Shown here one piece after another: positions 1 to 64,000 of a stretch of 64,000 bases of DNA. Positions within the stretch are counted from its first letter, which is position 1, and every line of letters begins with the position of its first letter. The stretch comes from Saccharothrix syringae (GTDB taxonomy: Bacteria > Actinomycetota > Actinomycetes > Mycobacteriales > Pseudonocardiaceae). A model generated the notes under the pieces. It did not search any database and was not told where the DNA came from. It saw only the letters and a list, made by a program, of their open reading frames with translations. The stretch spans positions 4,836,001-4,900,000 of the forward strand of contig NZ_CP034550.1 in assembly GCF_009498035.1 (NCBI RefSeq), written 5' to 3'. The position numbers and the translations under genes are program-made.

Positions 1-1
1 A

Positions 2-1477
2 CGCAGGCGACTCGCGGATTGGTCGATGCTATCGGGTTCTTCCGCAGGTTTTGGCACCGCGAACTATGGCGTTACCGCGTCGGCGGACGGCCGCGCTTTC
101 AGCTACAGCAACGGCGCCGACACGTTCCGTGTGTGGAGCACCGATCGGCCGACCGAATTCGATGCTCCCGACCTTACCGCGAATGCGCCGATCAAAACCC
201 CGGAGGCGATCGAGCTCAGCGCAAACGCCTCTTACATCGCAGTCGCCGAGGACAACACCATTTACGTCGCACCTGTGCGGCAAGCTGGCACTCCATCGGC
301 GGAACCCATCCGGCTGACCGGAACGGGCACGATCACGCGGCAGGGCCTGCGGTTCCTCGGCACGGATGGCACGAAACTCGTTTCCGCGTCGGGCAACCGG
401 GTGGCGGTGTGGGATCTGGCGCAGACCGATCGAATCAGCCACACCTTCCCGATCGAGGTATCCGCCGGGTGCAACGCATGTGGCCCGCCGGACGTCGCGG
501 TGTCGCCCGACGGCTCGCGCCTAGTGGTCATCGACGGCTCCGGGTGGGGCGGCGTGGCCGGTCCGACAGCACAGCCGCAGGACATCCGCACCCTGCCCAA
601 TCTCGGCCTGCCCGGCCGGTACGGCCCGGCGGTGTGGGAACGGGATGGCAGCCTCGCCACAGTGCTCGTGCAGCCACCGCTGGGAGGAACGGAGGTATCA
701 GTACCCGATGGGTGGCCGGTCTCCGTTCGCGGTGTACCGGCAGGGCAGCGCGGCGAGGGTGTGTTGTCGGCGGCACTGACTGCCGACACTCGTCAGGTGG
801 TGGTCGTCGAGGACGACGGCGGGATCGAACTGATCGACCTCTCGACCGCCGCCACCCGCAGGGTGTTACCTGATCCGGACGCGCCGCCCGCCCCCAGGGC
901 CCCTCGAGTCCAAGCGGCGGCGATCAGTTCGACTGCTGATCTGGTCGCGGTAGCCGACGAGGACTCTGTGATGATCCGCGCGGCGCACACCGGAGTCACC
1001 GTCGGCGAGATCGCGTTGCGCGACGTGAGGTACCTAGTGTTCGTGCCTGGTCGTCTGCTGGTGCAGCGGAAGTCCGGGGACCTGGAAATCTGGGACGAGC
1101 GGGGCGGGGAGCGCCGCGGGACCGTCGCGGGTGACCGCGGCTTCGTGTACCGGCCCGCCTCCAACGGTTCGCTGGTGGCCCGCACACGTGACGATGGGAC
1201 CATCGTCGTGGCGGACCTGGACACCGGAGCCGTCCTCGGCCCGCTCCCTGCAACCTTGTCTGGAGGTCGGGTGGGTGTCGCGTTCTCCGGTGACGGCATC
1301 CGGCTCGTCACGGTGACCGAGGGAGCTGGCACCGGCCTCGGGAGGGCGGTGCACCGCGACATCTCCGACGAGACGATGGTGCGTACCGCCTGTGCGACGG
1401 CGGGCCGGGACCTGCGTGCCGATGAGTGGAACATGCTGGTCGGCGAACCAGTGCCGGAAGACTTGATGTGTCGATGA
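2..1477 (+). CDS. WD40-repeat protein, C-terminal part (5' end outside window)
   Basis: The reading frame is open from base 2, so the gene very probably starts upstream; the first in-window ATG (26) is unlikely to be the true start. The protein shows loosely repeated beta-propeller blades (phrases such as VAVSPDGSRLVV, VAVADEDSVMIRA and VGVAFSGDGIRLVTV about every 40-45 residues). It ends with a tail ACATAGRDLRADEW...PEDLMCR resembling the end of actinobacterial WD40 proteins with an N-terminal NACHT/STAND ATPase, caspase or protease module. The likely role is the sensor or scaffold half of a signalling or conflict ATPase, but the effector domain is not visible here. The stop is TGA at 1475-1477. 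Confidence 0.8.
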   Translation, partial: RRRLADWSMLSGSSAGFGTANYGVTASADGRAFSYSNGADTFRVWSTDRPTEFDAPDLTANAPIKTPEAIELSANASYIAVAEDNTIYVAPVRQAGTPSAEPIRLTGTGTITRQGLRFLGTDGTKLVSASGNRVAVWDLAQTDRISHTFPIEVSAGCNACGPPDVAVSPDGSRLVVIDGSGWGGVAGPTAQPQDIRTLPNLGLPGRYGPAVWERDGSLATVLVQPPLGGTEVSVPDGWPVSVRGVPAGQRGEGVLSAALTADTRQVVVVEDDGGIELIDLSTAATRRVLPDPDAPPAPRAPRVQAAAISSTADLVAVADEDSVMIRAAHTGVTVGEIALRDVRYLVFVPGRLLVQRKSGDLEIWDERGGERRGTVAGDRGFVYRPASNGSLVARTRDDGTIVVADLDTGAVLGPLPATLSGGRVGVAFSGDGIRLVTVTEGAGTGLGRAVHRDISDETMVRTACATAGRDLRADEWNMLVGEPVPEDLMCR

Positions 1478-1522
1478 CTAAATTAGGGCTTACTGACCTT
1501 CAATTCGTGGTGTCGGTCGAGG

Positions 1523-2580
1523 TCAGGTGGGGTGGAATTGGAGACCGGTGCCGGTGAGGCAGCCGTTGATGATGTCGCTGCGGTACTGGATCTTGCGTAG
1601 GCCCTGTCGGACCGTCCGAACGAGATGGTCGAGGGTGGTGAAGGCGACGTTGGACAACCAGCGACGCCGCAGCACCGACCAGATGCCCTCGACCGGGTTG
1701 AGGTCGGGCGCGTAGGCCGGAAGCCGGTCAACCAGTCCGTGCCGTCGATGAAGGCGAGCATCTCGTCGGAGCGGTGGGTGGGCAGGTTGTCCCACACGAG
1801 CACGATCGGCCCGCCGAGTTGGCGGTGGGCGGCTACGAGCAGGTCGCGGTAGTCGGTCCAGGCGAAGCTGCGGCGCCCTCCGCGTCCGGTGTCCAGCCGG
1901 GGCCGGTGGATCAGCCGCGAGCGCTCGCCAGGCTTGTAGCAGGCCAGGGCCGCGACCGACAGTCGGCGGCGCAGCCTGGTGCGCACCCGGACCACCGGGG
2001 TGCGGCCACGCGGTGCCTAAGTGCGGGCAGTGGGCGGCGTCATCGACATCCCGGACTCGTCCTCGAAGACAATCCAGGCGTCGAGCGCCGCCGCGGTGCT
2101 TCCACCTGCGGCCACGTGTCCTTCCCCCAGTCGGCCACCGCCTGGTCGTCGCGTTCCACCGCCCGCCGCACCGGCACCTGGCGCGTCCAGCCGTGCCGCC
2201 GCAACAGCAGGTGAACCCCCCTGCACCGTGTAGCCCACATGGAACCGGCGCCCAATCAGGGTCCTGATCCGCGACAGCGTCCAGATCTGGTCCGGCCAGC
2301 CGTGCGCCGTCGGTCCTTTGCGCAACTCCTGTTCCAGCCGGGCGAACTTCGCCTCGTCCAGCCGGGGCAACGACGCTGCTCCGGCCGAGGCCAATGCCCG
2401 GGGACCGCCCGCAATCCAGGACCGTCGCCACCGCTGCACCGACCGCACGCTGACCCGCAGGTCTTTGGCGATCGCTGCGTTCTCCTCGCCTGCGGCAAAC
2501 CGCTCGGCCGCCTACAGGCGCAGCCGTTCCCGGAACTCCCGCCGCTCGGCGGTCATCCCACCACCCTGCGCATACCGCAT
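1523..2580 (-). pseudogene. Decayed IS630-family transposase
   Basis: Three reading frames together give a complete IS630-type transposase. The N-terminal helix-turn-helix (RVSVRSVQRWRRSW) and first catalytic Asp (WIVFEDESGM) are in one frame. The middle with the second Asp (VLVWDNLPTHRSDEM) is in another. The C-terminus with the catalytic Glu (APDLNPVEGIWSVLRRRW) is in a third. A TAG also interrupts the segment after RERLRL near the N-terminus. All DDE residues survive but cannot be made as one protein, so the element is immobile unless complemented. The ATG at 2580 (MRYAQGGG) matches the usual start of this family. No convincing terminal inverted repeats were found. Confidence 0.85.
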
Positions 2581-2652
2581 CCCACCGGCATACCGCAACG
2601 ATCAAGATATGTCAGCACCAACGATAACACGAATTGAAGATCAGTAGAGTGG

Positions 2653-2733
2653 TAGCGCAACAGCCCTGTCTTGGGTGAGGGATCGGGTTCTGTGGAAGGA
2701 AACCGACCCTACCCAGGCAGGGCTGTTGCGCTA
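2653..2733. repeat. 81-bp snap-back inverted repeat (MITE-like)
   Basis: The left arm TAGCGCAACAGCCCTG is perfectly complementary to the right arm CAGGGCTGTTGCGCTA at the other end. Complementarity continues inward with few mismatches (cttgggt/acccagg, then gggatcgggtt/aaccgaccct), so nearly the whole 81 bp can fold into one hairpin around a short GA-rich loop. It carries no coding capacity. It could be a miniature transposable element, the fused ends of a deleted IS, or a strong transcriptional barrier between the decayed transposase and the defence-like operon. Confidence 0.75.
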
Positions 2734-3303
2734 TCTCCGCAGGTTAACATTTCTGAATAGCGCTCTTCGAGTCCGAGGGCGCGCCTCTTCGCATGTCATC
2801 AGTTCGGCGAGCGGAGGGGCCCGCCGCACACCACTGTCGCCGTGAGGAACCACTAACGGGACGGATCTGGCTTACGGCCCAAGCCCGGCGGACTGGAAGC
2901 GCGGTTCGGCTACCGCTTTGGGCGTGGCCGACGGTGTCGTGCTGGTTTCTGGTGCGCCTTGGCGGTGATGGTGCTGACACGACTCGACTGCGAGGGCCTG
3001 GTGCAGGATCGACGCCGCCGACGATCTGGACGACGAGGTCGCCGATCTGCGTCGCGCCTATCCTGACCTGCAAGTCCCGGAGAGCTGCATCGGTGAAGGG
3101 TCGTGGAACGACCCGCACGTTCAGTTGCGGCGGTGAGCAGAAGCCAGACTGCCCTCAGGCCCATCAGGTATGGACACTGCAAGCGCGGCTGAGCCCGCAT
3201 TCGACGCCAAGCGCGGCCGTCCACGGCGTGGACCACAGCCCATCACCTGGACGGGCCGGGTGACCGGGTTGCGCCATCTGCGGGTCTCGTCGCGTCCGCA
3301 GGT
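2734..3303. other. Intergenic stretch, no supported gene
   Basis: Short open frames exist on both strands, but none has a ribosome binding site, a recognisable domain or consistent codon use. The stretch lies between the hairpin repeat and the last gene of the minus-strand defence-like operon and looks like eroded DNA. I see no RNA gene or clear terminator in it. Confidence 0.5.
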
Positions 3304-3492
3304 TCAGTCCTTGGTGCTGGCAGGTGGGGTGGACTCGCCTTCCTTTTGGCCGCCTTGCCCGGGGCCAGCTGGCATTGTCGGGAGATTGAAAGGGGTGTTG
3401 GGAGCGATGTAGCCCCCGCGCTTCTGGCTTTCGTTAACTCGCTCGTCGGCGGGATTCCTGGGGGTGTCCTGGTTGTCCCGTGTCTTGCTCAT
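3304..3492 (-). CDS. Small hydrophilic protein, last gene of TIR/caspase operon
   Basis: A 62-residue protein beginning MSKTRDNQDTPRNPADER and rich in Pro, Gly, Gln and charged residues, with no membrane segment and no family I recognise. The reason to call it real is context: its ATG (3492) overlaps the stop of the upstream DUF6338-like gene (3489) in an ATGA arrangement, implying translational coupling. It could be an accessory or disordered regulator of the membrane protein. A chance open frame remains possible. Confidence 0.5.
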   Translation of the reverse strand: MSKTRDNQDTPRNPADERVNESQKRGGYIAPNTPFNLPTMPAGPGQGGQKEGESTPPASTKD

Positions 3493-4145
3493 GTTCTGTA
3501 CTCCTTGATGTCGATGTACTCGATCTCGGCCCAGCGGACCAGGAGCCCGCGCTCGCCCGGGACGGGCGTGGGCTTGTTTTCTCTATCGAGGGTGAGCTCG
3601 CCGGTCGCTTGATCAACGACGAAGGCCAGGGCGAGATAGAGGTCGCCCTCTTCAGGGTGGCCGGCTGCGTAGGAGTAGCGCCCGTCGGGGGTGCGGCCGA
3701 AGTATCCGGCCAGCCAGGTTCCAGACTTGAGTCTGATCAGGACGATGGCCTGCACGGCGTGGCGCCAGAGGTAGTCCCAGGCCCGAGGCTCGGGGGCGTC
3801 GCCGACCAGGGCGACGGCCCACTTCTTGTGGGTCTTGTGTCCCCAGCCGACCAGGCTGCCCACTGCGGTAGGCAGCAGGACGTAGGTCAGGGCGACGACT
3901 TCCAGCAACCACCAGGTCACGGTGCCGTTCTGAAGTCGCTTCTCGACGACGAGGTACCGATAGAGCAGGTGCTCAGGGGCGGCGAAGACGGCGTGCAGCA
4001 GCGCCGAGGATGCCAGGAACCGGATCAGGCGGTCGGAGAAGCTGATGCCGTAGCTGCCTGCGACTCGCTCGTAGGCGAAGGTGTAGGACGCGCCGGGCAG
4101 CAGCGCGAGCAAGGCAACCAGCAGACCTTGGAACGTGGCGATCAT
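3489..4145 (-). CDS. DUF6338-like membrane protein
   Basis: A 218-residue protein with an N-terminal membrane helix (residues about 5-22, LLVALLALLPGASYTFAY). A second hydrophobic helix follows (about 80-100, WWLLEVVALTYVLLPTAVGSLVGW). The soluble C-terminal half has the pattern WDYLWRH...VLIRLKSGTWLAGYFG...GDLYLA, which I associate with the DUF6338 family of small membrane proteins of unknown function. Its start overlaps the stop of the SLOG-like gene by 4 bases, and its end overlaps the following small gene. In a TIR/caspase operon, a membrane protein is a plausible effector or membrane anchor; that is inference. Confidence 0.65.
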   Translation of the reverse strand: MIATFQGLLVALLALLPGASYTFAYERVAGSYGISFSDRLIRFLASSALLHAVFAAPEHLLYRYLVVEKRLQNGTVTWWLLEVVALTYVLLPTAVGSLVGWGHKTHKKWAVALVGDAPEPRAWDYLWRHAVQAIVLIRLKSGTWLAGYFGRTPDGRYSYAAGHPEEGDLYLALAFVVDQATGELTLDRENKPTPVPGERGLLVRWAEIEYIDIKEYRT

Positions 4146-4618
4146 GCGCGTTGCACGCCCTGTGGCCAGCTCACCAGCACCTCGCGGCCGAGCATGCGGG
4201 CGTGGGCGACCGCGTCGCCCGTGCCGCCTAAGCCGCGGGCAGGTTGCCCGTCCCAGACAGCCACCAGCAGGTCACAGTGCTCGACGATGTAGTTGCCCGC
4301 CGCGTGGTAGGCAGATTCGTCGGGCACATCGAAGGGCAGTCGGGTGGTGTCCGCCGCGGCGTCGAGCAGTCGAAGGTAGGTATCGAGGGCGTTTCCTCGG
4401 AAGGTGGTCTCGTAGGCGAGTGAGGGTATGACGGCGTGCAGCTTGCCCCCGGCGGCGAGCACCAGCTCTGCGAACAGCTGGTCGGCTCCCTCCGCCAGAC
4501 TCGCCATGCCGGTGAACGGCTCGTGCTGCCCCCTCAGCAGCGCCCGTATGTCATCCTCGGCGCGACGACGCGCAGCCTCGGGCAGGTTCTGGTGCCCGCT
4601 GATCCCGATGATCATCAT
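4142..4618 (-). CDS. SLOG/LOG-like nucleotide-binding sensor protein
   Basis: A 158-residue Rossmann-like protein that opens IIGISGHQNLP. It contains ASLAEGADQLFAELVLAAGG, a conserved AGNYIVEHCDLLVAVWDGQP motif and a G-rich turn GLGGTGDAVAHAR before VLVSWPQG. This pattern is typical of SLOG-superfamily (DprA/LOG-related) proteins. In bacterial conflict systems they are thought to bind or process nucleotide-derived signals. The start (ATG 4618) overlaps the stop of the caspase gene (4615). In this operon it is the best candidate for the sensor of a nucleotide messenger, possibly one made by the TIR-like protein. Confidence 0.7.
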   Translation of the reverse strand: MMIIGISGHQNLPEAARRRAEDDIRALLRGQHEPFTGMASLAEGADQLFAELVLAAGGKLHAVIPSLAYETTFRGNALDTYLRLLDAAADTTRLPFDVPDESAYHAAGNYIVEHCDLLVAVWDGQPARGLGGTGDAVAHARMLGREVLVSWPQGVQRA

Positions 4619-5568
4619 AGGTATCCTTTGTCAACCATGTGCCAGTAGTGCTTGCCCAGCGGGGTGAGACGACAGCCAAGATTCTGCATCGCGGCGTAGT
4701 ACATGTGCTCGTGCCCGACGGGCTCGAGAAGCTTGCTCGCACGGCACAGCTGGAGCTGCCTAAACACCTCTTCATGCTCGGGGTGCGGCGGTAGACCGCT
4801 TTGGCTCTTGTCTGGCTCATAGGTGGGGTCGAGGGGGAACTCGTGGTCGGGTGTGGGGAACCAGGTGGTCAATTGCTGAAGCGTCGTCACGGGCACGTCG
4901 GGTTTGCAGCTGCGCAACGGGTGGAGCCGGTCGACGTTGGTCTTGAAGGTGGGACGCTGATCCCAGGCCCCGAAGGACTCCGACAGGTAGGCGTACAGAC
5001 CGGCCACGGTGACGTGGCCCAGCACGTCGGCCGCCCCGCCGTCGAGAGCGCCCTCCAGGTAGGTGGAAAAGATCCCCCGCCCGTTCAGTTCATCGGAGGT
5101 CTGGTCGGAACGACTGGCGGTCAGGATGGACACGCCGTTGCGCAGGACTGCAGCCTTGTCGGCAAGCAGGGACACTGTGCCCGCGCCACCGGAAAAGCAG
5201 CAGTCCAGGATCACTACGACCTCACTGACGGGGGAGTTCTTGACGAACTCGAGGATCTCACCGAACCGAACGCCAGGGGTGTTCCCCTGCCCGTCGGTGG
5301 TGGCCAAGGCAACGTCCCCGCTCACAGGCCTTCCGTGGCCCGCGAAGTACAGCAGCGCGAAGTCCGCCCCAGGCGCCAGCAACTGTTGGACTGCAGCCAA
5401 CAGTTCGTCTCGGGTCACCCTGCCGATCAAGGACCGGCAATCGAGGTTGCGGCTGTTGTCCTCGTTGCGCGACAGTAGGGGTTGCAACGCATGAGCGTCG
5501 TTCTCACACCCGCCCAAGTCGCTGGTGTGGTCGTAGCGGTCGATCCCGACCAGCAGTGCCCGCCGCAT
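4615..5568 (-). CDS. Caspase-like (peptidase C14) protein with C-terminal winged-helix-like tail
   Basis: A 317-residue protein starting MRRALLVGIDRY, the usual first strand of C14 proteases. The catalytic His is in YFAGHGRP (H78) and the catalytic Cys in ILDCCFSGG (C124 by alignment to D-x-C-H-S-G). After about residue 225 comes a separate domain ending YYAAMQNLGCRLTPLGKHYW, which resembles the winged-helix adaptors on conflict-system effectors. The start lies one base after the TIR-like stop (TGA-G-ATG). An intact catalytic dyad argues for an active protease, presumably cleaving a cellular or partner protein when triggered. Confidence 0.85.
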   Translation of the reverse strand: MRRALLVGIDRYDHTSDLGGCENDAHALQPLLSRNEDNSRNLDCRSLIGRVTRDELLAAVQQLLAPGADFALLYFAGHGRPVSGDVALATTDGQGNTPGVRFGEILEFVKNSPVSEVVVILDCCFSGGAGTVSLLADKAAVLRNGVSILTASRSDQTSDELNGRGIFSTYLEGALDGGAADVLGHVTVAGLYAYLSESFGAWDQRPTFKTNVDRLHPLRSCKPDVPVTTLQQLTTWFPTPDHEFPLDPTYEPDKSQSGLPPHPEHEEVFRQLQLCRASKLLEPVGHEHMYYAAMQNLGCRLTPLGKHYWHMVDKGYL

Positions 5569-5569
5569 C

Positions 5570-5947
5570 TCAGAGCCCGTCGATGAACTGCGCGACCGTG
5601 TCCCACGTCCACGCCTTGCACGGGGCGCTGCCCATCTCGGCGGGCTTGGTCCGGTAGTCTTCCAACCAAATGCCCAGCAGAGGCTTGCGCTCCTCCACCG
5701 CGCACTTAATCTCCCACAACTCTCCGGTGGCGCGTGGCGTGGAGGCACTGATTAGCGCGATCACACCATCGGATCGGCGAATACGCGTCCGCACCCGCTC
5801 CTTCCACTGCGTCTCGTAGGGCTCCTTCACCGACATGTCGATGAACTCGAACGGTGTCCGCGCGCTCACGCGCTGCCCCGTGAACAGGTTACGGCTTGCC
5901 TCGTCCTCCTTGGCGAAGGCGATGAACACCGTTTTCTTGCCGGACAT
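5570..5947 (-). CDS. TIR-like (DUF1863/MTH538-type) domain protein
   Basis: A 125-residue single-domain protein. It has an opening beta strand KTVFIAFAKEDEA, the motif YETQWKERVRTRIRRSDGVIALIS and LWEIKCAVEERKPLLGIW. This order (first strand, W-x-x-x-I/V helix, sd-V-ialiS strand, WEi helix) matches ThsB/MTH538-type TIR-like folds. Some members make cyclic ADP-ribose-like signals or cleave NAD. The Glu in the WEI motif is at the usual catalytic helix. I chose ATG 5947 because GGGAGA sits at normal spacing; a GTG eight codons upstream (5971) is possible. It is the first gene of the operon. Confidence 0.75.
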   Translation of the reverse strand: MSGKKTVFIAFAKEDEASRNLFTGQRVSARTPFEFIDMSVKEPYETQWKERVRTRIRRSDGVIALISASTPRATGELWEIKCAVEERKPLLGIWLEDYRTKPAEMGSAPCKAWTWDTVAQFIDGL

Positions 5948-5982
5948 GAACTTCTCCCGCTTCTTCCGCACCTGTGGCGCAG

Positions 5983-5988
5983 ATTATG
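5983..5988 (-). promoter_or_regulatory. Probable -10 element of the TIR/caspase operon
   Basis: On the minus strand CATAAT stands 35 bases before the chosen ATG, in otherwise G+C-rich DNA. No good -35 is visible at 17 bp. The site lies between the operon and the inserted IS (left end 6122), so the insertion should leave this promoter intact. Confidence 0.4.
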
Positions 5989-6066
5989 GTTGATGGCGGG
6001 CCACAGTACACCGAGACACCGACACACCGGAGGCACCGACAACCTGGCGGCGTGGTGACCGCACCC

Positions 6067-7590
6067 TCAACTCGGTCGTGCGCCACCTGCACAGGGCTGG
6101 CATACACGGTTCATAGACCTCCTAGCTTGAGTTTTAACCTGTTCGGCGGGGTCATGGGTTGCTCGACTTGGTCTTCCTGCCGCGTGTGGGTTTCTGCTTG
6201 TTTGTGCTGGTGACGGTGTGGACGTCGTGGCGTGCCGCGGGCTGGTGGTTGGACAGTCCCGTGGGGCGTCCCGGGCCGGGTCGAGAGGGTTTCGGGACAC
6301 GGGCCGGACAGGCCAGTTGTGGACGTAGGTTCCGAAACCCCGGCGGATCCGTGACGGGCTCAGTCGCTGGGTCGGCCGGGGTTTCTCCCAGGGGCGACGC
6401 AGGTCGGTGGCAAGTTTGCGGGCGAGGCGGAGCTGGGTGTAGGCGGCCAGCAGTAACCAGGTCCAGCGGTCGGCCGCGTCGGGTGAGGGCAGTTTCGGGG
6501 TGGTCCAGCCGAGGGTTTGCTTGAGCATGCGGAAGGTGTGCTCGATGTCGAAGCGGCGCAGGAACGCCTGCCAGGTCAGATCGACCTCGGCGCGGGTGAG
6601 GCCGGTGCGGGAGTGCCAGAGCCACACGGGTTTTGGAATCGCGCCCGAGGGCAGACGCTCGACCTGCAGCCAGATCACGGTGCCTTCCAGGATCGGCAGC
6701 TCCCCGTCATGGGCGGCCCAGGCGATGTGGTGGGTCAACCGTGGGTGCAGCCGGTCCCAGGCCCGGACCAGCGCGGGGCCGTAGAGTCGGGTGGTGGTCT
6801 CGCTGGTGATCTCCGGCTCGGCCCAGGTGGCCCGGTCGCCGAAGACGAACTCGCCGCCGTGGCGGCAGGGCCTGCCCCTCGTGCCGGGCGGATGAGGCGG
6901 GGCCGGGCGGCGCAGGACCCGGTCCGACCGCATCCTCACCAGCACCGCGATCGAGAGATCGGCCAGCACGTGCGCCAGTCGCGGTCCGTCGTAGCCTGCG
7001 TCGGCGACCGGCAGAATCTCCGGATCACCCGGCGACCAGTGCCCGGCGGCGATCAGTCGGGCCACCACGTTTCTGATCTGTCGGGCGGTCACGCTCGCGG
7101 CGTCGTCACCGGGCGCGAGCCGGACCGCGTCCAGCGGCGCGGTCCACGAGTGACGCCCGGTTTCCAGGGCGACGACGATGGAGTAGGGCCAGCCCGGGAC
7201 CATCATGTGCTGGTCCTTGCCCCGGCCGTAGGTGTGACACAGGATCCGCTGCGGGCAGGTGTGTGCCTCCGGGCGCAGCCAGCAGGTCACGTCCACCGCC
7301 AGCACCAGCCGGCCATCCGCGGCACGAGGCAGCGACACCGCAGTCAGCGCTGTCCGCAACCTGTCGATGTCGACACGCCCTCGTGCCAGCGCGGCATAGC
7401 CACTGCCATGCCCGCGGCGATGCTCGCCTGTGAACGACAACTCCGCGATCGAGCGGACCGGCCCGTCGGTGCACAACACCGCGTCGGTCAGCTCGAACAA
7501 GGCGTCCGTCCGCCGGGTCAGGCACCGGTAGTACTCCTGTCGCAACTCGGACAGCTCCCCGGCCGCACCGGCGTCACGGGCATGGTGCAC
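6067..7590 (-). CDS. DDE transposase (IS4/IS701-like)
   Basis: A transposase of about 507 residues. It carries a DDE-type core: LVLAVDVTCWLRPEAHT (first Asp), ILPVADAGYDGPRLAHVLADL (second Asp) and the Y-REK-like region FDIEHTFRMLKQTLGW (Glu), followed by a helical C-terminus. The frame is unbroken, so the element may be active. I prefer the GTG at 7590 (VHHARDAGAAGEL), because the upstream residues do not resemble a transposase N-terminus. The stop (6067) lies 55 bases beyond the left terminal repeat, so the last residues are encoded by flanking DNA; the native C-terminus may have been altered by insertion. Confidence 0.85.
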   Translation of the reverse strand: MHHARDAGAAGELSELRQEYYRCLTRRTDALFELTDAVLCTDGPVRSIAELSFTGEHRRGHGSGYAALARGRVDIDRLRTALTAVSLPRAADGRLVLAVDVTCWLRPEAHTCPQRILCHTYGRGKDQHMMVPGWPYSIVVALETGRHSWTAPLDAVRLAPGDDAASVTARQIRNVVARLIAAGHWSPGDPEILPVADAGYDGPRLAHVLADLSIAVLVRMRSDRVLRRPAPPHPPGTRGRPCRHGGEFVFGDRATWAEPEITSETTTRLYGPALVRAWDRLHPRLTHHIAWAAHDGELPILEGTVIWLQVERLPSGAIPKPVWLWHSRTGLTRAEVDLTWQAFLRRFDIEHTFRMLKQTLGWTTPKLPSPDAADRWTWLLLAAYTQLRLARKLATDLRRPWEKPRPTQRLSPSRIRRGFGTYVHNWPVRPVSRNPLDPARDAPRDCPTTSPRHATTSTPSPAQTSRNPHAAGRPSRATHDPAEQVKTQARRSMNRVCQPCAGGARPS

Positions 7591-7713
7591 ACTGATCAAC
7601 TGAAGCCCTTGGTTCGATCTTCTTTCTGTCGCAAGAAGAATGATCAATCAAGGGCTTCACTCGTGATCAACCAGGGTGTCAGCCGACCCCTCAGAGGTTG
7701 AAACTCAAGCTAG
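6122..7713 (-). mobile_element. Complete insertion sequence with 19-bp terminal inverted repeats
   Basis: The left end CTAGCTTGAGTTTTAACCT (6122-6140) and right end AGGTTGAAACTCAAGCTAG (7695-7713) are inverted copies with one mismatch. The 1592-bp element carries one transposase gene on the minus strand. No obvious target-site duplication is visible. It lies about 175 bp upstream of the TIR-like gene start. Its outward-facing left end reads AAGCTAGGAGGTCTATGAAC on the minus strand, which places an AGGAGG and ATG right at the junction. Confidence 0.85.
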
Positions 7714-8420
7714 TGGTCGCAGTTCTGCGAACGTTTCTACTGGCGATGAGTTGTTCACGGTGGAGCGGCTGGACGCTGCACGCCTGCGCCACACGGCCGT
7801 GACCTGCGCGCCGAAGGTGGCATGGCGCCCCGACAGTTCACAGCGTGGGTAGGACTCGCAGCGGGCGTCCAGAACATGATCTGGCGGGGGAGCCTTTGGG
7901 TCGCAATCGGTTCTGGTGACATTCTGGCCGCTGGTCACACGTGGGCGTTTGAAGGCGAAGGTGGTATTGGGCCTGCGTACATCCGCTGCCGTGTCGGGTG
8001 ACGGTGTGGCGGCGGACCACTGCGCATCCAGGGTCGGCGGTGTCAGCGTGGAGCAAGGTGTGGGCTACGAGGGGAATGGCCGATCGGCGGGTTACCGCGG
8101 TCGGACACGGTGACGGAACTGGTTAGTGTCCGATTGTCCGACGAGTTCCCAGGGGGGTGCAGCTTCATGAGTGAGCAGGTCGAGATTGCTCGACACATCA
8201 TCGTGTAGAATGTCCGGCGGCACGGTGATCCGTGTCTTAATGGGAGGAGTCTGCTCGGATGTTCGGGATCACGACAGGTACTTCGTTAACTTAATGGACC
8301 TTATCCCCGGTACTCACAAACTCTCCTTCGGTGATGCTGTCATCGAAGGGGTATGTGCCGGACTGCGGCGACTGGTTCTGCAATATGAGGAAGGAGCATG
8401 AGTTGTTGATGCTTAGCTCG
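7714..8420. other. Intergenic stretch with possible eroded small gene
   Basis: No gene is well supported. At 8168 an ATG follows a good AGGGGGG (8151-8157) but its frame ends after 13 codons. A neighbouring frame (about 8207-8401) continues with YFVNLMDLIPGTHKLSFGDA and then AVIEGVCAGL, ending QYEEGA. The two together look like a small protein broken by a frameshift, of no family I can name. The base composition drops from about 8200 onwards, matching the following gene. Confidence 0.35.
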
Positions 8421-9440
8421 CTAATGATGGCGAGCGACGGTGCGCTCGAAATCAAGTAGATTTTTAAGTGCGGGTCGTAGTGCTTTCTGTAGAGATGGTC
8501 CAACGATTCCGAATATCTCCAGCGGTAAAGGCTCGAATTTATTAATTCGAGATTCCCGGATTGAAGGGAAGTGAATCACGGCGCTATAGAAGGTCGTGCC
8601 GCTCAGTTGGGACATGCTTGTCGGGCGTTCAATCGAGGGAATGTAAGGCAATTTCGGAGGGGGCCATCGCTTGCCGGTTCGACGGAAAAGTGCAGTAGAC
8701 TTTTTTCTTAGTAGTTTATGTGACATTCTACGAAAAGTTTCATAAGTTTTGGAATCTGGTGGAACTAGTAGTATTAACCGTTGGGGTGCTATTGTGTAAG
8801 TCGCTTCGACGAACTCCCACAACGTCCCGGGGGTCGGATCCATCGCGAGAACAACTAATCTTGCTCGTCGCATAAGGTTGCGAACCTCATCTTGCCACGA
8901 ATGTGGCGACATCTGTAGGCGTCCGGCGCCGACTGGGGGCAGTTTTTCGCCAGGAGTGCCCACTGTAATTACCGGTCCTATGCGTCGTAGACTCTTAACT
9001 AAATGCTCTTCGCCAGTTTTGCCGTGTGCGAATAGAGAGTAAATAAGTCCAAGTGGCGAATGTTGATGTATGCTTAACGGTGCGAAAATCTCTGTGTCGC
9101 CGCGACTGGCGTCCTCCTTGAAGCCTCTTAGGTATAGGACAAAGTTGACATCCTCGACGGGCATGGAAATTGGCATGGATGCTCGATGTCTGCGTGCGAG
9201 CAGTAAGGTTCGTCGTCCTTCGTTTGATGTCCAGAGTGACAGAGTGTTCAAAATCATGTATGTTGCCCACTTCAAGCCTGTGGGTTTTTCTATATAAAGA
9301 ATCTGCAGGAGTAAATGCCAAGAGAATATTGCACTAGAGGAAGTGCCTATAGCGGTTATCAAGAGGCCTGTTATGGCGAGCCTCTCGGTTCGGCCACGTA
9401 GCATCTTGTCTAGAAAATTCGGCACGCCGGATATGTTCAT
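8421..9440 (-). CDS. Membrane-anchored TIR-like/unknown protein, A+T-richer
   Basis: A protein of about 339 residues. Two hydrophobic segments lie near the N-terminus (about 22-45 and 55-70). A cytoplasmic domain begins FVLYLRGFKEDAS and contains GPVITVGTPGEKLPPVGAGR, SWQDEVRNLMRRARLVVLAM and TLWEFVEATY. This set (YLRxF-x-D, GPVxxxGxPGE, W-x-x-x-V, WE) recurs in actinobacterial membrane proteins with a TIR-like fold; I know no proven activity. The G+C content is visibly lower than all neighbours and codon choice is atypical, pointing to recent acquisition. I chose ATG 9440 over an upstream TTG. Confidence 0.6.
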   Translation of the reverse strand: MNISGVPNFLDKMLRGRTERLAITGLLITAIGTSSSAIFSWHLLLQILYIEKPTGLKWATYMILNTLSLWTSNEGRRTLLLARRHRASMPISMPVEDVNFVLYLRGFKEDASRGDTEIFAPLSIHQHSPLGLIYSLFAHGKTGEEHLVKSLRRIGPVITVGTPGEKLPPVGAGRLQMSPHSWQDEVRNLMRRARLVVLAMDPTPGTLWEFVEATYTIAPQRLILLVPPDSKTYETFRRMSHKLLRKKSTALFRRTGKRWPPPKLPYIPSIERPTSMSQLSGTTFYSAVIHFPSIRESRINKFEPLPLEIFGIVGPSLQKALRPALKNLLDFERTVARHH

Positions 9441-9495
9441 ATGCAATGACCTTGATTGTAGTATTGGGGTGTAGGTTTGAAGATGAGGGCTGATC

Positions 9496-10078
9496 TTGGT
9501 GAGTAGGAGTGGTCGGGCAAGGCGATTCAGGCGGTGTCTCGCAGCTCCTTCGCCCGCACCGGCATCGGCCGGAACGTCGCGGGGTCGAGCACCCGAAATG
9601 ACGGACCACCTCGTCGAAGACCCAGCGCGAGACCACCAGCGTGGCCAACCTGGGCGACTCCTTAAGCGCCGTGCGTACCGACGGCGCGTCCAGCAGTCGG
9701 AAGGCGGTGGTCAGGGAGGTGGCGCCGTGGCCGTCGAAGGCCACTTCGCCGGCGTGCACGGCCATGCGTAATCGCGCGCGTTGCGCGGCGGGGTTGGTGT
9801 CGTTGTGCGCGCAGCGCTCGCGCCAACGCCTCGGGCATCACCTCGACCAGCAGCGCCTTGGCGTATTCCGGCGGGATAAGGACGAGCACGCTGTCGCCAC
9901 AGTCCTCGTGGTAGCACGCCTCCCACGGCACCGCAGCTGCGTGCAGGGCGCCGGTGACGGTCCGGTACAGGCCCGCACGGGTGCCCAGTTGGTGGGGTAG
10001 GGTGCGGCGCGGATCGCCGAAGCCCTCCACGTCGACCACGACGATCGTGCGAGGGATCACCTGCCTTGCAACCACCAT
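9496..10078 (-). pseudogene. Broken nucleotide-cyclase-like conflict protein
   Basis: The first frame gives VVVDVEGFGDPRRTLPHQL, then AGLYRTVTGALHAA, EDCGDSVLVLIPPEYAKALL and VEVMPEALARAL. A second frame continues MAVHAGEVAFDGHGATSLTTA, FRLLDAPSVRTAL and VVSRWVFDEVVRHF. A third supplies the expected ending (FRPMPVRAKELRDTA, stop, IALPDHSYSP), in which TGA replaces a Trp codon. This matches a common actinobacterial protein resembling class III cyclase domains, often found next to NACHT/TIR genes. Two frameshifts and one nonsense codon make it a pseudogene. The 3' limit is approximate. Confidence 0.7.
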
Positions 10079-10555
10079 GCTGGCCTCCGAACGGCCCGAG
10101 CGTCGATCCGGTCATGCACGGTTGTACCGGCTCGCGGACCGGTAGTCCTACTGCTGGCACACAGATCACCCGCCTGGCACCATGTCCCGCCGGGCGGTCT
10201 GGGCGCCCCAGGACTTCGCTACGACCGGATGGCAAACCGTCGGTTCGACCGAACCGATTTCGTCGTCAGCCCCACAACGTGGATCCGGCCGTTCGGTTCC
10301 GACGGAGTGGTCGACTGCTCGCGTTGCCGTCACTGCGATATCCCGCGACTTCCGAGCTGAAGGCGGCAGTCGGGATCGCGGCTGTCTCTGCATGGCTGCA
10401 CGATGCAGTGGGCGCGACGGCGTGAAGATCGTGGACGGAGGGCTGGAGGTTTCAGCGGAATACCAGAACCGCGAAGGAACCGGTGTGGCTGCGCGGGTGA
10501 TCATCGCTCTAGCGTCCGTCCAGGACTGGGCCCACTGATTACCTGGGCCTTCACC
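10079..10555. other. Intergenic stretch, no supported gene
   Basis: A plus-strand frame (10182-10538) is open but lacks a ribosome binding site and any recognisable motif. I see no RNA gene, terminator or repeat here. The stretch ends at the outer terminus of an IS3-family fragment. Confidence 0.4.
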
Positions 10556-10757
10556 CCGGATGGTGGACACTGGGTTATGCGGCGTGGGTCAGCGTAGCCG
10601 ATGTCGGTAGGAGGCTGTTCTCGTAGTCGATCGGGGACGTCTGGCCAAGGTGGGAATGGCGGCGTCGGGTGTTGTAGCGGTGCAGCCAGCCGAAGGCCGC
10701 GAGCCGTGTCTCCCTTGCGCTGCTCCAGGTTTGGGCGCCTTGGAGGGCGGGACTTGA
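10556..10757 (-). mobile_element. IS3-family 3'-end fragment, inverted
   Basis: The minus strand encodes QGAQTWSSARETRLAAFGWL and then HRYNTRRRHSHLGQTSPIDY before a stop. This is the C-terminus of an IS3-family OrfB, and it is followed by the element's outer end (CGCATAACCCAGTGTCCACC). It is a near-copy, in opposite orientation, of the 3' end at about 13330-13544. It directly abuts the left end of the full IS3 element that follows. It is a remnant of a second insertion, truncated at 10757. Confidence 0.8.
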
Positions 10758-10823
10758 CCCTGGATGTTGGACACCAGAAACACTTGGATCCTGACGATCC
10801 TGACGGACAGGAGTCCCGTTCAG

Positions 10824-11129
10824 ATGGTGATGAAGCACTACCCGCCGGAGTTTCGGGCCGAGGCGGTCGCGCTCTACCGGTCCCGCCCCGGCGCGACGAT
10901 CAAATCGGTGGCCCGGGATCTCGGAGTCAACCACGAGACGCTGCGCAACTGGATCCGGCTCGACGACGGACAGCGCACCGGGGCGCCCGCCGCCACGGCG
11001 AGCGCCCCGGCGCCGGTCTCGCCGGAAGACGAGAACGCCGCCCTGCGCAAAAGGATCCGCGAGTTGGAGGAGGAACGCGACATTCTGCGCAAGGCGGCCC
11101 GGTATTTCGCGGGGGAGACGTGCTGGTGA
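10824..11129 (+). CDS. IS3-family transposase OrfA
   Basis: A 101-residue protein starting MVMKHYPPEFRAEAVALY, with a homeodomain-like helix-turn-helix (TIKSVARDLGVNHETLRNWI). It ends in the leucine-zipper-type coiled coil LRKRIRELEEERDILRKAA that links OrfA to the OrfAB fusion. The frame is intact. It ends by overlapping orfB (about 11126), where programmed frameshifting would normally make the OrfAB transposase. Because orfB is destroyed, only the DNA-binding half can be produced; OrfA alone often represses IS3 transposition. Confidence 0.85.
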   Translation: MVMKHYPPEFRAEAVALYRSRPGATIKSVARDLGVNHETLRNWIRLDDGQRTGAPAATASAPAPVSPEDENAALRKRIRELEEERDILRKAARYFAGETCW

Positions 11130-11729
11130 ACCGCTTCGGGTTCGTCTCCGAAAACCGACGCCGGTATGGCGTGAAGCGGTTGTGCCAGGTCATCGGGGTC
11201 GCCCGGTCCAGCTACTACCGCTGGATGGCCACCACGGCCGATCGTGCGGCCCGGGTCGCGGACGACGCGCGCCTGGCCGCCCGTATCCGGGGTGATCCAC
11301 CGCGGGTCGGCGGGTACCTACGGCGTCCCACGGGTTACCGCCGAACTGCACGACACCGGAGACTGCGTCAACCACAAGCGCGTCGCCCGGGTGATGCGCG
11401 GGGTCGGGTTGGTCGGGCTGCGGTTGCGCCGCCGGCACCGCACCACCACGGTCGACCCCGCCACGGTCAAGGCCTCCGACCTACTCACACGTGATTTCAC
11501 CGCCGACACTCTCAACACCCACTACGTCGGCGACATAACGTACCTGCCGATCGTCGACGGCACGTTTCCTCTGCCTGGCCACGGAGATGGACCTGTGCTC
11601 GCGTCGCCTGGTCGGCTGGGCCGTGGCCGACCACATGTGCGTCGACCTGGTCCTCGACGCCCTGCACGCGGCGGAGCGGACACGTGGAAGCCTGGCCGGG
11701 GCGATCTTCCACGGCGATCACGGGGCGCA

Positions 11730-13223
11730 GGGTGGATTCAACTGGTCGTCGCAACATCCTGATCTTGGATGTGTGCGACGTGGTGACGGCGGACTGGAGT
11801 AAGAAGACCAGTGATGTTCCCGAGGGTTTGCGTCGGCAGTGGCGTGCTGATCGGGCACTTCGGCCGGCGATGCGCTCGCCTGGCCGGCCGGACCCGTCAC
11901 GGGTGGTGCAACGCTGGTTCTGGCGGCTGATCGCCACGGGGGTCACGACGGTGGAGGCGTCGTTGGCGGTCGGCGTGTCGTGGCCGGTGGGTACCCGCCG
12001 GTTTCGTCATGCTGGCGGCATGCCGCCGATCTCGCTGGCTGAGCCTGCGGGCCGCTACCTGACGTTCGAGGAGCGCGAGGAGATCGCGATCCTGCGTGCG
12101 AAGGGCGCCGGGGTGCGCCGGATCGCCCGCTCTCTGCAGCGGGACCCGGGGACGATCTCCCGTGAACTGCGCCGCAACGCCGCCACGCGCGGCGGGACTA
12201 CCGCGCGACGGTCGCCCAGTGGAAGGCACAGCAGGCCGCCAGGCGCCCGAAGGTCTCCAAGGTCGTCACCAACGACCGGCTGCGCGAGTACGTCCGGGAG
12301 CGTCTGGACGGCACTCTGCGCGGCGCTGACGGCACGGTCGTGGCAGGGCCGGGCGCAGCCGAGTGGAAAGGGCGCAAGATGAAGCCCCACCGAGCGGATC
12401 GGCACTGGGCGACGGCCTGGAGCCCGCAACAGATCAGCCACCGCGTCAGGCTCGACTTCCCCGATGACGAGTCCATGCGGATCAGCCACGAGGCGATCTA
12501 CCAGGCGTTGTTCATCCAGGGACGCGGTGCCCTCAAGCGTGGGCTCGTCGCGTGTCTGCGCACCGGACGCGCGCTGCGCGAGCCGCGGGCCAGGGCGCGG
12601 AATAAGCCGCGAGGGCACGTCACCGCCGACGTGGTCCTCTCCGAGCGCCCGGCCGAGGCCGCGGATCGTGCGGTGCCCGGGCACTGGGAGGGTGACCTGA
12701 TCATCGGCACCGGACGGTCCGCGATCGGCACGCTCGTCGAGCGCTCGAGCCGTTCCACACTCCTGGTGCACCTGCCGCGCCTGGAGGGATGGGGCGAGAG
12801 GCCGCCGGTGAACAACGGCCCCTCGCTCGGCGGCTACGGCGCCGTCGCGATGAACGCCGCGCTCACGGCCTCGATGACGCAACTGCCCGAGCAGCTACGA
12901 AAGACGCTCACCCGGGACCGCGGCAAGGAACTCTCCGGACACGCCCGGTTCGCGCTCGAGACCGGGACCAAGGTGTAGTTCGCCGACCCGCACTCGCCCT
13001 GGCAACGGCCGACGAACGAGAACACCAACGGGCTGCTGCGCCAGTACTTCCCCAAAGGCACCGACCTCTCCCGCTGGTCCGCCGAAGACCTCGAAGCCGT
13101 CGCACTGGCGGTCAACAACCGGCCCCGCAAGATCCTCGGCTGGAAGACCCCTGCCGAGGTTTTCGAAGAGCAGCTACGCTCACTTCAACAGCCCGGTGTT
13201 GCATCCACCGGTTGAACTCACCC
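11730..13223 (+). mobile_element. IS30-family element nested in IS3 orfB
   Basis: The left end (GGGTGGATTCAACTGGTCG from 11730) and the reverse complement of the right end (GGGTGAGTTCAACCGGTGG, ending at 13223) match with a few mismatches over about 29 bp, continuing to a shared GCAACA. The insertion separates the codons for ...DHGAQ and YGTKSF of orfB exactly, so removing it restores the host reading frame. The element is about 1.49 kb and carries one decayed transposase gene. Any target duplication is at most 1-3 bp and is not certain. Confidence 0.8.
11769..13215 (+). pseudogene. IS30-family transposase, frameshifted with a nonsense codon
   Basis: The N-terminal half has the IS30 signature YLTFEEREEIAILRAKGAGV then RRIARSLQRDPGTISRELRR. 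The frame shifts near 12200, and the second half continues as ISHEAIYQALFIQGRGALK, VPGHWEGDLIIGTGRSAIGT and LTRDRGKELSGHARFALETG. A TAG at 12976-12978 stands where a Tyr codon is expected ([15 protein letters not shown]). The same frame then continues to [20 protein letters not shown] and the end. The catalytic D..D..E residues are present but the gene cannot yield one protein. The exact start is uncertain. Confidence 0.8.
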
Positions 13224-13592
13224 AATACGGCACCAAATCCTTCGCCGACGCCTGCCGTGAAGCCGGAGTGACTCGGTCCATGGGCGCGGTGGGCAGTTCC
13301 GCGGACAACGCCGCCGCCGAAAGCCTCAACGCCTCCTTCACACGCGAAACCCTCCAAGGCGCCCAAAGTTGGGGCAGTGCAAGGGAAGCACGACTGGCTC
13401 TGTTCGGCTGGGCGCACCGCTACAACACCCGACGACGCCACTCTCACCTCGGCCAGACATCCCCGATCGACTACGAGAACAGCCTGCTACCGACACCGGC
13501 TACGCGTAACCCACGCCGCATAACCCCGTGTCCAACATCAGGGGTAAAGTCCCCTCAAGTACACCCTTATGGTGTAGTGATCTTGTTGGTGA

Positions 13593-13728
13593 TCCGCAAA
13601 AATGGGGAAGACAAACCTGCCTGTAGCTCTCACGTTCGCTAGGTAGGACCCCCGCTCGCGCAGGGAAGATGAGACCGGCGAGGTGTAGTTGGGCGACGAC
13701 GGACCACCCCCGCTCGCGTGGGGAAGAC
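13593..13728. CRISPR. Degenerate type I-E-like CRISPR remnant (2-3 repeats)
   Basis: A 28-bp unit at 13701-13728 (GGACCACCCCCGCTCGCGTG then GGGAAGAC) resembles actinobacterial type I-E repeats. A diverged copy lies at 13643-13670 (core CCCCCGCTCGCGCAGGGAAG). A still poorer one ends at 13612 (ATGGGGAAGAC). All three end exactly 58 bp apart, leaving about 30-bp spacers. No cas gene is present in the window and the repeats decay away from the right-hand copy, so this is at best an orphan or dying array next to IS elements. The 58-bp period is slightly short for type I-E, so chance similarity is not excluded. Confidence 0.5.
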
Positions 13729-13843
13729 ACTTGCCGACCAGCGACTTCACAGCGCCATGCGCCAGTTCCCGTTCACTTGACCCGAGCCCGCAACGCTACA
13801 AGCCCCCACCCGTGTCCCGCCAGGCGGGACCACCAGCCCACCC

Positions 13844-14824
13844 CTACCGCGAAAACGCCCCCCGGTACTCCCCGGGCGAAACCCCGACCTGCCTCAAGAA
13901 GTGGTGCCGCAGGTTGTTGGCCGTCCCCAGCCCGCTCAGCTCCGCCACCTTCTCCACCGGCAGGTCAGTGGCCTCCAACAGGCTCTGCGCCCGCACGAGC
14001 CGCTGGTTCAGCAACCACCGCAACGGCGTGGTACCGGTGGCCTGCTGAAGCCGCCGGTAGAAGGTCCGGCGGCTCATCGACGCCCGCCGCGCCAGGTCGT
14101 CGACCGCCAACGGCCGGTCGAGGTTCGCGCGGGCCCAGTCCAGCACGGGGGCCAGGCCCCGGTCGTCCGAAGCGGGCACCGACAGGTCGATGAACTGCGC
14201 CTGCCCGCCCGGCCTGTGCGCCGGCACGACCATCCGGCGCGCCAACTGGTTCGCGACGTGCGCGCCGAGGTCCCGCCGCACCAGGTGCAGGCACAGGTCC
14301 AGCCCCGCGGTCATCCCCGCGCTGGTCAGCACGTCACCGTCGTCCACGTACAGCACCGAGTCGTCGACCCGCACCTTCGGGTAGCGCTCGGCCAACCGGT
14401 CGGTGTGCATCCAGTGCGCGGTGGCGCGGCGGCCGTCCAGCAGACCTGCTTCGGCCAGGGCGAAGGCGCCGCTGCACAGGGACACCACGCGGGCACCCGC
14501 GTCGTACGCGCGGCGCAGGGCGGTGATCAGTTCGGGTGGCGCGGGCTTTCCCTCGTCGACGACGTCGTCCGGTACCGACGACACGATGACGGTGTCGGCG
14601 CCGACGATGTCGTCGATGCCGTAACCGGTGTTCAGGGCGAAACCCGGTCCGCTGCCCGCCGGGCCCGTCCGGCACATCCGCAGGTCGTACCAGGGGTCGG
14701 CCAGGTCGGGTTGGGGCATGCCGAAGACCGTGGCGGGGATGCTCAGCTCGTACAGGTCCCAGAACGCGAAGCCGATCTCCGCGGGCACGACGAGGGCGAC
14801 CGAACCAGCGCTCATGATCGCCAT
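13844..14824 (-). CDS. GlxA-family AraC-type transcriptional regulator
   Basis: A 326-residue protein. The N-terminal DJ-1/PfpI-like domain (residues about 8-175) has the nucleophile-elbow region VVSLCSGAFALAEAGLLDGR and THWMHTD-like ATAHWMHTDRLAERYP. The C-terminal AraC domain contains two helix-turn-helix motifs (VDDLARRASMSRRTFYRRLQ and VEKVAELSGLGTANNLRHHF). These features define the GlxA family of transcriptional activators. It is divergent from the imine-reductase-like gene at 14900, with 75 bp between them, so it probably regulates that pair. ATG 14824 or the ATG at 14815 could be the start. Confidence 0.85.
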   Translation of the reverse strand: MAIMSAGSVALVVPAEIGFAFWDLYELSIPATVFGMPQPDLADPWYDLRMCRTGPAGSGPGFALNTGYGIDDIVGADTVIVSSVPDDVVDEGKPAPPELITALRRAYDAGARVVSLCSGAFALAEAGLLDGRRATAHWMHTDRLAERYPKVRVDDSVLYVDDGDVLTSAGMTAGLDLCLHLVRRDLGAHVANQLARRMVVPAHRPGGQAQFIDLSVPASDDRGLAPVLDWARANLDRPLAVDDLARRASMSRRTFYRRLQQATGTTPLRWLLNQRLVRAQSLLEATDLPVEKVAELSGLGTANNLRHHFLRQVGVSPGEYRGAFSR

Positions 14825-14899
14825 CGTATGGCACGAATTTGGCGGTCACCGTCACCGGTGCCACTGGCGGCGTCCGCGCTGGACCGCGAACCTGGACGC

Positions 14900-15766
14900 A
14901 TGAGCACAGCACCTGAACCGGTCACCGTCATCGGGCTCGGCAACCTGGGGCGCGCGTTGGCCGCCACCTTCCTGCGCCACGGCCACCCCACCACCGTCTG
15001 GAACCGGTCCGCGGCCAAGGCCGACGCGCTCGTCGCAGGGGGTGCGACGGCCGCTGCGACGGCGGGTGAGGCGATCGGGGCCGGTGAACTCGTCGTCATC
15101 GCGCTGCTGGACGCCGCCGCCGTGCGCGAGGTGCTGACCGACGCGGTGCGCGGGCGCACGCTGGTCAACCTCACCTCCGGTGGTCCGCAGGAGGCGCGGG
15201 AACTGGCCGACTGGGCCGACGAGCACGGGGCCCGCTACCTCCACGGCGCCGTGTACGCGGTGCCGCAGACGATCGGCACCGCCGAGTCGTCGATCAACTA
15301 CAGCGGTTCGGAGGAGGTCTACCGGCGTTGGCGGGCGCCGCTGGGGCTGCTGGGCAGGGGCACCTTCCTCGGCCCGGACGCCGGGCTCGCCTCCGGCTAC
15401 GACGTGGCGATCCTCGCCGGGATGTACGGCATGCTCGGCGGGTTCCTGCACGCCGCGGAGATGGCGCGGGCCGCCGGGGTGCGTGCCGCCGAGCTGACCC
15501 CGATGCTGAAGTCGTGGCTGGCGGACGTCTTCCCGGTGCTGTCCGTCTTCGCCGCGGAGATCGACAGCGGGGACTACGGCACCGAGGAGTCGGGGCTGGC
15601 GATGAACCAGGCCGGGCTCGACACGATCCTGCGGGCCAGCCGGTCGCTGGGCGTCCCGACCGACACGCTCACGCCGCTCAAGGAGCTGGTCGACCGGCAG
15701 GTCGCCGCCGGGCACGGTGCGGTCAGCCTGGCGCGCGCCGTCGAGTCGCTGAGGGGTGCGGCGTGA
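14900..15766 (+). CDS. NAD(P)-dependent oxidoreductase, imine reductase/6PGDH-like
   Basis: A 288-residue protein. The N-terminal Rossmann fold (VTVIGLGNLGRALAATFLRH) carries the VWNRS motif that usually favours NADP. The VNLTSGGPQEA region and C-terminal helical dimerisation domain are typical of 3-hydroxyisobutyrate dehydrogenase/imine reductase proteins. The segment YLHGAVYAVPQTIGTAESSI resembles the imine-reductase subgroup, which reduces cyclic imines. The start is ATG 14900. The stop overlaps the next gene's GTG by 4 bases (GTGA), indicating an operon with the PPOX-type protein. The substrate is unknown. Confidence 0.8.
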   Translation: MSTAPEPVTVIGLGNLGRALAATFLRHGHPTTVWNRSAAKADALVAGGATAAATAGEAIGAGELVVIALLDAAAVREVLTDAVRGRTLVNLTSGGPQEARELADWADEHGARYLHGAVYAVPQTIGTAESSINYSGSEEVYRRWRAPLGLLGRGTFLGPDAGLASGYDVAILAGMYGMLGGFLHAAEMARAAGVRAAELTPMLKSWLADVFPVLSVFAAEIDSGDYGTEESGLAMNQAGLDTILRASRSLGVPTDTLTPLKELVDRQVAAGHGAVSLARAVESLRGAA

Positions 15767-16248
15767 GTTCGGTGGTGTCCGACTTCGGTGAGCTGGAGGC
15801 CGAGTTCAACAACTACATCGGCGCGATCAACTACGCCACGATGGTCACCGTCGACGCGCGCGACCGGCCGCGGACGCGCGTGCTGATCCCGGTGTGGGAG
15901 ACGGTCGGCGGCGCCCCGCTCGGCTGGCTGGCCACCTACCGGACGCCGGTCAAGGCCGCGCACCTCGCGGGCAACCCGCACACCAGCTTCTCCTACTGGG
16001 CACCGGGCAACGACTCGGTCGCCGTCGACGCCGTCGCCGAGTGGGACGACGCCCCGCCCACCAAGGAGCACGTCTGGGAGCTCTACCGCCGGACCAGCCC
16101 GCCCGGTGCCGGCTACCCGCTGGGCAGCTTCTGGGAGTCGCCGTCCGATCCCGAGCTGCACGTGCTCCGCCTGACGCCGTGGCGCGTGCAGGTGATCCGG
16201 GGGCGCGACCTGCACAGCCGCATCTGGCGGGCCGGGCAGGCGGGGTGA
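15763..16248 (+). CDS. Pyridoxamine 5'-phosphate oxidase-like flavin protein
   Basis: A 161-residue split-barrel protein. It begins with a short helix (FGELEAEFNNYIGAI) and then ATMVTVDARDRPRTRVLIPVW, the first strands of the PPOX fold. Further on are AAHLAGNPHTSFSYW and the C-terminal VLRLTPWRVQVIRG. Members bind FMN or F420 and act as small-molecule reductases or oxidases; the substrate cannot be told from sequence. The start GTG overlaps the stop of the imine-reductase-like gene, so the two are translated together. Confidence 0.8.
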   Translation: MSSVVSDFGELEAEFNNYIGAINYATMVTVDARDRPRTRVLIPVWETVGGAPLGWLATYRTPVKAAHLAGNPHTSFSYWAPGNDSVAVDAVAEWDDAPPTKEHVWELYRRTSPPGAGYPLGSFWESPSDPELHVLRLTPWRVQVIRGRDLHSRIWRAGQAG

Positions 16249-16277
16249 CCGGCGCGGGGTCGGTAGGCTCGGGCCGC

Positions 16278-16880
16278 GTGATCGACGCGCACGCGAAGAC
16301 CTACCTGCACGACGACCTGCGCGAGGTGCGCCAGGCGGTGGTCGCCAAGCTCGACGGGCTGTCCGAGTACGACGCGCGCCGCCCGCTGACCCCCACCGGG
16401 ACCAACCTCCTCGGCCTGGTCAAGCACCTGTCCACCGCGGAGGCCAGGTACTTCGGCGAGGTGTTCGGCCGCCCGTTCCCCGAACCCCCGCCCCGGTGGG
16501 ACGACCTGTCCGCGCGCGGCACCGACATGTGGGCGACCGAGCACGAGACGCGCGCCGGGATCGTCGACCGGTACCGGCGGGTGTGGGACCACGCCGACGC
16601 GACGATCGACGCCCTCGCCGTCGACGCGCCCGGCCACGTGCCGTGGTGGCCGCGCCCCGACGTGGTCCTGTTCAACGTCCTGGTGCACGTGCTCACCGAG
16701 ACCAACCGGCACGCCGGGCACGCCGACATCCTCCGCGAACGGCTCGACGGCGCGACGGCGCTCGACGGCACCGCCCAGCAGAAGGACGCGGCCTTCTGGG
16801 CGCGCCGGCACGCCGAGGTCGAACGCGCCGCCCGGGCCGCGTCCGGTCACCCGGACCGGAACTCCAGCAGGCAGCGCTGA
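16278..16880 (+). CDS. DinB-family (DUF664) protein
   Basis: A 200-residue four-helix-bundle protein with the DinB/YfiT pattern. LVKHLSTAEARYFGEVFGR gives the first metal-binding His, and LVHVLTETNRHAGHADILRE gives two more. These proteins often bind a divalent metal and some are thiol-dependent (mycothiol or bacillithiol) transferases. I chose GTG 16278 because TAGGCT stands 8 bases upstream (16264-16269), the arrangement of a leaderless actinobacterial transcript. A GTG at 16245 is the alternative. The 3' end overlaps the convergent methyltransferase gene by 34 bp. Confidence 0.8.
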   Translation: MIDAHAKTYLHDDLREVRQAVVAKLDGLSEYDARRPLTPTGTNLLGLVKHLSTAEARYFGEVFGRPFPEPPPRWDDLSARGTDMWATEHETRAGIVDRYRRVWDHADATIDALAVDAPGHVPWWPRPDVVLFNVLVHVLTETNRHAGHADILRERLDGATALDGTAQQKDAAFWARRHAEVERAARAASGHPDRNSSRQR

Positions 16881-17842
16881 TCGGTCAGGTCGGTCGCGGA
16901 GGCGAGGACCAGGCCGTGCGGCGCGGCGAGCGCGCGGAACTCGTCGAGCCGGCGCTCGCGGCCGCCGAAGACGGCGAGCATGGTCAGGCTGCTCCGGCTG
17001 TCGGCCAGCCGCCCCGCGACCCCTTCGAGGACCAGGACCCGCCCGGCCGGGCGGGCGGCCTCGGCGCAGCGGCCCAGGACGCGGCCGGCGTGCTCGTCGT
17101 CCCAGTCGTGGAGGATGTCGAACAGCAGGTAGGCGTCCGCGCCGGCCGGGAGCGGGTCGAAGAAGCTGCCCGCGGTCACCTCGGCCCGGTCCGCCAGGCC
17201 GTGGGCGGCGAAGGTGCGGCGGGCGTCGGCGGCGGTCGCCCCGAGGTCGACGAGGTGGCCGCGCATCGCCGGGTTCGCGGTGAGGATCGCGGCGAGCAGG
17301 CTGCCCTGGCCGCCGCCGACGTCGACGAGGGTGGGGAAGCGGGACCAGTCGAAGCCGACGACGATGCGCGGGAGCTGCTCGTGGAACCGGTGCGTCATCT
17401 GCCGGTCGAACGACTCGCGCAGGCGCGGCTGCTCGGCCAGGTCGGCCCAGAAGTCCTGCCCGTAGCGGCGCGGGTAGGCGGCCCGGCCGGTGCGGATGCT
17501 GTGGGCGAGTTCGACGTACGCCAGTTCGCCGCGGCCGCCGGCGGTGTTGACGTCCAGCAGGTCGCTCAGGCCGTTGCCGGCGTCGACGCACAGCTGCGCG
17601 CCGTGCGCGGTCGTCTTGCAGCCGGTGGGGGTGCGTTCGACGATCCCCAGGGTTGCGAGGTGGTCCAGCAGGAGGTCGAGCGCGACCGGGTCGACGTCGA
17701 GTTCGGCCGCCAACTCGCCGGTGGGCACACCGTCGTGGCGCAGCCGGTCGGGCAGGCCCAGGGTCACCGCGACCCGCAGCGCCATCGGGGTGGCCAGGTC
17801 GGCGAGGCGGAGGATGTCGTTCGCTTCTTCTGATCTTCCCAC
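16847..17842 (-). CDS. SAM-dependent O-methyltransferase (plant/acetylserotonin type)
   Basis: About 331 residues. The N-terminal dimerisation/winged-helix domain (LADLATPMALRVAVTLGLPD) is followed by the class I SAM fold: motif I TLVDVGGGQGSLLAAILTAN, the D-L pair HLVDLGATAADAR and acidic motif GSFFDPLPAGADAYLLFDIL. The substrate-side HDWDDEHAGRVLGRCAEA segment has the usual His. The length is normal for this family, which methylates hydroxyls of natural products. GTG 17842 (VGRSEEAND) is the most likely start; upstream codons would add an unrelated Arg/Pro-rich tail. Confidence 0.8.
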   Translation of the reverse strand: MGRSEEANDILRLADLATPMALRVAVTLGLPDRLRHDGVPTGELAAELDVDPVALDLLLDHLATLGIVERTPTGCKTTAHGAQLCVDAGNGLSDLLDVNTAGGRGELAYVELAHSIRTGRAAYPRRYGQDFWADLAEQPRLRESFDRQMTHRFHEQLPRIVVGFDWSRFPTLVDVGGGQGSLLAAILTANPAMRGHLVDLGATAADARRTFAAHGLADRAEVTAGSFFDPLPAGADAYLLFDILHDWDDEHAGRVLGRCAEAARPAGRVLVLEGVAGRLADSRSSLTMLAVFGGRERRLDEFRALAAPHGLVLASATDLTDQRCLLEFRSG

Positions 17843-17995
17843 GAAAATCCACTGTGTCAGGTGCGTCAAAGGCGATTTCCCCGAATTCGGTCTCACGTGG
17901 GGCCTGCCCGAAAGTACGGGCTGGTGGCGCGAAGGCTTGCCCCTGCTCCCCGCCCCGGCCACACTGCACGCCTCTGCTCACGTTGGGGGTACGTC

Positions 17996-19336
17996 GTGCG
18001 AACGTTGCTCGTCACCGCGCTGGCCGCGAGCCTGCTGGTGGTCGCACCCGAGGCGCAGGCGGCGATCGCCTGGCAGCCCTGCCCCGACCAGCCGACCGCC
18101 GAGTGCGGCGCGGTGACCGTCCCGCTGGACTGGGCGAACCCGCACGCGCCGAAGGTGGAGCTGGCCGTGTCGCGGGTGCGCGCCACCGATCCGGCGCGCC
18201 GGATCGGCGTGGTGTTCGTCGACGCGGGCGGCCCCGGCGGGTCCGGTGCGGAGTTCGCCCGCGCGCCCTACCTGAGCGCCGGGGTGCGGGCCCGGTTCGA
18301 CGTCGTGGGGTTCGACCAGCTGGGCACGAACGGCAGCTCGGCGATCCGCTGCTCCTCCGAGCTGATGGGGCGCAACCCCGGTGACGACCCAACGGACGAG
18401 GCCGCGTTCGCCGCGCTGGCCCGGCACAACCTGGCGGTGCGCGAGGACTGCCGCGCCGGCAACCCGGTGTTCGACCACGTGGACACCGCCCGCTCGGCGC
18501 GCGACCTGGACGCGGTGCGCGAAGCGCTGGGGGAGCGGCGGATCAGCTTCTACGGCATCTCCTACGGCACGCTGCTGGGCCAGCAGTACGCGGAGCTGTT
18601 CGGGCCGCGGGTGCGGTCGATGGTGCTGGACGGGGTGATCGACCACAGCGCGGACCTGCGGCGCTTCGTGCTGGACCGGGCGCGGGCCGTGGAGGAGGCG
18701 TTCGGGGCGTTCGCCGCGTGGTGCGCCGCCGACACCGCGTGCGTCCTGCACGGGCAGGACGTCCACGCGGCCTGGGAAAGGGCCCTGGCCGCCGCGGACG
18801 GGACCGGGTTGGGGCAGCGCAACCTGGTCCAGTGGGCGTTCTCCGAGATCCGCGGTGGTGCGTGGGAGGGGCTGGCGTCGCTCATCGCGGAGGTCGGCGC
18901 CGCGCGGACGGACTTCGAGCCGAACTACGACTCGCTGCGGTACGCGGTGGTGTGCCAGGACTTCGCGCTGCGGTTCGAGGACTTCGACGAGTACCGGGCG
19001 CTGCGCGAGGCCGAGTTGCGCGCGGCGCCCACGCTGCGCGGCACGTACCTCGGGCACGAGGAGGCGGCCACCTGCGTCGGGTACACCGACCGGCCGAGCA
19101 ACCCGCCGCACCGCCTCGACGTCGACCAGGCGCCGCCGCTGCTCCTGCTGACCAGCCGCTACGACGTGGCCACGCCCTACGAGTGGGCGCGCAACGCGCG
19201 GCGGCAGGCCAGGGGCTCGCACCTGGTCACGTTCGACGGTCCCGGGCACGGGGTCTACCACGCCAACGAGTGCACGCGGACCGCCGCGGACGCCCACCTG
19301 CTCGGCACCGCGCCGGCCCGCGACCGGACCTGCTGA
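17996..19336 (+). CDS. Secreted alpha/beta-hydrolase, tripeptidyl aminopeptidase (TAP/SlpD)-like
   Basis: A 446-residue protein. The signal peptide VRTLLVTALAASLLVVAPEA ends QA, with likely cleavage after AQA near residue 22. The alpha/beta-hydrolase fold has an oxyanion region DAGGPGGSG, nucleophilic Ser in FYGISYGTLLGQQYAE, Asp in TSRYDVATPYEW and His in DGPGHGVYHANEC. The C-terminal TAP domain carries several Cys. Streptomyces relatives cut N-terminal tripeptides or hydrolyse esters outside the cell. A strong hairpin terminator follows immediately (19341-19376). Confidence 0.85.
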   Translation: MRTLLVTALAASLLVVAPEAQAAIAWQPCPDQPTAECGAVTVPLDWANPHAPKVELAVSRVRATDPARRIGVVFVDAGGPGGSGAEFARAPYLSAGVRARFDVVGFDQLGTNGSSAIRCSSELMGRNPGDDPTDEAAFAALARHNLAVREDCRAGNPVFDHVDTARSARDLDAVREALGERRISFYGISYGTLLGQQYAELFGPRVRSMVLDGVIDHSADLRRFVLDRARAVEEAFGAFAAWCAADTACVLHGQDVHAAWERALAAADGTGLGQRNLVQWAFSEIRGGAWEGLASLIAEVGAARTDFEPNYDSLRYAVVCQDFALRFEDFDEYRALREAELRAAPTLRGTYLGHEEAATCVGYTDRPSNPPHRLDVDQAPPLLLLTSRYDVATPYEWARNARRQARGSHLVTFDGPGHGVYHANECTRTAADAHLLGTAPARDRTC

Positions 19337-19340
19337 CCGC

Positions 19341-19376
19341 GCGGGGGCGGCCCCGCGCGTGCGGGGCCGCCCCCGC
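19341..19376. terminator. Bidirectional hairpin terminator
   Basis: A perfect 16-bp stem (GCGGGGGCGGCCCCGC, loop GCGT, then its complement) fills almost all of the gap between two converging genes (stops at 19336 and 19380). There is no U-tract, as is usual for actinobacterial hairpin terminators. Confidence 0.8.
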
Positions 19377-19379
19377 GGT

Positions 19380-20444
19380 TCACGGGTGGGTCAGGTTGGC
19401 CATGAGCAGGGACACGAAGTGGTCCATGTCGGCCAGCAGGCAGGGCAGCTGGGCGTGCTTGCCGGTGCAGCCCTCGGCCCAGCCGCTGCCGTCGCCGTAG
19501 TCGACGAAGGTGTGCGGGATGCCCGCGGCGACCAGGTGGTCGCGGGTGACGACGTTGGTCGCCCGCGCCCGGTTCTCGGTCACCGCCTGGATCGGGTCCA
19601 CGAGCAGGTCGCCGCCGTTGCCGGTGTACATCGCGACGCCCGTGCCGCGCAGCGGGCCCACGTGCTGGGCCGGGCTCTCCGCGTTCCACACGCCGTCCAG
19701 CGGCCAGACCGGGGGGCCGAAGACGGCGTCGACGGGCACGGTCGGGGTGCCGCTGCCGGCCAGTTGCGTGGTGGCCACGACCGCCACCCGCTGCTCCTGG
19801 CTCAGCAGGTCCAGCCCGCCGGAGAAGCTGCCGACGTAGCCGAACAGCTCCGGCCGGTGCTCGGCGTAGTGGAACGCGCCGAAACCCCCCATCGAGTGCC
19901 CCGAGATCGCCCTGCCGTCCCGGGTCGGGATCGTCCGCAGGTTCGCGTCGATGAACGGGATCACCTGGTCCAGGTGGAAGTTCTCCCAGTTCTGCGGCGC
20001 CAGCGCGGCCGGCGGGTTGACCCAGTTGGTGTACCAGCCGCGGCCGGAACCGTTGGGCGCCACCGTGATCAGCGGGACACCGGCCGTGGGCTCCTCGAAC
20101 AACCGCTGGTTCCAGGCGGTGTCCGGGCGGTCCGGGTGGCCGTGCAGGTGGTACTGCACCGGGTAGCGGGTGGTGCCCGAGTCGGCGTAGTCCTCCGGCA
20201 GGGTCACCACGATCGTGTGCTCTCCGGACACCTGGCCCGGGAGCACCGAGTACGCGGGCACCTGGGCGGTGCGCACGGTGAACACGAACGTGCGCTCGTT
20301 CTGGTCCACCCACCTGGGTTGCGCCACCACGGTCAGCCCGTGCCCGTCGCTGAACACCGGCGGCGCGCCGGCCGCCGACGCGGTCGACCCGGTGGCGGGC
20401 AGGCCGAGCACCGCGGCGACCGCGAGCGCGGTCAGCCGCCTCAC
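19380..20444 (-). CDS. Secreted esterase (antigen 85/EstA-like alpha/beta-hydrolase)
   Basis: A 354-residue protein. The N-terminal signal sequence (VVRRLTALAVAAVLGLPATG) ends around ASAAG. It has an extended hydrolase domain: YPVQYHLHGHPD, APNGSGRGWYTNW, nucleophile AISGHSMGGFGAFHYAEHRP and His near DMDHFVSLL. The G-x-S-x-G elbow and overall order match the putative esterase/mycolyltransferase-like family. The start GTG overlaps the stop of the serine hydrolase gene by 4 bases, making it the last gene of the eight-gene ESX-accessory operon. Confidence 0.8.
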   Translation of the reverse strand: MRRLTALAVAAVLGLPATGSTASAAGAPPVFSDGHGLTVVAQPRWVDQNERTFVFTVRTAQVPAYSVLPGQVSGEHTIVVTLPEDYADSGTTRYPVQYHLHGHPDRPDTAWNQRLFEEPTAGVPLITVAPNGSGRGWYTNWVNPPAALAPQNWENFHLDQVIPFIDANLRTIPTRDGRAISGHSMGGFGAFHYAEHRPELFGYVGSFSGGLDLLSQEQRVAVVATTQLAGSGTPTVPVDAVFGPPVWPLDGVWNAESPAQHVGPLRGTGVAMYTGNGGDLLVDPIQAVTENRARATNVVTRDHLVAAGIPHTFVDYGDGSGWAEGCTGKHAQLPCLLADMDHFVSLLMANLTHP

Positions 20445-21571
20445 GACCGGCCCTCGCACAGCGCGGAGTCCAGCACGTCCACTGCGGACGGCGTGGCGTT
20501 GACGAGGTTGGTGTTGGTGACCAGCGACGCGAACCGGCCGTCGTCGGTGACCAGGGTCATCGAGTTGTGGCCGGTGGCCAGGATGCCGTTGTGCCCCCAC
20601 GCTACGCCGCCGCACGACAGCGGTACCCGGGACAGGGCCAGCCCGTAGTTCTCGGACCGCGGTGAGGTGCGCCGCATCTCGGCCAGCGCGGCCGCCGAGA
20701 CGACCTCGCCGTCGAGCAGGGCCCGGTAGAACGCCGCGGTGTCCTCCAGCGTGGACGCCATCGCGCCGGCGCTGCTCCAGAACGACAGCTCGACGGCGGT
20801 GGTCTGGTCCAGCCAGAAGAAGAACGGGCCCAGCCTGCCGCCGACGTAGCCCGGCAGGTACGGGTCGGCCAGGGTGCGCGCCCGCGGCGCCGGGAACGAC
20901 GTGTCGGCCAGCCCCAGCGGCGTGATGACCCGCTCGGTGATCGCGGTGCCGACCTGGCGGCCGGTGACGCGCTCGACCAGCAGGCCGAGCACCAGGTAGG
21001 CGACGTTGGAGTACCCCTGGCCCGTGCCGGGCGGGAACTGCGCCGGCTCGTCCATCGCCGACCGGACCAGCTCGGCCAGGGAGTAGGAGCCGTCCGGGTT
21101 GGCCGCGGCGTCGCGGACGTCCCGGACGAGGCCGCTGGTGTGCTGGAGGAGCTGGCGGACGGTGATGGCGTTGCCGTCGTAGTTGCCGGTGACCACGCCG
21201 GGCAGGTAGCGGCCGATCGGCGCGTCCAGCTCGACCGAGCCCTCGTCGACGAGCTGGAGCACCACGGCGGCGGTGAACGTCTTGGTCTGGCTGCCGGTGC
21301 GGAAGTGGTCGGCCGCGGTGATCGGGCGGTTCTGGTTCACCGCCCCGGTGCCGCTGCTCAGCGTCCACGCCCCGGTGCGGTCCCCGGCGTGCAGCGCCGC
21401 GCCCGGTCCGGCCTGGGACCGGAAGCGGTCGAGCAGGGCCTGGGTGGCGGTGTGGTCCTGGGGTGCGGCGGTCGCGGTCGCCGGGGTGAGGCCGAGGGTG
21501 GCGGCCAGCGCGACGGCGGCGGTGAGGGCGGTGGTGAGGGCGGCCGGCCTTCGGCGGGGTGTGCCGGTCAT
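20441..21571 (-). CDS. Secreted serine hydrolase, beta-lactamase/D-Ala-D-Ala carboxypeptidase-like
   Basis: A 376-residue protein. The signal peptide (residues 1-36, ending ATATAA) is followed by a class C beta-lactamase-type fold. The SxxK motif is in RTGSQTKTFTAAVVLQL, the Y-x-N motif in GQGYSNVAYLVLGLLVERV and the HxG-like motif in WGHNGILATGHNSM. It probably acts on peptides or esters in the envelope, as R61-type carboxypeptidases do. Start ATG 21571 overlaps the stop of the upstream WXG-like gene. Its co-transcription with ESX-accessory genes is unusual. Confidence 0.85.
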   Translation of the reverse strand: MTGTPRRRPAALTTALTAAVALAATLGLTPATATAAPQDHTATQALLDRFRSQAGPGAALHAGDRTGAWTLSSGTGAVNQNRPITAADHFRTGSQTKTFTAAVVLQLVDEGSVELDAPIGRYLPGVVTGNYDGNAITVRQLLQHTSGLVRDVRDAAANPDGSYSLAELVRSAMDEPAQFPPGTGQGYSNVAYLVLGLLVERVTGRQVGTAITERVITPLGLADTSFPAPRARTLADPYLPGYVGGRLGPFFFWLDQTTAVELSFWSSAGAMASTLEDTAAFYRALLDGEVVSAAALAEMRRTSPRSENYGLALSRVPLSCGGVAWGHNGILATGHNSMTLVTDDGRFASLVTNTNLVNATPSAVDVLDSALCEGRS

Positions 21572-22584
21572 GCGGGTTCCTCCGGGGTCCGGGACGGGGT
21601 CGTGGTGGGAGACGTGGTCGTGGTGGGGGCGGGGGACGGGGACGGGGTCGGTGTGGGCTGCGTGGCCGTGGTGGGGGACGGGGCCGTGGTGGGCTGCGTG
21701 GCCGGGGCAGAGGACGGGGCCGTGGTGGGCTGCGTGGTCGGGGTGGGCGCGGCGGTCGGTGCTGCGGGTGCGGTGGCCGGGGCGGTGCCGGGGTCGGCGG
21801 GCTTGCCGCCCTGGCTCTGCTCCCCGATGAACGACATGACCTCCTTGACCACCTTGAGCACCCCGAGCGCGCCCTCGACGAGCTTGATCAGGTTCTCGCC
21901 GCTGGCCAGCAGCGCGGCCAGCTTCCCGGCGATCTCCACCCCGCACTCGACGGCGATCCGCACGCACTCCGGGATCGCCAGCGCGATGCTCTGCCCGAAC
22001 GTCGCCGGCGCCTCGGCGATCGCCTTGGTCATGATCGGCCCGATCTGCCCGACCGCCTTGGCGACCAGCCCGGTGACGACCTCGACGACCTGCGCCACCA
22101 CCTCACCGGCACCCACCAGCGCCTTGGCCGCGGTGAGCGAGGTCTCGGCGACGGACAGGACCCCGTCGGCCAGCTCGGTGCCCTTCCGCAGGTAGTCCGA
22201 CGACGCCCGACCCGACCAGCCGTCGGTCTCCGCGCCCGCCGTGGACCGGTACTCGGCGGCCACGGCCGTCGCGTCGCGGGCCGCCGAGTCGAACTCGCCC
22301 GCGCCGGCGGAGACGGCGCCCGGGTCGCCGCGCAGCTGGTCCAGCGGCTCCTCCAGGAACGAGATCATCGGGGTGAGGAAGCCGAGCCCCGCGCCGTCCA
22401 GGGCGGACAGCGGGCGCTCGGTCGAGCCGAGGGAGCCGAGCGGGGCGGCCGGTTCACCGGCCAGCTCGTCCGACAGCCACTCCCGGCCGCCGACGGCGTC
22501 GCCGGTGGCCCGCAGCTCGGCGAGCAGCGCGGTGATCCGCGTCGCGTCGGACGCCTCCTCGGGCGTGGTCAGTGCCGCGGTCAC
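21568..22584 (-). CDS. WXG100-like ESX substrate with long Pro/Thr tail
   Basis: A 338-residue protein. The helical N-terminal half has a WxG-like turn at DGWSGRASSDYLRKG (about residue 123) flanked by long Ala-rich helices, the mark of WXG100-related type VII secretion substrates. A hydrophobic helical stretch (about 140-235) follows. The last 75 residues are a low-complexity repeat of P-T-T-A-P-S, probably a disordered surface or linker region. No N-terminal signal peptide is present. Start and stop overlap both neighbours by four bases. Confidence 0.65.
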   Translation of the reverse strand: MTAALTTPEEASDATRITALLAELRATGDAVGGREWLSDELAGEPAAPLGSLGSTERPLSALDGAGLGFLTPMISFLEEPLDQLRGDPGAVSAGAGEFDSAARDATAVAAEYRSTAGAETDGWSGRASSDYLRKGTELADGVLSVAETSLTAAKALVGAGEVVAQVVEVVTGLVAKAVGQIGPIMTKAIAEAPATFGQSIALAIPECVRIAVECGVEIAGKLAALLASGENLIKLVEGALGVLKVVKEVMSFIGEQSQGGKPADPGTAPATAPAAPTAAPTPTTQPTTAPSSAPATQPTTAPSPTTATQPTPTPSPSPAPTTTTSPTTTPSRTPEEPA

Positions 22585-22904
22585 CGGGCATCCCCGTCCT
22601 GGTCGACGCCGGTGAACCCGGCGGCCCGGTCGTCGTCGGTGCGCTGGTAGTCGTCGGCCGCCCGGCGCAGGCCGGTGCCGACGTCGTCCACGGCGGCCGC
22701 CGCGTCGGCGAAGGCGCCCAGCGCGCCGGCCATGGCGTTGCCCAGCCCGGCGGTGAGGAACCCGGCGAACGAGCCGAGCGCCCCCTCGCCGAGCCCGGCC
22801 GGCAGCCGGGTGCCCGCGGCGGCGAGCCGGTCGGCGTACCCGGCCAGCCGGCCGGCGTGCGCGCGCAGCTGCTCGGGGTCCGCGGTGAAGGTGTCGGGCC
22901 TCAT
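22581..22904 (-). CDS. EspC-like ESX-associated small helical protein
   Basis: A 107-residue protein beginning MRPDTFTADPEQLRAHAGRL, with two amphipathic helices and a closing YQRTDDDRA region. The pattern (short N-terminus, D-P-x-x-L-x-x-H-A helix, Ala/Gly turn, second helix with D-x-x-x-A-x-x-Y) is that of the EspC/excreted-virulence-factor family secreted by ESX systems. It is ATGA-coupled to the YbaB-like gene upstream and to the WXG-like gene downstream. The Y-x-x-x-D motif at the end (YQRTD) resembles a type VII export signal. Confidence 0.7.
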   Translation of the reverse strand: MRPDTFTADPEQLRAHAGRLAGYADRLAAAGTRLPAGLGEGALGSFAGFLTAGLGNAMAGALGAFADAAAAVDDVGTGLRRAADDYQRTDDDRAAGFTGVDQDGDAR

Positions 22905-23248
22905 CGCGCGACCTCCGCGGGCAGGTGCTCGGTGATCCGCGCCAGCGCCTCGCCCTCGCCGAGGTAGTCCGCCATCACCTCGGCCATCCGCGCGCCGGCC
23001 AGCCGCTGCGCCTCGCGCGCGGTGGCGACGATGAGCAGGGACAGGGCGTCCACCTCCAGCCTGCGCGCCGCCGGTGTCAGCGTGACCTGGTCGAGCACGC
23101 CACCGGCGGTCACCGTGACGCTGACCTCCCCCCGCGGCGACGTCGCCGTCGCCCCGGCCTCGCGCAGGCTCGCGCTCGCCGCGCGGGCACCGTGCGCCGC
23201 GCGTTCGAGGCGTTCCCGGTAGTCCGCCAGCCACTGAGCCGGTTCCAT
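22901..23248 (-). CDS. YbaB/EbfC-family nucleoid-like protein
   Basis: A 115-residue protein beginning MEPAQWLADYRERLERAA. A first helix leads to the signature SPRGEVSVTVTAGGVLDQVT then LTPAARRLEVDALSLLIVA, which is the YbaB beta-sheet and following helix. YbaB proteins dimerise and bind DNA, but many actinobacterial copies sit in ESX operons with an unclear role. I chose ATG 23248 because GGAAGGGG lies at normal spacing upstream; an in-frame start at 23272 would add eight residues. Confidence 0.75.
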   Translation of the reverse strand: MEPAQWLADYRERLERAAHGARAASASLREAGATATSPRGEVSVTVTAGGVLDQVTLTPAARRLEVDALSLLIVATAREAQRLAGARMAEVMADYLGEGEALARITEHLPAEVAR

Positions 23249-23293
23249 GCCGAATCCCCTTCCTCTCGCCATGTCGTGTTCCCCCCGGTCGCC

Positions 23294-24076
23294 TCAGGCT
23301 CGGGCGACCTCCGCGGCCTCACCGAGGACGCGGACGAGTTCGTGGTGCCGCAACGGGTTGACGCTGGTCCAGCCGGAGGCGCCGCGGTCGACCCGGACCC
23401 GGCCGCGCGGGCCGTCCAGCCAGGACAGCTCGACCGGGCGGCCGGTGCCGGAGCGGCAGACGACCCCGAGCTGACCCCGGCCGAGCACGACCGGCAGCAG
23501 GTCGATCAGCCGGTCGACCGCGGCACCGTCGCCGCCGCGCGAGCGGACCAGGTCGCGCACGAGCTGCCGGCCGGTCCCGGCCCCGGTGCTCGCGTCGCCC
23601 AGCAGCCGCAGCGCGTCGTCGACCACGCCGGGTGGCAGCGTGACCGGCAGGACCGGTGCCGCCGGGACGGCGGGGACCAGGGCGGCCAGCTCGTCGCCCA
23701 GCGCGGTGGCCCCGACCGGTGTCACCAGGACCGCGCCGTCCGGCGACTGCCGGCACACCACCGCCCGGTCGCGGTGGACCATCGCCACCGCGCCGGTCAC
23801 CCCGTCGGCGCCGACCACGACGAGGTCGACCGCGCCCCGGTGGCCGCGCAACGCGTCGACCAGCTCGTCCGCCACGCCGACCGGTCCCCGCCCGGTGGCC
23901 AGGCCGCGGGCGCACAGCCCGTGCGCGGCCGAGGCGAGCAGCGCGTCCCGCTCGGGTGCGGTCCGACCCGACGAGGGCACCCGCAGCGGGAACGGGAAGC
24001 GCACCCCGGCGTGGGTGGCGAGCAGGTCCAGTTCGACGGGCCCGAAGGTGGCCCCGCGCTCGACGGCGGCGGTCAC
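23294..24076 (-). CDS. EspG-family ESX secretion-associated chaperone
   Basis: A 260-residue protein with the EspG pattern. VELDLLATHAGVRFPFPLRV comes near the N-terminus, then alternating beta strands and helices, DALRGHRGAVDLVVVGADG, and a C-terminal GRVRVDRGASGWTSVNPLRH. In mycobacteria EspG binds PE-PPE substrates and guides them to the secretion channel. The PPE-like and WXG-like genes next to it would be its clients. Its start overlaps the stop of the upstream small helical protein. No EccB/C/D/E channel genes lie in the window. Confidence 0.75.
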   Translation of the reverse strand: MTAAVERGATFGPVELDLLATHAGVRFPFPLRVPSSGRTAPERDALLASAAHGLCARGLATGRGPVGVADELVDALRGHRGAVDLVVVGADGVTGAVAMVHRDRAVVCRQSPDGAVLVTPVGATALGDELAALVPAVPAAPVLPVTLPPGVVDDALRLLGDASTGAGTGRQLVRDLVRSRGGDGAAVDRLIDLLPVVLGRGQLGVVCRSGTGRPVELSWLDGPRGRVRVDRGASGWTSVNPLRHHELVRVLGEAAEVARA

Positions 24077-24417
24077 GACGCGGCCCCGCGCGGCTCGCCG
24101 GCGGCCCGCACGGCGGCACCGCCGGCGGCCTCCCGCTCGGCATAGGCGGCCTCGACCTCGGCCAACGTCCGCCGGAACGCCTCGACCTCGCGTTCCGCCG
24201 CGGCCACCTCACCGGCCAGGCCGGACCGCCCCGCCGCGGCGCGCAGCCGCCGCGCCAGCTCCACCGCGGGCGGCGCGGTGCCCAGCATCGGCTGCCGCTC
24301 GGCCAGTCGGCTCACGCTCGCCACCAGGTCGCCGGTCAGCCGACCCAGCTCGGTCAGCGTGGCGATCCGGGCCTGGAGGCCGTCCAGCTCCACCCGGTAC
24401 CCGTGCTCCGCGTTCAC
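24073..24417 (-). CDS. Small coiled-coil ESX-associated protein
   Basis: A 114-residue, almost entirely helical protein. Two helices (GYRVELDGLQARIATLTEL and AAEREVEAFRRTLAEVEAAY) are joined by a Pro-containing turn, the shape of WXG100/ESAT-6-like proteins but without a clear W-x-G. It starts at GTG 24417, overlapping the stop of the PPE-like gene, and its stop overlaps the EspG start. It is probably a structural partner or substrate of the secretion system. Confidence 0.6.
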   Translation of the reverse strand: MNAEHGYRVELDGLQARIATLTELGRLTGDLVASVSRLAERQPMLGTAPPAVELARRLRAAAGRSGLAGEVAAAEREVEAFRRTLAEVEAAYAEREAAGGAAVRAAGEPRGAAS

Positions 24418-25670
24418 GGCCGCGCTCCCGTCGTCTCGCCGATGACCGCCGGTGAGGCCGGCGGCTCCACGTCGAACAGGCCGTGGTCGACCGTCGGCAT
24501 CCGGTTCTCGTGCCGCTCGTCGTCGGCGCCGCCGAGCCGGCCTCCCGGGGGCGGCAGTACGCCGGCCTGGGCGGTTGTTCCCCGGGGTGTCGGTTCGGCG
24601 GTGGTGTGGCCGGTCGGCGCACCGGGGCCGCCGATCACGCCGGTGAGCACGCCGGTGCGCGAACCCGCGCCGAGCGGGGCGGCGCGGCCGTGGCCGTGGT
24701 CGGGGGTCGGGGAACCGATGACACCCCCGACGACCGGGTTCACGGTCGCGCCGCGGCCGGCGGGCGGTGTGCGGACCGGGGCGGTGCCGAGCAGGCGCGC
24801 CCAGGGCACGCCGGCGGGCGGGGTGCCGGTCGTGGCCGGGGGAGTGGGGGCCGCCGGGGGAGTCGGGGCCGGCGGGGGGATGGCGCCGCGCGCGGTGTCG
24901 ATCAGCCGGCCGCTGCCGGCGAGGCTGGACTCGTAGGCCCGCATCGCGCGCACCGCCTCGGCTTTCCGCTGGTCCGCCGAGACGGCGCCGAAGTAGAAGC
25001 TGAAGCCGGCGCTGCCCACCGCGCTGAACGCGGCCGGTGCCGCGGGCAGGGGGATCGTGGGCAGGGGCGGTACGGAGGGCAGTGACGGCGCAGGCGGCAG
25101 CGCGGGCATGGTCGGCAGGGTTGGCGTGCTGGGCAATGTCGGCAGGGCCGGTGTCGCGGGCAGGGCCAACGCGCTCAGCGCCGGGACCGTCGCGGCACCC
25201 GGGCCGAACGGTGCCGGGCCGAACGGTGCCGGGCCGAACGGTGCCGGGCCGAACGGTGCCGGGCCGGCGGGTGCTCCGGCGAACGGCCCTCCTGCCGACG
25301 GCGCCGCAGGGCCGCCCGGCGGTGGCGGCATCACGGCCCTGGCCCTGGCCAGCGCGTCCGCGGCCTCCTGCGCGGCCCGGTGACCCGCCTCGGCCAGCTC
25401 GCCGATCCCCTCCACCCGGGCGGCCAGCGCCCCGAGCCGGTCGGCCGCATCCTCGGCCGCCCGCCCCCGCCACCCGTCGAGCAGGGCGGCCCGCTGCTCC
25501 CGCAGCACCTCCGCGTGCGCGTCCAGCGCGGCGCGGTGCCGCGCCCACTCGGTGGCGACCGCGCCGACGTCGGCGACATCGGCCTCCTGCCACAGCATCC
25601 GGTACAGCTCCTCGTGGCTGTACGCCTCCCAGTTCACCCCGCCCGTCGCCACCGGTTGTTCGATCGACAC
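24414..25670 (-). CDS. PPE/WXG-like ESX substrate with repeat-rich tail
   Basis: A 418-residue protein. The N-terminal 120 residues are helical, with WEAYSHEELYRMLWQEADVA and LLDGWRGRAAEDAADRLGAL, the latter a W-x-G turn as in WXG/PPE domains. From about residue 115 it becomes Pro/Ala/Gly-rich, including four exact GPAPF repeats (DNA repeats at 25201-25260) and runs of LPTLPSTPTLPT. A conserved-looking SFYFGAVSADQRKAEAVRAM segment (about 230) interrupts the tail. It is the first gene of the ESX-accessory operon. Confidence 0.65.
   Translation of the reverse strand: MSIEQPVATGGVNWEAYSHEELYRMLWQEADVADVGAVATEWARHRAALDAHAEVLREQRAALLDGWRGRAAEDAADRLGALAARVEGIGELAEAGHRAAQEAADALARARAVMPPPPGGPAAPSAGGPFAGAPAGPAPFGPAPFGPAPFGPAPFGPGAATVPALSALALPATPALPTLPSTPTLPTMPALPPAPSLPSVPPLPTIPLPAAPAAFSAVGSAGFSFYFGAVSADQRKAEAVRAMRAYESSLAGSGRLIDTARGAIPPPAPTPPAAPTPPATTGTPPAGVPWARLLGTAPVRTPPAGRGATVNPVVGGVIGSPTPDHGHGRAAPLGAGSRTGVLTGVIGGPGAPTGHTTAEPTPRGTTAQAGVLPPPGGRLGGADDERHENRMPTVDHGLFDVEPPASPAVIGETTGARP
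25201..25260. repeat. Four exact 15-bp tandem repeats inside the PPE-like gene
   Basis: The unit GGGCCGAACGGTGCC occurs four times head to tail and encodes GPAPF repeats on the minus strand. In-frame 15-bp units allow length change by slippage without breaking the gene. Confidence 0.9.
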
Positions 25671-25790
25671 CCCGCGCCCCCTCCTCGCCGCCGGCCCTCA
25701 CCGACGCCGACGAATGCTCTCGGCGGGAGGGCGCGGCGGGACAGGCCGGCGGCAGGCCATATTCGGCCGGTGGCCTTGACCAGGGGAAAC

Positions 25791-28133
25791 TCAGGCTTGG
25801 CGGCGGTAGGTCTCGGCCAGGTGGTCCTGGAGCCGGGCGTGGCGGAACTGGTAGACCGCGCCGGCCCGGCGCAGCACGCCCCGCCGGTACGCGTCGTCGA
25901 GGAAGGCGTGCACGGCCCACGGCAGCCGGCCGGTCAGCGGCAGCCACAGGCGGGCGAACACCAGCCACTGGCCCCACGCGGTCATGCCGAGCACGTAGCC
26001 GATCCCGCCGCCGAGCCCGCACACGAGCCCCAGCACCAGGCCGTTCAACGGGGTCCAGACGAGGGTGACCCCGAAGATCCGGTCGCCGGGCAGCGCCACC
26101 AGCGCCTGGACGACGAGCCAGGTCAGGCCCATGACGAGGACCGCGAACAGCGGCACGAACAGCACCACCTGGACCAGCACGGTCCTCCGGTTCGCCCGCA
26201 GCAGGCCGGTCGGGCTGCCGGCCGAGCGGACGTCCAGCGGTGCCTCCAGCGCCGTGATCAGCGCGAGCACCGACCCGGCCCCGAGCCCGAAGACGGTGCC
26301 GAACAGCACGGTGTCGACCACCGCGGTCATCGGCGTCACCGGCAGGTCGAGGACCAGCCACTGCGCCACCTTGCGCAGCACCCCGTAGACGCAGCCGACC
26401 AGCGCGCCGAACAGCAGGCCGAGCCTGCCCCGGGCCCGCACCCGCGCCCACCCCGGCTCCGGCCGGCCGCGCAGCCGCAGCCGGACCCGGACCGGTTCCA
26501 GCGGTTGACCGCCGACCACGTGCCCGTGCGCCAGCCCGAACCCGAGGCCCGCGACCAGCCCGACCATGACCGCGAGCGCGGGCATCCGCACGGCCGACAC
26601 GTCCACCAGCGCGCCCTCCACCAGCATGTCCGTCAGGCTCACCACGGCGCAGACGACGAACCCGACCACCAGCGCCCTGGTCGCCCGGCCCGTGGAGGTG
26701 CCCAGCCGCCACCAGGCCAGGTCGTAGGTGCCGAGCCGGTGCAGGTGGTCGGCGAGGTGGCCGAGCCACCGCCGGGTGCGGTCGACGTCGGGGGTCCGGT
26801 CGGCGCCGGGGTCCTGGTAGACGGCGGGCACGAAACCGGCGAGCAGGTGCCGCTCGATCGACTCCCGCGTGCCGAACCGGTCCGCGTCGAGCAGGTCCGC
26901 CGGGTCGTGGTCGGGCGTGTCGCTGTAGATCCGGCGGGCGAGCGACACCATCAGCGGCGTGGTCAGCACGGCCGCGAGGGCGCCGCCCGGGTGCCGGCGC
27001 ACCTCGTCGAGGACCGGTTGCCACGCGTTGCCGGCACGCCCGGTCTTGCGGGTGGTCCGGGGCAGGTAGTCGGCCAGGTCGTCCGCGGTGAGGTCGACCA
27101 GCTCCACCGCGGCGGCCCCGGTGAGCACGTCGGTGGCGTCGACCGCCGCGCGGTACTCGTCGACCCGGCTGGTCAGCAGCATCGGCAGGGTGGTGGCGTT
27201 CAGCGCGGCCAGCGCCGCCCGGCGCAGCCCGCCCGCCATCTCGTCGAACCCGTCCAACACCGGCAGCACGCGGTGGTCGTCCACCAGCGCCGCCGCCAGC
27301 GTCGACCCGCCGGGGCCGGGCGCGGCCAGGTCCGGGTCGTCGCGCACCAGCTGCTCGGCCAGCCAGTCCCGCAGGCCGGTGCGGGTCGGGTTCCACGAAC
27401 CGAGGCCGAAGATCACCGGGACCGGGTCGTCCGGGCCGCGGGCGTCCAGCAGGCCGAGGACGAACCGGGTGGTCAGGACCGTCTTGCCGGCACCGGCCCG
27501 GCCGAGCACCACCAGCCGGCAGGACGGGATCCGCCGGTAGGTGCCCACGACCTGGTCGAGCCGCCCGCCCAGGTCCAGCCGCGGCGCGGTCTCGCCGGGG
27601 CCTGCCATGCCGATGTTGGCCCAGCTGTCCTGGAGGGGGGCGGGCGCCGGGCGCCAGCGGACCGGCAGCGGCACGGGGTCGTGGACCTGCCGCTGCTCCT
27701 CCTCCCGCCGCCAGCGGGCGCGCACCGAGTGCGCGAGCGCCTTGAGCGCGTTGACCAGCGGGTCGGCGTGCGGGGCCGGCAGGCCGGTGTCGTCGCCGGA
27801 GGGCTGGGCTGCCGGGAGGTCGGACGTGCGCGGCTCAAGGGCCTGGGAGCTGGACGCCCGGGAACCGGGGGTGTGCGGCTCGGTGGCGCTCGGCTCGTCG
27901 GGCACCGGTTCGGCCCGCCCCGCCGCCGCGAACAGCTCGGCGCGCTCGGCCCCGGTCAGCTCCAGCGCGTCGGCCAGTAATCGCAGCGTGCCGACCCGCG
28001 GGTCGCCCCGCTCACCGGTCTCCAGGCCGCGGATGGTGCGCACGCCCAGCTCGGCCCGCTGGGCCAGGCCCTCCTGGCTCAGGCCGGCCCGTTGCCGCCA
28101 CTGCCGCAGCAGCACGCCGAACCGGCTCGCCAC
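25791..28133 (-). CDS. XRE-NACHT NTPase with C-terminal membrane domain
   Basis: A 780-residue protein. An N-terminal XRE-type helix-turn-helix (QRAGLSQEGLAQRAELGVRT then IRGLETGE) is followed by a Pro-rich linker. A NACHT ATPase follows with P-loop VVLGRAGAGKTVLTTRFVL, Walker B VLPVLDGFDEMAGG and sensor LPMLLTSRVDEYR. About 200 residues with several hydrophobic helices (from VVGFVVCAVVSLTDML on) follow, and the end is a winged-helix-like YQFRHARLQDHLAETYRRQA. GTG 28133 has GAGGGGG at good spacing and removes an unrelated N-terminal extension. Proteins of this design are thought to be intracellular sensors, some antiphage. Confidence 0.85.
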   Translation of the reverse strand: MASRFGVLLRQWRQRAGLSQEGLAQRAELGVRTIRGLETGERGDPRVGTLRLLADALELTGAERAELFAAAGRAEPVPDEPSATEPHTPGSRASSSQALEPRTSDLPAAQPSGDDTGLPAPHADPLVNALKALAHSVRARWRREEEQRQVHDPVPLPVRWRPAPAPLQDSWANIGMAGPGETAPRLDLGGRLDQVVGTYRRIPSCRLVVLGRAGAGKTVLTTRFVLGLLDARGPDDPVPVIFGLGSWNPTRTGLRDWLAEQLVRDDPDLAAPGPGGSTLAAALVDDHRVLPVLDGFDEMAGGLRRAALAALNATTLPMLLTSRVDEYRAAVDATDVLTGAAAVELVDLTADDLADYLPRTTRKTGRAGNAWQPVLDEVRRHPGGALAAVLTTPLMVSLARRIYSDTPDHDPADLLDADRFGTRESIERHLLAGFVPAVYQDPGADRTPDVDRTRRWLGHLADHLHRLGTYDLAWWRLGTSTGRATRALVVGFVVCAVVSLTDMLVEGALVDVSAVRMPALAVMVGLVAGLGFGLAHGHVVGGQPLEPVRVRLRLRGRPEPGWARVRARGRLGLLFGALVGCVYGVLRKVAQWLVLDLPVTPMTAVVDTVLFGTVFGLGAGSVLALITALEAPLDVRSAGSPTGLLRANRRTVLVQVVLFVPLFAVLVMGLTWLVVQALVALPGDRIFGVTLVWTPLNGLVLGLVCGLGGGIGYVLGMTAWGQWLVFARLWLPLTGRLPWAVHAFLDDAYRRGVLRRAGAVYQFRHARLQDHLAETYRRQA

Positions 28134-28306
28134 ACCCGCCCCCTCAGCACCGCCCACCCGGACGCACACCCCGTCAACGATCAGGCACACTCGGTTGACA
28201 TACCGGCGGAATGCATCTTAAGCGCAAAGTTTCGGCCAGCCCGGCATTTCCGGCCCTCCCACCCGCGGCACGGGTGCGGCCGCCGCGAGGTCCACCGACC
28301 GGGGGA

Positions 28307-29281
28307 CTACCGGCGCAGGGTGCTGCTGGGCGCGTGGCCGTAGGCGTCGCGGTAGGTGACGGCGAACCGGCCCGCGTTGGCGAAGCCCCAGCGCGTCGCG
28401 ACGGCGGTGACGGTGACGCCGTCCCCGGGCGTGGCGTCGCGCAGCTCCTGGTGGGCGCCCGAGAGGCGGACCCGGCGCAGGTAGGCCATCGGCGTGATGC
28501 CGAGGTGGCGGTGGAAGGCGTACTGCAGCGCCCGCGCCGTGACGAAGGCCGCGGCGGCGATCTCGGTCAGGGTGAGGTCGCGACCGGGGTCGGCCTCGAT
28601 GAACGCGATGGCGCGCCGCACGGTGGCCGGGTGGGCGTCGCGGCTCTCCCCGGTGGTCGGGGCGGAGGGGGCGGTGTCCGCGAAGACCGCCAGCGCGGTC
28701 GCGGCGAGCAGCCGCGCGACGGACGTGGCCACCAGCGGGGAGACGGTGGTCTCGCGGTCCGACAGCAGGTCGTTGACGAAGCGGGCGGTCCGCTGCCACT
28801 GGCGGACCTGGCCGGGCTCGGGCCCGCGCGCCGACGGCCGCCACGGCCGGTCGACCTCGCCGGCCAGTTCGCGCAGCAGCGACTCCGGCAGGACGGTGGT
28901 CGAGTTGGCCGCGTTCCCGGTCTCGCAGGTCCAGTCGGCCTGCGGGCAGGTCGCGACGAAGACGTCGCCGGGCCCGTACCGCGCGGTGGCCCGCCCGTGC
29001 TCGACGCCCACCGGGCCGCCGGCGACCGAGGTGATCATCACCTCGTCCTCCCGGGCGGTGACGGTCAGGTCGACCTCCGCGGACAGCGTGATCGCGCTCG
29101 AACTGCACCCGTCGTCGTCGACCCGGACGACCCCCACCGCCCAGTCGCCGCCGGCGGGGTGGCCGACGCTGAGCCGGCCGGCGCCGTGGGCCCGGTCGAA
29201 GTACTCGCGCACCTCCGCCCGGCCGAACGCGCCCGAACCGCTGTACTCGGTGTGGCGGGGTAGGGCCGGCGCGCTGCTCAT
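28307..29281 (-). CDS. AraC-family transcriptional regulator
   Basis: A 324-residue protein. The N-terminal AraC-binding/cupin-like domain contains VDLTVTAREDEVMITSVAGG and YGPGDVFVATCPQADWTCET. The C-terminal domain has two helix-turn-helix motifs (LTEIAAAAFVTARALQYAFH and VTAVATRWGFANAGRFAVTY), with the conserved PMAYLRRVRLSGAHQEL helix between them. This is the AraC/XylS arrangement often controlling catabolic or stress genes. No obvious target gene is next to it; the divergent small gene begins 260 bp away. Confidence 0.85.
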   Translation of the reverse strand: MSSAPALPRHTEYSGSGAFGRAEVREYFDRAHGAGRLSVGHPAGGDWAVGVVRVDDDGCSSSAITLSAEVDLTVTAREDEVMITSVAGGPVGVEHGRATARYGPGDVFVATCPQADWTCETGNAANSTTVLPESLLRELAGEVDRPWRPSARGPEPGQVRQWQRTARFVNDLLSDRETTVSPLVATSVARLLAATALAVFADTAPSAPTTGESRDAHPATVRRAIAFIEADPGRDLTLTEIAAAAFVTARALQYAFHRHLGITPMAYLRRVRLSGAHQELRDATPGDGVTVTAVATRWGFANAGRFAVTYRDAYGHAPSSTLRR

Positions 29282-29542
29282 CGGGCCTTCTTCGGTAGGA
29301 CGGCACCCGTGTCGTCACCGATGCATCAGGGGAAGGTACCCACCGCCGGCACCCGGCAAACCCACCCGGGGGCGAAATCGGGCCGGCGGTTGCGGCGACA
29401 CCGCCGGGTTCGCGGTCACCGGTCCCGCCGCCGCCCGAGGGGCCCACCGCCCGCCGCGCCCTCCCACCAGCGGTGTGCAGGTGCCCCGACGGGCGCATAA
29501 CCTGGCCGTGGAGCGAAGGACCGTGAGCGAACGGATACCGCC

Positions 29543-29764
29543 ATGGACGTCATTGACGGGGTGAGCACGGGGGACGTCCACGAGCCCGGTGACCGGGAGC
29601 GGTCGGTGTTCATCGCCCAGGCCGCGGCCAAGGCCGCGGCGGCGGAGGACTGGGCGTACCGGCACGCGGAGCTGGCCGATCGCGCGTACTCGATCGCGGT
29701 CGAGGCGGAGCGGCGCGCGCTCCGGCGGGCCGAAGCGCGCGGGGCGGGTGCCCGGGCGGACTGA
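29543..29764 (+). CDS. Small Ala-rich helical protein
   Basis: A 73-residue protein with a 45-residue charged Ala-rich helix (FIAQAAAKAAAAEDWAYRHA then ELADRAYSIAVEAERRALRR). No family is recognised. The start ATG 29543 has no strong Shine-Dalgarno sequence, but CATAAC at 29497-29502 could serve as a -10. It could be a nucleoid- or membrane-associated small protein. A chance open frame in G+C-rich DNA is possible. Confidence 0.4.
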   Translation: MDVIDGVSTGDVHEPGDRERSVFIAQAAAKAAAAEDWAYRHAELADRAYSIAVEAERRALRRAEARGAGARAD

Positions 29765-29928
29765 GGTCGGGTCCGCCCGGCGCGTTTCGCTTTTCGGCCA
29801 GGTCCGGTACGCGGTGTTCGTTCCGGGCATGTCCGAGGCACCCGCCACCGCGCGACAGTGTTCCTGGCGCTGTCTCGTCGCATGGTCGAAACCACGGCCC
29901 TCGGGGCAACGGAAACCGGGAGCACGTG

Positions 29929-30741
29929 ATGGCAGGACACGACGTAGTGGTGATCGGCGCGTCCGCCGGCGGCCTCACGGCCTTGCGGCGGCTGCTGGCC
30001 GACCTGCCCGCGGGCCTCCCGGCCTCGGTGCTGGTCGTGGTGCACACGACCGACCGGACCAGGTCGCGGCTGGCCGAGGTCCTGGCCGACCAGGGCCGGC
30101 TGCCCGCGGCCTACGCCGTACCGGGCCAACGCCTGACCCGCGGCCTGCTCACCGTCGCACCGCCGGGGCAGCACCTGGTCGTCACCGCCGACGACACCCT
30201 GCGCCTGACCCGCGGCCCGCTGGTGCACCGCACCCGGCCCGCCGTCGACCCGCTGCTGAACAGCGCCGCCGAGGTCTGCGGCCCCCGGGTGCTCGCCGTG
30301 GTCCTGTCCGGCCTGCTCCAGGACGGCGCCGAGGGCGCCGCCGCGGTGGCCGCCGCCGGTGGCGCGGTCCTCGTCCAGGACCCGGCCGACGCCCACAGCC
30401 CGGACATGCCCCGCGCGACCCTGGCGCGGGTGCCCCACGCCGGGGTCCGACCCGCCGCCCGGCTGGGCTCCGCCATCGCCGACCTCGTCGGCGCGGTGCC
30501 CCCCGAGGTCGCCCGGCGTGCCGAGCAGGCCGAGGACGTCGAGGAAGCGCTGCGACTGGCGGTGTCGCAGCTGCGCACGCACGCCGCCGCCCAGTACCGC
30601 CTCCAACGGCGGTTCGACGACACCGGGCCCCTCGTCGCCCGGTTCGTGGCCCGCGCGGCCCGCGCGCAGCAGGCCGCGGACCTCATCGCGAGCCAGGTCG
30701 TGCCCCTGTACCAACCGCGGCGCGTGGACAAGCCGGCCTGA
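29929..30741 (+). CDS. CheB-type methylesterase-like protein (stand-alone)
   Basis: A 270-residue protein with the CheB catalytic-domain pattern. Ser is in VVIGASAGGLTALRRLLADL, His follows in VVVHTTDRTRSRLAEVL, the PPGQHLVV and RPAVDPLLNSAA motifs come next, and the Asp region is LSGLLQDGAEGAAAVAAAGG. The N-terminal receiver domain of chemotaxis CheB is missing, and a C-terminal helical tail (RRAEQAEDVEEALRLAVSQL) is added. Such proteins in non-motile actinomycetes have no known chemotaxis partner. Start ATG 29929; a GTG directly before it is possible. Confidence 0.8.
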   Translation: MAGHDVVVIGASAGGLTALRRLLADLPAGLPASVLVVVHTTDRTRSRLAEVLADQGRLPAAYAVPGQRLTRGLLTVAPPGQHLVVTADDTLRLTRGPLVHRTRPAVDPLLNSAAEVCGPRVLAVVLSGLLQDGAEGAAAVAAAGGAVLVQDPADAHSPDMPRATLARVPHAGVRPAARLGSAIADLVGAVPPEVARRAEQAEDVEEALRLAVSQLRTHAAAQYRLQRRFDDTGPLVARFVARAARAQQAADLIASQVVPLYQPRRVDKPA

Positions 30742-30780
30742 GCCGCACCCCGCGCGGACGTCGGGACGGGACCCGCCCGT

Positions 30781-32105
30781 TCACCGCTGAACCGCGGCGC
30801 GGGCCCCTTGGCGCGATTCCGCTCGGCCGGCACCACCGCGGCGTTGACCAGCCGCGAGCCCGGCACCCCGCCGTCCCAGGAGAGGCCCTTGGTCACCCGG
30901 ACGGCGTCCGCGGTGTCGAGGCGGTCGGGCAGGCGGAGGCGGGACTCGCCGGTGAGCGACGCGCGGGCCGGTGCCCCCAGCAGGTCGTCGGCGCCCGCCG
31001 CGTCCGGCCCGGCCCGCTCGGGGACGCGGGAATCGTCGGCGATCGCGGCCGACCCGGTCCGGATCGGGCCGGCCGGCTCGACCCGGACGGGCGGTGAGAG
31101 GTCCGCGTCGCCCGCGAGCCTCCCGGCCGGCTCCTCGCCGGCCGCGCGGTCCACCCGGACGGCGAGTTCCACCGCGGTGGCCCGCCTGCCCTCGCCCGAT
31201 CCCGGGTGCGGTCGAGATGGCGGTGCAGGCGTTCGGCACGACCGCCGGCGGCAGGATCGTGCGGCCTCGTTCGAGGCCGTCGATCCGCACGCCGACGGGG
31301 ACGCGTCCGTCTTCGACGACCTCGGTGGAGGTGGTCGCGCCCGAGGTCCTTGGCCACCTCGGCCACGGCCAGGACCGCGTCGACGACGTCCTCGCCCCGC
31401 GCACGCCGCGTCGAAGCGGGGCTCGGGGGCGAGGTCGCGGTCGAGCGGGGTGAGCAGGGTCAGGGCGAACTGCCGGACCTTGCCGCCGGTGGTCTGCTCG
31501 GCGGTCTCGCGCAGCAGGTCGACCGCGAGCCCCGGGCCGGACTCCTGGACCAGCCGGACGAGCGTGGTGCGGCCCAGTTCGCTGATCCCGGTGTCGCCGA
31601 GGAACACCCGCACTCCAGGCCCTCCCACGGCCAGGCACGCCGCGGGGCGAGGTACCGCCGGGCCGCCCACGTGTCCGGGCGCGCTCGTCGACCACCTCGT
31701 CGAACCCGTCGACCAGCACCAGCCACGGCACCCCGGGCACCGGGGGAGCGCCCAGCAGTTCCACCAGGGCGTGTGGTCGAGCCACGCCGCGGCCGCCCGG
31801 GCGGCGACCCGGTGGACCAGGCTCGACCTGCCCGCGCCGGGGTCGACCAGCTCCGCGCAGGTCAGCACCACGTCGGGGGCGACGAACACGCCCAGGCCCT
31901 CGCCGTGCGCGGTGCGGATCGCCGCGGTGGCCTCGTGCGGCGCCCGGTACAGCGGGTCGGGCGCCACGCCGTCGCCGGTGCGCCGGGTCAGGTGCGGGTG
32001 GTGGATGTCCCGCGCCCGGACCACGTACTCGGCGACGCCCGCGAAGTCGTTGGTGCGCACCGGCCGGACCCGGACCGCCGGCCGCCGCCGGGTGGCCGGT
32101 TCCAC
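30781..32105 (-). pseudogene. Decayed NACHT/STAND NTPase gene
   Basis: Fragments of a NACHT ATPase appear in changing minus-strand frames. A P-loop-like DPGAGRSSLVHRVAARAAAA follows VVLTCAELV. Walker B VPWLVLVDGFDEVVDE is in another frame. VFLGDTGISELGRTTLVRLV and LRETAEQTTGGKVRQFALTL return to the first frame, then FDAACAG leads into further frame changes. At least three frameshifts prevent a full product, and the canonical Lys of the P-loop is Arg. The region ends against the first promoter of the biosynthetic cluster, so the cluster's left border abuts decayed DNA. Confidence 0.65.
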
Positions 32106-32138
32106 ACCGGACCGCGGGCCCGCGCGGCTGTCCCCCGG

Positions 32139-32199
32139 TGGCCACGTCCGCCAGGGGCCAGGGCGGTGGCTGTGCGGGCGCGCGGGCGTCTGCCAGGGT
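32139..32199 (+). promoter_or_regulatory. Cluster promoter A: 22-bp box plus extended -10
   Basis: The box at 32139-32160 begins TGGCCACGTCCGCC and ends GGGGCCA, with inverted arms TGGCC/GGCCA 12 bp apart. Exactly 30 bp later comes TGCCAGGGT (32191-32199), an extended -10 (TGn plus CAGGGT). The expected -35 is poor, as in activator-dependent promoters. It lies 26 bp before the ATG of the first SDR gene. The same layout occurs at 36502, 42589 and 49998. Confidence 0.75.
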
Positions 32200-32224
32200 C
32201 GTGTCGGACCGTGGAGGGGAATTC

Positions 32225-32983
32225 ATGACCGGACGCGCGGCGCTGGTGACGGGTGCGGGCAGGGGTATCGGGCGGGCGGTGGCCGAGCGCCTGGCCGACC
32301 GCGGCGCGGTGGTGGCGGTGCACTACCGGCACGACGACGCCTCGGCCGCGGAGGTGGTGGCGACCATCGCCGCGCGTGGCGGCCGGGCCTTCCCGGTGCG
32401 CGCCGACCTGGCCGGACCGGACGGGGTGGACACCCTGTTCGCCGGGCTGGAGGCCGGGTTGCGCGAGCACGTCGGCGAGGTCGCGCTGGACGTGCTGGTG
32501 AACAACGCGGGCATCGGCTGCCCGGGCGAGGTCGAGCAGCTGACGCCGGAGCGGTTCGACCGGGCCTTCGCCGTCAACGTGCGCGCCCCGGTGTTCATCG
32601 TGCAGCGCGCGTTGCCGCTGATGCGCCGCGGCGGGCGGATCGTGAACATCTCCTCGCTGGCCACCAGGGTCGCCCACCCGCGGATCATCGGCTACGCCAT
32701 GACCAAGGGCGCGCTCGACGTGTTCGGCCGCACCCTCGCCGAGCACCTGGGGCCGCGCGGCATCACGGTCAACACCGTGTCGCCCGGCCTGGTGGACACC
32801 GACTTCCACGGCGACCGGTTCCGCGGCGACCCGCGCGCCGCGGCGGACGCCGTCGCCGACACCGCGCTGGGGCGGATGGGGCAGCCGGGCGACGTGGCCG
32901 ACGTCGTCGACTTCCTCACCTCCGAGCGGGCGCGGTGGATCACCGGTGAACGACTCGAAACCGCGGGCGGCACGCACCTGTGA
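32225..32983 (+). CDS. Short-chain dehydrogenase/reductase (FabG-like)
   Basis: A 252-residue classical SDR. The cofactor motif is ALVTGAGRGIGRAVAERLAD (TGxxxGIG), followed by NNAGIG. The catalytic Ser is in IVNISSLATR and the Y-x-x-x-K in GYAMTKGALDVF. The HYRHDDAS region after beta-2 suggests NADPH preference. It ends with the usual dimer-forming tail WITGERLETAGG. ATG 32225 has GGAGGGG upstream and lies just after promoter A, so it opens the SDR-KAS III-desulfurase operon. The likely role is reducing a keto intermediate. Confidence 0.85.
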   Translation: MTGRAALVTGAGRGIGRAVAERLADRGAVVAVHYRHDDASAAEVVATIAARGGRAFPVRADLAGPDGVDTLFAGLEAGLREHVGEVALDVLVNNAGIGCPGEVEQLTPERFDRAFAVNVRAPVFIVQRALPLMRRGGRIVNISSLATRVAHPRIIGYAMTKGALDVFGRTLAEHLGPRGITVNTVSPGLVDTDFHGDRFRGDPRAAADAVADTALGRMGQPGDVADVVDFLTSERARWITGERLETAGGTHL

Positions 32984-33008
32984 CCGCACCGCCCGAAGAG
33001 AGGACGCC

Positions 33009-34043
33009 ATGCGCCTGAACGACATCTACCTGGACGCGATCGGGGTCCGCCTCGGCCGGTCGGTCGACCTCGCCGACGCCGTGGCCGACGGCCGCTACGA
33101 CGCCAACGAGTACACCGCCAACGGTCTGCTGCGCGCCGTGGTGGCCGACGACGGGGAGTTCGCCCCCGACATGGCCGTCACGGCGGTGGAGCGGGCGATG
33201 GCCCGCAGCCAGGTCGGCCCGGAGGCGGTGCGGATGATCCTGCACGCCAGCATCTACTTCCAGGGCCAGGACATGTGGACCCCGGCGTCCTACATCCAGC
33301 AGCACACCATCGGCGGCGCGGCGCCGTCGGTCGACGTCGACCAGAAGTCCAACGGCGGCATGGCCGCGCTCGGCCTGGGCACCACCTTCCTGTCCGCGTG
33401 CGACGACGACGCCGCAGTGCTGATCACCACGTGCGACAAGTTCTGCCTGCCCGGCTGGGACCGGTTCCGCAGCGAGACCGGCACCGTGCTCGGCGACGGC
33501 GCCACCGCCACCGTGCTGACCCGCCGCCCCGGCTTCGCGCGCGTGCTGTCCGTGGTGATGACCGCCGACCCGACGCTGGAGGAGATGTACCGGGGTGACG
33601 GCCTGCGCACCACGCCGGCACCCGGCGACCGGCCGCTGGACCTGCGCACCCGCAAGCAGCGGTACATGCGCCGGCGGCTGCGCGAGCTGGACGAGATCTC
33701 GCTGCGCATCGCGCGCGGCGTGGGCGACTCCGTGGTCCAGGCGCTCGACGAGGCCAAGGTCGAGCTCGACGACGTCAAGCGCGTGGTGCTGCCCAACGTG
33801 GGCCTGACGGTGCGCTGGTGGGGTCTGCTGAAGGAAATGGGCGTGGGCCCGGAACGCACCACCTGGGACTTCGGCCGCAATATCGGGCACCTCGGTGCGG
33901 GCGACCAGTTCAACGGTCTGCACCACCTGGTCGTCGACCGGGCGCTGGAACCGGGTGACCGGGTGGTGCTCGCGGGCAGCGGTCACGGTTTCAACTGGGC
34001 GAGCGCCGTGCTCGAAATCCTGGAGGCGCCCGATTGGCGGTGA
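33009..34043 (+). CDS. KAS III-like acyltransferase with altered Ser/Asn/His triad
   Basis: A 344-residue thiolase-fold protein aligned to FabH-type enzymes over its length. The nucleophile position in VDQKSNGGMAALGLG is Ser114 instead of Cys. The usual catalytic His (PHQAN) is Asn263 in VLPNVGLTVRW, and the usual Asn (GNTS) is His294 in RNIGHLGAGDQ. It is therefore unlikely to do a normal decarboxylative Claisen condensation. Relatives with changed triads (CerJ, DpsC type) act as acyltransferases in natural-product pathways. It lies 25 bp after the SDR with a good AGAGGA ribosome binding site. Transfer of an acyl group from the cluster carrier protein is inferred. Confidence 0.8.
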   Translation: MRLNDIYLDAIGVRLGRSVDLADAVADGRYDANEYTANGLLRAVVADDGEFAPDMAVTAVERAMARSQVGPEAVRMILHASIYFQGQDMWTPASYIQQHTIGGAAPSVDVDQKSNGGMAALGLGTTFLSACDDDAAVLITTCDKFCLPGWDRFRSETGTVLGDGATATVLTRRPGFARVLSVVMTADPTLEEMYRGDGLRTTPAPGDRPLDLRTRKQRYMRRRLRELDEISLRIARGVGDSVVQALDEAKVELDDVKRVVLPNVGLTVRWWGLLKEMGVGPERTTWDFGRNIGHLGAGDQFNGLHHLVVDRALEPGDRVVLAGSGHGFNWASAVLEILEAPDWR

Positions 34044-34147
34044 ACGCGGCAATCCGGTTCGGGCAGGAATCCGAGGAAAACGCGACCGTGAATTCCCGAC
34101 GGGCGCCGGACGGCGGTTCCGGGACGCATACCGCGGCGCGTGGAGCA

Positions 34148-35506
34148 ATGGGGAGTTCCGTGGTGAAAACGGACCAACAGCACACCGGCGCGCGGGCGGG
34201 CGCCCCCGTCGACCTCGTCGGCGCCGATCTCGAGGTGCCGCTCGTCCAGGGCGGGACGACCCGCTACGCCAACCTCGACCACGCGGCGAGCACGCCGGCG
34301 CTGCGCGAGGTGGTGCACCGCCTGGCCGAGGTGGCGCCGTACTACTCCAGCGTCCACCGCGGCGCCGGGTACGCCTCGCAGGTGTCGACCGCGCTGTACG
34401 AGGCGGCGCGCTCCGGCGTCGCGGCCTTCGTGCGGGCGCGCCCGGCGGACGCGGTGGTGTTCACCCGCAACACCACCGACTCGTTGAACCTGCTGGCCGG
34501 GTGCGTGCCGGAGGGCGGTGAGGTGGTGGTCCTCGACGTGGAGCACCACGCGAACCTGCTGCCCTGGCGCGGTCTCCCGCACCGGATCCTGCCCGCCGAG
34601 CCGACGCTGGCGGCCACCCTGGCGGCGGCGGAGCGGTCCCTGGCGCGCGGTCCCGCGGCGCTGCTGGCGGTCACCGGGGCGTCCAACGTCACGGGCGAGG
34701 TGCCGCCGCTGGCCGAGCTGACCCGGATCGCGCACCGGCACGGTGCCCGGATCGCGGTGGACGCCGCGCAGCTGGTACCGCACCGCCGCGTCGACCTCGC
34801 CGGGTCCGACGTGGACTACCTGGCCTTCTCCGGCCACAAGATGTACGCGCCGTACGGCGCGGGCGTGCTGGTCGGGCGCCGCGACTGGCTCGACGCCGGG
34901 CCGCCGCACCTGGCCGGCGGCGGCGCGGTGCGCGAGGTGGCGGTGGACGGGGTGGCCTGGGCCGCGGCGCCGGAGCGGCACGAGGCGGGCACCCCGAACG
35001 TCCTCGGCGCGGTCGCGCTGGCCAGGGCGTGCGAGGTCCTGGCGCACGTGCTGCCGGAGGCCGGGCCGCACGAGGCGGCGCTGCGGGGACGCCTGGTCGC
35101 GGGGCTGGCGCGCCTGCCGGGCGTGCGGCTGCACCGGATCTGGTCGGACTGCGCCGACGCCATCGGCGTGGTGACGTTCTCGGTGGCCGGCTACGACGCC
35201 GGCCACGTCGCGGCCTACCTGTCGGCCGAGCACGGCATCGGCGTGCGCGACGGCCGGTTCTGCGCGCACCCCGCGGCCGCGAGGCTGGGGCTGCCGCGCG
35301 ACGGCGCGGTGCGCGCCGGGTTCGGGGCGGGCACCTGCCCGGACGACGTGGACCGGCTCCTGTCGGCCGTGGAACGGCTGCTGGTCGAGGGTCCGCAGTG
35401 GACCTACGGCGTCGTGGCGGGCCGGTGGGCCCCGGTGCCGGACCCGCGCCCGCTGCCCACGTGGCTGCCGGTCGGCACCGCCCTGCGACCCCGGCCGTGC
35501 GCCTGA
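34148..35506 (+). CDS. SufS-like cysteine desulfurase (class V aminotransferase fold)
   Basis: About 452 residues. After a 30-residue variable N-terminus comes ANLDHAASTPALREVV and SVHRGAGYASQ, as in SufS/CsdA. The PLP lysine is in LAFSGHKMYAPYG. A cysteine in VRDGRFCAHPAAARLG (about C372) aligns with the persulfide-forming Cys of SufS, so real desulfurase activity is plausible. The gene overlaps or follows KAS III closely. I chose ATG 34148; a TTG at 34034 or the GTG at 34163 are alternatives. With a rhodanese protein in the same regulon it suggests dedicated sulfur supply. Confidence 0.8.
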   Translation: MGSSVVKTDQQHTGARAGAPVDLVGADLEVPLVQGGTTRYANLDHAASTPALREVVHRLAEVAPYYSSVHRGAGYASQVSTALYEAARSGVAAFVRARPADAVVFTRNTTDSLNLLAGCVPEGGEVVVLDVEHHANLLPWRGLPHRILPAEPTLAATLAAAERSLARGPAALLAVTGASNVTGEVPPLAELTRIAHRHGARIAVDAAQLVPHRRVDLAGSDVDYLAFSGHKMYAPYGAGVLVGRRDWLDAGPPHLAGGGAVREVAVDGVAWAAAPERHEAGTPNVLGAVALARACEVLAHVLPEAGPHEAALRGRLVAGLARLPGVRLHRIWSDCADAIGVVTFSVAGYDAGHVAAYLSAEHGIGVRDGRFCAHPAAARLGLPRDGAVRAGFGAGTCPDDVDRLLSAVERLLVEGPQWTYGVVAGRWAPVPDPRPLPTWLPVGTALRPRPCA

Positions 35507-35525
35507 CCGGGTGCGCCGCCGACGA

Positions 35526-35558
35526 GGTGTGCCGCGCCAGGGCCCGGCGCGGCACACC
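35526..35558. terminator. Bidirectional hairpin terminator
   Basis: A perfect 13-bp stem (GGTGTGCCGCGCC, 7-base loop, complement) sits between the converging desulfurase (ends 35506) and LuxR (ends 35565) genes. Confidence 0.8.
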
Positions 35559-35564
35559 CGAGTG

Positions 35565-36467
35565 CTAGCCGGCGCGGGTCAGCTCCTCGTCGGACAGCCG
35601 CTGCGCAGGCACCTCCAGCAGGTCGCTGGCGCGGGCGGCGACCATCCCGGCCTCGAAGCGGCTGGACACGCCCAGCCTGCGCAGCAGCGAGGACACCATC
35701 CGCCGCAGCGTGCGCGGTGACACCTGGAGGTCGCGGGCGATGGCGGAGTCCTTCCGGCCGCGCGCCCACAGCTGGAGGATCAGCACCTGCTGCTCGGTCA
35801 GCCGCAGCGGCTGACCGGTCCGGGCGCACGTCCTCGGCGCGGCCGGCTCCCGCAGGTCCGTCGTGCGGTCCCAGCAGAACTCGAACACCTGGCGCAGCAC
35901 GGCGACGGCCGGGCGGGACCGCACCAGGACCAGCCGCTCCGGCGGGTCGGCGGACTCGGCGGGCGCCACCAGGGCCATGGTCTCGTCGACGACCAGCATC
36001 CGGAACGGCAGCAGCGGGGCGCTCCGCAGCCGCACGCCCATGTCGGTCAGCTCCTTCAGGTGCGTCGCGGTGCGCGTGCTGTCTGCCGCCGAGCTCTGGT
36101 GGATGGCCCGCACGGTGACGTCCTTGCCGCGCGCCATGGCGTTGCGCGCCACGCTGGCGCTGAAAGCGTGCGGCACCGTGGGCAGCGGCCGCATCCACAG
36201 CATGTCACCCGTCGCCAGGACCGGCGCGCTGTCCAGCAGCTCCCTGATCCGGTACGGGTTGGTCACCTCCTGGACCCCGCCCGCGTCCGGCGCCTCGGCG
36301 TCCACGCCCCGGCCGTAGAGCGCGAGGGCCGAAACCTGGGTCTGGATGGAATGCGCGTGGTCGAACGCGGTCGTCAAGGTGTGCTGCTGCTGTTCCACTA
36401 ACTTGATCAATGCCTCCCACGGGCAGGTATCGCTTTCGGCGAGCGGGAACGCTGCTTGACGGACCAC
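35565..36467 (-). CDS. LuxR-family regulator, probable cluster activator
   Basis: A 300-residue protein. The C-terminal LuxR/NarL helix-turn-helix (residues about 222-285) shows LRLTEQQVLILQLWARGRKD and SAIARDLQVSPRTLRRMVSS. The N-terminal part starts with a helix (WEALIKLVEQQQHTLTTAFD), then a TrmB-like sensor segment (MLWMRPLPTVPHAF, VTVRAIHQSS, MLVVDETMALVAP). It lacks a phosphorylation receiver domain. Many Streptomyces gene clusters use LuxR proteins of this design. GTG 36467 is preceded by GGGGGAG. It is the only regulator inside the cluster, so it is the leading candidate to bind the four shared boxes. Confidence 0.8.
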   Translation of the reverse strand: MVRQAAFPLAESDTCPWEALIKLVEQQQHTLTTAFDHAHSIQTQVSALALYGRGVDAEAPDAGGVQEVTNPYRIRELLDSAPVLATGDMLWMRPLPTVPHAFSASVARNAMARGKDVTVRAIHQSSAADSTRTATHLKELTDMGVRLRSAPLLPFRMLVVDETMALVAPAESADPPERLVLVRSRPAVAVLRQVFEFCWDRTTDLREPAAPRTCARTGQPLRLTEQQVLILQLWARGRKDSAIARDLQVSPRTLRRMVSSLLRRLGVSSRFEAGMVAARASDLLEVPAQRLSDEELTRAG

Positions 36468-36501
36468 TTACGGCTCCCCCAGAAGTCGAGGTGTCCGCCC
36501 G

Positions 36502-36562
36502 TGGCCAAGACCGCCACGGGCCACAACCAGGTCTACACCAAGCTCAAGACGTCTGACAAGGT
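36502..36562 (+). promoter_or_regulatory. Cluster promoter C: 22-bp box plus extended -10
   Basis: The box at 36502-36523 (TGGCCAAGACCGCC...CGGGCCA) matches promoter A at 19 of 22 positions. It is followed by 30 bp and TGACAAGGT (36554-36562). It drives the SagB-like/ligase/carrier operon. The start codon is 157 bp downstream of the -10, so a leader of about 150 nt is expected. The box is 34 bp from the LuxR start codon and could also affect that gene. Confidence 0.75.
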
Positions 36563-36678
36563 CGGTCACCGAGGTGTTCTTTTCTCTCCGATTGCGCCTC
36601 GAATGCCCGGTTCGCCCGGTGTCAAGAAGTCGTGTTGGAGGACGGAAATCACAGTTGCTCCGTGGGCATTGTCCTGAT

Positions 36679-36697
36679 CTCCGGATGAACTCCGGAG
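36679..36697 (+). promoter_or_regulatory. Hairpin in the leader of the SagB-like operon
   Basis: A perfect 7-bp stem CTCCGGA / TCCGGAG with a TGAAC loop lies in the long leader, 21 bases before the GTG start. It is close to the ribosome binding region (AGGGG at 36707-36711) and could modulate translation, or it may be an operator. No U-tract follows. Confidence 0.35.
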
Positions 36698-36718
36698 AGC
36701 GAAGCTAGGGGTAATCGG

Positions 36719-38143
36719 GTGGAACAATTGACACATGCCGTTTGCCGCGGAACGCCCGCGGCGGCTCCGGGGGTGCTCGCGCCGGCGCGGGCGGCGGACG
36801 CGGCGCGGCTGTGGGACCGGATGGCGCTCGCCGCGCGGCAGCCGGGCCGGGCGGTCCGCGACACCGTCCCGCCCGAGCTGGGACCGGTGCTGGAGCTGTT
36901 CGACGCGGCGGGCCGGGGCTCGCTGACCGGTGGCCCGTCGGTGCCGTCCGCGGGCGCGCTGTACCCGTACGAGTTCTACGCGGTCGTGCCGGGTCCGCAC
37001 GGCTGGGCGGTCCACGCCGTGGACGCCGCGCGGCGTCGCTGCCGGCTGGTCCGGCGGGGACCGGACGTGGCGGACGCGCTGCGCGACGCGGGGCTGGACC
37101 ACCTCGCCGGGCCGGTGGTGGTGGTCGCGCTGCGGCCGTGGCTGTCCATGCGCAAGTACGGCGACCGGGGCTACCTCTACGCCCAACTGGACGCCGCCCA
37201 CGTCGCGACCCACCTGCTGTGCCTGGCCGCCGAGCGGCACCGGCACGCCGAGCTGCGGACCGGCGCGGCGGCCACCGCGCTGGAGGAGGTGATCGGCCTG
37301 GCGGACGGGTGCCGGTTCGCGCACAGCGCGCTGGTGCTGCGCGGCGGCACGCCGTCCCCGGTGCCCGGTTGGTCCTCAGTGGACGGCCTCGGCGGGGTGG
37401 CGTGGCCCGAGGCACCGTCGTGGCTGGAGCGCGAGTGCTGGAAGTCGGTGGAGGAGCACCGCCCGGTGCGCCCCGCCGCGCCGGGCACCCCGGTGCGCCC
37501 GCACGCCCTGCTGGCCGGCGCCGCGGAGCCGGCCGCGGGCTTCCCCGGCGGCCAGTCGCCGACCTCGCTGGCCGCGCGCCGCAGGTCGACCAAGGACTTC
37601 CGGCCCGAGGCGCTGGACGGCGCGACCCTCGACCGGGTGCTGGCGGTGTTGCGGACACCGCTGGCGGTCGACCTGCCGCCCGTCGCCGGGCTGAGCGCCA
37701 CGCTCGTCGCGCGCAACGTGCGGGGTCGCGCACCCGGCTGCTACCCGGTGCGCGGCACCGGCCCGGTGTGCGGGCCGGAGAGCGCGCCGGTGGCCGCCGC
37801 CCCGCCCGAGGACGAGCTGTTGCGGGCCTGCATGGACCAGGAGCACCTGCGGCACGCCGCCGCGCTGGTGCTGTTCCACACCGCTCGGCAGGACCTGCTG
37901 TGCCACGGCATCGACGACACCCTGCTGCGCGCGGGCGCGCTCGCCCACCTGCTCTACCTCGGCGCCGCGGGCGAGGGGGTCGCCATCACCGCGATCGGCG
38001 GGTTCGACGGTCCCCGCTGGCGCGCGCTGGCCGGGCTGCCCGGCCGGGACGAGGTGCTCTACGTCGTGCTGCTCGGCGGGTCCGGCGGCGCGGCCCTCAA
38101 GCTCGACCGGCTCCAGCCGGCCTACGCGCACACCGGGAGGTAG
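36719..38143 (+). CDS. Two-domain SagB/nitroreductase-like FMN oxidoreductase
   Basis: A 474-residue protein with two tandem nitroreductase folds. Domain 1 (about 40-215) has GPSVPSAGALYPYEFYAV and the dimer helix YLYAQLDAAHVATHLLCLAA. Domain 2 (about 275-470) has the FMN-binding AARRRSTKDFRPEAL, LLYLGAAGEGVAITAIGGFD and VLYVVLLGGSGGAALKLD. This layout resembles SagB-type dehydrogenases, which oxidise azolines to azoles in ribosomal peptides and some other products. No cyclodehydratase or NRPS is present here. It may aromatise a heterocycle made from 3-hydroxyanthranilate or an amino acid. GTG 36719 is the start. Confidence 0.75.
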   Translation: MEQLTHAVCRGTPAAAPGVLAPARAADAARLWDRMALAARQPGRAVRDTVPPELGPVLELFDAAGRGSLTGGPSVPSAGALYPYEFYAVVPGPHGWAVHAVDAARRRCRLVRRGPDVADALRDAGLDHLAGPVVVVALRPWLSMRKYGDRGYLYAQLDAAHVATHLLCLAAERHRHAELRTGAAATALEEVIGLADGCRFAHSALVLRGGTPSPVPGWSSVDGLGGVAWPEAPSWLERECWKSVEEHRPVRPAAPGTPVRPHALLAGAAEPAAGFPGGQSPTSLAARRRSTKDFRPEALDGATLDRVLAVLRTPLAVDLPPVAGLSATLVARNVRGRAPGCYPVRGTGPVCGPESAPVAAAPPEDELLRACMDQEHLRHAAALVLFHTARQDLLCHGIDDTLLRAGALAHLLYLGAAGEGVAITAIGGFDGPRWRALAGLPGRDEVLYVVLLGGSGGAALKLDRLQPAYAHTGR

Positions 38144-38147
38144 CGCA

Positions 38148-39581
38148 GTGCTCGCCACGCTGATCCCCGAAACCCTGCGACGACACGGCGACCGCCTCGC
38201 CGTGTCCGACGACGACACCGCGCTCACCTACCGCGAGCTGGACGCCGAGGCCGGTGCGGCGGCCCGGCACCTGGCCGCCGCGCTGCCCGCGGGCGACCGC
38301 CTCCGGGTCGCGGTGCAGGCCGCCAACTCCACCGCCTACGTCGTGCTGTACCTGGCCCTGCTGCGGCTGGGCCACGTGCCGTTCCTGCTCGACCGGGCGA
38401 ACTCGCCGCGCGAGACCGCCGCGATCGCCGCGGACTGCGGCCTGGACGCCCTGCTCCACGACGCGGGCGTGGCGGCACCGGAGGGCGCGGCGCCGTCGGG
38501 CGCGGTGGGCGGCCTGGCCCTGTCGGCCTTCACCCCGCCGGCCGAGCGGCCGCCGCTGCACGACACCACCGAGGTGTGCCGCTTCACCTCCGGCTCCACC
38601 GGCCGGCCGCACTGCATCGAGTTCTCCGGTGCCGCGGTCCACCGCGCCGCCGTCAACTGGGTGGCCGGGACCGGCCTGACCGGAGAGGACCGGATCGCCT
38701 GCTTCGCCTCGCTGTCCAACGGCCTGGCCTTCAACACCTCCCTGCTGCCCGCGTTCCTGGCCGGGGCGCGACTGCACCTGGCCCACGGCCTGCCCACGGC
38801 GGGCCGCGTGGTGCGGCTGCTCGACCGGACCGGGGCGACCCGCCTGGTCGGGTTCCCGGTGCTCTACGAGTCGCTGGTGCGCCGCTCCGCCTCGGACGGG
38901 GCGATCGGGCGGCTGCGCATGGCGATCTCGTCCGCCGCGCCGCTGCCCGAGGAGGTCGGGCGGCGGTTCACCGGGCTGACCGGCGTGCCGGTGCAGAACT
39001 ACTACGGCGCCGCCGAGGCCGGCCCGCTGACCTTCGCCCGCGACCCGCGGCGCGACCCCGGGCTCGGGCAGCCGCTGCCGGGGGTGTCGCTGCGCGCGGG
39101 CACCCCGGGCGACCCCGCGCCCGTCGAGGTCCGCAGCGAGTCGATGGGCACCCGCTACCTCAACGCGCCGGGCCTGCTGGAGGGCCGGGTGACCGCGGAC
39201 GGCCACTACCGCACCGGCGACCTCGGCCACCTCGACGGCGGCAGCCTGGTGCTGACCGGCCGCACCAGCCAGGTGATCAACGTCGGTGGCCGCAAGGTCG
39301 ACGCCGTCGAGGTCGCCGCGGTGCTGCGGGCCGCCGACGGCGTGCGCGACGCCGTGGTGCTGGAGGTGACCGACCGGCACGGCGCCGCGGCGCTGGGCGC
39401 CGTCGTGGCCGGCGCGGGCGTCGACCCGGCGCTGGTGCGGCGGCACGCCGCCGACCTGCTCGCCGCGCACAAGGTGCCCGCGCTGCTGCGCACCGTCGCC
39501 GAGATCCCGCGCGGCACCACCGGCAAACCGGCCATGGCCGAGCTGCGCCGCCTGTTCACGCCCGCCCGGCACGACGGGTGA
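38148..39581 (+). CDS. Acyl-adenylate ligase (AMP-binding)
   Basis: A 477-residue ANL-superfamily enzyme. The P-loop motif is CRFTSGSTGRPHCIEF, with His where Lys is common. A5 is QNYYGAAEAGPLTFA and A7 YRTGDLGHLDGG. A8 is GRTSQVINVGGRKVDAVEV and A10 the catalytic Lys in PRGTTGKPAMAEL. No fused carrier domain is present; the separate carrier gene follows 23 bp later, so loading of that protein is likely. The substrate is not readable from sequence; an aromatic acid such as 3-hydroxyanthranilate or a small amino acid are candidates. GTG start with GGGAGG upstream. Confidence 0.85.
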   Translation: MLATLIPETLRRHGDRLAVSDDDTALTYRELDAEAGAAARHLAAALPAGDRLRVAVQAANSTAYVVLYLALLRLGHVPFLLDRANSPRETAAIAADCGLDALLHDAGVAAPEGAAPSGAVGGLALSAFTPPAERPPLHDTTEVCRFTSGSTGRPHCIEFSGAAVHRAAVNWVAGTGLTGEDRIACFASLSNGLAFNTSLLPAFLAGARLHLAHGLPTAGRVVRLLDRTGATRLVGFPVLYESLVRRSASDGAIGRLRMAISSAAPLPEEVGRRFTGLTGVPVQNYYGAAEAGPLTFARDPRRDPGLGQPLPGVSLRAGTPGDPAPVEVRSESMGTRYLNAPGLLEGRVTADGHYRTGDLGHLDGGSLVLTGRTSQVINVGGRKVDAVEVAAVLRAADGVRDAVVLEVTDRHGAAALGAVVAGAGVDPALVRRHAADLLAAHKVPALLRTVAEIPRGTTGKPAMAELRRLFTPARHDG

Positions 39582-39604
39582 CACCACCGAAGGGAAGTCC
39601 TGCC

Positions 39605-39877
39605 ATGCCCGAGACGCCCGACGACCTCCGCGCCCGGATCGTCCGGATCGTGGTCGAGTCCGCCGAGGGCGACCTGTCGCCCGCCGAGCTCGACGCCGCG
39701 GGCGGTTCGCTCGCCGGGGTCAGCTACTCGTCGCTGTCCCTGATCCGCATGATCGACACCGTGGAGAACGAGCTCGGCGTCTACCTGGACCCCGAGCACG
39801 ACGGCGAGCGCCTGACCACCGTGGACGACCTGGTCGCGCTGGTGGCCGAGAACCTGCGGGTGGGCACCGGTGGGTGA
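39605..39877 (+). CDS. Stand-alone acyl/peptidyl carrier protein with C-terminal Gly-Gly
   Basis: A 90-residue, acidic four-helix protein. The phosphopantetheine site is GVSYSSLSLIRMIDTVENEL, in which Ser-Ser-Leu replaces the usual Asp-Ser-Leu. It begins at ATG 39605 after AAGGGAAG. The protein ends LRVGTGG; the last codons overlap the GTG start of the DapB-like gene, which may explain the glycines. The ending also resembles ThiS/MoaD sulfur carriers. Its place directly after the ligase and before a reductase, aldolase and dehydrogenase suggests intermediates are carried on it. Confidence 0.8.
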   Translation: MPETPDDLRARIVRIVVESAEGDLSPAELDAAGGSLAGVSYSSLSLIRMIDTVENELGVYLDPEHDGERLTTVDDLVALVAENLRVGTGG

Positions 39878-40592
39878 GCCGGTCGTCGGCGTCGTCGGCG
39901 CGGGCAGGCTGGGGTCGGCGGTGGCGCGCCGGTGCGAGGCCGACGGGCTCGCGGTGCGCGCGCTGGACAGCAGGCGGCCCGAGCGGTGGCGCCTGGGCGC
40001 CCCGCCCGACGTCGTCGTGGACTGCTCGGCGCCGCAGGTCACCGTGCCGGTGCTGGACCTGTGCGAGGACCTGGGCGTGCCGCTGGTGGAGTGCGTGTCC
40101 GACGCGGACGCCGCCGTGCTGGAGGAGCGCGCCCGGCGCACGCCGGTGGTGCGCGCCACGAACCTGGCCCTCGGCAACTTCCTCCAGCACCGGGTCGTGG
40201 ACCTGCTCGCCGACCTGGTGCTGGCCCTGGAGCGGGCCGGGGCGGCGGGCGCCGTGCCGGAGGCGGCGGTGCTGGAGCGGCACCCCGCCACCAAGGCGCA
40301 CCGGCCCAGCGCCACCGCCGACGCCCTGGGCCGCCGCTGGGAGGCCCGGTCGGGCCGACCGCCGTCCGACGTGGCGTCGCTGCGCGCCGGCCCGCCCGTG
40401 AGCGACCACGAGGTCCGGCTGACCTGGGCGGGGCAGGGCCTGGTGGTGCGGCACGAGGTCCGGTCGCTGGACGCGGCGGCCACCGGGGCGGTCGCCCTGG
40501 CGCGCTGGGTGGTCGGACGCGCACCCGGCCTGTACCCGGCGCACGCGGCTTACGAGGAGCTGGTGCGCGCAGCGAGAGGAGGACGAGCGTGA
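39870..40592 (+). CDS. DapB-like (dihydrodipicolinate reductase-like) oxidoreductase
   Basis: A 240-residue protein with the DapB layout. The cofactor motif is VVGVVGAGRLGSAVARRC. DCSAPQVTVPVLDLCEDLGV matches the DFS...P region, and ATNLALGNFLQ matches the aPNfSxG motif. ERHPATKAHRPSATADAL keeps the catalytic His and Lys (H-x-x-x-K) of the EAHHxxKxDAPSGTA motif, although the second His, Asp and Gly are changed. The C-terminus RAGPPVSDHEVRLTWAG...PGLYP also matches. A housekeeping role is unlikely inside an operon with a carrier protein; it may reduce a cyclic imine or pyridine-type intermediate. The start overlaps the carrier stop. Confidence 0.75.
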   Translation: MGEPVVGVVGAGRLGSAVARRCEADGLAVRALDSRRPERWRLGAPPDVVVDCSAPQVTVPVLDLCEDLGVPLVECVSDADAAVLEERARRTPVVRATNLALGNFLQHRVVDLLADLVLALERAGAAGAVPEAAVLERHPATKAHRPSATADALGRRWEARSGRPPSDVASLRAGPPVSDHEVRLTWAGQGLVVRHEVRSLDAAATGAVALARWVVGRAPGLYPAHAAYEELVRAARGGRA

Positions 40593-41335
40593 ACAGCATC
40601 CCGGTGGAGGGCAAGCCGGTACCGGTGCGGATGGCGGCGCAGCTCGCGTTCGGCGCGCGCATGCTGTCCCTGGACGGGCACGACGACTTCAACCAGGGCC
40701 AGATCTCGGCCCGGATGCCCGGCTCGGACACCTTCTTCATCAAGAACGCGCTGTGCGGGTTCGACGAGGCCACCCCCGAGCAGGTGGTGGCGGCCTCGGT
40801 CGACCCCGCGGCCCCGGTCGACCCGCTGGCGCCGCCCGAGCTGCCGCTGCACCAGGCGATCTACCGGGCCCGGCCGGACGTCAACGGCATCGTGCACAGC
40901 CACGCGCCGCACACCCTCGTGTTCGGCGCCACGGACCTGCCGCTGCGGCCCGTGTCGCACGAGGGCGCGCACTTCACCGACCGGCTCGGGCTGTTCACCG
41001 ACACCAGCAACACCGTGCTGGACCAGGCCACCGGCGAGGCGATCGCCAAGGCGCTCGACCAGGGCGCGGGCGTGCTGCTGCGCAACCACGGCGGTGTCGT
41101 GGTGGGCCGCAGCGTGCGGCACGCGGCGGTGTTCGCGCAGGTGCTGGAGCGCGCCTGCCGGCTGCAACTGCTCGCCGAGCAGGCCGGCGTGCCCTACACG
41201 TGGTCCAGCGAGACCGACGTGCGGCTCAAGCGCGACTTCGTCTACGCGGACCTGTCGGTGCGCTCGTACTGGGACTACGCCGTGCGCCGGGTGACCCGCG
41301 CGTGGCCCGAGGCGGCCGGGTGGGGGCGCGCGTGA
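40589..41335 (+). CDS. Class II aldolase/adducin-family protein
   Basis: A 248-residue protein with the class II aldolase zinc site. NGIVHSHAPHTLVFGATD gives two His ligands and VLLRNHGGVVVGRSVRHAAV the third. GHDDFNQGQISARMP near the N-terminus matches the phosphate/substrate loop region. The family includes fuculose- and ribulose-phosphate aldolases/epimerases and decarboxylase-like enzymes in secondary metabolism. GTG 40589 has GAGAGGAGGA upstream and overlaps the DapB-like stop. The C-C bond it makes or breaks is unknown. Confidence 0.8.
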   Translation: MNSIPVEGKPVPVRMAAQLAFGARMLSLDGHDDFNQGQISARMPGSDTFFIKNALCGFDEATPEQVVAASVDPAAPVDPLAPPELPLHQAIYRARPDVNGIVHSHAPHTLVFGATDLPLRPVSHEGAHFTDRLGLFTDTSNTVLDQATGEAIAKALDQGAGVLLRNHGGVVVGRSVRHAAVFAQVLERACRLQLLAEQAGVPYTWSSETDVRLKRDFVYADLSVRSYWDYAVRRVTRAWPEAAGWGRA

Positions 41336-42459
41336 CCGGCGACGAGGTGCGCGACCTGCTCGCGCTCGCGGAGGAGCTGGCGGACAAGGAGCTGGCGCCC
41401 CGGGCCGACGACTTCGAGGCGCGGGCGGAGTTCCCGCGCGAGGTGCTGCGGACGCTGGGCAAGGCGGGGCTGCTGAGCCTGCCGTACCCGGAGGAGCACG
41501 GGGGCGGTGGGCAGCCCTACGAGGTGTACCTGCAGGTGCTGGAGGTGCTGGCCCGGCGGTGGCTGTGCGTGGCGCAGTCGGTGAACATCCACGTGCTGGC
41601 GTGCTACCCGGTGGCCGCGCACGGCAGGCCGGAGCAGCGGGACCGGCTGCTGCCCGCCCTGCTGGGCGGTGAGCTGCTCGGCGCGAACTGCCTCTCCGAG
41701 CCCGACGTGGGGTCCGACATCGCCGCGATCGGCACCACCGCCGTGCTCGCCGACGGGGAGTACCGGGTCACCGGGACCAAGTCGTTCACCAGCCACGCCG
41801 GGCACGCCGACTTCTACAACGTGTTCTGCCGGACCGGCGGTCCCGGCCCCACCGGCCTGTCGCTGCTGGTGGCGGACGCCGACGTGCCCGGCCTGGCGGT
41901 GGCGCCGCCGGAGCGGAAGATGGGCGTGCGCTCCTCGCCGACCGCCGCGGTGGTGCTCGACGGCGCGCGGGTGGCCGAGGACCGGCTGGTCGGGCGGCCG
42001 GGCAAGGGGTTCCTGATCGCGATGGGCCTGTTCGACCGCGGCCGGCTCGGGATCGCGGCGTGCGCGGTGGGCCTGGCGAGCGCGGCGCTGGACTACGCCG
42101 CGCGCTACGCCAGGACGCGCGAGCAGTTCGGCAGGCCGGTGGCCGAGTTCCAGGGCGTCGGTTTCCTGCTGGCCGACATGTCGACGCAGATCAGCGCCGC
42201 GCGGGCGCTGGTGCGCGAGGCGGCGCGGACCCTGGACGCGGGTGCGAAGCCGGCGGAGGTCACGGTGGCGGCGGCGCGGGCGAAGCTGTTCGCCACGGAC
42301 ACCGCCATGCGCGTGACGACCGACGCCGTGCAGGTGCTGGGCGCCTACGGCTACGTCCAGGACCACCCGGTCGAGCGGTGGATGCGGGAGGCCAAGCTCC
42401 TGCAGATCATCGAGGGCACCAACCAGATCCAGCGCCTGGTGATCTCCCGGTCGCTGTGA
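41332..42459 (+). CDS. Acyl-CoA/acyl-carrier dehydrogenase
   Basis: A 375-residue FAD enzyme with the acyl-CoA dehydrogenase pattern. NCLSEPDVGSDIAAIGTTAV is the flavin/substrate motif and FTSHAGHADFYNVFCRTGG follows. The C-terminal helices contain YARTREQFGRPVAEFQGVGF. The catalytic Glu lies in LLQIIEGTNQIQRLVISR, the position of short-chain acyl-CoA dehydrogenases. In clusters with a ligase and carrier protein, such enzymes oxidise carrier-bound aminoacyl groups (as PltE/RedW type do for prolyl groups). Its GTG overlaps the aldolase stop. Confidence 0.85.
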   Translation: MTGDEVRDLLALAEELADKELAPRADDFEARAEFPREVLRTLGKAGLLSLPYPEEHGGGGQPYEVYLQVLEVLARRWLCVAQSVNIHVLACYPVAAHGRPEQRDRLLPALLGGELLGANCLSEPDVGSDIAAIGTTAVLADGEYRVTGTKSFTSHAGHADFYNVFCRTGGPGPTGLSLLVADADVPGLAVAPPERKMGVRSSPTAAVVLDGARVAEDRLVGRPGKGFLIAMGLFDRGRLGIAACAVGLASAALDYAARYARTREQFGRPVAEFQGVGFLLADMSTQISAARALVREAARTLDAGAKPAEVTVAAARAKLFATDTAMRVTTDAVQVLGAYGYVQDHPVERWMREAKLLQIIEGTNQIQRLVISRSL

Positions 42460-42588
42460 ACCCGGCGCCGGGTCACGCCAGGTCACCGCGGCCGACCTCC
42501 GGCGGCCGGCCGCGGCGGGCGGCGGACCCGGCGCCTGCCGCGGCGGACGGCCAGGTCAGCGGCGTGCACGGGCCCCGCCGGCCGCGGG

Positions 42589-42649
42589 CGGCCAAGGCCG
42601 CGAGGGGCCACCGCGGCGGGTTCTGCGCGACTCCGATCCGTGACAGGGT
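42589..42649 (+). promoter_or_regulatory. Cluster promoter D: 22-bp box plus extended -10
   Basis: The box at 42589-42610 (CGGCCAAGGCCGCG...GGGGCCA) matches promoter A at 18 of 22 positions. After 30 bp comes TGACAGGGT (42641-42649). It drives the MFS-acyltransferase-glycosyltransferase-VOC operon, whose ATG is 58 bp downstream of the -10. It is the most diverged of the four copies. Confidence 0.7.
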
Positions 42650-42706
42650 CGTGTGCCGGCGCAGCGCGCCGCGCGAACGTACGGCTACTTCTCCCGAGGG
42701 TGTGAC

Positions 42707-44128
42707 ATGGCACGGCGAACCGGTGCGGACCCGACCGCCTCGACGGGGGCACCCGCCGACCGGCTGGACCCGGCGGTGCTGCGCACCGCCGGCGTCGTGC
42801 TGCTGGGCAGCTTCACGTCGCTGCTGGACACGACGATCGTCGTGGTGGCGGTGGACCGGCTGGCCGGCGCGTTCGGCGCGGACCTGGCCGCGGTCCAGTG
42901 GGTGACCACCGCGTACCTGCTCGCGCTGTCCGCGGTCATCCCGATCACCGGGTGGGCGTCCCAGCGGTTCGGCCTGCGGCGGCTCTGGCTGCTGTCCATC
43001 GCCCTGTTCGCGGGCGCCTCCCTGCTCTGCGGCCTGGCCTGGTCCCTGCCCGCCCTCGTGGTGTTCCGGGTGGTCCAGGGGCTGGGCGGCGGCATGGTCA
43101 TGCCGCTGGGGCAGACGCTGCTCGCGCAGGCGGCGGGCCCGGCGCGGATGGGTCGCGTGATGGCCCTGGTCGGCATCCCGGCCCAGCTCTCGCCGATCCT
43201 GGGCCCGGTGCTCGGCGGCGTGCTCGTCGACGGGCCGGGGTGGCGCTGGCTGTTCTTCCTCAACGTCCCGGTGGGCGTGCTCGCCCTGGTGCTGTCGCTG
43301 AGGGTGCTGCCCGCCTCGGCACCGGAACCCGGGCGCCGGCTCGACCTGCTCGGCGCGGCCCTGCTGCCGCCCGGCATCGCCGCGCTGGTGTTCGGCCTGA
43401 CGCAGGTGGGCGAGAGCGGCGGCCGGCTCACCGCGCCCGTGCTCGTACCGCTGGCGCTGGGCGTCGTGCTGACGGCCGTGTTCGTCGTGCACTCGCTGCG
43501 CCGGGAGTCCGTCCTGGACCTGCGGCTGTTCGCCCGGCGGGCCTTCACCGCGCCGACGGTCGTCATGTTCTTCTTCGGCTTCTGCTACTTCGGCCCGATG
43601 CTCCTGCTCCCGCTGTACTTCCAGCAGGTCCACGGCCGGGACGCGCTCGAAGCCGGGCTGCTGCTCGCACCGCAGGGCGTGGGCGCGCTCGCCGCGGTGC
43701 TCCTCGCGGGCCGGTTCACCGACCGCCTGGGTCCGCGCCCGCTGATCATCGGCGGGCTGGTCGTCACGCTGCTCGGCACGATCGCGTACACGCAGGTCGA
43801 CGCGCACACCGGCGAACTGCTGCTGGGCGCGTCGCTGGTGGTGCGCGGCCTGGGCATCGGCACGGCCGTGATCCCCATCATGGCCGCCGCCTACCTCGGC
43901 CTGGACCGCGCGGCCATCCCGAACGCCACCAGCGTCGTGAACGTCGTGCAGCGGGTCGGCGGCTCCTTCGGCACGGCCGTGCTCGTGGTCGTGCTCCAGG
44001 GCAGGCTCGCGGGCGCGACCGGAGCGGAGGGCACCGCGGCCGCGTTCGGCCACGCCTTCTGGTGGACCGTCGCGTTCGGCGTGCTCGCCCTGGTGCCCGC
44101 GTTCTTCATCCCCGGCCGGCAGAAGTGA
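42707..44128 (+). CDS. MFS drug exporter (DHA2/EmrB-QacA type, 14 TM)
   Basis: A 473-residue membrane protein with about 14 hydrophobic helices. It has the DHA2 signatures TSLLDTTIVVVAVDRLAGAF and RVVQGLGGGMVMPLGQTLL, plus GPVLGGVLVDGPGWRWLFFL at TM5, the antiporter motif C region. It is the only transporter in the cluster and is expressed from a cluster promoter, so it is the probable exporter and self-resistance protein for the product. ATG 42707 follows GAGGGTG. It is tightly coupled to the acyltransferase gene. Confidence 0.9.
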   Translation: MARRTGADPTASTGAPADRLDPAVLRTAGVVLLGSFTSLLDTTIVVVAVDRLAGAFGADLAAVQWVTTAYLLALSAVIPITGWASQRFGLRRLWLLSIALFAGASLLCGLAWSLPALVVFRVVQGLGGGMVMPLGQTLLAQAAGPARMGRVMALVGIPAQLSPILGPVLGGVLVDGPGWRWLFFLNVPVGVLALVLSLRVLPASAPEPGRRLDLLGAALLPPGIAALVFGLTQVGESGGRLTAPVLVPLALGVVLTAVFVVHSLRRESVLDLRLFARRAFTAPTVVMFFFGFCYFGPMLLLPLYFQQVHGRDALEAGLLLAPQGVGALAAVLLAGRFTDRLGPRPLIIGGLVVTLLGTIAYTQVDAHTGELLLGASLVVRGLGIGTAVIPIMAAAYLGLDRAAIPNATSVVNVVQRVGGSFGTAVLVVVLQGRLAGATGAEGTAAAFGHAFWWTVAFGVLALVPAFFIPGRQK

Positions 44129-44139
44129 CAGGAGTGGCG

Positions 44140-45306
44140 GTGCAGGACTACCCGCGAAGCAGGCTGGACTCGTTGACCGGGGCGCGGTTCCTCGCGGCGT
44201 TCTCGGTGTTCCTGTTCCACGTGGCCACGCTCGGCCTGTTCACGCCCGACAGCGGTGTCCCGGCGGTGCTCACCGCCGCCACCAAGGGCATGGGCAGCAT
44301 CGGCGTGTCCTTCTTCTTCATCCTCAGCGGCTTCGTGCTGACCTGGTCGGCGCGCCCCCGGGACGGCTACTGCGGGTTCCTGCGGCGCAGGCTGGTCAAG
44401 GTCTACCCCAACCACCTGGTGACCTTCGCCCTGGCGATGCTGCTGTTCGCGGCGGCCGAGACGCCGCTGCCGACCGCGCTGGCCAACCTCGCGCTGCTCC
44501 AGGCGTGGGTGCCGGACCCGGGCACGTTCCTCAGCGTCAACGGGCCGAGCTGGTCGCTGTCCTGCGAGCTGCTGTTCTACCTGCTGTTCCCGCTGCTGCT
44601 GGCGGCCACCGGGCGGATCGCGCCCCGGCGGCTGTGGTGGTGGGCGGGCGGGGTCGCCACCCTGATCGTGCTGGCGCCCTTCGCGGCGCGGGCGCTGCTG
44701 CCCGCCGAACCCACGTTCGGCGACGGCCTGGAGGGCACCGTCCTGCACGGGCAGCCCATCACGCAGATGTGGTTCCTCTACGTCTTCCCGCCGGTGCGCC
44801 TGCTCGACTTCCTGCTGGGCGTCCTGATGGCCCGCCTCGTGCTGTCGGGCCGGTGGACCGGGCTCAAGGTCGGCCACGCGGCGCTGCTGACCGCGCTCGG
44901 GTACCTCGCCGGCCTGGCGACGCCCCTGCTGTTCACCGTGGACGCGGTGACCGCGGTGCCGCTGGCGCTGCTGATCGCGGCGCTGGCCTCGGGGGAGGCG
45001 CGGGGCCGGCGGGGGCTGCTGGGCAGCCCGGTGGCGCGCCGCCTCGGTGAGGCGTCCTTCGCGTTCTACCTGGTCCACGAACTCGTGCTCGTGCTCGCCC
45101 GCGCGGTGGTCGGCTTCGACCGCCGACTACCGCCGCTGCCCGGCCTGCTGGTCGTCGTGGTGGCCTTCGCGGTCAGCCTGGCACTGGCGTTCCTGCTGCT
45201 CACCTGCGTGGAGCGGCCGGCGATGCGCAGGTGGGCCGTGCGGCGCCGCGGCACGGTCGCGGCCGAGCCCACCGCGGCCCGACCGGTTCCCGACCGCTCG
45301 TCCTGA
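44140..45306 (+). CDS. Acyltransferase-3 family membrane O-acyltransferase
   Basis: About 388 residues with 9-10 hydrophobic helices. Family signatures are LTGARFLAAFSVFLFHVATL (catalytic His in helix 1), GVSFFFILSGFVLTW, RLVKVYPNHLVTF and NGPSWSLSCELLFYLLFPLL. Such proteins acetylate or acylate sugars and macrolides using acyl-CoA, for example on antibiotic glycosides. Sitting between an exporter and a glycosyltransferase, it probably acylates the glycosylated product. GTG 44140 has CAGGAG at good spacing; GTG 44125, overlapping the MFS stop, is an alternative. Confidence 0.8.
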   Translation: MQDYPRSRLDSLTGARFLAAFSVFLFHVATLGLFTPDSGVPAVLTAATKGMGSIGVSFFFILSGFVLTWSARPRDGYCGFLRRRLVKVYPNHLVTFALAMLLFAAAETPLPTALANLALLQAWVPDPGTFLSVNGPSWSLSCELLFYLLFPLLLAATGRIAPRRLWWWAGGVATLIVLAPFAARALLPAEPTFGDGLEGTVLHGQPITQMWFLYVFPPVRLLDFLLGVLMARLVLSGRWTGLKVGHAALLTALGYLAGLATPLLFTVDAVTAVPLALLIAALASGEARGRRGLLGSPVARRLGEASFAFYLVHELVLVLARAVVGFDRRLPPLPGLLVVVVAFAVSLALAFLLLTCVERPAMRRWAVRRRGTVAAEPTAARPVPDRSS

Positions 45307-45330
45307 CCGCTCGTCGAAAGGGTGCGTCCC

Positions 45331-46455
45331 GTGAGAGTCCTGTTCGTCACCGGCGGGAGCCCGGCGACCGTCTTCCCGCTCACCCCGCTGGCCACCGCGG
45401 CCCGCAACGCCGGGCACGAGGTGTTCGTGGCCTCCACCGACGAGACCATGCCCGCCGTGGCCGGTGCGGGGCTGCCGGGCGTCCCGGTGTCCGCCACGCC
45501 CATCCGGCGCTACATCACCACCGACCGGTCCGGTGCCCCGGTCGAGGAGCCCACCGACCCGCTGGAGCACATGCACTACATCGGCCACGGGTTCGGGCGG
45601 CTGGCCGCCGGCTGCCTGGACCCGCTGCTGGAGCTGGCCCGGCACTGGCGGCCCGACGTCGTGGTGGGCGGCATGCTGTGCTTCGCCGCCCAGCTGCTGG
45701 CCCACCGGCTCGGCGTGCCCTGCGTGCGGCACTCGTGGGACTCGGGCGAGCCGCCCGTGGTGGACGTCGCGGCCGAGGTGGAGCTGAGGCCCGAGCTGGA
45801 GCGGCTGGGCCTGGACCGCATCCCCGCCGCCGACCTGTGGATCGACATCTGCCCGCCGAGCGTGCGCCCGCCGGACGCCGGCGAGGCGCAGCCCATGCGG
45901 TACGTGCCGTGCAACCTCCAGCGCACGCTGGAACCGTGGATGTACCGCAAGGCCAAGTCGCGGCGGGTGCTGGTCACCGCGGGCACGAAGGTGGCCCGGG
46001 ACAACTTCTACACCTACCTCGTGGAGCTGGTGGAGAAGGTGAGGGAGCTGGACGCGGAGGTGGTCGTCGCGGCGCCGGACCGGGTCGCGGACGAGCTGAC
46101 CGCCACCCTCGGCGTGCCCGCCGGGTGGCTGCCGATGGACGTGGTGGCGCGCAGCTGCGACCTGATGGTCCACCACGCGGGCGGCGGCACCGCGCTGACC
46201 GGCATGGCGTTCGCCGTGCCGCAGCTGCTGATCCCCAACATGCCCAAGCTCGTCGGACCCTCCCGGCGGCTCGCGGACTACGGCGCGGCGCGGGTGCTGC
46301 TGCCGGGCGAGGACACCCGGGAGGCCATCCTGGCCGGGTGCGAGGCGCTGCTCACCGAACCCCGCTACCGGGAGCGGGCCGCCGACCTGGCCGGGGAGAT
46401 CGCCGCGATGCCGTCCCCGGTCGAGGTCCTGAGCGTACTGGAGAAGATGGTATGA
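45331..46455 (+). CDS. GT1-family (UDP-glycosyltransferase-like) glycosyltransferase
   Basis: A 374-residue GT-B protein. The N-terminal acceptor domain opens RVLFVTGGSPATVFPLTPLA, with DVVVGGMLCFAAQLLAHRLG. The C-terminal nucleotide-sugar domain has VLVTAGTKVARDNFY, WLPMDVVARSCDLMVHHAGG and GGTALTGMAFAVPQLLIPN, the HHAGGGT motif of natural-product glycosyltransferases. No deoxysugar genes are in the window, so the donor is probably a common NDP-sugar or one made elsewhere. GTG 45331 has AAAGGG upstream. Confidence 0.85.
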   Translation: MRVLFVTGGSPATVFPLTPLATAARNAGHEVFVASTDETMPAVAGAGLPGVPVSATPIRRYITTDRSGAPVEEPTDPLEHMHYIGHGFGRLAAGCLDPLLELARHWRPDVVVGGMLCFAAQLLAHRLGVPCVRHSWDSGEPPVVDVAAEVELRPELERLGLDRIPAADLWIDICPPSVRPPDAGEAQPMRYVPCNLQRTLEPWMYRKAKSRRVLVTAGTKVARDNFYTYLVELVEKVRELDAEVVVAAPDRVADELTATLGVPAGWLPMDVVARSCDLMVHHAGGGTALTGMAFAVPQLLIPNMPKLVGPSRRLADYGAARVLLPGEDTREAILAGCEALLTEPRYRERAADLAGEIAAMPSPVEVLSVLEKMV

Positions 46456-46898
46456 CCTCCTTCTACCACATCTGCTTCGTCGTGCCGGACGTCGAGCGCG
46501 CCATGGCCGACCTGACCCGCGCGGTCGGCGTCGAGTGGGGCGGGGTGAAGGACGACCAGGTGGGCGAGTGGGCCTACCGCATGGCGTTCTCGCGGACCGG
46601 CCCGCCGTACTTCGAGCTGATCGAGGGACCGGCGGGCAGCCCCTGGGACTCCACGCTGGGCGCGCGCTGCGACCACATCGGCTTCTGGACGAAGTCGGTC
46701 GACGACAGCGCCGGGCGCCTGGCGGCCGAGGGCTACCCGGTGGACTTCTCCGGGTGCCCGTTCGGCCGCCGGTACAGCTACCACCGGGTGGAGAGCCTGG
46801 GGGTGCGCCTGGAGATGATGGACATCTCGCGCCAGGTGCCGTTCCTGGCCACCTGGAATCCCGGCGGCGCGGCGATGCCCGCGTTCGACGATCACTGA
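46452..46898 (+). CDS. VOC (glyoxalase/dioxygenase superfamily) protein
   Basis: A 148-residue protein with two beta-alpha-beta-beta-beta modules. FYHICFVVPDVERAMADL and PPYFELIEGPAGSP form the first, and CDHIGFWTKSVDDSAGRLAA and VRLEMMDISRQ the second. Potential metal ligands are His in YHICF and DHIGF and Glu in FELIEG and RLEMM. The ATG overlaps the glycosyltransferase stop (ATGA). VOC members include epimerases, dioxygenases and drug-binding resistance proteins; here either ring chemistry or self-protection is possible. Confidence 0.8.
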   Translation: MTSFYHICFVVPDVERAMADLTRAVGVEWGGVKDDQVGEWAYRMAFSRTGPPYFELIEGPAGSPWDSTLGARCDHIGFWTKSVDDSAGRLAAEGYPVDFSGCPFGRRYSYHRVESLGVRLEMMDISRQVPFLATWNPGGAAMPAFDDH

Positions 46899-46957
46899 CC
46901 CTTGGTGTATCAGCGGGCACCGCGCGTCCTCCGATTGGACAGGGTCGAGGGAAGCGG

Positions 46958-47290
46958 GTGTCGCACGTGGTGGATCTCTCTCGTCGGCGCACCGCCGTGC
47001 TGCTGTCGATCGGCTATGCGGTGCTGCTCGTCGTCTTCACGCTCCAGGTGAAGTCCGAGCCCGGACAGGTGGTGTTCAACCTCATCGCGGACTTCGGGTT
47101 CGGGTACGGCATGGGGTACCTGCTCCGAGGCGGCACACGACGGACGTTCGCGGTGTTCGCCGGTGCGCTCGTCCTCGCTGGCGGCGTGTTCCTGGGCGAC
47201 GCGGCAGCGCGGAAGAAGGTCACGGTGAACGCGGCGGCGCTGTCGGCCGCGGCCACCCTCGCGGGCGCGATCCTGACGCTGCTGGAGTAG
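46958..47290 (+). CDS. Small membrane protein
   Basis: A 110-residue protein with three to four hydrophobic segments: AVLLSIGYAVLLVVFTLQV, NLIADFGFGYGMGYLL, FAVFAGALVLAGGVFLG and AAALSAAATLAGAILTLLE. No family is recognised. The GTG 46958 has GAGGGAAG at good spacing and its own possible -10 (CAGGGT, 46940-46945), but no 22-bp box at the expected distance. It may not belong to the biosynthetic regulon. Confidence 0.65.
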   Translation: MSHVVDLSRRRTAVLLSIGYAVLLVVFTLQVKSEPGQVVFNLIADFGFGYGMGYLLRGGTRRTFAVFAGALVLAGGVFLGDAAARKKVTVNAAALSAAATLAGAILTLLE

Positions 47291-47303
47291 TCGACCGGCT
47301 CGG

Positions 47304-47309
47304 TAGCAT
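47304..47309 (+). promoter_or_regulatory. -10 element of a leaderless transcript
   Basis: TAGCAT ends 6 bases before the ATG of the cyclase gene (47316), and no ribosome binding site lies between. This spacing is typical of leaderless actinobacterial mRNAs. The gene would thus be transcribed apart from the box-containing promoters. Confidence 0.55.
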
Positions 47310-47315
47310 GGCGGG

Positions 47316-48272
47316 ATGACGGCAGCGCGACCGACGCCCACGCGGGACGACGTGCTCGGGTACTTCGGCACGCTGTCGAACTGGGGCCGCTGGGGCGACG
47401 ACGACGAGCTGGGCACCCTGAACCACGTCACCGACGACGTCCGGCTGGCGGCGGCGCGGGCCGTGCGCCACGGCAGGAGCGTGTCGTGCGCGTGGGAGGT
47501 CGCCGTGCCGGACGAGGCGGAGCGGGCGACGACGACGTGCCCGTGCGCCGCCGACATGCCGGGTGCCGAGGACATGCCGCTGCCCGGGTTCCGCGACGAC
47601 CGGCGGTGGGGCTTCTCGATCGAGCGGCTCGGCTTCACCTTCCACGGCAACACCGTCACCCACCTCGACTCGCCGTGCCACCTCTTCTGGGACGGCGCGA
47701 TGTACAACGGGCGGCCGCACTCGCTGGTCGACGCCGGGACGGGGTCGGCGTGGGCGGCCGTCACGGCGGCGGCGAACGGGATCGTCACGCGTGGCGTCCT
47801 GCTGGACGTCGCGCGGGTCCGCGGCGTGCCGTGGCTGGAACCGGGGGAGGGCGTGCACCCCGAGGACCTGGAGGAGGCCGAGCGCCGCCAGGGCGTGCGG
47901 GTGCGGCCCGGTGACGCGGTGCTCCTGCGGACCGGCCGCGGTCGCGTCCGGCACGAGTCCGGCGCGGCCGGCGGTGCCGCGCAGGCCGGCTGGCACGCGT
48001 CGTGCCTGCCGTGGCTGCACGAGCGGGGGGTCGCGCTGATCGGCGCCGACAGCCCGCAGGACGTCCTGCCGTCGGGGTACGACGGCGTGCTGATGCCGGT
48101 GCACGCCGTGGGCCTGGTCGCGATGGGGCTGTGGCTGCTCGACAACTGCGACCTGGAGGCGTGCGCGGCGACGGCCGCCGAGCTCGGTCAGTGGGACTTC
48201 CAGCTCGCGGTCGCGCCGGTCCGCTTCGCCGGCACGTCCGGCAGCCCGGTCAACCCGATCGCCACGTTCTGA
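47316..48272 (+). CDS. Cyclase/kynurenine formamidase-family metal hydrolase
   Basis: A 318-residue protein of the PF04199 cyclase fold. The metal-binding motif is FHGNTVTHLDSPCHLFWDG (H-x-G/N-T-H-x-D-x-P-x-H). LLDVARVRGVPWLEPGEG and RPGDAVLLRTGRGR follow, then WHASCLPWLHERGVALIGAD and LPVH-like VLMPVHAVGLV. Members hydrolyse N-formylkynurenine, isatin and other cyclic or amide substrates. In a cluster that makes 3-hydroxyanthranilate, an amide- or ring-closing/opening role is attractive, but it has its own leaderless promoter and could be a neighbour. Confidence 0.8.
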   Translation: MTAARPTPTRDDVLGYFGTLSNWGRWGDDDELGTLNHVTDDVRLAAARAVRHGRSVSCAWEVAVPDEAERATTTCPCAADMPGAEDMPLPGFRDDRRWGFSIERLGFTFHGNTVTHLDSPCHLFWDGAMYNGRPHSLVDAGTGSAWAAVTAAANGIVTRGVLLDVARVRGVPWLEPGEGVHPEDLEEAERRQGVRVRPGDAVLLRTGRGRVRHESGAAGGAAQAGWHASCLPWLHERGVALIGADSPQDVLPSGYDGVLMPVHAVGLVAMGLWLLDNCDLEACAATAAELGQWDFQLAVAPVRFAGTSGSPVNPIATF

Positions 48273-48285
48273 CCGCGGTACCGCG

Positions 48286-49914
48286 TCAGGGACGGCCCAG
48301 GATCGCGCCGAGGGCCCGGCGCAGCGCGGTGCGGGGGTCCTCCGGCAGGGACGCCGCGCGCCAGCCCACGAAGCCGTCGGGCCGGACGAGCACGGCCCCG
48401 GAGGCCGTGATGCCCGCGGTCCGCTCCCACCGCGCGTCCAGGTCCACCAGGTCGGTGCCGATGCCCGGCGCGTCGACCGGCACGCCCAGTTCGGCGGACA
48501 CCTCCGCGGCGGCGGTGGCCCAGGGCGCGCCGTCCGCGCCGGCGAGCAGCGTGAAACCCGGCCCGAGCAGGTCCAGGGTGGACACCTGTCCGGTGTCGGA
48601 CTTCAGCCACACGTGCGGCACCCGTGACCCGGGGGCGCCGTCGAGGTCCAGTGCGACGTCCTCGGTGGAGGGCAGCGCGGCCGGCGGGTCCACCACCGCC
48701 GCGGAGGAGTAGCGGTAGCCCAGGTGCACGACCGGCGCGTTGAGCGCCCCGGCCGCCGCCCGCTTCGCGGCTCCCTCCGGTCCCCGCGCCCAGTGCAGCG
48801 ACGGGTCGCCCAGGCGCAGCACCGACTGCTCCAACGCCGTCCGCGCGACCGGCAGGCGCTCGGCCTCGTAGGTGTCCAGCAGCGCGGGGTCGGCGGTACC
48901 GCGCAGGACCAGCGCCAGCTTCCAGGCCAGGTTGTGCGCGTCGGCGGCCCCGGTGTTCAGGCCGAACGCGCCCACGGGCGGGATGGCGTGCGCGGCGTCG
49001 CCGACCAGGAACACCCGCCCGGACCGGAACCGGTCGGCGACCTGGCCGCGCGCCTGCCACGGCAGCACGCTCACCACCTCGACGGCCACGTCCCGGCCGA
49101 CCGCGGCGCGCACCAGCTCCCGGCAGCGGTCGGGGGTGAAGTCCTCGAACGAGCGGCCCCGCGCGGGGTCGTACCGCGTGTGGTAGATCCACTCGTGCGC
49201 GCCGTCGACCGGCAGCAGCCCGCCGGGTGCCTCCGGTGTGGTGACGTCGCAGACGACGAAGGTGTGCCCCCGGGTCAGGTCGTCGAGGTCGGCGCGGAAC
49301 AGCACGCTCACCAGGGGCAGGCCCAGGGCGCCGGGGCCGGAGGTGGGGATGCCCAGCCTCGTGCGGACCCCGCTGCGCACGCCGTCCGCGCCGACGAGGT
49401 AGTCCGCGCGCACGACCCGTTCGCCGTCCGCGTCGCGGACCACCGCCGCCACGCCGCCGGTGGTCCGCACGAACGACACCAGCTCGAATCCGAACAGGAC
49501 GGTCGCGCCGTGCCGGCGGGCCGCGTCGACCAGGACGCCGTCCAGCCTGCTCTGCGGGCAGGTGCCGCGCAGCACCCGCGGGGTGACCTCGTCGAAGTCG
49601 GCGGTGCGGGGTGGCGCGGCCGCGGCCAGGGCGGGCAGGTCGGCGTCGGCCAGCGTGCGCGCGGAGAACATCTGGAGGTTGCTGCCGGACATGTCCACGC
49701 ACGCCGCGTCGACCTCGTCGGCCAGGCCGGCCTCCCGCAGCAGCTCCACCGTGCGCGGTCCGATGCCCATCGCCCTCGGGTGCACCGGCGGGGCGGGGTT
49801 GCGGTCCACCGCCAGCACCCGGACCCCCCGACGGGCCAGGAACAGCGTGGTGAACAGGCCGACCGACCCGGCACCGGCGACCAGGACGTCAACGTGGTTG
49901 TCGGGTGCGGGCAT
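48286..49914 (-). CDS. Class A FAD aromatic hydroxylase with thioredoxin-like C-terminal domain
   Basis: A 542-residue flavin monooxygenase. The FAD motif is VDVLVAGAGSVGLFTTLFLA, the DG motif LVGADGVRSGVRTRLG and the second FAD motif VFLVGDAAHAIPPVGAFGLN. A C-terminal extension (about 400-542) ends GITASGAVLVRPDGFVGWRA, as in the PgaE/RdmE/MhpA group of phenol and polyketide hydroxylases. The ATG 49914 follows GAGGAGG. It is divergent from the DAHP synthase operon, and TATGGT at 49955-49950 on the minus strand is a probable -10. Hydroxylation of the aromatic core is inferred. Confidence 0.85.
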   Translation of the reverse strand: MPAPDNHVDVLVAGAGSVGLFTTLFLARRGVRVLAVDRNPAPPVHPRAMGIGPRTVELLREAGLADEVDAACVDMSGSNLQMFSARTLADADLPALAAAAPPRTADFDEVTPRVLRGTCPQSRLDGVLVDAARRHGATVLFGFELVSFVRTTGGVAAVVRDADGERVVRADYLVGADGVRSGVRTRLGIPTSGPGALGLPLVSVLFRADLDDLTRGHTFVVCDVTTPEAPGGLLPVDGAHEWIYHTRYDPARGRSFEDFTPDRCRELVRAAVGRDVAVEVVSVLPWQARGQVADRFRSGRVFLVGDAAHAIPPVGAFGLNTGAADAHNLAWKLALVLRGTADPALLDTYEAERLPVARTALEQSVLRLGDPSLHWARGPEGAAKRAAAGALNAPVVHLGYRYSSAAVVDPPAALPSTEDVALDLDGAPGSRVPHVWLKSDTGQVSTLDLLGPGFTLLAGADGAPWATAAAEVSAELGVPVDAPGIGTDLVDLDARWERTAGITASGAVLVRPDGFVGWRAASLPEDPRTALRRALGAILGRP

Positions 49915-49997
49915 GCTGATGGGTCCTCCTCGTCCACGCCTTCTCCACCACCATAGGGACTTCCGCGACCCGCCCGGGTGCCCGCGCTGTCCGCCCC

Positions 49998-50058
49998 TGG
50001 CCACGTCCGCCACGGGCCACCGCCGCGTCTACACGCCGCTCCCGATCCCTGCCAGTGT
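49998..50058 (+). promoter_or_regulatory. Cluster promoter B: 22-bp box plus extended -10
   Basis: The box at 49998-50019 (TGGCCACGTCCGCC...CGGGCCA) differs from promoter A at one position. After 30 bp comes TGCCAGTGT (50050-50058), 34 bp before the DAHP synthase ATG. The palindromic arms could also serve the divergent FAD hydroxylase, whose likely -10 (49955-49950) lies 42 bp to the left. Confidence 0.75.
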
Positions 50059-50092
50059 CGTCCCGGGTTGCCGAGGACCGGGGGAGGGCGAG

Positions 50093-51301
50093 ATGGTGTC
50101 GGACCGCATCGCGGGCACGGCGGACGCCCACCGGTCCGGGCCCGTGCCGGACCCGGTGGGCCTGCTCACCGCCGCGGCGACTACCGCCGCGCACCAGCCG
50201 GAGTGGAGCAGCCCGTGGCTCGCCGGGCAGGTCCGCGAGGACCTGTCCCGCCTACCGGGCCTGGTCTCCGCCGAGGACGTGGCCGCCCTGCGGGCGCGGC
50301 TGGCGCTGGTGGCGTCGGGCGGGGCGCTGGTCGTGCAGGCCGGCGACTGCGCGGAGGACCCCGACCGGTGCGAACCGGTGCACGTGCGCGCCAAGGTCGC
50401 GCTGCTCGACGCGCTGGCCGAGGTGGTCACGGCCCGGTCGGGCTTGCCGGTGGTGCGCGTCGGCCGGCTGGCCGGGCAGTTCGCCAAGCCCCGTTCGCGG
50501 CCCACCGAGCGGGTGGCCGGCGTGGAGCTGCCGGTGTACCGCGGCGCGATGGTCAACGACCCCCGGCCGGACCCGGCCGCCCGGGTGCCCGACCCGCTGC
50601 GGATGCTGGACTGCCACGAACTGTCCACATCGGTCGTCGAGGCGTTGGCGGCCGAGCGCCGCGACCCCGGCGCCGAGGTGTGGACCAGCCACGAGGCGCT
50701 GGTGCTGGACTACGAGGTGCCGTTGTTGCGCCCCACCGACGGCGGGCTGCTGCTGGCGTCCGCGCACCTGCCGTGGATCGGGGAGCGCACCCGGCAGGTC
50801 GACGGCGCCCACGTGCGGCTGCTGGCCTCGGTGGTCAACCCGGTCGCCTGCAAGGTGGGGCCGACCACGACCGCGGACGAGCTGCGGCGCCTGTGCGCGG
50901 TGCTCGACCCGCACCGGGAACCGGGCCGCCTGACGCTCATCGCGCGCATGGGCGCCGACCGGGTGCGCGACGTGCTGCCGGGCCTGGTGCGGGCTGTGCG
51001 CGAAGCGGGTCACCCGGTGGTGTGGCTGTGCGATCCCATGCACGGCAACACGGTGACCGGCCCGGACGGGCTCAAGGTGCGCGTGGTCACCACGCTGGTG
51101 CGTGAGCTGGAGGGCTTCCAGGACGCGGTGCGCGCCCAAGGCGGCGTCGACGGCGGCGTGCACCTGGAGGCGACACCGGAAGAGGTGGCGGAGTGCGCGT
51201 GGACGGCCGACGAGCGGCCGACCGGACCCCGCACCACCCTGTGCGACCCGCGGCTGTCGCGCCGGCAGGCCGTGGCGGTGCTGTCGGCGTGGCGAGCCTG
51301 A
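50093..51301 (+). CDS. phzC-like: Class II (PhzC-type) DAHP synthase
   Basis: A 402-residue plant-type 3-deoxy-D-arabino-heptulosonate-7-phosphate synthase. Signatures include VQAGDCAEDPDRCEPVHVRA, RVGRLAGQFAKPRS, YRGAMVNDPRPD, WTSHEALVLDYE and NPVACKVGPTTTADEL, and finally VWLCDPMHGNTV and GGVHLEATPEEVAEC. It condenses PEP and erythrose-4-phosphate at the entry of the shikimate pathway. A cluster copy is commonly a way to raise chorismate supply. It is somewhat shorter than housekeeping enzymes, as PhzC proteins are. The ATG follows GGGGGAGGG; it opens the operon from promoter B. Confidence 0.9.
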   Translation: MVSDRIAGTADAHRSGPVPDPVGLLTAAATTAAHQPEWSSPWLAGQVREDLSRLPGLVSAEDVAALRARLALVASGGALVVQAGDCAEDPDRCEPVHVRAKVALLDALAEVVTARSGLPVVRVGRLAGQFAKPRSRPTERVAGVELPVYRGAMVNDPRPDPAARVPDPLRMLDCHELSTSVVEALAAERRDPGAEVWTSHEALVLDYEVPLLRPTDGGLLLASAHLPWIGERTRQVDGAHVRLLASVVNPVACKVGPTTTADELRRLCAVLDPHREPGRLTLIARMGADRVRDVLPGLVRAVREAGHPVVWLCDPMHGNTVTGPDGLKVRVVTTLVRELEGFQDAVRAQGGVDGGVHLEATPEEVAECAWTADERPTGPRTTLCDPRLSRRQAVAVLSAWRA

Positions 51302-51311
51302 AGGAGGAGGC

Positions 51312-52091
51312 ATGAGGACCGAGGAGTTCGCGGGCAGGGTCGCGATCGTCACCGGAGCGGCGGGCGGGATCGGGCAGGCGGTGGTGCTGGCCCTGGTCGA
51401 CCTGGGCGCTGCGGTGGCCGCCGTCGACCTGGACGGCGAGGCGCTACGAGCCCTGGAGCGCAAGGCGAACGTGGGGCGGCAGGCCGTGCGCGGCTTCACC
51501 GCCGACGTGCGCGAGCCCGCCGACGCCGTCGTGGCCGAGGTCGAGCGGCGACTGGGCCCGGTCGACTTCCTGGTCAACGGCGCGGGCGTGCTGCGCCCCG
51601 GCCCGGCGCTGGAGATGGGCCCCGACGACTGGGACGCCGTGCTGTCGGTGAACGCGGGCGGGGTGTTCCACTTCTCCACCGCCGCGGCCCGCCGGATGGT
51701 CGAGCGCGGTCGGGGTGCCGTCGTGACGGTCTCCTCGAACGCGGCGGGCGTGCCGCGCACCCGGATGTCCGCCTACTGCGCGTCGAAGGCCGCGGCGACG
51801 GCGTTCACCAAGGCCCTGGGGCTGGAACTGGCGGTGCACGGCATCCGGTGCAACGTCGTGGCGCCCGGCTCCACCGACACCGCGATGCTGCGCTCGCTGT
51901 GGACCGACGACAGCGGCCCGGCCAACTCGCTCGCGGGGTCGCTGCCCGAGTACCGGGTCGGCATCCCGCTGCGCAAGTTCGCCACGCCCGAGGACATCGC
52001 GGACGCGGTCGTGTTCCTGCTGTCCGACCGCGCCGCCCACATCACCTTGCAGGACCTGTACGTCGACGGCGGCGCCGCGCTCGGTCGCTAG
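51312..52091 (+). CDS. EntA-like 2,3-dihydro-2,3-dihydroxybenzoate/DHHA dehydrogenase
   Basis: A 259-residue SDR. The cofactor motif is [20 protein letters not shown], the NGAG motif is [11 protein letters not shown], Ser is in [13 protein letters not shown] and Y-x-x-x-K in [26 protein letters not shown] suggests NAD preference. It ends [14 protein letters not shown], as in EntA/DhbA-type dehydrogenases. Next to PhzD- and PhzE-like genes it should oxidise DHHA to 3-hydroxyanthranilate, as in benzoxazole and pyrrolobenzodiazepine-type pathways. ATG after GAAGGAGGAGGC, 10 bp behind DAHP synthase. Confidence 0.8.
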
Positions 52092-52120
52092 GCCCGCACA
52101 CGAGGGAAAGGGCGCTCGCC

Positions 52121-52792
52121 TTGGGGATCCCCACCATCCAGCCGTACCCGATGCCGGGTGCGGGCGACCTGCCGCGCAACACCGCCGACTGGACCCCGGA
52201 CGGCGGCCGGGCGGCGCTGCTGGTGCACGACATGCAGAAGTACTTCGTCCGCCCCTTCCCCCGGCACCTCGAACCGGGGGGCGCGCTCGTCGACAACACC
52301 CGGGCGCTGGTGCGGCGGGCCCGGGCGTGCGGCGTCCCGGTGCTCTACACGGCCCAGCCCGGCCGGATGACGCCGGAGCAGCGCGGGCTGCTCAAGGACT
52401 TCTGGGGTCCGGGCATGACCACGACGGCCGACGACCGCGAGGTGATCGACGAGCTGGCCCCGGACGGGGACAGCGCGCTGTTCACCAAGTGGCGCTACAG
52501 CGCCTTCCACGGCAACGGCCTGCTGGAGCACCTGCGCGCGACCGGCCGCGACCAGCTCGTCGTCTGCGGTGTCTACGCGCACGTGGGCTGCCTGATGACC
52601 GCCGTGGAGGCGTTCACCCACGACATCGAGACCTTCCTGGTCGCCGACGCGGTGGCGGACTTCTCCGCCGAGCACCACCGGATGGCGCTGGAGTACGCGG
52701 CGAGCCGCTGCTCGGTCGTGCTCACCACGCACGCCGTGCTGGCCCACCTCGACCGCACCGGCCTGGTCGCGCGCGCGGCGGGCGAGTCGTGA
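52121..52792 (+). CDS. phzD-like: PhzD-like isochorismatase (ADIC hydrolase), TTG start
   Basis: A 223-residue protein starting [19 protein letters not shown], very like PhzD N-termini. This fixes a rare TTG start (52121) behind GAGGGAAAGGG. Catalytic Asp is in [11 protein letters not shown] (D37) and Lys in [11 protein letters not shown] (K123). The position of the usual nucleophilic Cys is Gly156 in [13 protein letters not shown], as expected for PhzD-type isochorismatases rather than cysteine hydrolases. It should cleave ADIC to DHHA plus pyruvate. The stop overlaps the PhzE-like GTG. Confidence 0.9.
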
Positions 52793-54822
52793 CCCGCGCC
52801 GAACCCGGCTTCGCCGACCTGCTGGCCCGGGTGCTCGGCCCGGCGGCGCCCGACTTCGCGCTGGTGCACCGCCCGGAGGCGGTGGGCGACCGCGTCGAGC
52901 TGCTGCTCGGCGATGTGGCGAGCGTGCCGCTGCTGGCCGACCTGCCGCTGCCCGAGCCGGGCCCGGCCGGTTCCCCGCGCCACGACCTGTTCGCGCTCGT
53001 GCCCTACCGGCAGGTGGTGGAGCGGGGCTTCGAGTGCCACGACGACGGCGCGCCGCTGCTGGCGATGTCGGTGCGCGAGCAGGTGTCGACCACCCTGTCG
53101 ACCGCCCTGGGGCTGCTGCCCGACGAGCCGATCACCCTGCGCGACCCGCACTTCGACGTCGACGACGACGAGTACGCCTCGATCGTGCGGTCGGTGCTGA
53201 CCGAGGAGATCGGCCGGGGCGTGGGCGCCAACTTCGTCATCAAGCGCTCGTTCACCGCCGAGGTGCCCGACTTCTCCCGGCGCAAGGCGCTGTCGCTGTT
53301 CCGCAGGCTGCTCAGCGGCGAGCGCGGCGCGTACTGGACGTTCGCCGCGCACCTGGCCGGGCGGACGTTCGTCGGCGCGACGCCGGAGCGGCACCTCAGC
53401 CTGTTCGACGGCACCGCGGTGATGAACCCGATCAGCGGCACCCACCGGCACCCGCCGGGCGGCCCGTCGTTGGCCGGGCTGCTGGACTTCCTCGCCGACC
53501 CGAAGGAGACCGCCGAGCTGTACATGGTCCTCGACGAGGAGCTGAAGATGATGGGGCGCGTCGCCGAGGGCGGCGGCCGCGCGGTGGGGCCGTTCCTCAA
53601 GGAGATGGCGACCCTGAGCCACACCGAGTACCTGATCGAGGGGCACGTGCCCGGCGACCCGCGGGACGTGCTCAGGGAGACGCTGTTCGCGCCGACGGTC
53701 ACCGGCAGCCCGGTGGAGAGCGCCTGCCGCGTCATCCGGCAGCACGAGCCCCGCGGCCGCGGCTACTACAGCGGGGTGGCGGCCCTGGTCAGCCGCGACG
53801 TGAACGGCGGCCGGTCGCTGGACTCGGCGATCCTGCTGCGCACGGCGGAGGTCGTCGACGGGCGGCTGGCCATCGCGGTCGGGGCGACCCTGGTGCGCGA
53901 CTCCGACGCCCGGTCGGAGGTGGCCGAGACGCACGGCAAGGTCGGGACGATGCTGCGGGCGCTCGGCGTCCGGGCCGGGTCCCCGGCGCACCCGGCCGGC
54001 GCGCCCGACCCTGCCGCCCCTGCCGCCGCTCCCGCGCCCGCTCCGGCCGCCGCTCCCGTCTCGGCCGCCGCTCCCGTCTCGACCACCGCCCTCACCCCGG
54101 TCGCCGCGTCCACCCCGATCGACCTGGCCGCCCACCCCGAGGTCCAGGCCGCCCTGGCGGACCGCAACTCGCGGCTCGCGCCGTTCTGGCTGGACCGGTC
54201 GGGGCGGCGGGTCCACGTCGTGCCGCACCTGGTCGGCCGCCGGGTGCTCGTGGTCGACGCGGAGGACACGTTCACCGCGATGCTGCGGCACCAGCTGTGC
54301 GCGCTCGGCCTGGACGCGGAGGTGCGCCGGTTCGACGAGCCGCACCCGGTGGGGGAGCACGACCTGGTCGTCATGGGACCCGGCCCGGGTGACCCGCGCG
54401 ACCGCGCCCACCCCCGGATCGCCCGGGTGCGCGAGTCCCTGGCGGAGCTGCTGCGGGCGCGGCGGCCGTTCCTGGCCGTCTGCCTGAGCCACCAGGTGCT
54501 CGGCACCCTGCTGGGCCTCGGGGTCGTCCGCCGGGAGCGGCCGGACCAGGGCGTGCAGCGGGAGGTCGACTTCTTCGGGCGGCGCGTGCGCGTGGGCTTC
54601 TACAACACCTTCGCGCTGCGCTGCGACCGCGACGAGGTCGACGGCGTGGAGGTGTGCCGCGACCCCGTCGACGGGCAGGTGCACGGCCTGCGCGGACCGC
54701 ACTTCCGCTCGTTCCAGTTCCACGCGGAGTCCGTGCTGAGCGCGGACGGGCTGGCCGTGCTGCGCGACGCGGTGACCTCGTTGCTGCCGGCGCCCGTGGC
54801 CTCGGCCCACCGGGACCGGTGA
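52789..54822 (+). CDS. phzE-like: PhzE-like ADIC synthase (fused TrpE-like and glutaminase domains)
   Basis: A 677-residue fusion. The chorismate-binding domain (about 1-395) has [45 protein letters not shown] and [21 protein letters not shown] Pro/Ala linker (about 400-440) leads to a class I glutamine amidotransferase (about 480-665), with nucleophile Cys in [17 protein letters not shown] and His-x-Glu in [10 protein letters not shown]. This order is that of PhzE, which makes 2-amino-2-desoxyisochorismate from chorismate and glutamine. GTG 52789 overlaps phzD-like. Confidence 0.9.
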
Positions 54823-54829
54823 GGCGGCG

Positions 54830-56020
54830 GTGGCCAGGTTCGTCGTCGTCGGTGGCGGCATCGGCGGTCTCGCCGCGGCGTTGAGCGTCGCGCGGGCGGG
54901 CCACGAGGTGGAGGTCCTCGAACGCGCTCGTGAGTTCGCGGAGCTGGGCGCGGGCATCCAGCTGGCGCCCAACGCCTTCCACGCGCTGGACGTGCTCGGG
55001 GTCGGCGCGGAGGTCCGGGCCGCCGCCGTGCACGTCGAGGAACTGCGGCTGGTGGACGGGCGCTCCGGTGGCGTGCTGGCCCGGATGCCGGTGGGCGAGG
55101 GGTACCGCGGGCGGTTCGGCAACCCCTACGCCGTCGTCCACCGGCCGGACCTGCACACCCCGCTGCTGCGCGCCTGCCGGTCCGAGCCCGCGATCCGGCT
55201 CCGCGCCGGCTGCGCGGTGGTGCGGTACGAGGACTCCGGCCGGGGGGTGACCTGCGAGCTGGCCTCCGGCGAGCGGGTGACGGGCGACGCGCTGGTCGGT
55301 GCCGACGGCATCCGCTCCACCGTCCGCGGGCAGCTGCTCGGCGACGGCGAGCCGCGGGTGACCGGCCACACCATCTTCCGCAGCGTCGTGCCGATGGACT
55401 CCGTGCCGCCCGGCCTGCGGTGGAACGCGGTGTGCCTGTGGGCCTTGCCGGGCGCGCACCTGGTGCACTACCCGATCGCGGGCGGCCGGAAGCTCAACCT
55501 CGCGATCACCCGCGACGACGGCGCGCGCACGGCCGTGTCCGGCCTGCCCGCGGACCGCGCGGACGTGCTCGCGGCGTTCACCGACCTGCCCGCCACCGCG
55601 CGGGAGCTGCTGGAGCTGGGCCGCGACTGGCACCGGTGGGTGCTGTGCGACCGCGACCCGGTGCCGCGCTGGCACGAGGGCCGCGTGGTGCTGATCGGCG
55701 ACGCCGCCCACCCGATGCTCCAGTACGCCGCCCAGGGCGCCTGCATGGCGCTGGAGGACGCGGTGGTGCTCGGCGCGCTGGTGCGCTGCGGCCCCGACGC
55801 GGTGCCCGACCGCTTCGGCCGCTTCACCGCGCTGCGGCGGGACCGCACCGCACGCGCCCAGGAGGTCGCCCGCTGGCTCGGCGAGGCGGTCTACCACGCG
55901 GCGGGCGACCGGGCGCGGTCGCGGGACGCCCTGCTCGCCGGGCTGTCCGCGGAGGACCTGTACGAGGCGGTGTCGTGGCTCCACGCCGCGAAGGTCGACG
56001 CACCCGCCGCCGCCCGCTGA
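54830..56020 (+). CDS. Salicylate hydroxylase-like FAD monooxygenase
   Basis: A 396-residue class A flavoprotein. The FAD motif is RFVVVGGGIGGLAAALSVAR, followed by ELGAGIQLAPNAFHALD. The DG motif is LVGADGIRSTVRGQLL and the GD motif RVVLIGDAAHPMLQYAAQGA. These features group it with salicylate and 3-hydroxybenzoate hydroxylases. Acting on 3-hydroxyanthranilate it could add a hydroxyl, possibly with loss of the carboxyl as NahG does. GTG 54830 lies 7 bp after the PhzE-like stop. Confidence 0.85.
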   Translation: MARFVVVGGGIGGLAAALSVARAGHEVEVLERAREFAELGAGIQLAPNAFHALDVLGVGAEVRAAAVHVEELRLVDGRSGGVLARMPVGEGYRGRFGNPYAVVHRPDLHTPLLRACRSEPAIRLRAGCAVVRYEDSGRGVTCELASGERVTGDALVGADGIRSTVRGQLLGDGEPRVTGHTIFRSVVPMDSVPPGLRWNAVCLWALPGAHLVHYPIAGGRKLNLAITRDDGARTAVSGLPADRADVLAAFTDLPATARELLELGRDWHRWVLCDRDPVPRWHEGRVVLIGDAAHPMLQYAAQGACMALEDAVVLGALVRCGPDAVPDRFGRFTALRRDRTARAQEVARWLGEAVYHAAGDRARSRDALLAGLSAEDLYEAVSWLHAAKVDAPAAAR

Positions 56021-56037
56021 CGAAGAACAGGAGTGCC

Positions 56038-57174
56038 ATGCCGTACCCAGCCCTGGCCGCGCAGGTGGACGACCTCGACGACGAGTACGTCCGCCGCACG
56101 GCCCACCAGCTGATCCTGGCCGACGTCGGCGCGATCGGCCAGCGCCGGTTGCGGGGCGCGCGCGTGCTGGTGATCGGCGCCGACGAGGTCGGTGCCGCCG
56201 CCCTCGTCCAGCTCGCCGACGCCGGTGTCGGCACGCTCGGCGTCGTGGACGGCGCCCGGCTGCACCCGTGGGACCGGCACGCCGGCCTGCCCGCGGACCA
56301 CGGCACCCGGGCCGCCTCGTGGGCGAAGTCGCTGATCCCGACCCACCCCTGGCTGACCGTGCACGCCTGGGAGAGCCGCTTCGACCCGGCGCTCGCCGCC
56401 CGGGTCGCGGACTACGACCTGGTGCTCTGCGCGGTCGAGGACCCCGCGCTGTGCTACCTGGTCGACGACGCCTGCGCGCGGGAGGGCAAGCCGTGGGTGT
56501 GGGGCGGCATGGACCGCGCCGAGGGCCGGGTGAGCGTGTTCTGGGACGCGCACGGCCCGACCTACCGCGACCTGTTCCCCACCCCGCCCGCGCCGTACTT
56601 CCGCGGCATGGCGGGCACGCTGACCGCGCTGGGCCCGTGGATCGCCGCCGTCATGGCGGCCGAGGCGGTGAAGCTGCTCGCCGGTTCGGGGGAGCCCCTG
56701 CTGGGGCGCGTGCTGGAGTACGACGCGATGCGCGGCGACTGCGGGACCCGGTCGCTGGTGCGCGGCGCGTCGACCGCGCGGCCGGCCGAGCTGACCGCGC
56801 ACGAGCCGTTCTTCGGCCTGCTCTCCCCGCAGGCGGCCGAGGCGGCCCGGGAGGCCACCATCTCCGCGGTCGAGCTGAAGGAGCTGATGGACGGCGGCGT
56901 GCCGCTGCACGTGGTGGACGTGCGGGAGGCCGACGAGCACGCCTTCGTGGACCTGCCCGGCTCGGTCCTGGTGCCCAAGGCGGAGTTCCTGGAGGGCGAC
57001 GCGGCGGCGCGCCTGCCCCGGGACCGCAAGGTGGTGCTGTTCTGCCGGATGGGCATCCGCTCCGCCGAGGCGCTGGCCGTGGTGCGCGCGCAGGGCCACC
57101 CCGACGCGGTGCACCTGGGCGGCGGCATCCTGGCGTGGGCGCAGCAGGTCGACCCCGACCTGCCGACGTACTGA
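56038..57174 (+). CDS. MoeZ-like protein: degenerate E1/ThiF domain fused to intact rhodanese
   Basis: A 378-residue protein. The N-terminal E1-like domain (about 25-245) is recognisable from VRRTAHQLILADVGAIGQRR, AAEAVKLLAGSGEPLLGRVL and EYDAM. Its nucleotide loop reads VIGADEVGAAAL instead of GxGGLGS, and the Cys-containing CAEGGVLG stretch is absent (TPPAPYFRGMAG). The rhodanese domain (about 275-375) keeps the active Cys in LFCRMGIRSAEALAV (about C336). It may pass persulfide sulfur, while adenylation by the E1 part is doubtful. It sits in the 3-hydroxyanthranilate operon 17 bp after the hydroxylase. Confidence 0.8.
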   Translation: MPYPALAAQVDDLDDEYVRRTAHQLILADVGAIGQRRLRGARVLVIGADEVGAAALVQLADAGVGTLGVVDGARLHPWDRHAGLPADHGTRAASWAKSLIPTHPWLTVHAWESRFDPALAARVADYDLVLCAVEDPALCYLVDDACAREGKPWVWGGMDRAEGRVSVFWDAHGPTYRDLFPTPPAPYFRGMAGTLTALGPWIAAVMAAEAVKLLAGSGEPLLGRVLEYDAMRGDCGTRSLVRGASTARPAELTAHEPFFGLLSPQAAEAAREATISAVELKELMDGGVPLHVVDVREADEHAFVDLPGSVLVPKAEFLEGDAAARLPRDRKVVLFCRMGIRSAEALAVVRAQGHPDAVHLGGGILAWAQQVDPDLPTY

Positions 57175-57184
57175 GGGGGCCGCG

Positions 57185-57709
57185 ATGACCCCGAGGGAGA
57201 CGGCCCCGGAGGACACCACCGCCGAGGAGCTGCTGCTCGCCCGGCTGGCCGAGCAGGAGGAGCGGCTGGTGTTCGGCCGCTTCGACAACGACACCGCCTA
57301 CGCGCTCGGCGACCGGATGGTGTGCGAGGCCCGCCGCCGCGGCCTGGCGATCACGGTCTCGGTGCGCCGCGGCGGCCAACTGCTGTTCCACGCCGCGCTG
57401 CCCGGGACGTCGTTGGACAACGAGGAGTGGGCGGAGCGCAAGAGCCGGGTGGTGGACCGCTACGGCCACAGCTCGTACCTGGTGGGCACGCGGTTCCGGG
57501 TCCGCGGCTCGACGTTCGACGCGCGCTCGCGGCTGGACCCCGCGCGGTACGCGGCCAGCGGCGGTTCGTTCCCGGTCGTCGTGCGCGACGTCGGCCCGGT
57601 CGGCAGCGTGACCGTGTCCGGCCTGCGCGAGGAGGAGGACCACGCGTTCGTGGTCGAGCAGCTGGCGGCCTTCCTCGGCGTCGACCCGGGGTGGCCCCGG
57701 CAGGCGTGA
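57185..57709 (+). CDS. HbpS/UPF0303-like heme-degrading domain protein
   Basis: A 174-residue protein. FGRFDNDTAYALGDRMVCEA is followed by RGLAITVSVRRGGQLLFHAA, EEWAERKSRVVDRYGHSSYL, SGGSFPVVVRDVGPVGSVTV and GLREEEDHAFVVEQL. The pattern matches UPF0303/HbpS-like proteins, a profilin-like fold in which some members bind or degrade heme and others accompany redox operons. It starts 10 bp after the MoeZ-like stop and is the last gene before an 18-bp-stem terminator. Its role in the pathway is unknown. Confidence 0.75.
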   Translation: MTPRETAPEDTTAEELLLARLAEQEERLVFGRFDNDTAYALGDRMVCEARRRGLAITVSVRRGGQLLFHAALPGTSLDNEEWAERKSRVVDRYGHSSYLVGTRFRVRGSTFDARSRLDPARYAASGGSFPVVVRDVGPVGSVTVSGLREEEDHAFVVEQLAAFLGVDPGWPRQA

Positions 57710-57713
57710 CCGC

Positions 57714-57758
57714 GGCCGGCGCGGACGTCCCGGCAGGAGGGGGACGTCCGCGCCGGCC
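57714..57758. terminator. 18-bp-stem hairpin terminator at cluster end
   Basis: A perfect 18-bp inverted repeat (arms at 57714-57731 and 57741-57758, loop of 9) lies between the end of the biosynthetic operon and a converging gene. It marks the right border of the cluster. Confidence 0.85.
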
Positions 57759-57763
57759 CGCGT

Positions 57764-58171
57764 TCAGCGCCGCTCGTCCTCGTCGAGCCGGTCGCCGGCG
57801 CGCAGGTGGAACCTGCCCTCCAGGTGGACGGCGGGCACGCGGCCGGCGCGGGTGCGGTGGCGGCCGCCCGCGGGGCGGCACCGGGCGCGCAGGCAGGTGG
57901 TGACGAGCAGGGTGACCAGTGCCGCGCCGGTGGCGAGGGCGGCCGAGACGTCGTCGGTGGCGAGGTCGCCCGGCAGGTCGGGCGGTGCGGTGAGGGGGAG
58001 GGCGAGCGAGAGCAGGGCGGCCACGGCGGCGCCGGCGGCGAGGGCCGTGGCGGTGTGCCCGGCGAGCGCCAGGCCGACGACCACGCTCAGGCCGGGGCGG
58101 CCGGGCGGGCCGGTGTCCGGCGGGCAGTGGCACCCGGTGGTCCGGTGGTCGGGTGGTGGACGACGGTGCAT
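57764..58171 (-). CDS. Small membrane protein, unrecognised
   Basis: A 135-residue protein with a Pro/His-rich cytoplasmic N-terminus (MHRRPPPDHRTTGCHCPPD). Two hydrophobic helices follow (LSVVVGLALAGHTATALAAG and AALATGAALVTLLVTTCLRA), then a basic tail ending RLDEDERR. ATG 58171 has GAGGAC close by. It lies downstream of the 320-residue gene on the same strand, with 62 bp between, so the two may be co-transcribed. No family is recognised. Confidence 0.55.
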   Translation of the reverse strand: MHRRPPPDHRTTGCHCPPDTGPPGRPGLSVVVGLALAGHTATALAAGAAVAALLSLALPLTAPPDLPGDLATDDVSAALATGAALVTLLVTTCLRARCRPAGGRHRTRAGRVPAVHLEGRFHLRAGDRLDEDERR

Positions 58172-58233
58172 GGTGTCCTCGTCTCCGCGCCGCGACGGCG
58201 CTGTGCGGTTGCCTCCACCGGGAGGGGGAACCG

Positions 58234-59196
58234 TCAGGCCATGGCGGACAGTTCGCGGGTCGCGGAGTCCAGGCGGGAGCGGTCGGCGAGCAGCACGGCG
58301 GCCGAGCGCTCGGTGAGCAGGCCGTGCTCGACCAGGTGGGCGATGCCGGTGCGCAGCGCCTCCGCGGGTGCCGCCGGGTGGCCGCGCAGGGCCTCGACCA
58401 GGATGGCCACCGCCTGCGCGTCGGCCTCGGCGGCGGCGCCGTCGACGCCGGGCGGCAGCTCCGCGTCGGCGCCCGGCAGCGTGGAGATCGGCCGGGTGGT
58501 GCGGCGCGGCCGGCGGCCCAGCGGGCGCTCGACGTAGCGCTCCCACCAGGTGACGTACTCGGGGTGCTCCTTGGTGCCCGCGTTGACCCTGGGCCCGGAC
58601 CGGCACTGCCGCTCGACCACGGCCACGCCGTCGGCGACCCGGTCCAGGTAGTGCTCCGGGGTGCCCTCGAACTCGCGCGCGCACCGGGCGGCGAGCCGGT
58701 GCAGGAGGTCGTGCTCGTCCTCCAGCGGTGCCATCGAGCCCGCCTCGTCCACCAGGTACTCCAGCAGCGCGCGGTGGAAGTCGTCCGGCAGGCCCCTGGC
58801 GCGGGAGCAGGCGCGGACGCGGTCGGCGCGGGCCTGCGCGCCCATGGCGGCCCGCCGGGCCCGGTTCCAGTCGGGCGCGGCGCGCATGCGGACGTGGATG
58901 CGGGCGGCGCCCGCCGGGTTGCGCAGCTCGCCCGGGTGGGCGGCTAAGAGGCGGTGGCACTCGACGATCATGTCGACCAGGAAGTCCCGGCACGCGCACT
59001 CGCCGTCGAGCCGGATCGCGTGCGGGCCGCCCGGGGCCCGCGGGGACGTGCTGACGCGCAGGTCGCAGCGGTCGGTGAACAGGGACCGGTGGATGGCCCT
59101 GCGGTAGCTGTGCGACTCGTGCCAGATGGCGGCCACCACCTCCGGGACGTCGGGCAGCTCGCGCGCCCGTCCGTCAGTGAGGTGAAGAGTAGTCAT
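58234..59196 (-). CDS. Unrecognised actinobacterial protein
   Basis: A 320-residue soluble protein with conserved-looking motifs IWHESHSYRRAIHRSLF, CACRDFLVDMIVECHRLLA, RIHVRMRAAPDWNRARRAAM and EYVTWWERYVERPLGRR. The C-terminus is a helical region. I do not recognise a family. The pattern of Arg/Asp/Trp in RMRAAPDWNRARR recurs in actinobacterial sigma-factor-associated or hypothetical proteins, but no function follows. It is divergent from the 657-residue gene, with an A+T-rich palindrome-containing gap between them. Confidence 0.7.
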   Translation of the reverse strand: MTTLHLTDGRARELPDVPEVVAAIWHESHSYRRAIHRSLFTDRCDLRVSTSPRAPGGPHAIRLDGECACRDFLVDMIVECHRLLAAHPGELRNPAGAARIHVRMRAAPDWNRARRAAMGAQARADRVRACSRARGLPDDFHRALLEYLVDEAGSMAPLEDEHDLLHRLAARCAREFEGTPEHYLDRVADGVAVVERQCRSGPRVNAGTKEHPEYVTWWERYVERPLGRRPRRTTRPISTLPGADAELPPGVDGAAAEADAQAVAILVEALRGHPAAPAEALRTGIAHLVEHGLLTERSAAVLLADRSRLDSATRELSAMA

Positions 59197-59225
59197 ATTT
59201 TCACTGCGGGTAGCGGTTCGCATGA

Positions 59226-59248
59226 CTCGTAATCTTACGAGAACGTAA
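59226..59248. promoter_or_regulatory. Palindromic operator between divergent genes
   Basis: CTCGTAA-TC-TTACGAG is a perfect 7-bp inverted repeat (59226-59241), followed by a further half-site AACGTAAG. It lies 30 bp from the minus-strand start and 81 bp from the plus-strand start in the most A+T-rich part of the right arm. A repressor or sigma-related site shared by both genes is likely. Confidence 0.5.
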
Positions 59249-59322
59249 GGCTGTGAGAGCGCAGGGTTGCGAAAAAATGGTGGAGTAAGATCCACTTCCG
59301 CCGTACCAGCCAAGGAGCGAAC

Positions 59323-61296
59323 ATGGGCCTGCTTCCCGCCGAGATACCGGACATCCCGGAGATCAGGTCCGAGATCGTCCCGGCCCGGCTGGCCCGCAAG
59401 GTCGCCCCGCTGTTCGGCATCCCCTGGGAGCGCGGGCCGTTCGGGACCCGCACCTGGATCTGCGACTACAACAAGATCACCCTGTCCGAGATCGCCCGCG
59501 GCGCGCCGCAGCCGGGGCGGGGCCAGGCCCGGCCGGTCGAGCCGGGCGGGTGGGCCGTGGTCGACCGGGTCGCGGTGACCGGCGCGGGCGGCTCGCTGCC
59601 CAACGAGATCCCCAACGCCACGCTCAACCGCTTCGGCCCCGACACCAAGGCCGCGGTCGTGCTCACCGCCGCCAACCGGCTGCTCGCCCCGGTCACCGCC
59701 GCCGTCGAGTCGGCCCTGGGGCTGCTGGTCGCGGCCGACGGGTCGGCGCTGCCGCTCCGGCTGCGCCTGGCCGCCTGGGCCGCCCTGGTGCTGGAGGTGT
59801 TCCGGACGCAGCCCGCGCTGCTCGCGGCCGCGATCCACGCCCGGACCATCCAGCGCGAGCTGCTGGTGGAGTGGTACCTGCCGCTGGCCGCGCCCATCGC
59901 CGACCTGCCGCTGGCCCGCTGCGAGGTGGGCGCGCCGCACGCCGACGCGGGCGGCGGCACCTCGTCGCGGCCCCGCGACCTCGACGTCGCCGACCGCACG
60001 GTCCGCTGCCTGGAGGTCACCGCGCCCGACGAGGTGGTCGACCGGCTGCTGCGCCGGCTGATGGCCGTGGGCACCCAGCAGAGCTCCAGCCACCTGTGGC
60101 TCAGCGAGCGGGTGCCCGGCAGGCTCGCCGTGGAGGCGCTGGTGCCGCCCACCGAGCTGGTCGGCCGCTACATCGCCGAGCTGGACCACCTGCTCGACGC
60201 CGAGCCCGCCGACCGCCGGGCGCTGCCGCGCGTGCCGTCCGCCGCCGAGGTGGGCGGGCTGCCGCTGCCCGCGCGCCGGGCCGTGCTGATCGCCCTGCTC
60301 ACCGTGCTGCGGCAGGTGCGGTTCGACGCGGAGCTGCGCGAGCGGACCCGGGAGGCGATCGTGCCGCTGCTGGCCGAGGTGGCGCTGCTGGCCACCGAGG
60401 TCCTGGGCCCCGACGACCCGCTGACCGCGCTCGGCCGGTGCCGGGCCGCCGACATGCTGGTGCACACCCTGCGCCACGACCGCCGCCACGACCTGGCCGA
60501 ACCGGTCGCCGAGCTGATGGCCCAGGCCGAGCGGTGCGTGGAGCTGGCCGAGGCCGGGGTGGTGGACCGCGGCGCCGCCGCCGAGGCGATCTCGTCGGCC
60601 AACGTCGAGATCAACATCGTGCGGCGGACCAACGCCACCGATCCCGGCGCGAAGCTGCCGCCGCCCGAGCACCTGGACGCCTGGCTGCGCCGCAGCTGGG
60701 ACGCCTACCTGCGCATCCTCGAACTCGCCCCGGACTGGCCCGGCGAGGGCGACCGCGCCTCACGGCTGGCCGTCGGGCACCACCTGCACAACTACGCCTC
60801 CTACCTGACCACGCACCCCGACGACGAGGCCGACCTGCTCGCCGCCGTCGAGCTGTTCGAGACCGTCGTCATCCCGGCCCGCGAGCTGTACTGGAAGCGC
60901 ACGCACAGCTTCCTGCCGCTGCGGCAGTCGCTGCAGATCGCCTCGCGCGCCGCGGCCGTGCTGACCAAGCGCGCCGCGCACCCCGAGGAGGCCCGCCGCT
61001 GGGCGGCCAAGGGGCACGCGTGGATCTCGCGCGCGCTCGACGACCGGGAGACCACCGAGCTGCTGGCCGGGTCCAGCGAGCCCGCCGCCCACTTCTGCCT
61101 GCTCGCCGCGCCCGCCCTGCTCACCGCGGTCGAGCACGGCGTGCCGGGCACCGGGCCCGGCGACGTGGCCCTGGCCGGGCGGCTGCTGGCCGTGGCCGAG
61201 GGGTGGGCGCGGCGGGTCACCGGCGGCGACGAGACCAGCTACAGCCACCACGACCGGCTGGTCGAGCTGCGGCGCCGGATCGCGTCGCTGGGCTGA
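59323..61296 (+). CDS. Unrecognised 657-residue helical (TPR-like) protein
   Basis: A soluble, mostly helical protein starting MGLLPAEIPDIPEIRSEIVP. The first 80 residues contain WERGPFGTRTWICDYNKITL. The rest alternates helices of TPR-like length (for example WDAYLRILELAPDWPGEGDR and AAHPEEARRWAAKGHAWISR). No catalytic motif is visible. The ATG is preceded by AAGGAG and, further up, by a -10-like TAAGAT (59287-59292). It could be a scaffold or signalling protein partnered with the divergent 320-residue protein. Confidence 0.75.
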   Translation: MGLLPAEIPDIPEIRSEIVPARLARKVAPLFGIPWERGPFGTRTWICDYNKITLSEIARGAPQPGRGQARPVEPGGWAVVDRVAVTGAGGSLPNEIPNATLNRFGPDTKAAVVLTAANRLLAPVTAAVESALGLLVAADGSALPLRLRLAAWAALVLEVFRTQPALLAAAIHARTIQRELLVEWYLPLAAPIADLPLARCEVGAPHADAGGGTSSRPRDLDVADRTVRCLEVTAPDEVVDRLLRRLMAVGTQQSSSHLWLSERVPGRLAVEALVPPTELVGRYIAELDHLLDAEPADRRALPRVPSAAEVGGLPLPARRAVLIALLTVLRQVRFDAELRERTREAIVPLLAEVALLATEVLGPDDPLTALGRCRAADMLVHTLRHDRRHDLAEPVAELMAQAERCVELAEAGVVDRGAAAEAISSANVEINIVRRTNATDPGAKLPPPEHLDAWLRRSWDAYLRILELAPDWPGEGDRASRLAVGHHLHNYASYLTTHPDDEADLLAAVELFETVVIPARELYWKRTHSFLPLRQSLQIASRAAAVLTKRAAHPEEARRWAAKGHAWISRALDDRETTELLAGSSEPAAHFCLLAAPALLTAVEHGVPGTGPGDVALAGRLLAVAEGWARRVTGGDETSYSHHDRLVELRRRIASLG

Positions 61297-61311
61297 ACCA
61301 CCGGGTGGCGG

Positions 61312-61932
61312 CTACCGGGTGCGGACGGGGTGGCGCAGGACCGTCCTGAGCTTCGCCGGGTCGGTCCGGCGGGGATCGCCCACGTAGACCTCGTGGTGCA
61401 GGCCGGTCAACCGCAGGCCGTTGGCCGCCAGCCACTCGTGGTGGAGCCTGGCCAGCACCGGCCCCTCGTCGTCGTAGGGCCCGATGTGCAGCACCTGGGC
61501 GCTGGTGCCCTCGTGCAGGACCTCGGGGCGCACGGCCTCGATGGCGGGCAGGCCCTTCTTGGCCGAGGCGATCCGCTTGGCCTCGTCGATCCGCTCGTCG
61601 GTGACCCAGTCGGGTTGGCTGATCAGCATCCGCCAGTGCCAGCGGTCCTTGTCCCGGGTGATGAAGACCTCCGGGTCGTCGGCCCACCACAGCCCCTCCA
61701 GCGGCCCGACGACGAAGTCGCGGCCCTCCCGCTTGCTCGCGAACTTGACCGTGTAGGCGACGGAGTAGAGCGCTTCGACGGCGCGGGCGTAGTCGGGGCT
61801 GGTGTTGGGGTTGCCGTGCCCGTCGACGGCGATGAACCGCTGCTCGGGCACGTCGACCAGCGCCCAGTCGGTGTTCCTGGGCGCGTAGAGCCGCTTGAGC
61901 TCCCGCTTGACGTCGTAGCGGTCCGGGCTCAT
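61312..61932 (-). CDS. GyrI-like small-molecule-binding protein
   Basis: A 206-residue protein. DVKRELKRLYAPRNTDWALV leads to VPEQRFIAVDGHGNPNTSPD. YARAVEALYSVAYTVKFASK and the aromatic WHWRMLISQPDWVTDERIDE follow, then VLHIGPYDDEGPVLARLHHE. This is the GyrI-like/SOUL-related fold that binds small hydrophobic ligands. Its start overlaps the PadR stop by 4 bases, so the regulator and this protein form a two-gene operon, presumably responding to a drug-like ligand. Confidence 0.8.
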   Translation of the reverse strand: MSPDRYDVKRELKRLYAPRNTDWALVDVPEQRFIAVDGHGNPNTSPDYARAVEALYSVAYTVKFASKREGRDFVVGPLEGLWWADDPEVFITRDKDRWHWRMLISQPDWVTDERIDEAKRIASAKKGLPAIEAVRPEVLHEGTSAQVLHIGPYDDEGPVLARLHHEWLAANGLRLTGLHHEVYVGDPRRTDPAKLRTVLRHPVRTR

Positions 61933-62462
61933 CCGATGTCCTCCTGGTACGCGGCCAGCCAGCGCTGCTCGGCCTCCAACTGGGCCAGCGAGTAGTCGAA
62001 GACCGCGCGGGCGAAGCGGGGCGCGTGCGGTTGGGCGGCGACGGCCGCGCGCAGCTCCGCGATCTTCGCGGCCACCGCGGCGGCGCGCCGGGCGAGCGCG
62101 GCGCGCAGCCGTTCCGGCGGGATGACGGGCTGGTTCGCCAGTCCGACCAGGACGGGCGGGAACACCGGCCGCAGCCGCGCCACCGCCGCCTCGGCCGCCT
62201 CCGCGCACGCCCGGCGCCCCTCCGGCGTCGGGCCGAACACCTTGCGCGCCCTGCCCCGGCCCGACCCGGGCGCGTCGACCTCGGCCACCAGGCCGCGGTC
62301 GCGCAGCTTGGCCAGCAGGTAGTAGATGGAGCTGAACCCGATCTCGGTCCACTCCCGCATGCCCCGGGCGGTGATCACCTCGTCCAGCTCGTAGCCGTGC
62401 CGCGGTCGTTCCACCAGCAGACCCAGCAGGGTCAGTTCGGCGGGGGTCAGTTCCGGGGGCAC
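61929..62462 (-). CDS. PadR-family transcriptional regulator
   Basis: A 177-residue protein. The N-terminal winged helix has LTLLGLLVERPRHGYELDEV, SSIYYLLAKLRDRGLVAEVD and the wing VFGPTPEGRRAC. The C-terminal helices are for dimerisation (the Vir-like part). PadR proteins repress drug or phenolic-acid response genes. GTG 62462 is 6 bases after a minus-strand TAGGAT (62474-62469), so the mRNA is probably leaderless. A CTAGTACTAG palindrome overlaps that -10 and is the likely autoregulatory site. Confidence 0.85.
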   Translation of the reverse strand: MPPELTPAELTLLGLLVERPRHGYELDEVITARGMREWTEIGFSSIYYLLAKLRDRGLVAEVDAPGSGRGRARKVFGPTPEGRRACAEAAEAAVARLRPVFPPVLVGLANQPVIPPERLRAALARRAAAVAAKIAELRAAVAAQPHAPRFARAVFDYSLAQLEAEQRWLAAYQEDIG

Positions 62463-62471
62463 CCGCTTATC

Positions 62472-62481
62472 CTAGTACTAG
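62472..62481. promoter_or_regulatory. Palindrome over the PadR promoter
   Basis: CTAGTACTAG, a perfect 10-bp palindrome in G+C-rich DNA, overlaps the minus-strand -10 (TAGGAT) of the PadR gene. It is a probable PadR operator for self-repression. Confidence 0.5.
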
Positions 62482-62496
62482 AGCAATTCTGATCCG

Positions 62497-64000
62497 TCAG
62501 GGCCACAGCAGTTCGCGCCAAGCCCCCTGGTAGCGCTCCAACTGCCTGCGGACCGCCTCGCTCGTGGCCCCGGCCGCCGCGCCGAGGGTGCGGTAGTTCT
62601 CCACCCAGCCCACCTCGCCCCACGGCCGGTGCGGGCAGACCTCCTGGTAGTGCACCGGCTCGCGGGGCCGACCGCCGGGCGACCAGCCGCCGCCCGCCGC
62701 GTCCGGGCAGCACGGCTCGGCCGGCGGACCCGACGCCTTCTGCACGAACTGCACCGGCGCCCGCACGCCGTGGGCGGCCACCAGCACCGCCTGCACGGCC
62801 GCGCTGCGGTGCCCGCCCAGCAGCACGCGCAGGTGGGAGGTCACCAGCAGCACGGCGGGGCGGCGGCGCGTCCACAGCGGCGGCAGCGCGGAGAGGGTGA
62901 CCAGGCGGGCGGCGGCCAGCGCGTCGTCGGTGACGTCGGCGGGGGCGACGGTGGCGGCCAGCCGGGCGGTGAGCGCCTGGAACCGGCTCTCGGGAACCCC
63001 GGCCGGCCGGGGCGGCCGCGACGCCGGTGCCCGGTCGAGCACGGCGGTGGCGACCCGCAGCCGGCGCACCAGCAGCGCCAGGTTCCGCGCCTCGTCGGGC
63101 ACCTGCTTGCCGTCGAGCCACTGGAGCAGGGGTTCGCGGGCGTCCGGGCCCGCGCCGCGGAACAGCGCGGCGATCAGCCAGCCCACCAGGTGCTCCACGT
63201 CCGGGCGGGTCTCGGTCGCCGACGACGGCGGGGGAGCGGAGCGGAAGTCCTCGACGACCACGTGGTCGGGCTTGTCGCCCAGGCCCAGGCGGTGGCTGAG
63301 CACCGAGTGCACCGCCTTGACCGCCCGGCGCCCGGCGGCGGTCCCGCACGCCTCGCCGAGGTGGCCCGCGTAGTGGCCGAAGGCCGACGCCACGTCGGGT
63401 TCGCCGGGACCGCGCCAGTGCGGCCCGCCGGCCGGGTGGTTCATCGCCCTGCGCAGGACGGCGACGAGGTCGTCCGCCGCCCGCCCGACCGCGTCCGCCG
63501 GCACGGCCGCGCCCCGGCGTTCGTCCAGGGCGACCCGGTAGGCGGCGATCCGCACCAGGAAGTCGGTGTTGCCGGCGACCGGGAGGCCCGTGCCGGTGGA
63601 CCGGCGGGTCGCCCGGTGGGCGGCCGCCAGCTCGGCGCCGCGGGCGAGCACGTCGAGCGCGGCGCCGACGAGCGCGGCACCCGCGTCCGGGCCGGCCGGC
63701 CGGTCCGGGCCCAGCGCGGCCACGATCGCCGGGACCACCATGTTGAGGATCAGCTCGGGTTCCTGGTCCGCGCCCGCCTCGGCCAGGCCGGCGCGCACCC
63801 GCAGGCTCAGCGCCAGCAGCGCGGCGGTCCGCTCGTCGTCGGGCACGACCCGGTCGGTGCGGACCAGGTAGTTGAGCGGCACGTCGACGAACCGCCGGTA
63901 GCGCAGGAACTTCCTCGCCGCGTGACCGCTGTTCCTGGCCACCCCGCCCCTGGTGCCGCTCCAGGTGAAGCAGGCGGCGACGAGCAGGTGGCACTCCCGC
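62497..64000 (-). CDS. Unrecognised protein, partial (5' end beyond window)
   Basis: The frame is open from the window edge (HLLVAACFTWSGTRGGVARN) and runs to a stop at 62497, giving at least 501 residues. A GTG at 63942 is possible but the upstream residues look coding. The protein is helical, with ARKFLRYRRFVDVPLNYLVR near the visible start and LVTSHLRVLLGGHRSAAVQA in the middle. Near the end, EPCCPDAAGGGW and HYQEVCPHRPWGEVGWVENY carry Cys/His that might bind a metal. No family is recognised. Confidence 0.65.
   Translation of the reverse strand, partial: RECHLLVAACFTWSGTRGGVARNSGHAARKFLRYRRFVDVPLNYLVRTDRVVPDDERTAALLALSLRVRAGLAEAGADQEPELILNMVVPAIVAALGPDRPAGPDAGAALVGAALDVLARGAELAAAHRATRRSTGTGLPVAGNTDFLVRIAAYRVALDERRGAAVPADAVGRAADDLVAVLRRAMNHPAGGPHWRGPGEPDVASAFGHYAGHLGEACGTAAGRRAVKAVHSVLSHRLGLGDKPDHVVVEDFRSAPPPSSATETRPDVEHLVGWLIAALFRGAGPDAREPLLQWLDGKQVPDEARNLALLVRRLRVATAVLDRAPASRPPRPAGVPESRFQALTARLAATVAPADVTDDALAAARLVTLSALPPLWTRRRPAVLLVTSHLRVLLGGHRSAAVQAVLVAAHGVRAPVQFVQKASGPPAEPCCPDAAGGGWSPGGRPREPVHYQEVCPHRPWGEVGWVENYRTLGAAAGATSEAVRRQLERYQGAWRELLWP

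Follow-up and report, generated by a model that had tools for sequence, protein, structure and literature searches.

The window, a stretch of 64,000 nucleotides from the chromosome of the Pseudonocardiaceae actinomycete Saccharothrix syringae, carries the gene cluster listed in the table below, with families assigned by gene calling and Pfam/NCBIfam scans. A sequence-only reading of this DNA had placed its ends at 32225 and 57709, which are exactly the start of the SDR gene (the ATG, with GGAGGGG in front; the automatic gene call starts at 32279) and the end of the HbpS gene. All enzyme families named in that reading are present. Judged by gene content, it was also right about the path from ADIC via DHHA to 3-hydroxyanthranilate (3-HAA), the sulfur-transfer genes and the carrier-protein chemistry, and in predicting a glycosylated, acylated and exported product. 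Five genes had been left unnamed: the LuxR-type regulator, the VOC/glyoxalase, the PF04199 cyclase, the 97-aa protein and the second FAD monooxygenase. The acyl carrier protein (ACP) has no Pfam match and reaches 19.4 bits against an NCBIfam cutoff of 66; its attachment motif is SL(S/A) in six of seven homologues and SIA in the seventh.

Table. Genes of the cluster, with window positions, strand and basis of assignment
Gene product	Position	Strand	Basis
SDR reductase, Pau28-like, 252 aa	32225..32983	+	61-67% to SDR of eight pau-type clusters; 39% oral Actinomyces
KAS III-like acyltransferase, Pau29-like, probable paulate transferase	33009..34043	+	Ser114, His294, Asp299; Pfam/NCBIfam
SufS-like cysteine desulfurase, Pau31-like	34160..35506	+	Pfam/NCBIfam; SGHK and FCAHP residues
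LuxR-type regulator, Pau32-like	35565..36398	-	42-53% to regulators of eight pau-type clusters
SagB-like nitroreductase-fold oxidoreductase, Pau33-like (cassette)	36773..38143	+	family scans, cluster comparison
AMP-forming ligase, Pau34-like (cassette)	38148..39581	+	family scans, cluster comparison
Acyl carrier protein, Pau35-like (cassette)	39605..39877	+	weak NCBIfam; attachment motif in homologues
DapB-like reductase, Pau36-like (cassette)	39870..40592	+	family scans
Class II aldolase-fold enzyme, Pau37-like (cassette)	40589..41335	+	His103, His105, His167, Glu84 invariant, 7/7
Acyl-CoA/aminoacyl-carrier dehydrogenase, Pau39-like (cassette)	41320..42459	+	RedW prolyl-carrier dehydrogenase model, E 3.4e-65, under model cutoff
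MFS exporter, Pau9-like role	42776..44128	+	42% to MFS beside EF-G gene, Streptomyces sp. ISL-100
Acyl_transf_3 O-acyltransferase, Pau24/Plm22-like (13-O-acetylation)	44134..45306	+	58% to ISL-100
C-glycosyltransferase, Pau25-like, EryCIII-like	45331..46455	+	64-81% in five pau-type clusters; 37% oral Actinomyces
VOC/glyoxalase-fold protein, Pau26-like	46452..46898	+	62-76% in ISL-100, G057, Lentzea
97-aa predicted protein	46997..47290	+	gene call; no counterpart in pau-type regions compared
PF04199 putative cyclase	47352..48272	+	Pfam; no counterpart in pau-type regions compared
FAD monooxygenase, Pau27-like (ring A)	48286..49914	-	61-69% in five pau-type clusters; 38% oral Actinomyces
Class II DAHP synthase (PhzC-like), Pau21-like	50093..51301	+	Pfam, E 1.8e-118
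2,3-dihydro-3-hydroxyanthranilate dehydrogenase (EntA/DhbA-like), Pau20-like	51312..52091	+	TIGR04316, 319 bits, cutoff 300
Isochorismatase-like PhzD homologue, Pau19-like	52121..52792	+	isochorismatase fold, E 5.1e-43
ADIC synthase (PhzE-like), Pau18-like	52789..54822	+	chorismate-binding enzyme and GATase
FAD hydroxylase, Pau17-like	54830..56020	+	3-hydroxybenzoate 6-monooxygenase model, 462.9 bits, cutoff 459
E1-rhodanese fusion, Pau30-like, MoeZ-like	56038..57174	+	E1 half degenerate, rhodanese Cys kept
HbpS-like protein	57185..57709	+	counterpart only in Lentzea sp. NBRC 105346 among regions compared

Paulomycins are antibiotics built on an aminoquinone that carries sugar and a reactive isothiocyanate ester; paulomycose is an unusual eight-carbon sugar. 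Their characterised cluster is that of Streptomyces paulus NRRL 8115 (pau; KJ721164), with the gene list in Table 1 of PMC4425429, and a second one is known from S. albus J1074 (plm). When gene content was compared with that list, 20 window genes corresponded to pau17-21, pau24-37 and pau39, and the exporter gene to pau9. The counterparts cover the SDR, KAS III, E1-rhodanese, desulfurase, LuxR, SagB, ligase, ACP, DapB and aldolase genes, and further the acyl-CoA dehydrogenase, acyltransferase, C-glycosyltransferase, glyoxalase, both FAD enzymes and the entire 3-HAA module. The sequence-only reading had called the cluster unrecognised, with no matching known cluster. This was wrong, and a close match to a characterised cluster, which it had itself named as evidence against its view, exists in gene content (Table 1, PMC4425429). 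Local gene blocks are also the same, as 28-29, 31-37 with 39, 24-26 and 17-21 stay together in both clusters. Unlike in pau, however, the E1-rhodanese gene has been relocated to the end of the 3-HAA operon, and the HbpS, PF04199 cyclase and 97-aa protein genes are extras without counterpart in S. paulus.

While the match to pau is one of gene content, protein identities were measured against proxy Streptomyces clusters that resemble KJ721164 in gene order and gene sizes. Compared protein by protein with the pau-type cluster of Streptomyces sp. ISL-100, 21 window proteins have matches there, at 42-81%. This cluster runs in pau17-pau43 order with roughly similar gene sizes (pau40 was not called), and also carries genes for EF-G, pyruvate-dehydrogenase-type, NDP-hexose 2,3-dehydratase and 4,6-dehydratase-type proteins, a nucleotidyltransferase, a GMC oxidoreductase and an aldo/keto reductase. 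The paulomycose part (pau11-16) of the proxy clusters has another order than the pau numbering. Syntenic clusters, with 52-90% identity, occur in a congeneric species (G057) as well as in Lentzea sp. NBRC 105346; as gene order is kept in both, the cluster is not a chance assembly. Counterparts of the 97-aa protein and the PF04199 cyclase were not found in the compared regions of nine other pau-type clusters, nor was a cysteine desulfurase at the oral Actinomyces locus.

The ring A set is complete (DAHP synthase, ADIC synthase, isochorismatase, DHHA dehydrogenase, and 3HB6H-like and TcmG/RdmE-like FAD monooxygenases), and so is the paulate set (KAS III-like acyltransferase, E1-rhodanese, cysteine desulfurase, SagB, ligase, ACP, DapB, aldolase and acyl-CoA dehydrogenase). 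The C-glycosyltransferase (Pau25) and the 13-O-acetyltransferase (Pau24) are present as well, with 64% and 58% identity to the ISL-100 proteins. We are highly confident that this is a paulomycin-family cluster without paulomycose genes, its predicted product being paulomycose-free and paulate-bearing. In this predicted compound an aminoquinone derived from 3-HAA would carry a C-linked, acetylated sugar and an ester of paulic acid, which bears the isothiocyanate. The cluster is a pared-down relative of a known antibiotic pathway, not an unknown pathway.

Judged by family, the DAHP synthase and the PhzE-, PhzD- and EntA-like enzymes would provide 3-HAA, which the two FAD monooxygenases may hydroxylate to the aminoquinone ring A; in Streptomyces, paulomycins are no longer made once the PhzE homologue (pau18) is knocked out. 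The Pau25-like enzyme would C-glycosylate ring A and the Pau24-like enzyme acetylate the sugar at 13-O, two roles that knock-outs of their counterparts in Streptomyces support. The ligase would activate a C4 acid onto the ACP, where the SagB-, DapB-, aldolase- and acyl-CoA-dehydrogenase-like enzymes would tailor it, and the MFS protein would export the finished compound. Participation of these genes in acid building, sulfur transfer, paulate transfer and export is supported, while their substrates and order are what we infer.

For the isothiocyanate sulfur, knock-outs of plm28 (E1-rhodanese) and plm29 (desulfurase) abolish paulomycins. The PLP lysine (SGHK) and loop cysteine (FCAHP) of the desulfurase occur in all nine sequences, window included. 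E1-rhodanese proteins were compared from ten pau-type clusters (window included) and two cassette loci. The GAGGLG, NLQRQ, TDN and SCAE motifs, all four present in the organism's own MoeZ, are absent from all 12, while the rhodanese cysteine is kept in every one. We take GxGGxG to be the ATP motif and SCAE the crossover loop, which with NLQRQ and TDN mark a functional MoeB/MoeZ/ThiF E1 enzyme; none of the 12 proteins (0/12) has this signature. This pattern argues against delivery by a ThiS-type carrier and for direct rhodanese transfer. Cysteine sulfur would pass from the desulfurase to the rhodanese cysteine and on to a nitrogen-bearing one-carbon group, yielding the isothiocyanate without an adenylated carrier protein, and we have about even confidence in this carrier-free form. 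For the sulfur step only, the original paulomycin proposal (PMC4425429), in which, as for BE-7585A, a ThiS/MoaD-like carrier with its gene elsewhere in the genome undergoes E1-type adenylation, seems rather unlikely: four PF02597 (ThiS) matches lie outside the window and the intact MoeZ could charge a carrier in trans, but the motif loss in the E1-rhodanese proteins speaks against it.

The SagB, ligase, ACP, DapB and aldolase genes form a mobile cassette. The set, optionally with the acyl-CoA dehydrogenase, is found in Streptomyces, Kitasatospora, Actinoplanes, Nocardia and others, and in 42 of 52 cassette loci the flanks examined contain no KAS III, E1-rhodanese or desulfurase gene. Several cassette clusters pair the set with a stand-alone condensation domain where the window has KAS III. 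The aldolase (Pau37) was earlier proposed as D-allose epimerase; given these 42 loci it is probably not that enzyme, and its role would shift from sugar epimerisation to the ACP-bound acid. Quite tentatively, and with a low probability in our own estimate, we propose that the set is a widespread module building an ACP-bound, nitrogen-substituted C4 acyl unit, which KAS III would hand over in paulomycins, a task that falls to stand-alone condensation domains in other clusters, and that in paulomycins the pseudo-E1 rhodanese puts persulfide sulfur directly on the ACP-bound unit (e.g. on an isonitrile-like or formamide-like carbon). We know of no earlier description of this module.

The KAS III-like enzyme has its best PDB matches in DpsC (4xs7), CerJ (3s3l) and ChlB3 (7eqi), and its Ser114, His294 and Asp299 occur in ten of ten sequences, window included. 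As one position is Asn in seven of these and His in three, the family as a whole does not show a clear-cut loss of condensing activity. The enzyme is most likely an O-acyltransferase for paulate and does not join 3-HAA units; with its serine it would move paulate from the ACP to the sugar, in the substrates and order that we infer. In S. albus, deletion of plm19 abolished paulomycins, and Plm19 was proposed there as paulate transferase. No plm19-type (GNAT) gene is among the Pfam-scanned cluster genes, which counts against the paulomycin-family reading. For clusters that lack plm19, this leaves the KAS III-like enzyme as candidate for the transfer.

None of the ISL-100/adm13 counterparts of pau10-12, 14, 16, 22, 23, 38 and 41-43 matched a window protein in the comparison, and the pau15 counterpart matches only the window C-glycosyltransferase (28-29%). 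Judged by Pfam family only, pau6, pau7 and pau44 types are not among the scanned cluster genes. The paulomycose genes among all these are pau6, 7, 11, 12, 14-16, 22, 23 and 42-44. Counterparts of the PPTase and pyranose oxidase were not found in the cluster, nor were a 4,6-dehydratase gene, a thymidylyltransferase gene or an evident D-allose epimerase; because the last two are absent, the sugar may differ. Without paulomycose genes, production of paulomycin A or B is not expected. It is very improbable that full paulomycins are made with paulomycose from deoxysugar genes elsewhere in the genome: there is one PF03559 2,3-dehydratase locus outside the window, at 7.70 Mb, but it lies 2.8 Mb from the cluster, and gene calls and Pfam scans revealed no second glycosyltransferase in the cluster. 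Moreover, PF03559 has no match in the genomes of G057, M. antibiotica and S. albidus CAP215, each of which carries a pau-type cluster, and in Lentzea the match is on a contig other than that of the cluster.

The benzoxazole, benzothiazole or thioester-derived heterocycle suggested by the sequence-only reading gives way, by the pau gene correspondence, to a paulate-bearing isothiocyanate as the expected product. We presume that clusters of the A33853/nataxazole kind have as their core a ligase and a KAS III enzyme that join aryl acids, and lack the C-glycosyltransferase and paulate set; compared with this gene content the window differs. That ligase and KAS III join 3-HAA units here, and that the desulfurase supplies the sulfur, is very improbable: the 3-HAA module, ligase and KAS III-like enzyme are all present, but the gene-by-gene paulomycin correspondence (C-glycosyltransferase, both ring A hydroxylases and paulate set included) opposes it, and the ligase probably does not act on 3-HAA, since it sits in a cassette that in 42 of 52 loci has no KAS III, E1-rhodanese or desulfurase gene in the flanks examined.

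If the sugar of the predicted paulomycose-free product is a hexose with one O-acetyl, the main ion would be C20H22N2O12S, [M+H]+ 515.0966 (computed exact mass), with predicted UV maxima near 236/275/320 nm. Known paulomycose-free paulomycins include paulomycin G and 6-hydroxyl-paulinone (m/z 473). The latter, from S. albus plm12 and delta-SUG mutants, equals the expected core, but a Pau24-like acetyltransferase is retained in the window, so that here the compound should be acetylated at 13-O. Paulomycin G from Micromonospora matsumotoense M-412, in the accessible part of its description, likewise has paulate and acetate on a C-linked sugar without paulomycose, and that part gives no gene cluster for the compound; its sugar has a C-13 methyl (6-deoxy), whereas the window cluster lacks a 4,6-dehydratase gene.

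As far as the accessible parts of the paulomycin papers compared extend, the mobile cassette and the degenerate E1 half are two points beyond them. The compact cluster suggests that the paulomycose set, a plm19-type gene, and an in-cluster PPTase and pyranose oxidase are dispensable for the core. If the reading of the module and the pseudo-E1 is true, bacteria would have a route to isothiocyanates that is free of a carrier protein, and clusters without the sulfur genes would make sulfur-free relatives.

The window spans positions 4,836,001-4,900,000 of a single-contig genome of 10.93 Mb, and 24 genes were called from codon-position composition between 32225 and 57709. Each of the enzyme families listed by the sequence-only reading was recovered in Pfam and NCBIfam scans, and the SDR gene begins at 32225, exactly where that reading had placed the start of the cluster. 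Genes in the plus-strand blocks are mostly separated by short gaps or overlap by 4-16 bases, and a LuxR gene and one FAD monooxygenase gene lie on the minus strand.

Coordinates of the cluster blocks, their surroundings and related loci
Sequence	Position	Strand	Feature
Window	32225-35506	plus	gene block
Window	36773-42459	plus	gene block
Window	42776-46898	plus	gene block
Window	50093-57709	plus	gene block
Window	35300-37000		sequence scan: 0 promoters, 0 terminators
Window	1-13800		lower GC (56-68%), good gene calls scarce; two ORFs with DDE transposase-type domains
Window	4615-5748	minus	ORF with caspase domain (Peptidase_C14)
Window	30741-32225		about 1.5 kb without called gene; long minus-strand ORF including LVDGFDEVVDE, which we take to be perhaps an NTPase gene remnant
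Own genome	925,542		MoeZ, 44% identical to the cluster's E1-rhodanese protein
Own genome, C1 (L002)	6758281-6759255		further KAS III-like gene with 40% identity to that of the cluster
L046	13124-14263		pau-type E1-rhodanese gene beside cassette; condensation domain also present
L063	12832-13971		pau-type E1-rhodanese gene beside cassette; condensation domain also present
L102 (also L062)	1-20000		paulomycin-like compact operon on a 20.7-kb contig of Actinomyces sp. oral taxon 170 F0386

When compared with the paulomycin (pau) genes of Streptomyces paulus, as described in PMC4425429, 20 window genes are counterparts of pau17-21 (5 genes), pau24-37 (14 genes) and pau39 (1 gene), and the MFS exporter corresponds to pau9. 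In Table 1 of that source these genes are listed as 3HB6H (pau17), PhzE (pau18), PhzD (pau19), DHB dehydrogenase (pau20), DAHP synthase (pau21), acyltransferase (pau24), C-glycosyltransferase (pau25), glyoxalase (pau26), FAD monooxygenase (pau27), reductase (pau28), KAS III (pau29), MoeZ-like protein (pau30), cysteine desulfurase (pau31), regulator (pau32), oxidoreductase (pau33), acyl-CoA synthase (pau34), ACP (pau35), dihydrodipicolinate reductase (pau36), AraD-like protein (pau37) and acyl-CoA dehydrogenase (pau39). The counterpart of pau38, a PPTase gene, is absent from the window, and three of the 24 genes (HbpS, a PF04199 cyclase and a 97-aa protein) have no pau counterpart.

Streptomyces loci from a scan of named genomes served as proxies for the S. 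paulus cluster KJ721164 in the protein comparisons. In Streptomyces sp. ISL-100, the pau17-pau43 order is kept from the 3HB6H gene on and sizes mostly match (pau18-27: 662, 219, 272, 397, 342, 289, 375, 374, 149 and 549 aa; pau30, 31 and 33-37: 379, 455, 491, 480, 99, 250 and 252 aa), with one merged call of 814 aa and pau40 not called. In this strain and in adm13, the order of the paulomycose part (pau11-16) departs from the pau numbering. A total of 21 window proteins align to ISL-100 proteins at 42-81%. For ten of the ISL-100 genes that have no match in the window, Pfam indicates EF-G, a transketolase C/pyrimidine-binding protein, an E1 dehydrogenase, an NDP-hexose 2,3-dehydratase, a 4,6-dehydratase-type epimerase-family protein, a nucleotidyltransferase, a GMC oxidoreductase, an aldo/keto reductase, a TetR regulator and one protein without Pfam match. 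Counterparts of pau10-12, 14, 16, 22, 23, 38 and 41-43 found no match in the whole 64-kb window, and that of pau15 matched only the C-glycosyltransferase, at 28-29%. Pau6, 7, 13, 44 and plm19 (from the S. albus J1074 paulomycin cluster) had no sequence proxy; the Pfam-scanned cluster genes include a single Acyl_transf_3 and neither an aldo/keto reductase nor a GNAT protein. As to plm19, the pau21-pau22 gap in ISL-100 or adm13 does not fully contain any ORF of at least 100 aa, but is partly overlapped by two ORFs, of 100 aa and 122 aa.

Clusters of this type are rare among the genomes sampled. The SagB marker (E ≤ 1e-20) was detected in 9 of 390 family genomes, and among these the whole cluster occurs in the window's own genome, in a congeneric genome (G057) and in Lentzea sp. 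NBRC 105346, which, like Kutzneria sp. CA-103260, belongs to the Pseudonocardiaceae. At strict cut-offs, the KAS III marker was confined to the query's own genome, both in a phylum sample (1 of 396, the window's own genome, E ≤ 1e-110) and among sampled genomes from the ISL-100 genus (1 of 392, E ≤ 1e-100). At 52-90% identity, the cluster is syntenic as a whole in G057, where HbpS is lacking, and in Lentzea, where it is present. In Micromonospora antibiotica and S. albidus CAP215 the gene set is present in a rearranged order, and M. antibiotica has retained a GMC oxidoreductase (family 24) related to that of Streptomyces, which the window lacks.

The NDP-hexose 2,3-dehydratase domain PF03559 was found in six of ten genomes with pau-type clusters. 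As judged by contig and by position near the PhzE gene, it is part of the cluster in adm13, A108, ISL-100 and exfoliatus, all four of them Streptomyces, and lies away from it in the window's own genome (at 7.70 Mb) and in Lentzea (on another contig); none was found in the genomes of G057, S. albidus, M. antibiotica and the oral Actinomyces. In a tree from six concatenated proteins (10 taxa, 2,104 columns), the four paulomycose-bearing Streptomyces form one clade (support 100) among paulomycose-free clusters. The paulomycose set may have been gained once or lost several times. Actinomyces sits on a very long branch, and support for its placement is weak (60).

This Actinomyces locus (L102) comes from a human oral bacterium assembly. 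Its operon codes for Acyl_transf_3, GT, VOC, FAD monooxygenase, SDR, KAS III, E1-rhodanese, SagB, ligase, ACP, DapB, aldolase, PhzD, PhzE, 3HB6H and MFS proteins, and no match to the desulfurase or the acyl-CoA dehydrogenase was found there. Because the contig has a GC content of about 50% and, out of 49 genomes from the genus, only its own contains the KAS III gene, transfer and a contaminant contig are both possible origins. The locus was read by tblastn, as were L076, L061 and L091, and also by ORF listing.

The best PDB matches of the KAS III-like protein are DpsC, ChlB3 and CerJ, the latter described as a sugar acyltransferase in PMC4425429. Ser114, His294 and Asp299 are conserved in all ten sequences, including that from the window, and DpsC has a Ser at the position equivalent to that of the KAS III-like enzyme. 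At the position of the His in the DpsC motif LPHMG, seven of the ten sequences have Asn and three have His, a mixture at odds with a simple 'lost His' rule.

For Plm29, an aminotransferase role is suggested in PMC4802897. As the PLP lysine and the loop cysteine are retained in 9 of 9 sequences, this type of protein looks more like a desulfurase than an aminotransferase. The rhodanese Cys is retained in all 12 E1-rhodanese proteins compared (ten from pau-type clusters, including the window, plus L046 and L063). The E1 motifs GAGGLG, NLQRQ, TDN and SCAE, with roles established in MoeB/ThiF work, occur in none of the 12, and all four are present in the MoeZ of the same genome. Sulfur could alternatively be delivered by a carrier, with this MoeZ acting in trans; four ThiS-family matches outside the window in the same genome speak for this, but the motif loss throughout the E1-rhodanese set speaks against it, and we consider it rather unlikely. 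A limited search of the paulomycin literature met no mention of E1 motif loss in Pau30-type proteins. Loss of the Zn-Cys from the E1 domain was dropped as unspecific evidence, since MoeZ likewise lacks CxxC at 'NYRDLYP'. The ACP was rejected as sulfur carrier: its C-terminal GTGG in the window is ThiS-like, but a GG end occurs in none of seven homologues compared.

A role as D-allose epimerase has been proposed for the aldolase (PMC4425429), and without that role D-allose formation has no candidate gene. We disfavour this assignment because SagB, ligase and DapB accompany the aldolase at 52 of the 58 loci found in named genomes via aldolase alignment (A1), a count that represents co-occurrence given the aldolase, and because 42 of these 52 cassettes have no KAS III, E1-rhodanese or desulfurase gene in flanks of up to 10 kb (ten do). 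The six of the 58 loci that lack the four-gene combination are L069, L071, L084, L086, L088 and L090. Among the 52 cassette loci, an ACP match is found in 34 and an acyl-CoA dehydrogenase match in 43 (at least 38%). A C-glycosyltransferase homologue (E ≤ 1e-40) is absent from 17 of 23 cassette genomes searched (L043 left out); six have a match, which in Kutzneria is about 610 kb away from the cassette. Among the solved relatives of the aldolase are NovR and TqaM as well as sugar aldolases. A tblastn search of plasmids gave no match to it, and a limited search of literature on kedarcidin/azatyrosine and isonitrile-rhodanese gave no lead on the cassette.

Genes that repeatedly accompany the cassette encode a stand-alone condensation domain, a polysaccharide deacetylase, and MFS, luciferase-like monooxygenase and MMPL proteins. 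A common logic may be that an acid is loaded onto the ACP, tailored there, and handed over via KAS III or the condensation domain. Twelve loci in Streptomyces, Kitasatospora and Actinoplanes (L041-L045, L049, L051, L052, L054-L056 and L087) share one gene set, in which the six-gene cassette is followed by the condensation domain, polysaccharide deacetylase (11 of 12, missing from L051) and MFS. For L046 and L063, KAS III and desulfurase were not found within the flanks examined; they possibly represent a second sulfur-bearing family. Another congeneric genome (G061, contig C1, L023-L025) has genes resembling PhzE, PhzD and EntA (51-69% identity) some 20-25 kb away from a cassette that includes acyl-CoA dehydrogenase, and KAS III, E1-rhodanese and desulfurase have no match over 60 kb. 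This is perhaps a sulfur-free combination of both modules.

With respect to the product, published work reports that 6-hydroxyl-paulinone, m/z 473, is produced by mutants in which either the paulomycose transferase or a set of three paulomycose genes is missing (PMC4802897), that 13-O-acetylation is assigned to Pau24 (PMC4753412), and that paulomycin G is a natural paulomycose-free paulomycin whose sugar has a C-13 methyl (PMC5618410). Since the cluster carries a Pau24-like gene but lacks one for a 4,6-dehydratase, we predict C20H22N2O12S, [M+H]+ 515.0966. Its sugar may be allose or a different hexose; there is no evident epimerase and the pau41 type is absent. The cluster is a complete-looking, paulomycose-free member of the paulomycin family, and it bears usefully on the biosynthesis of paulate, the isothiocyanate-bearing acid ester.
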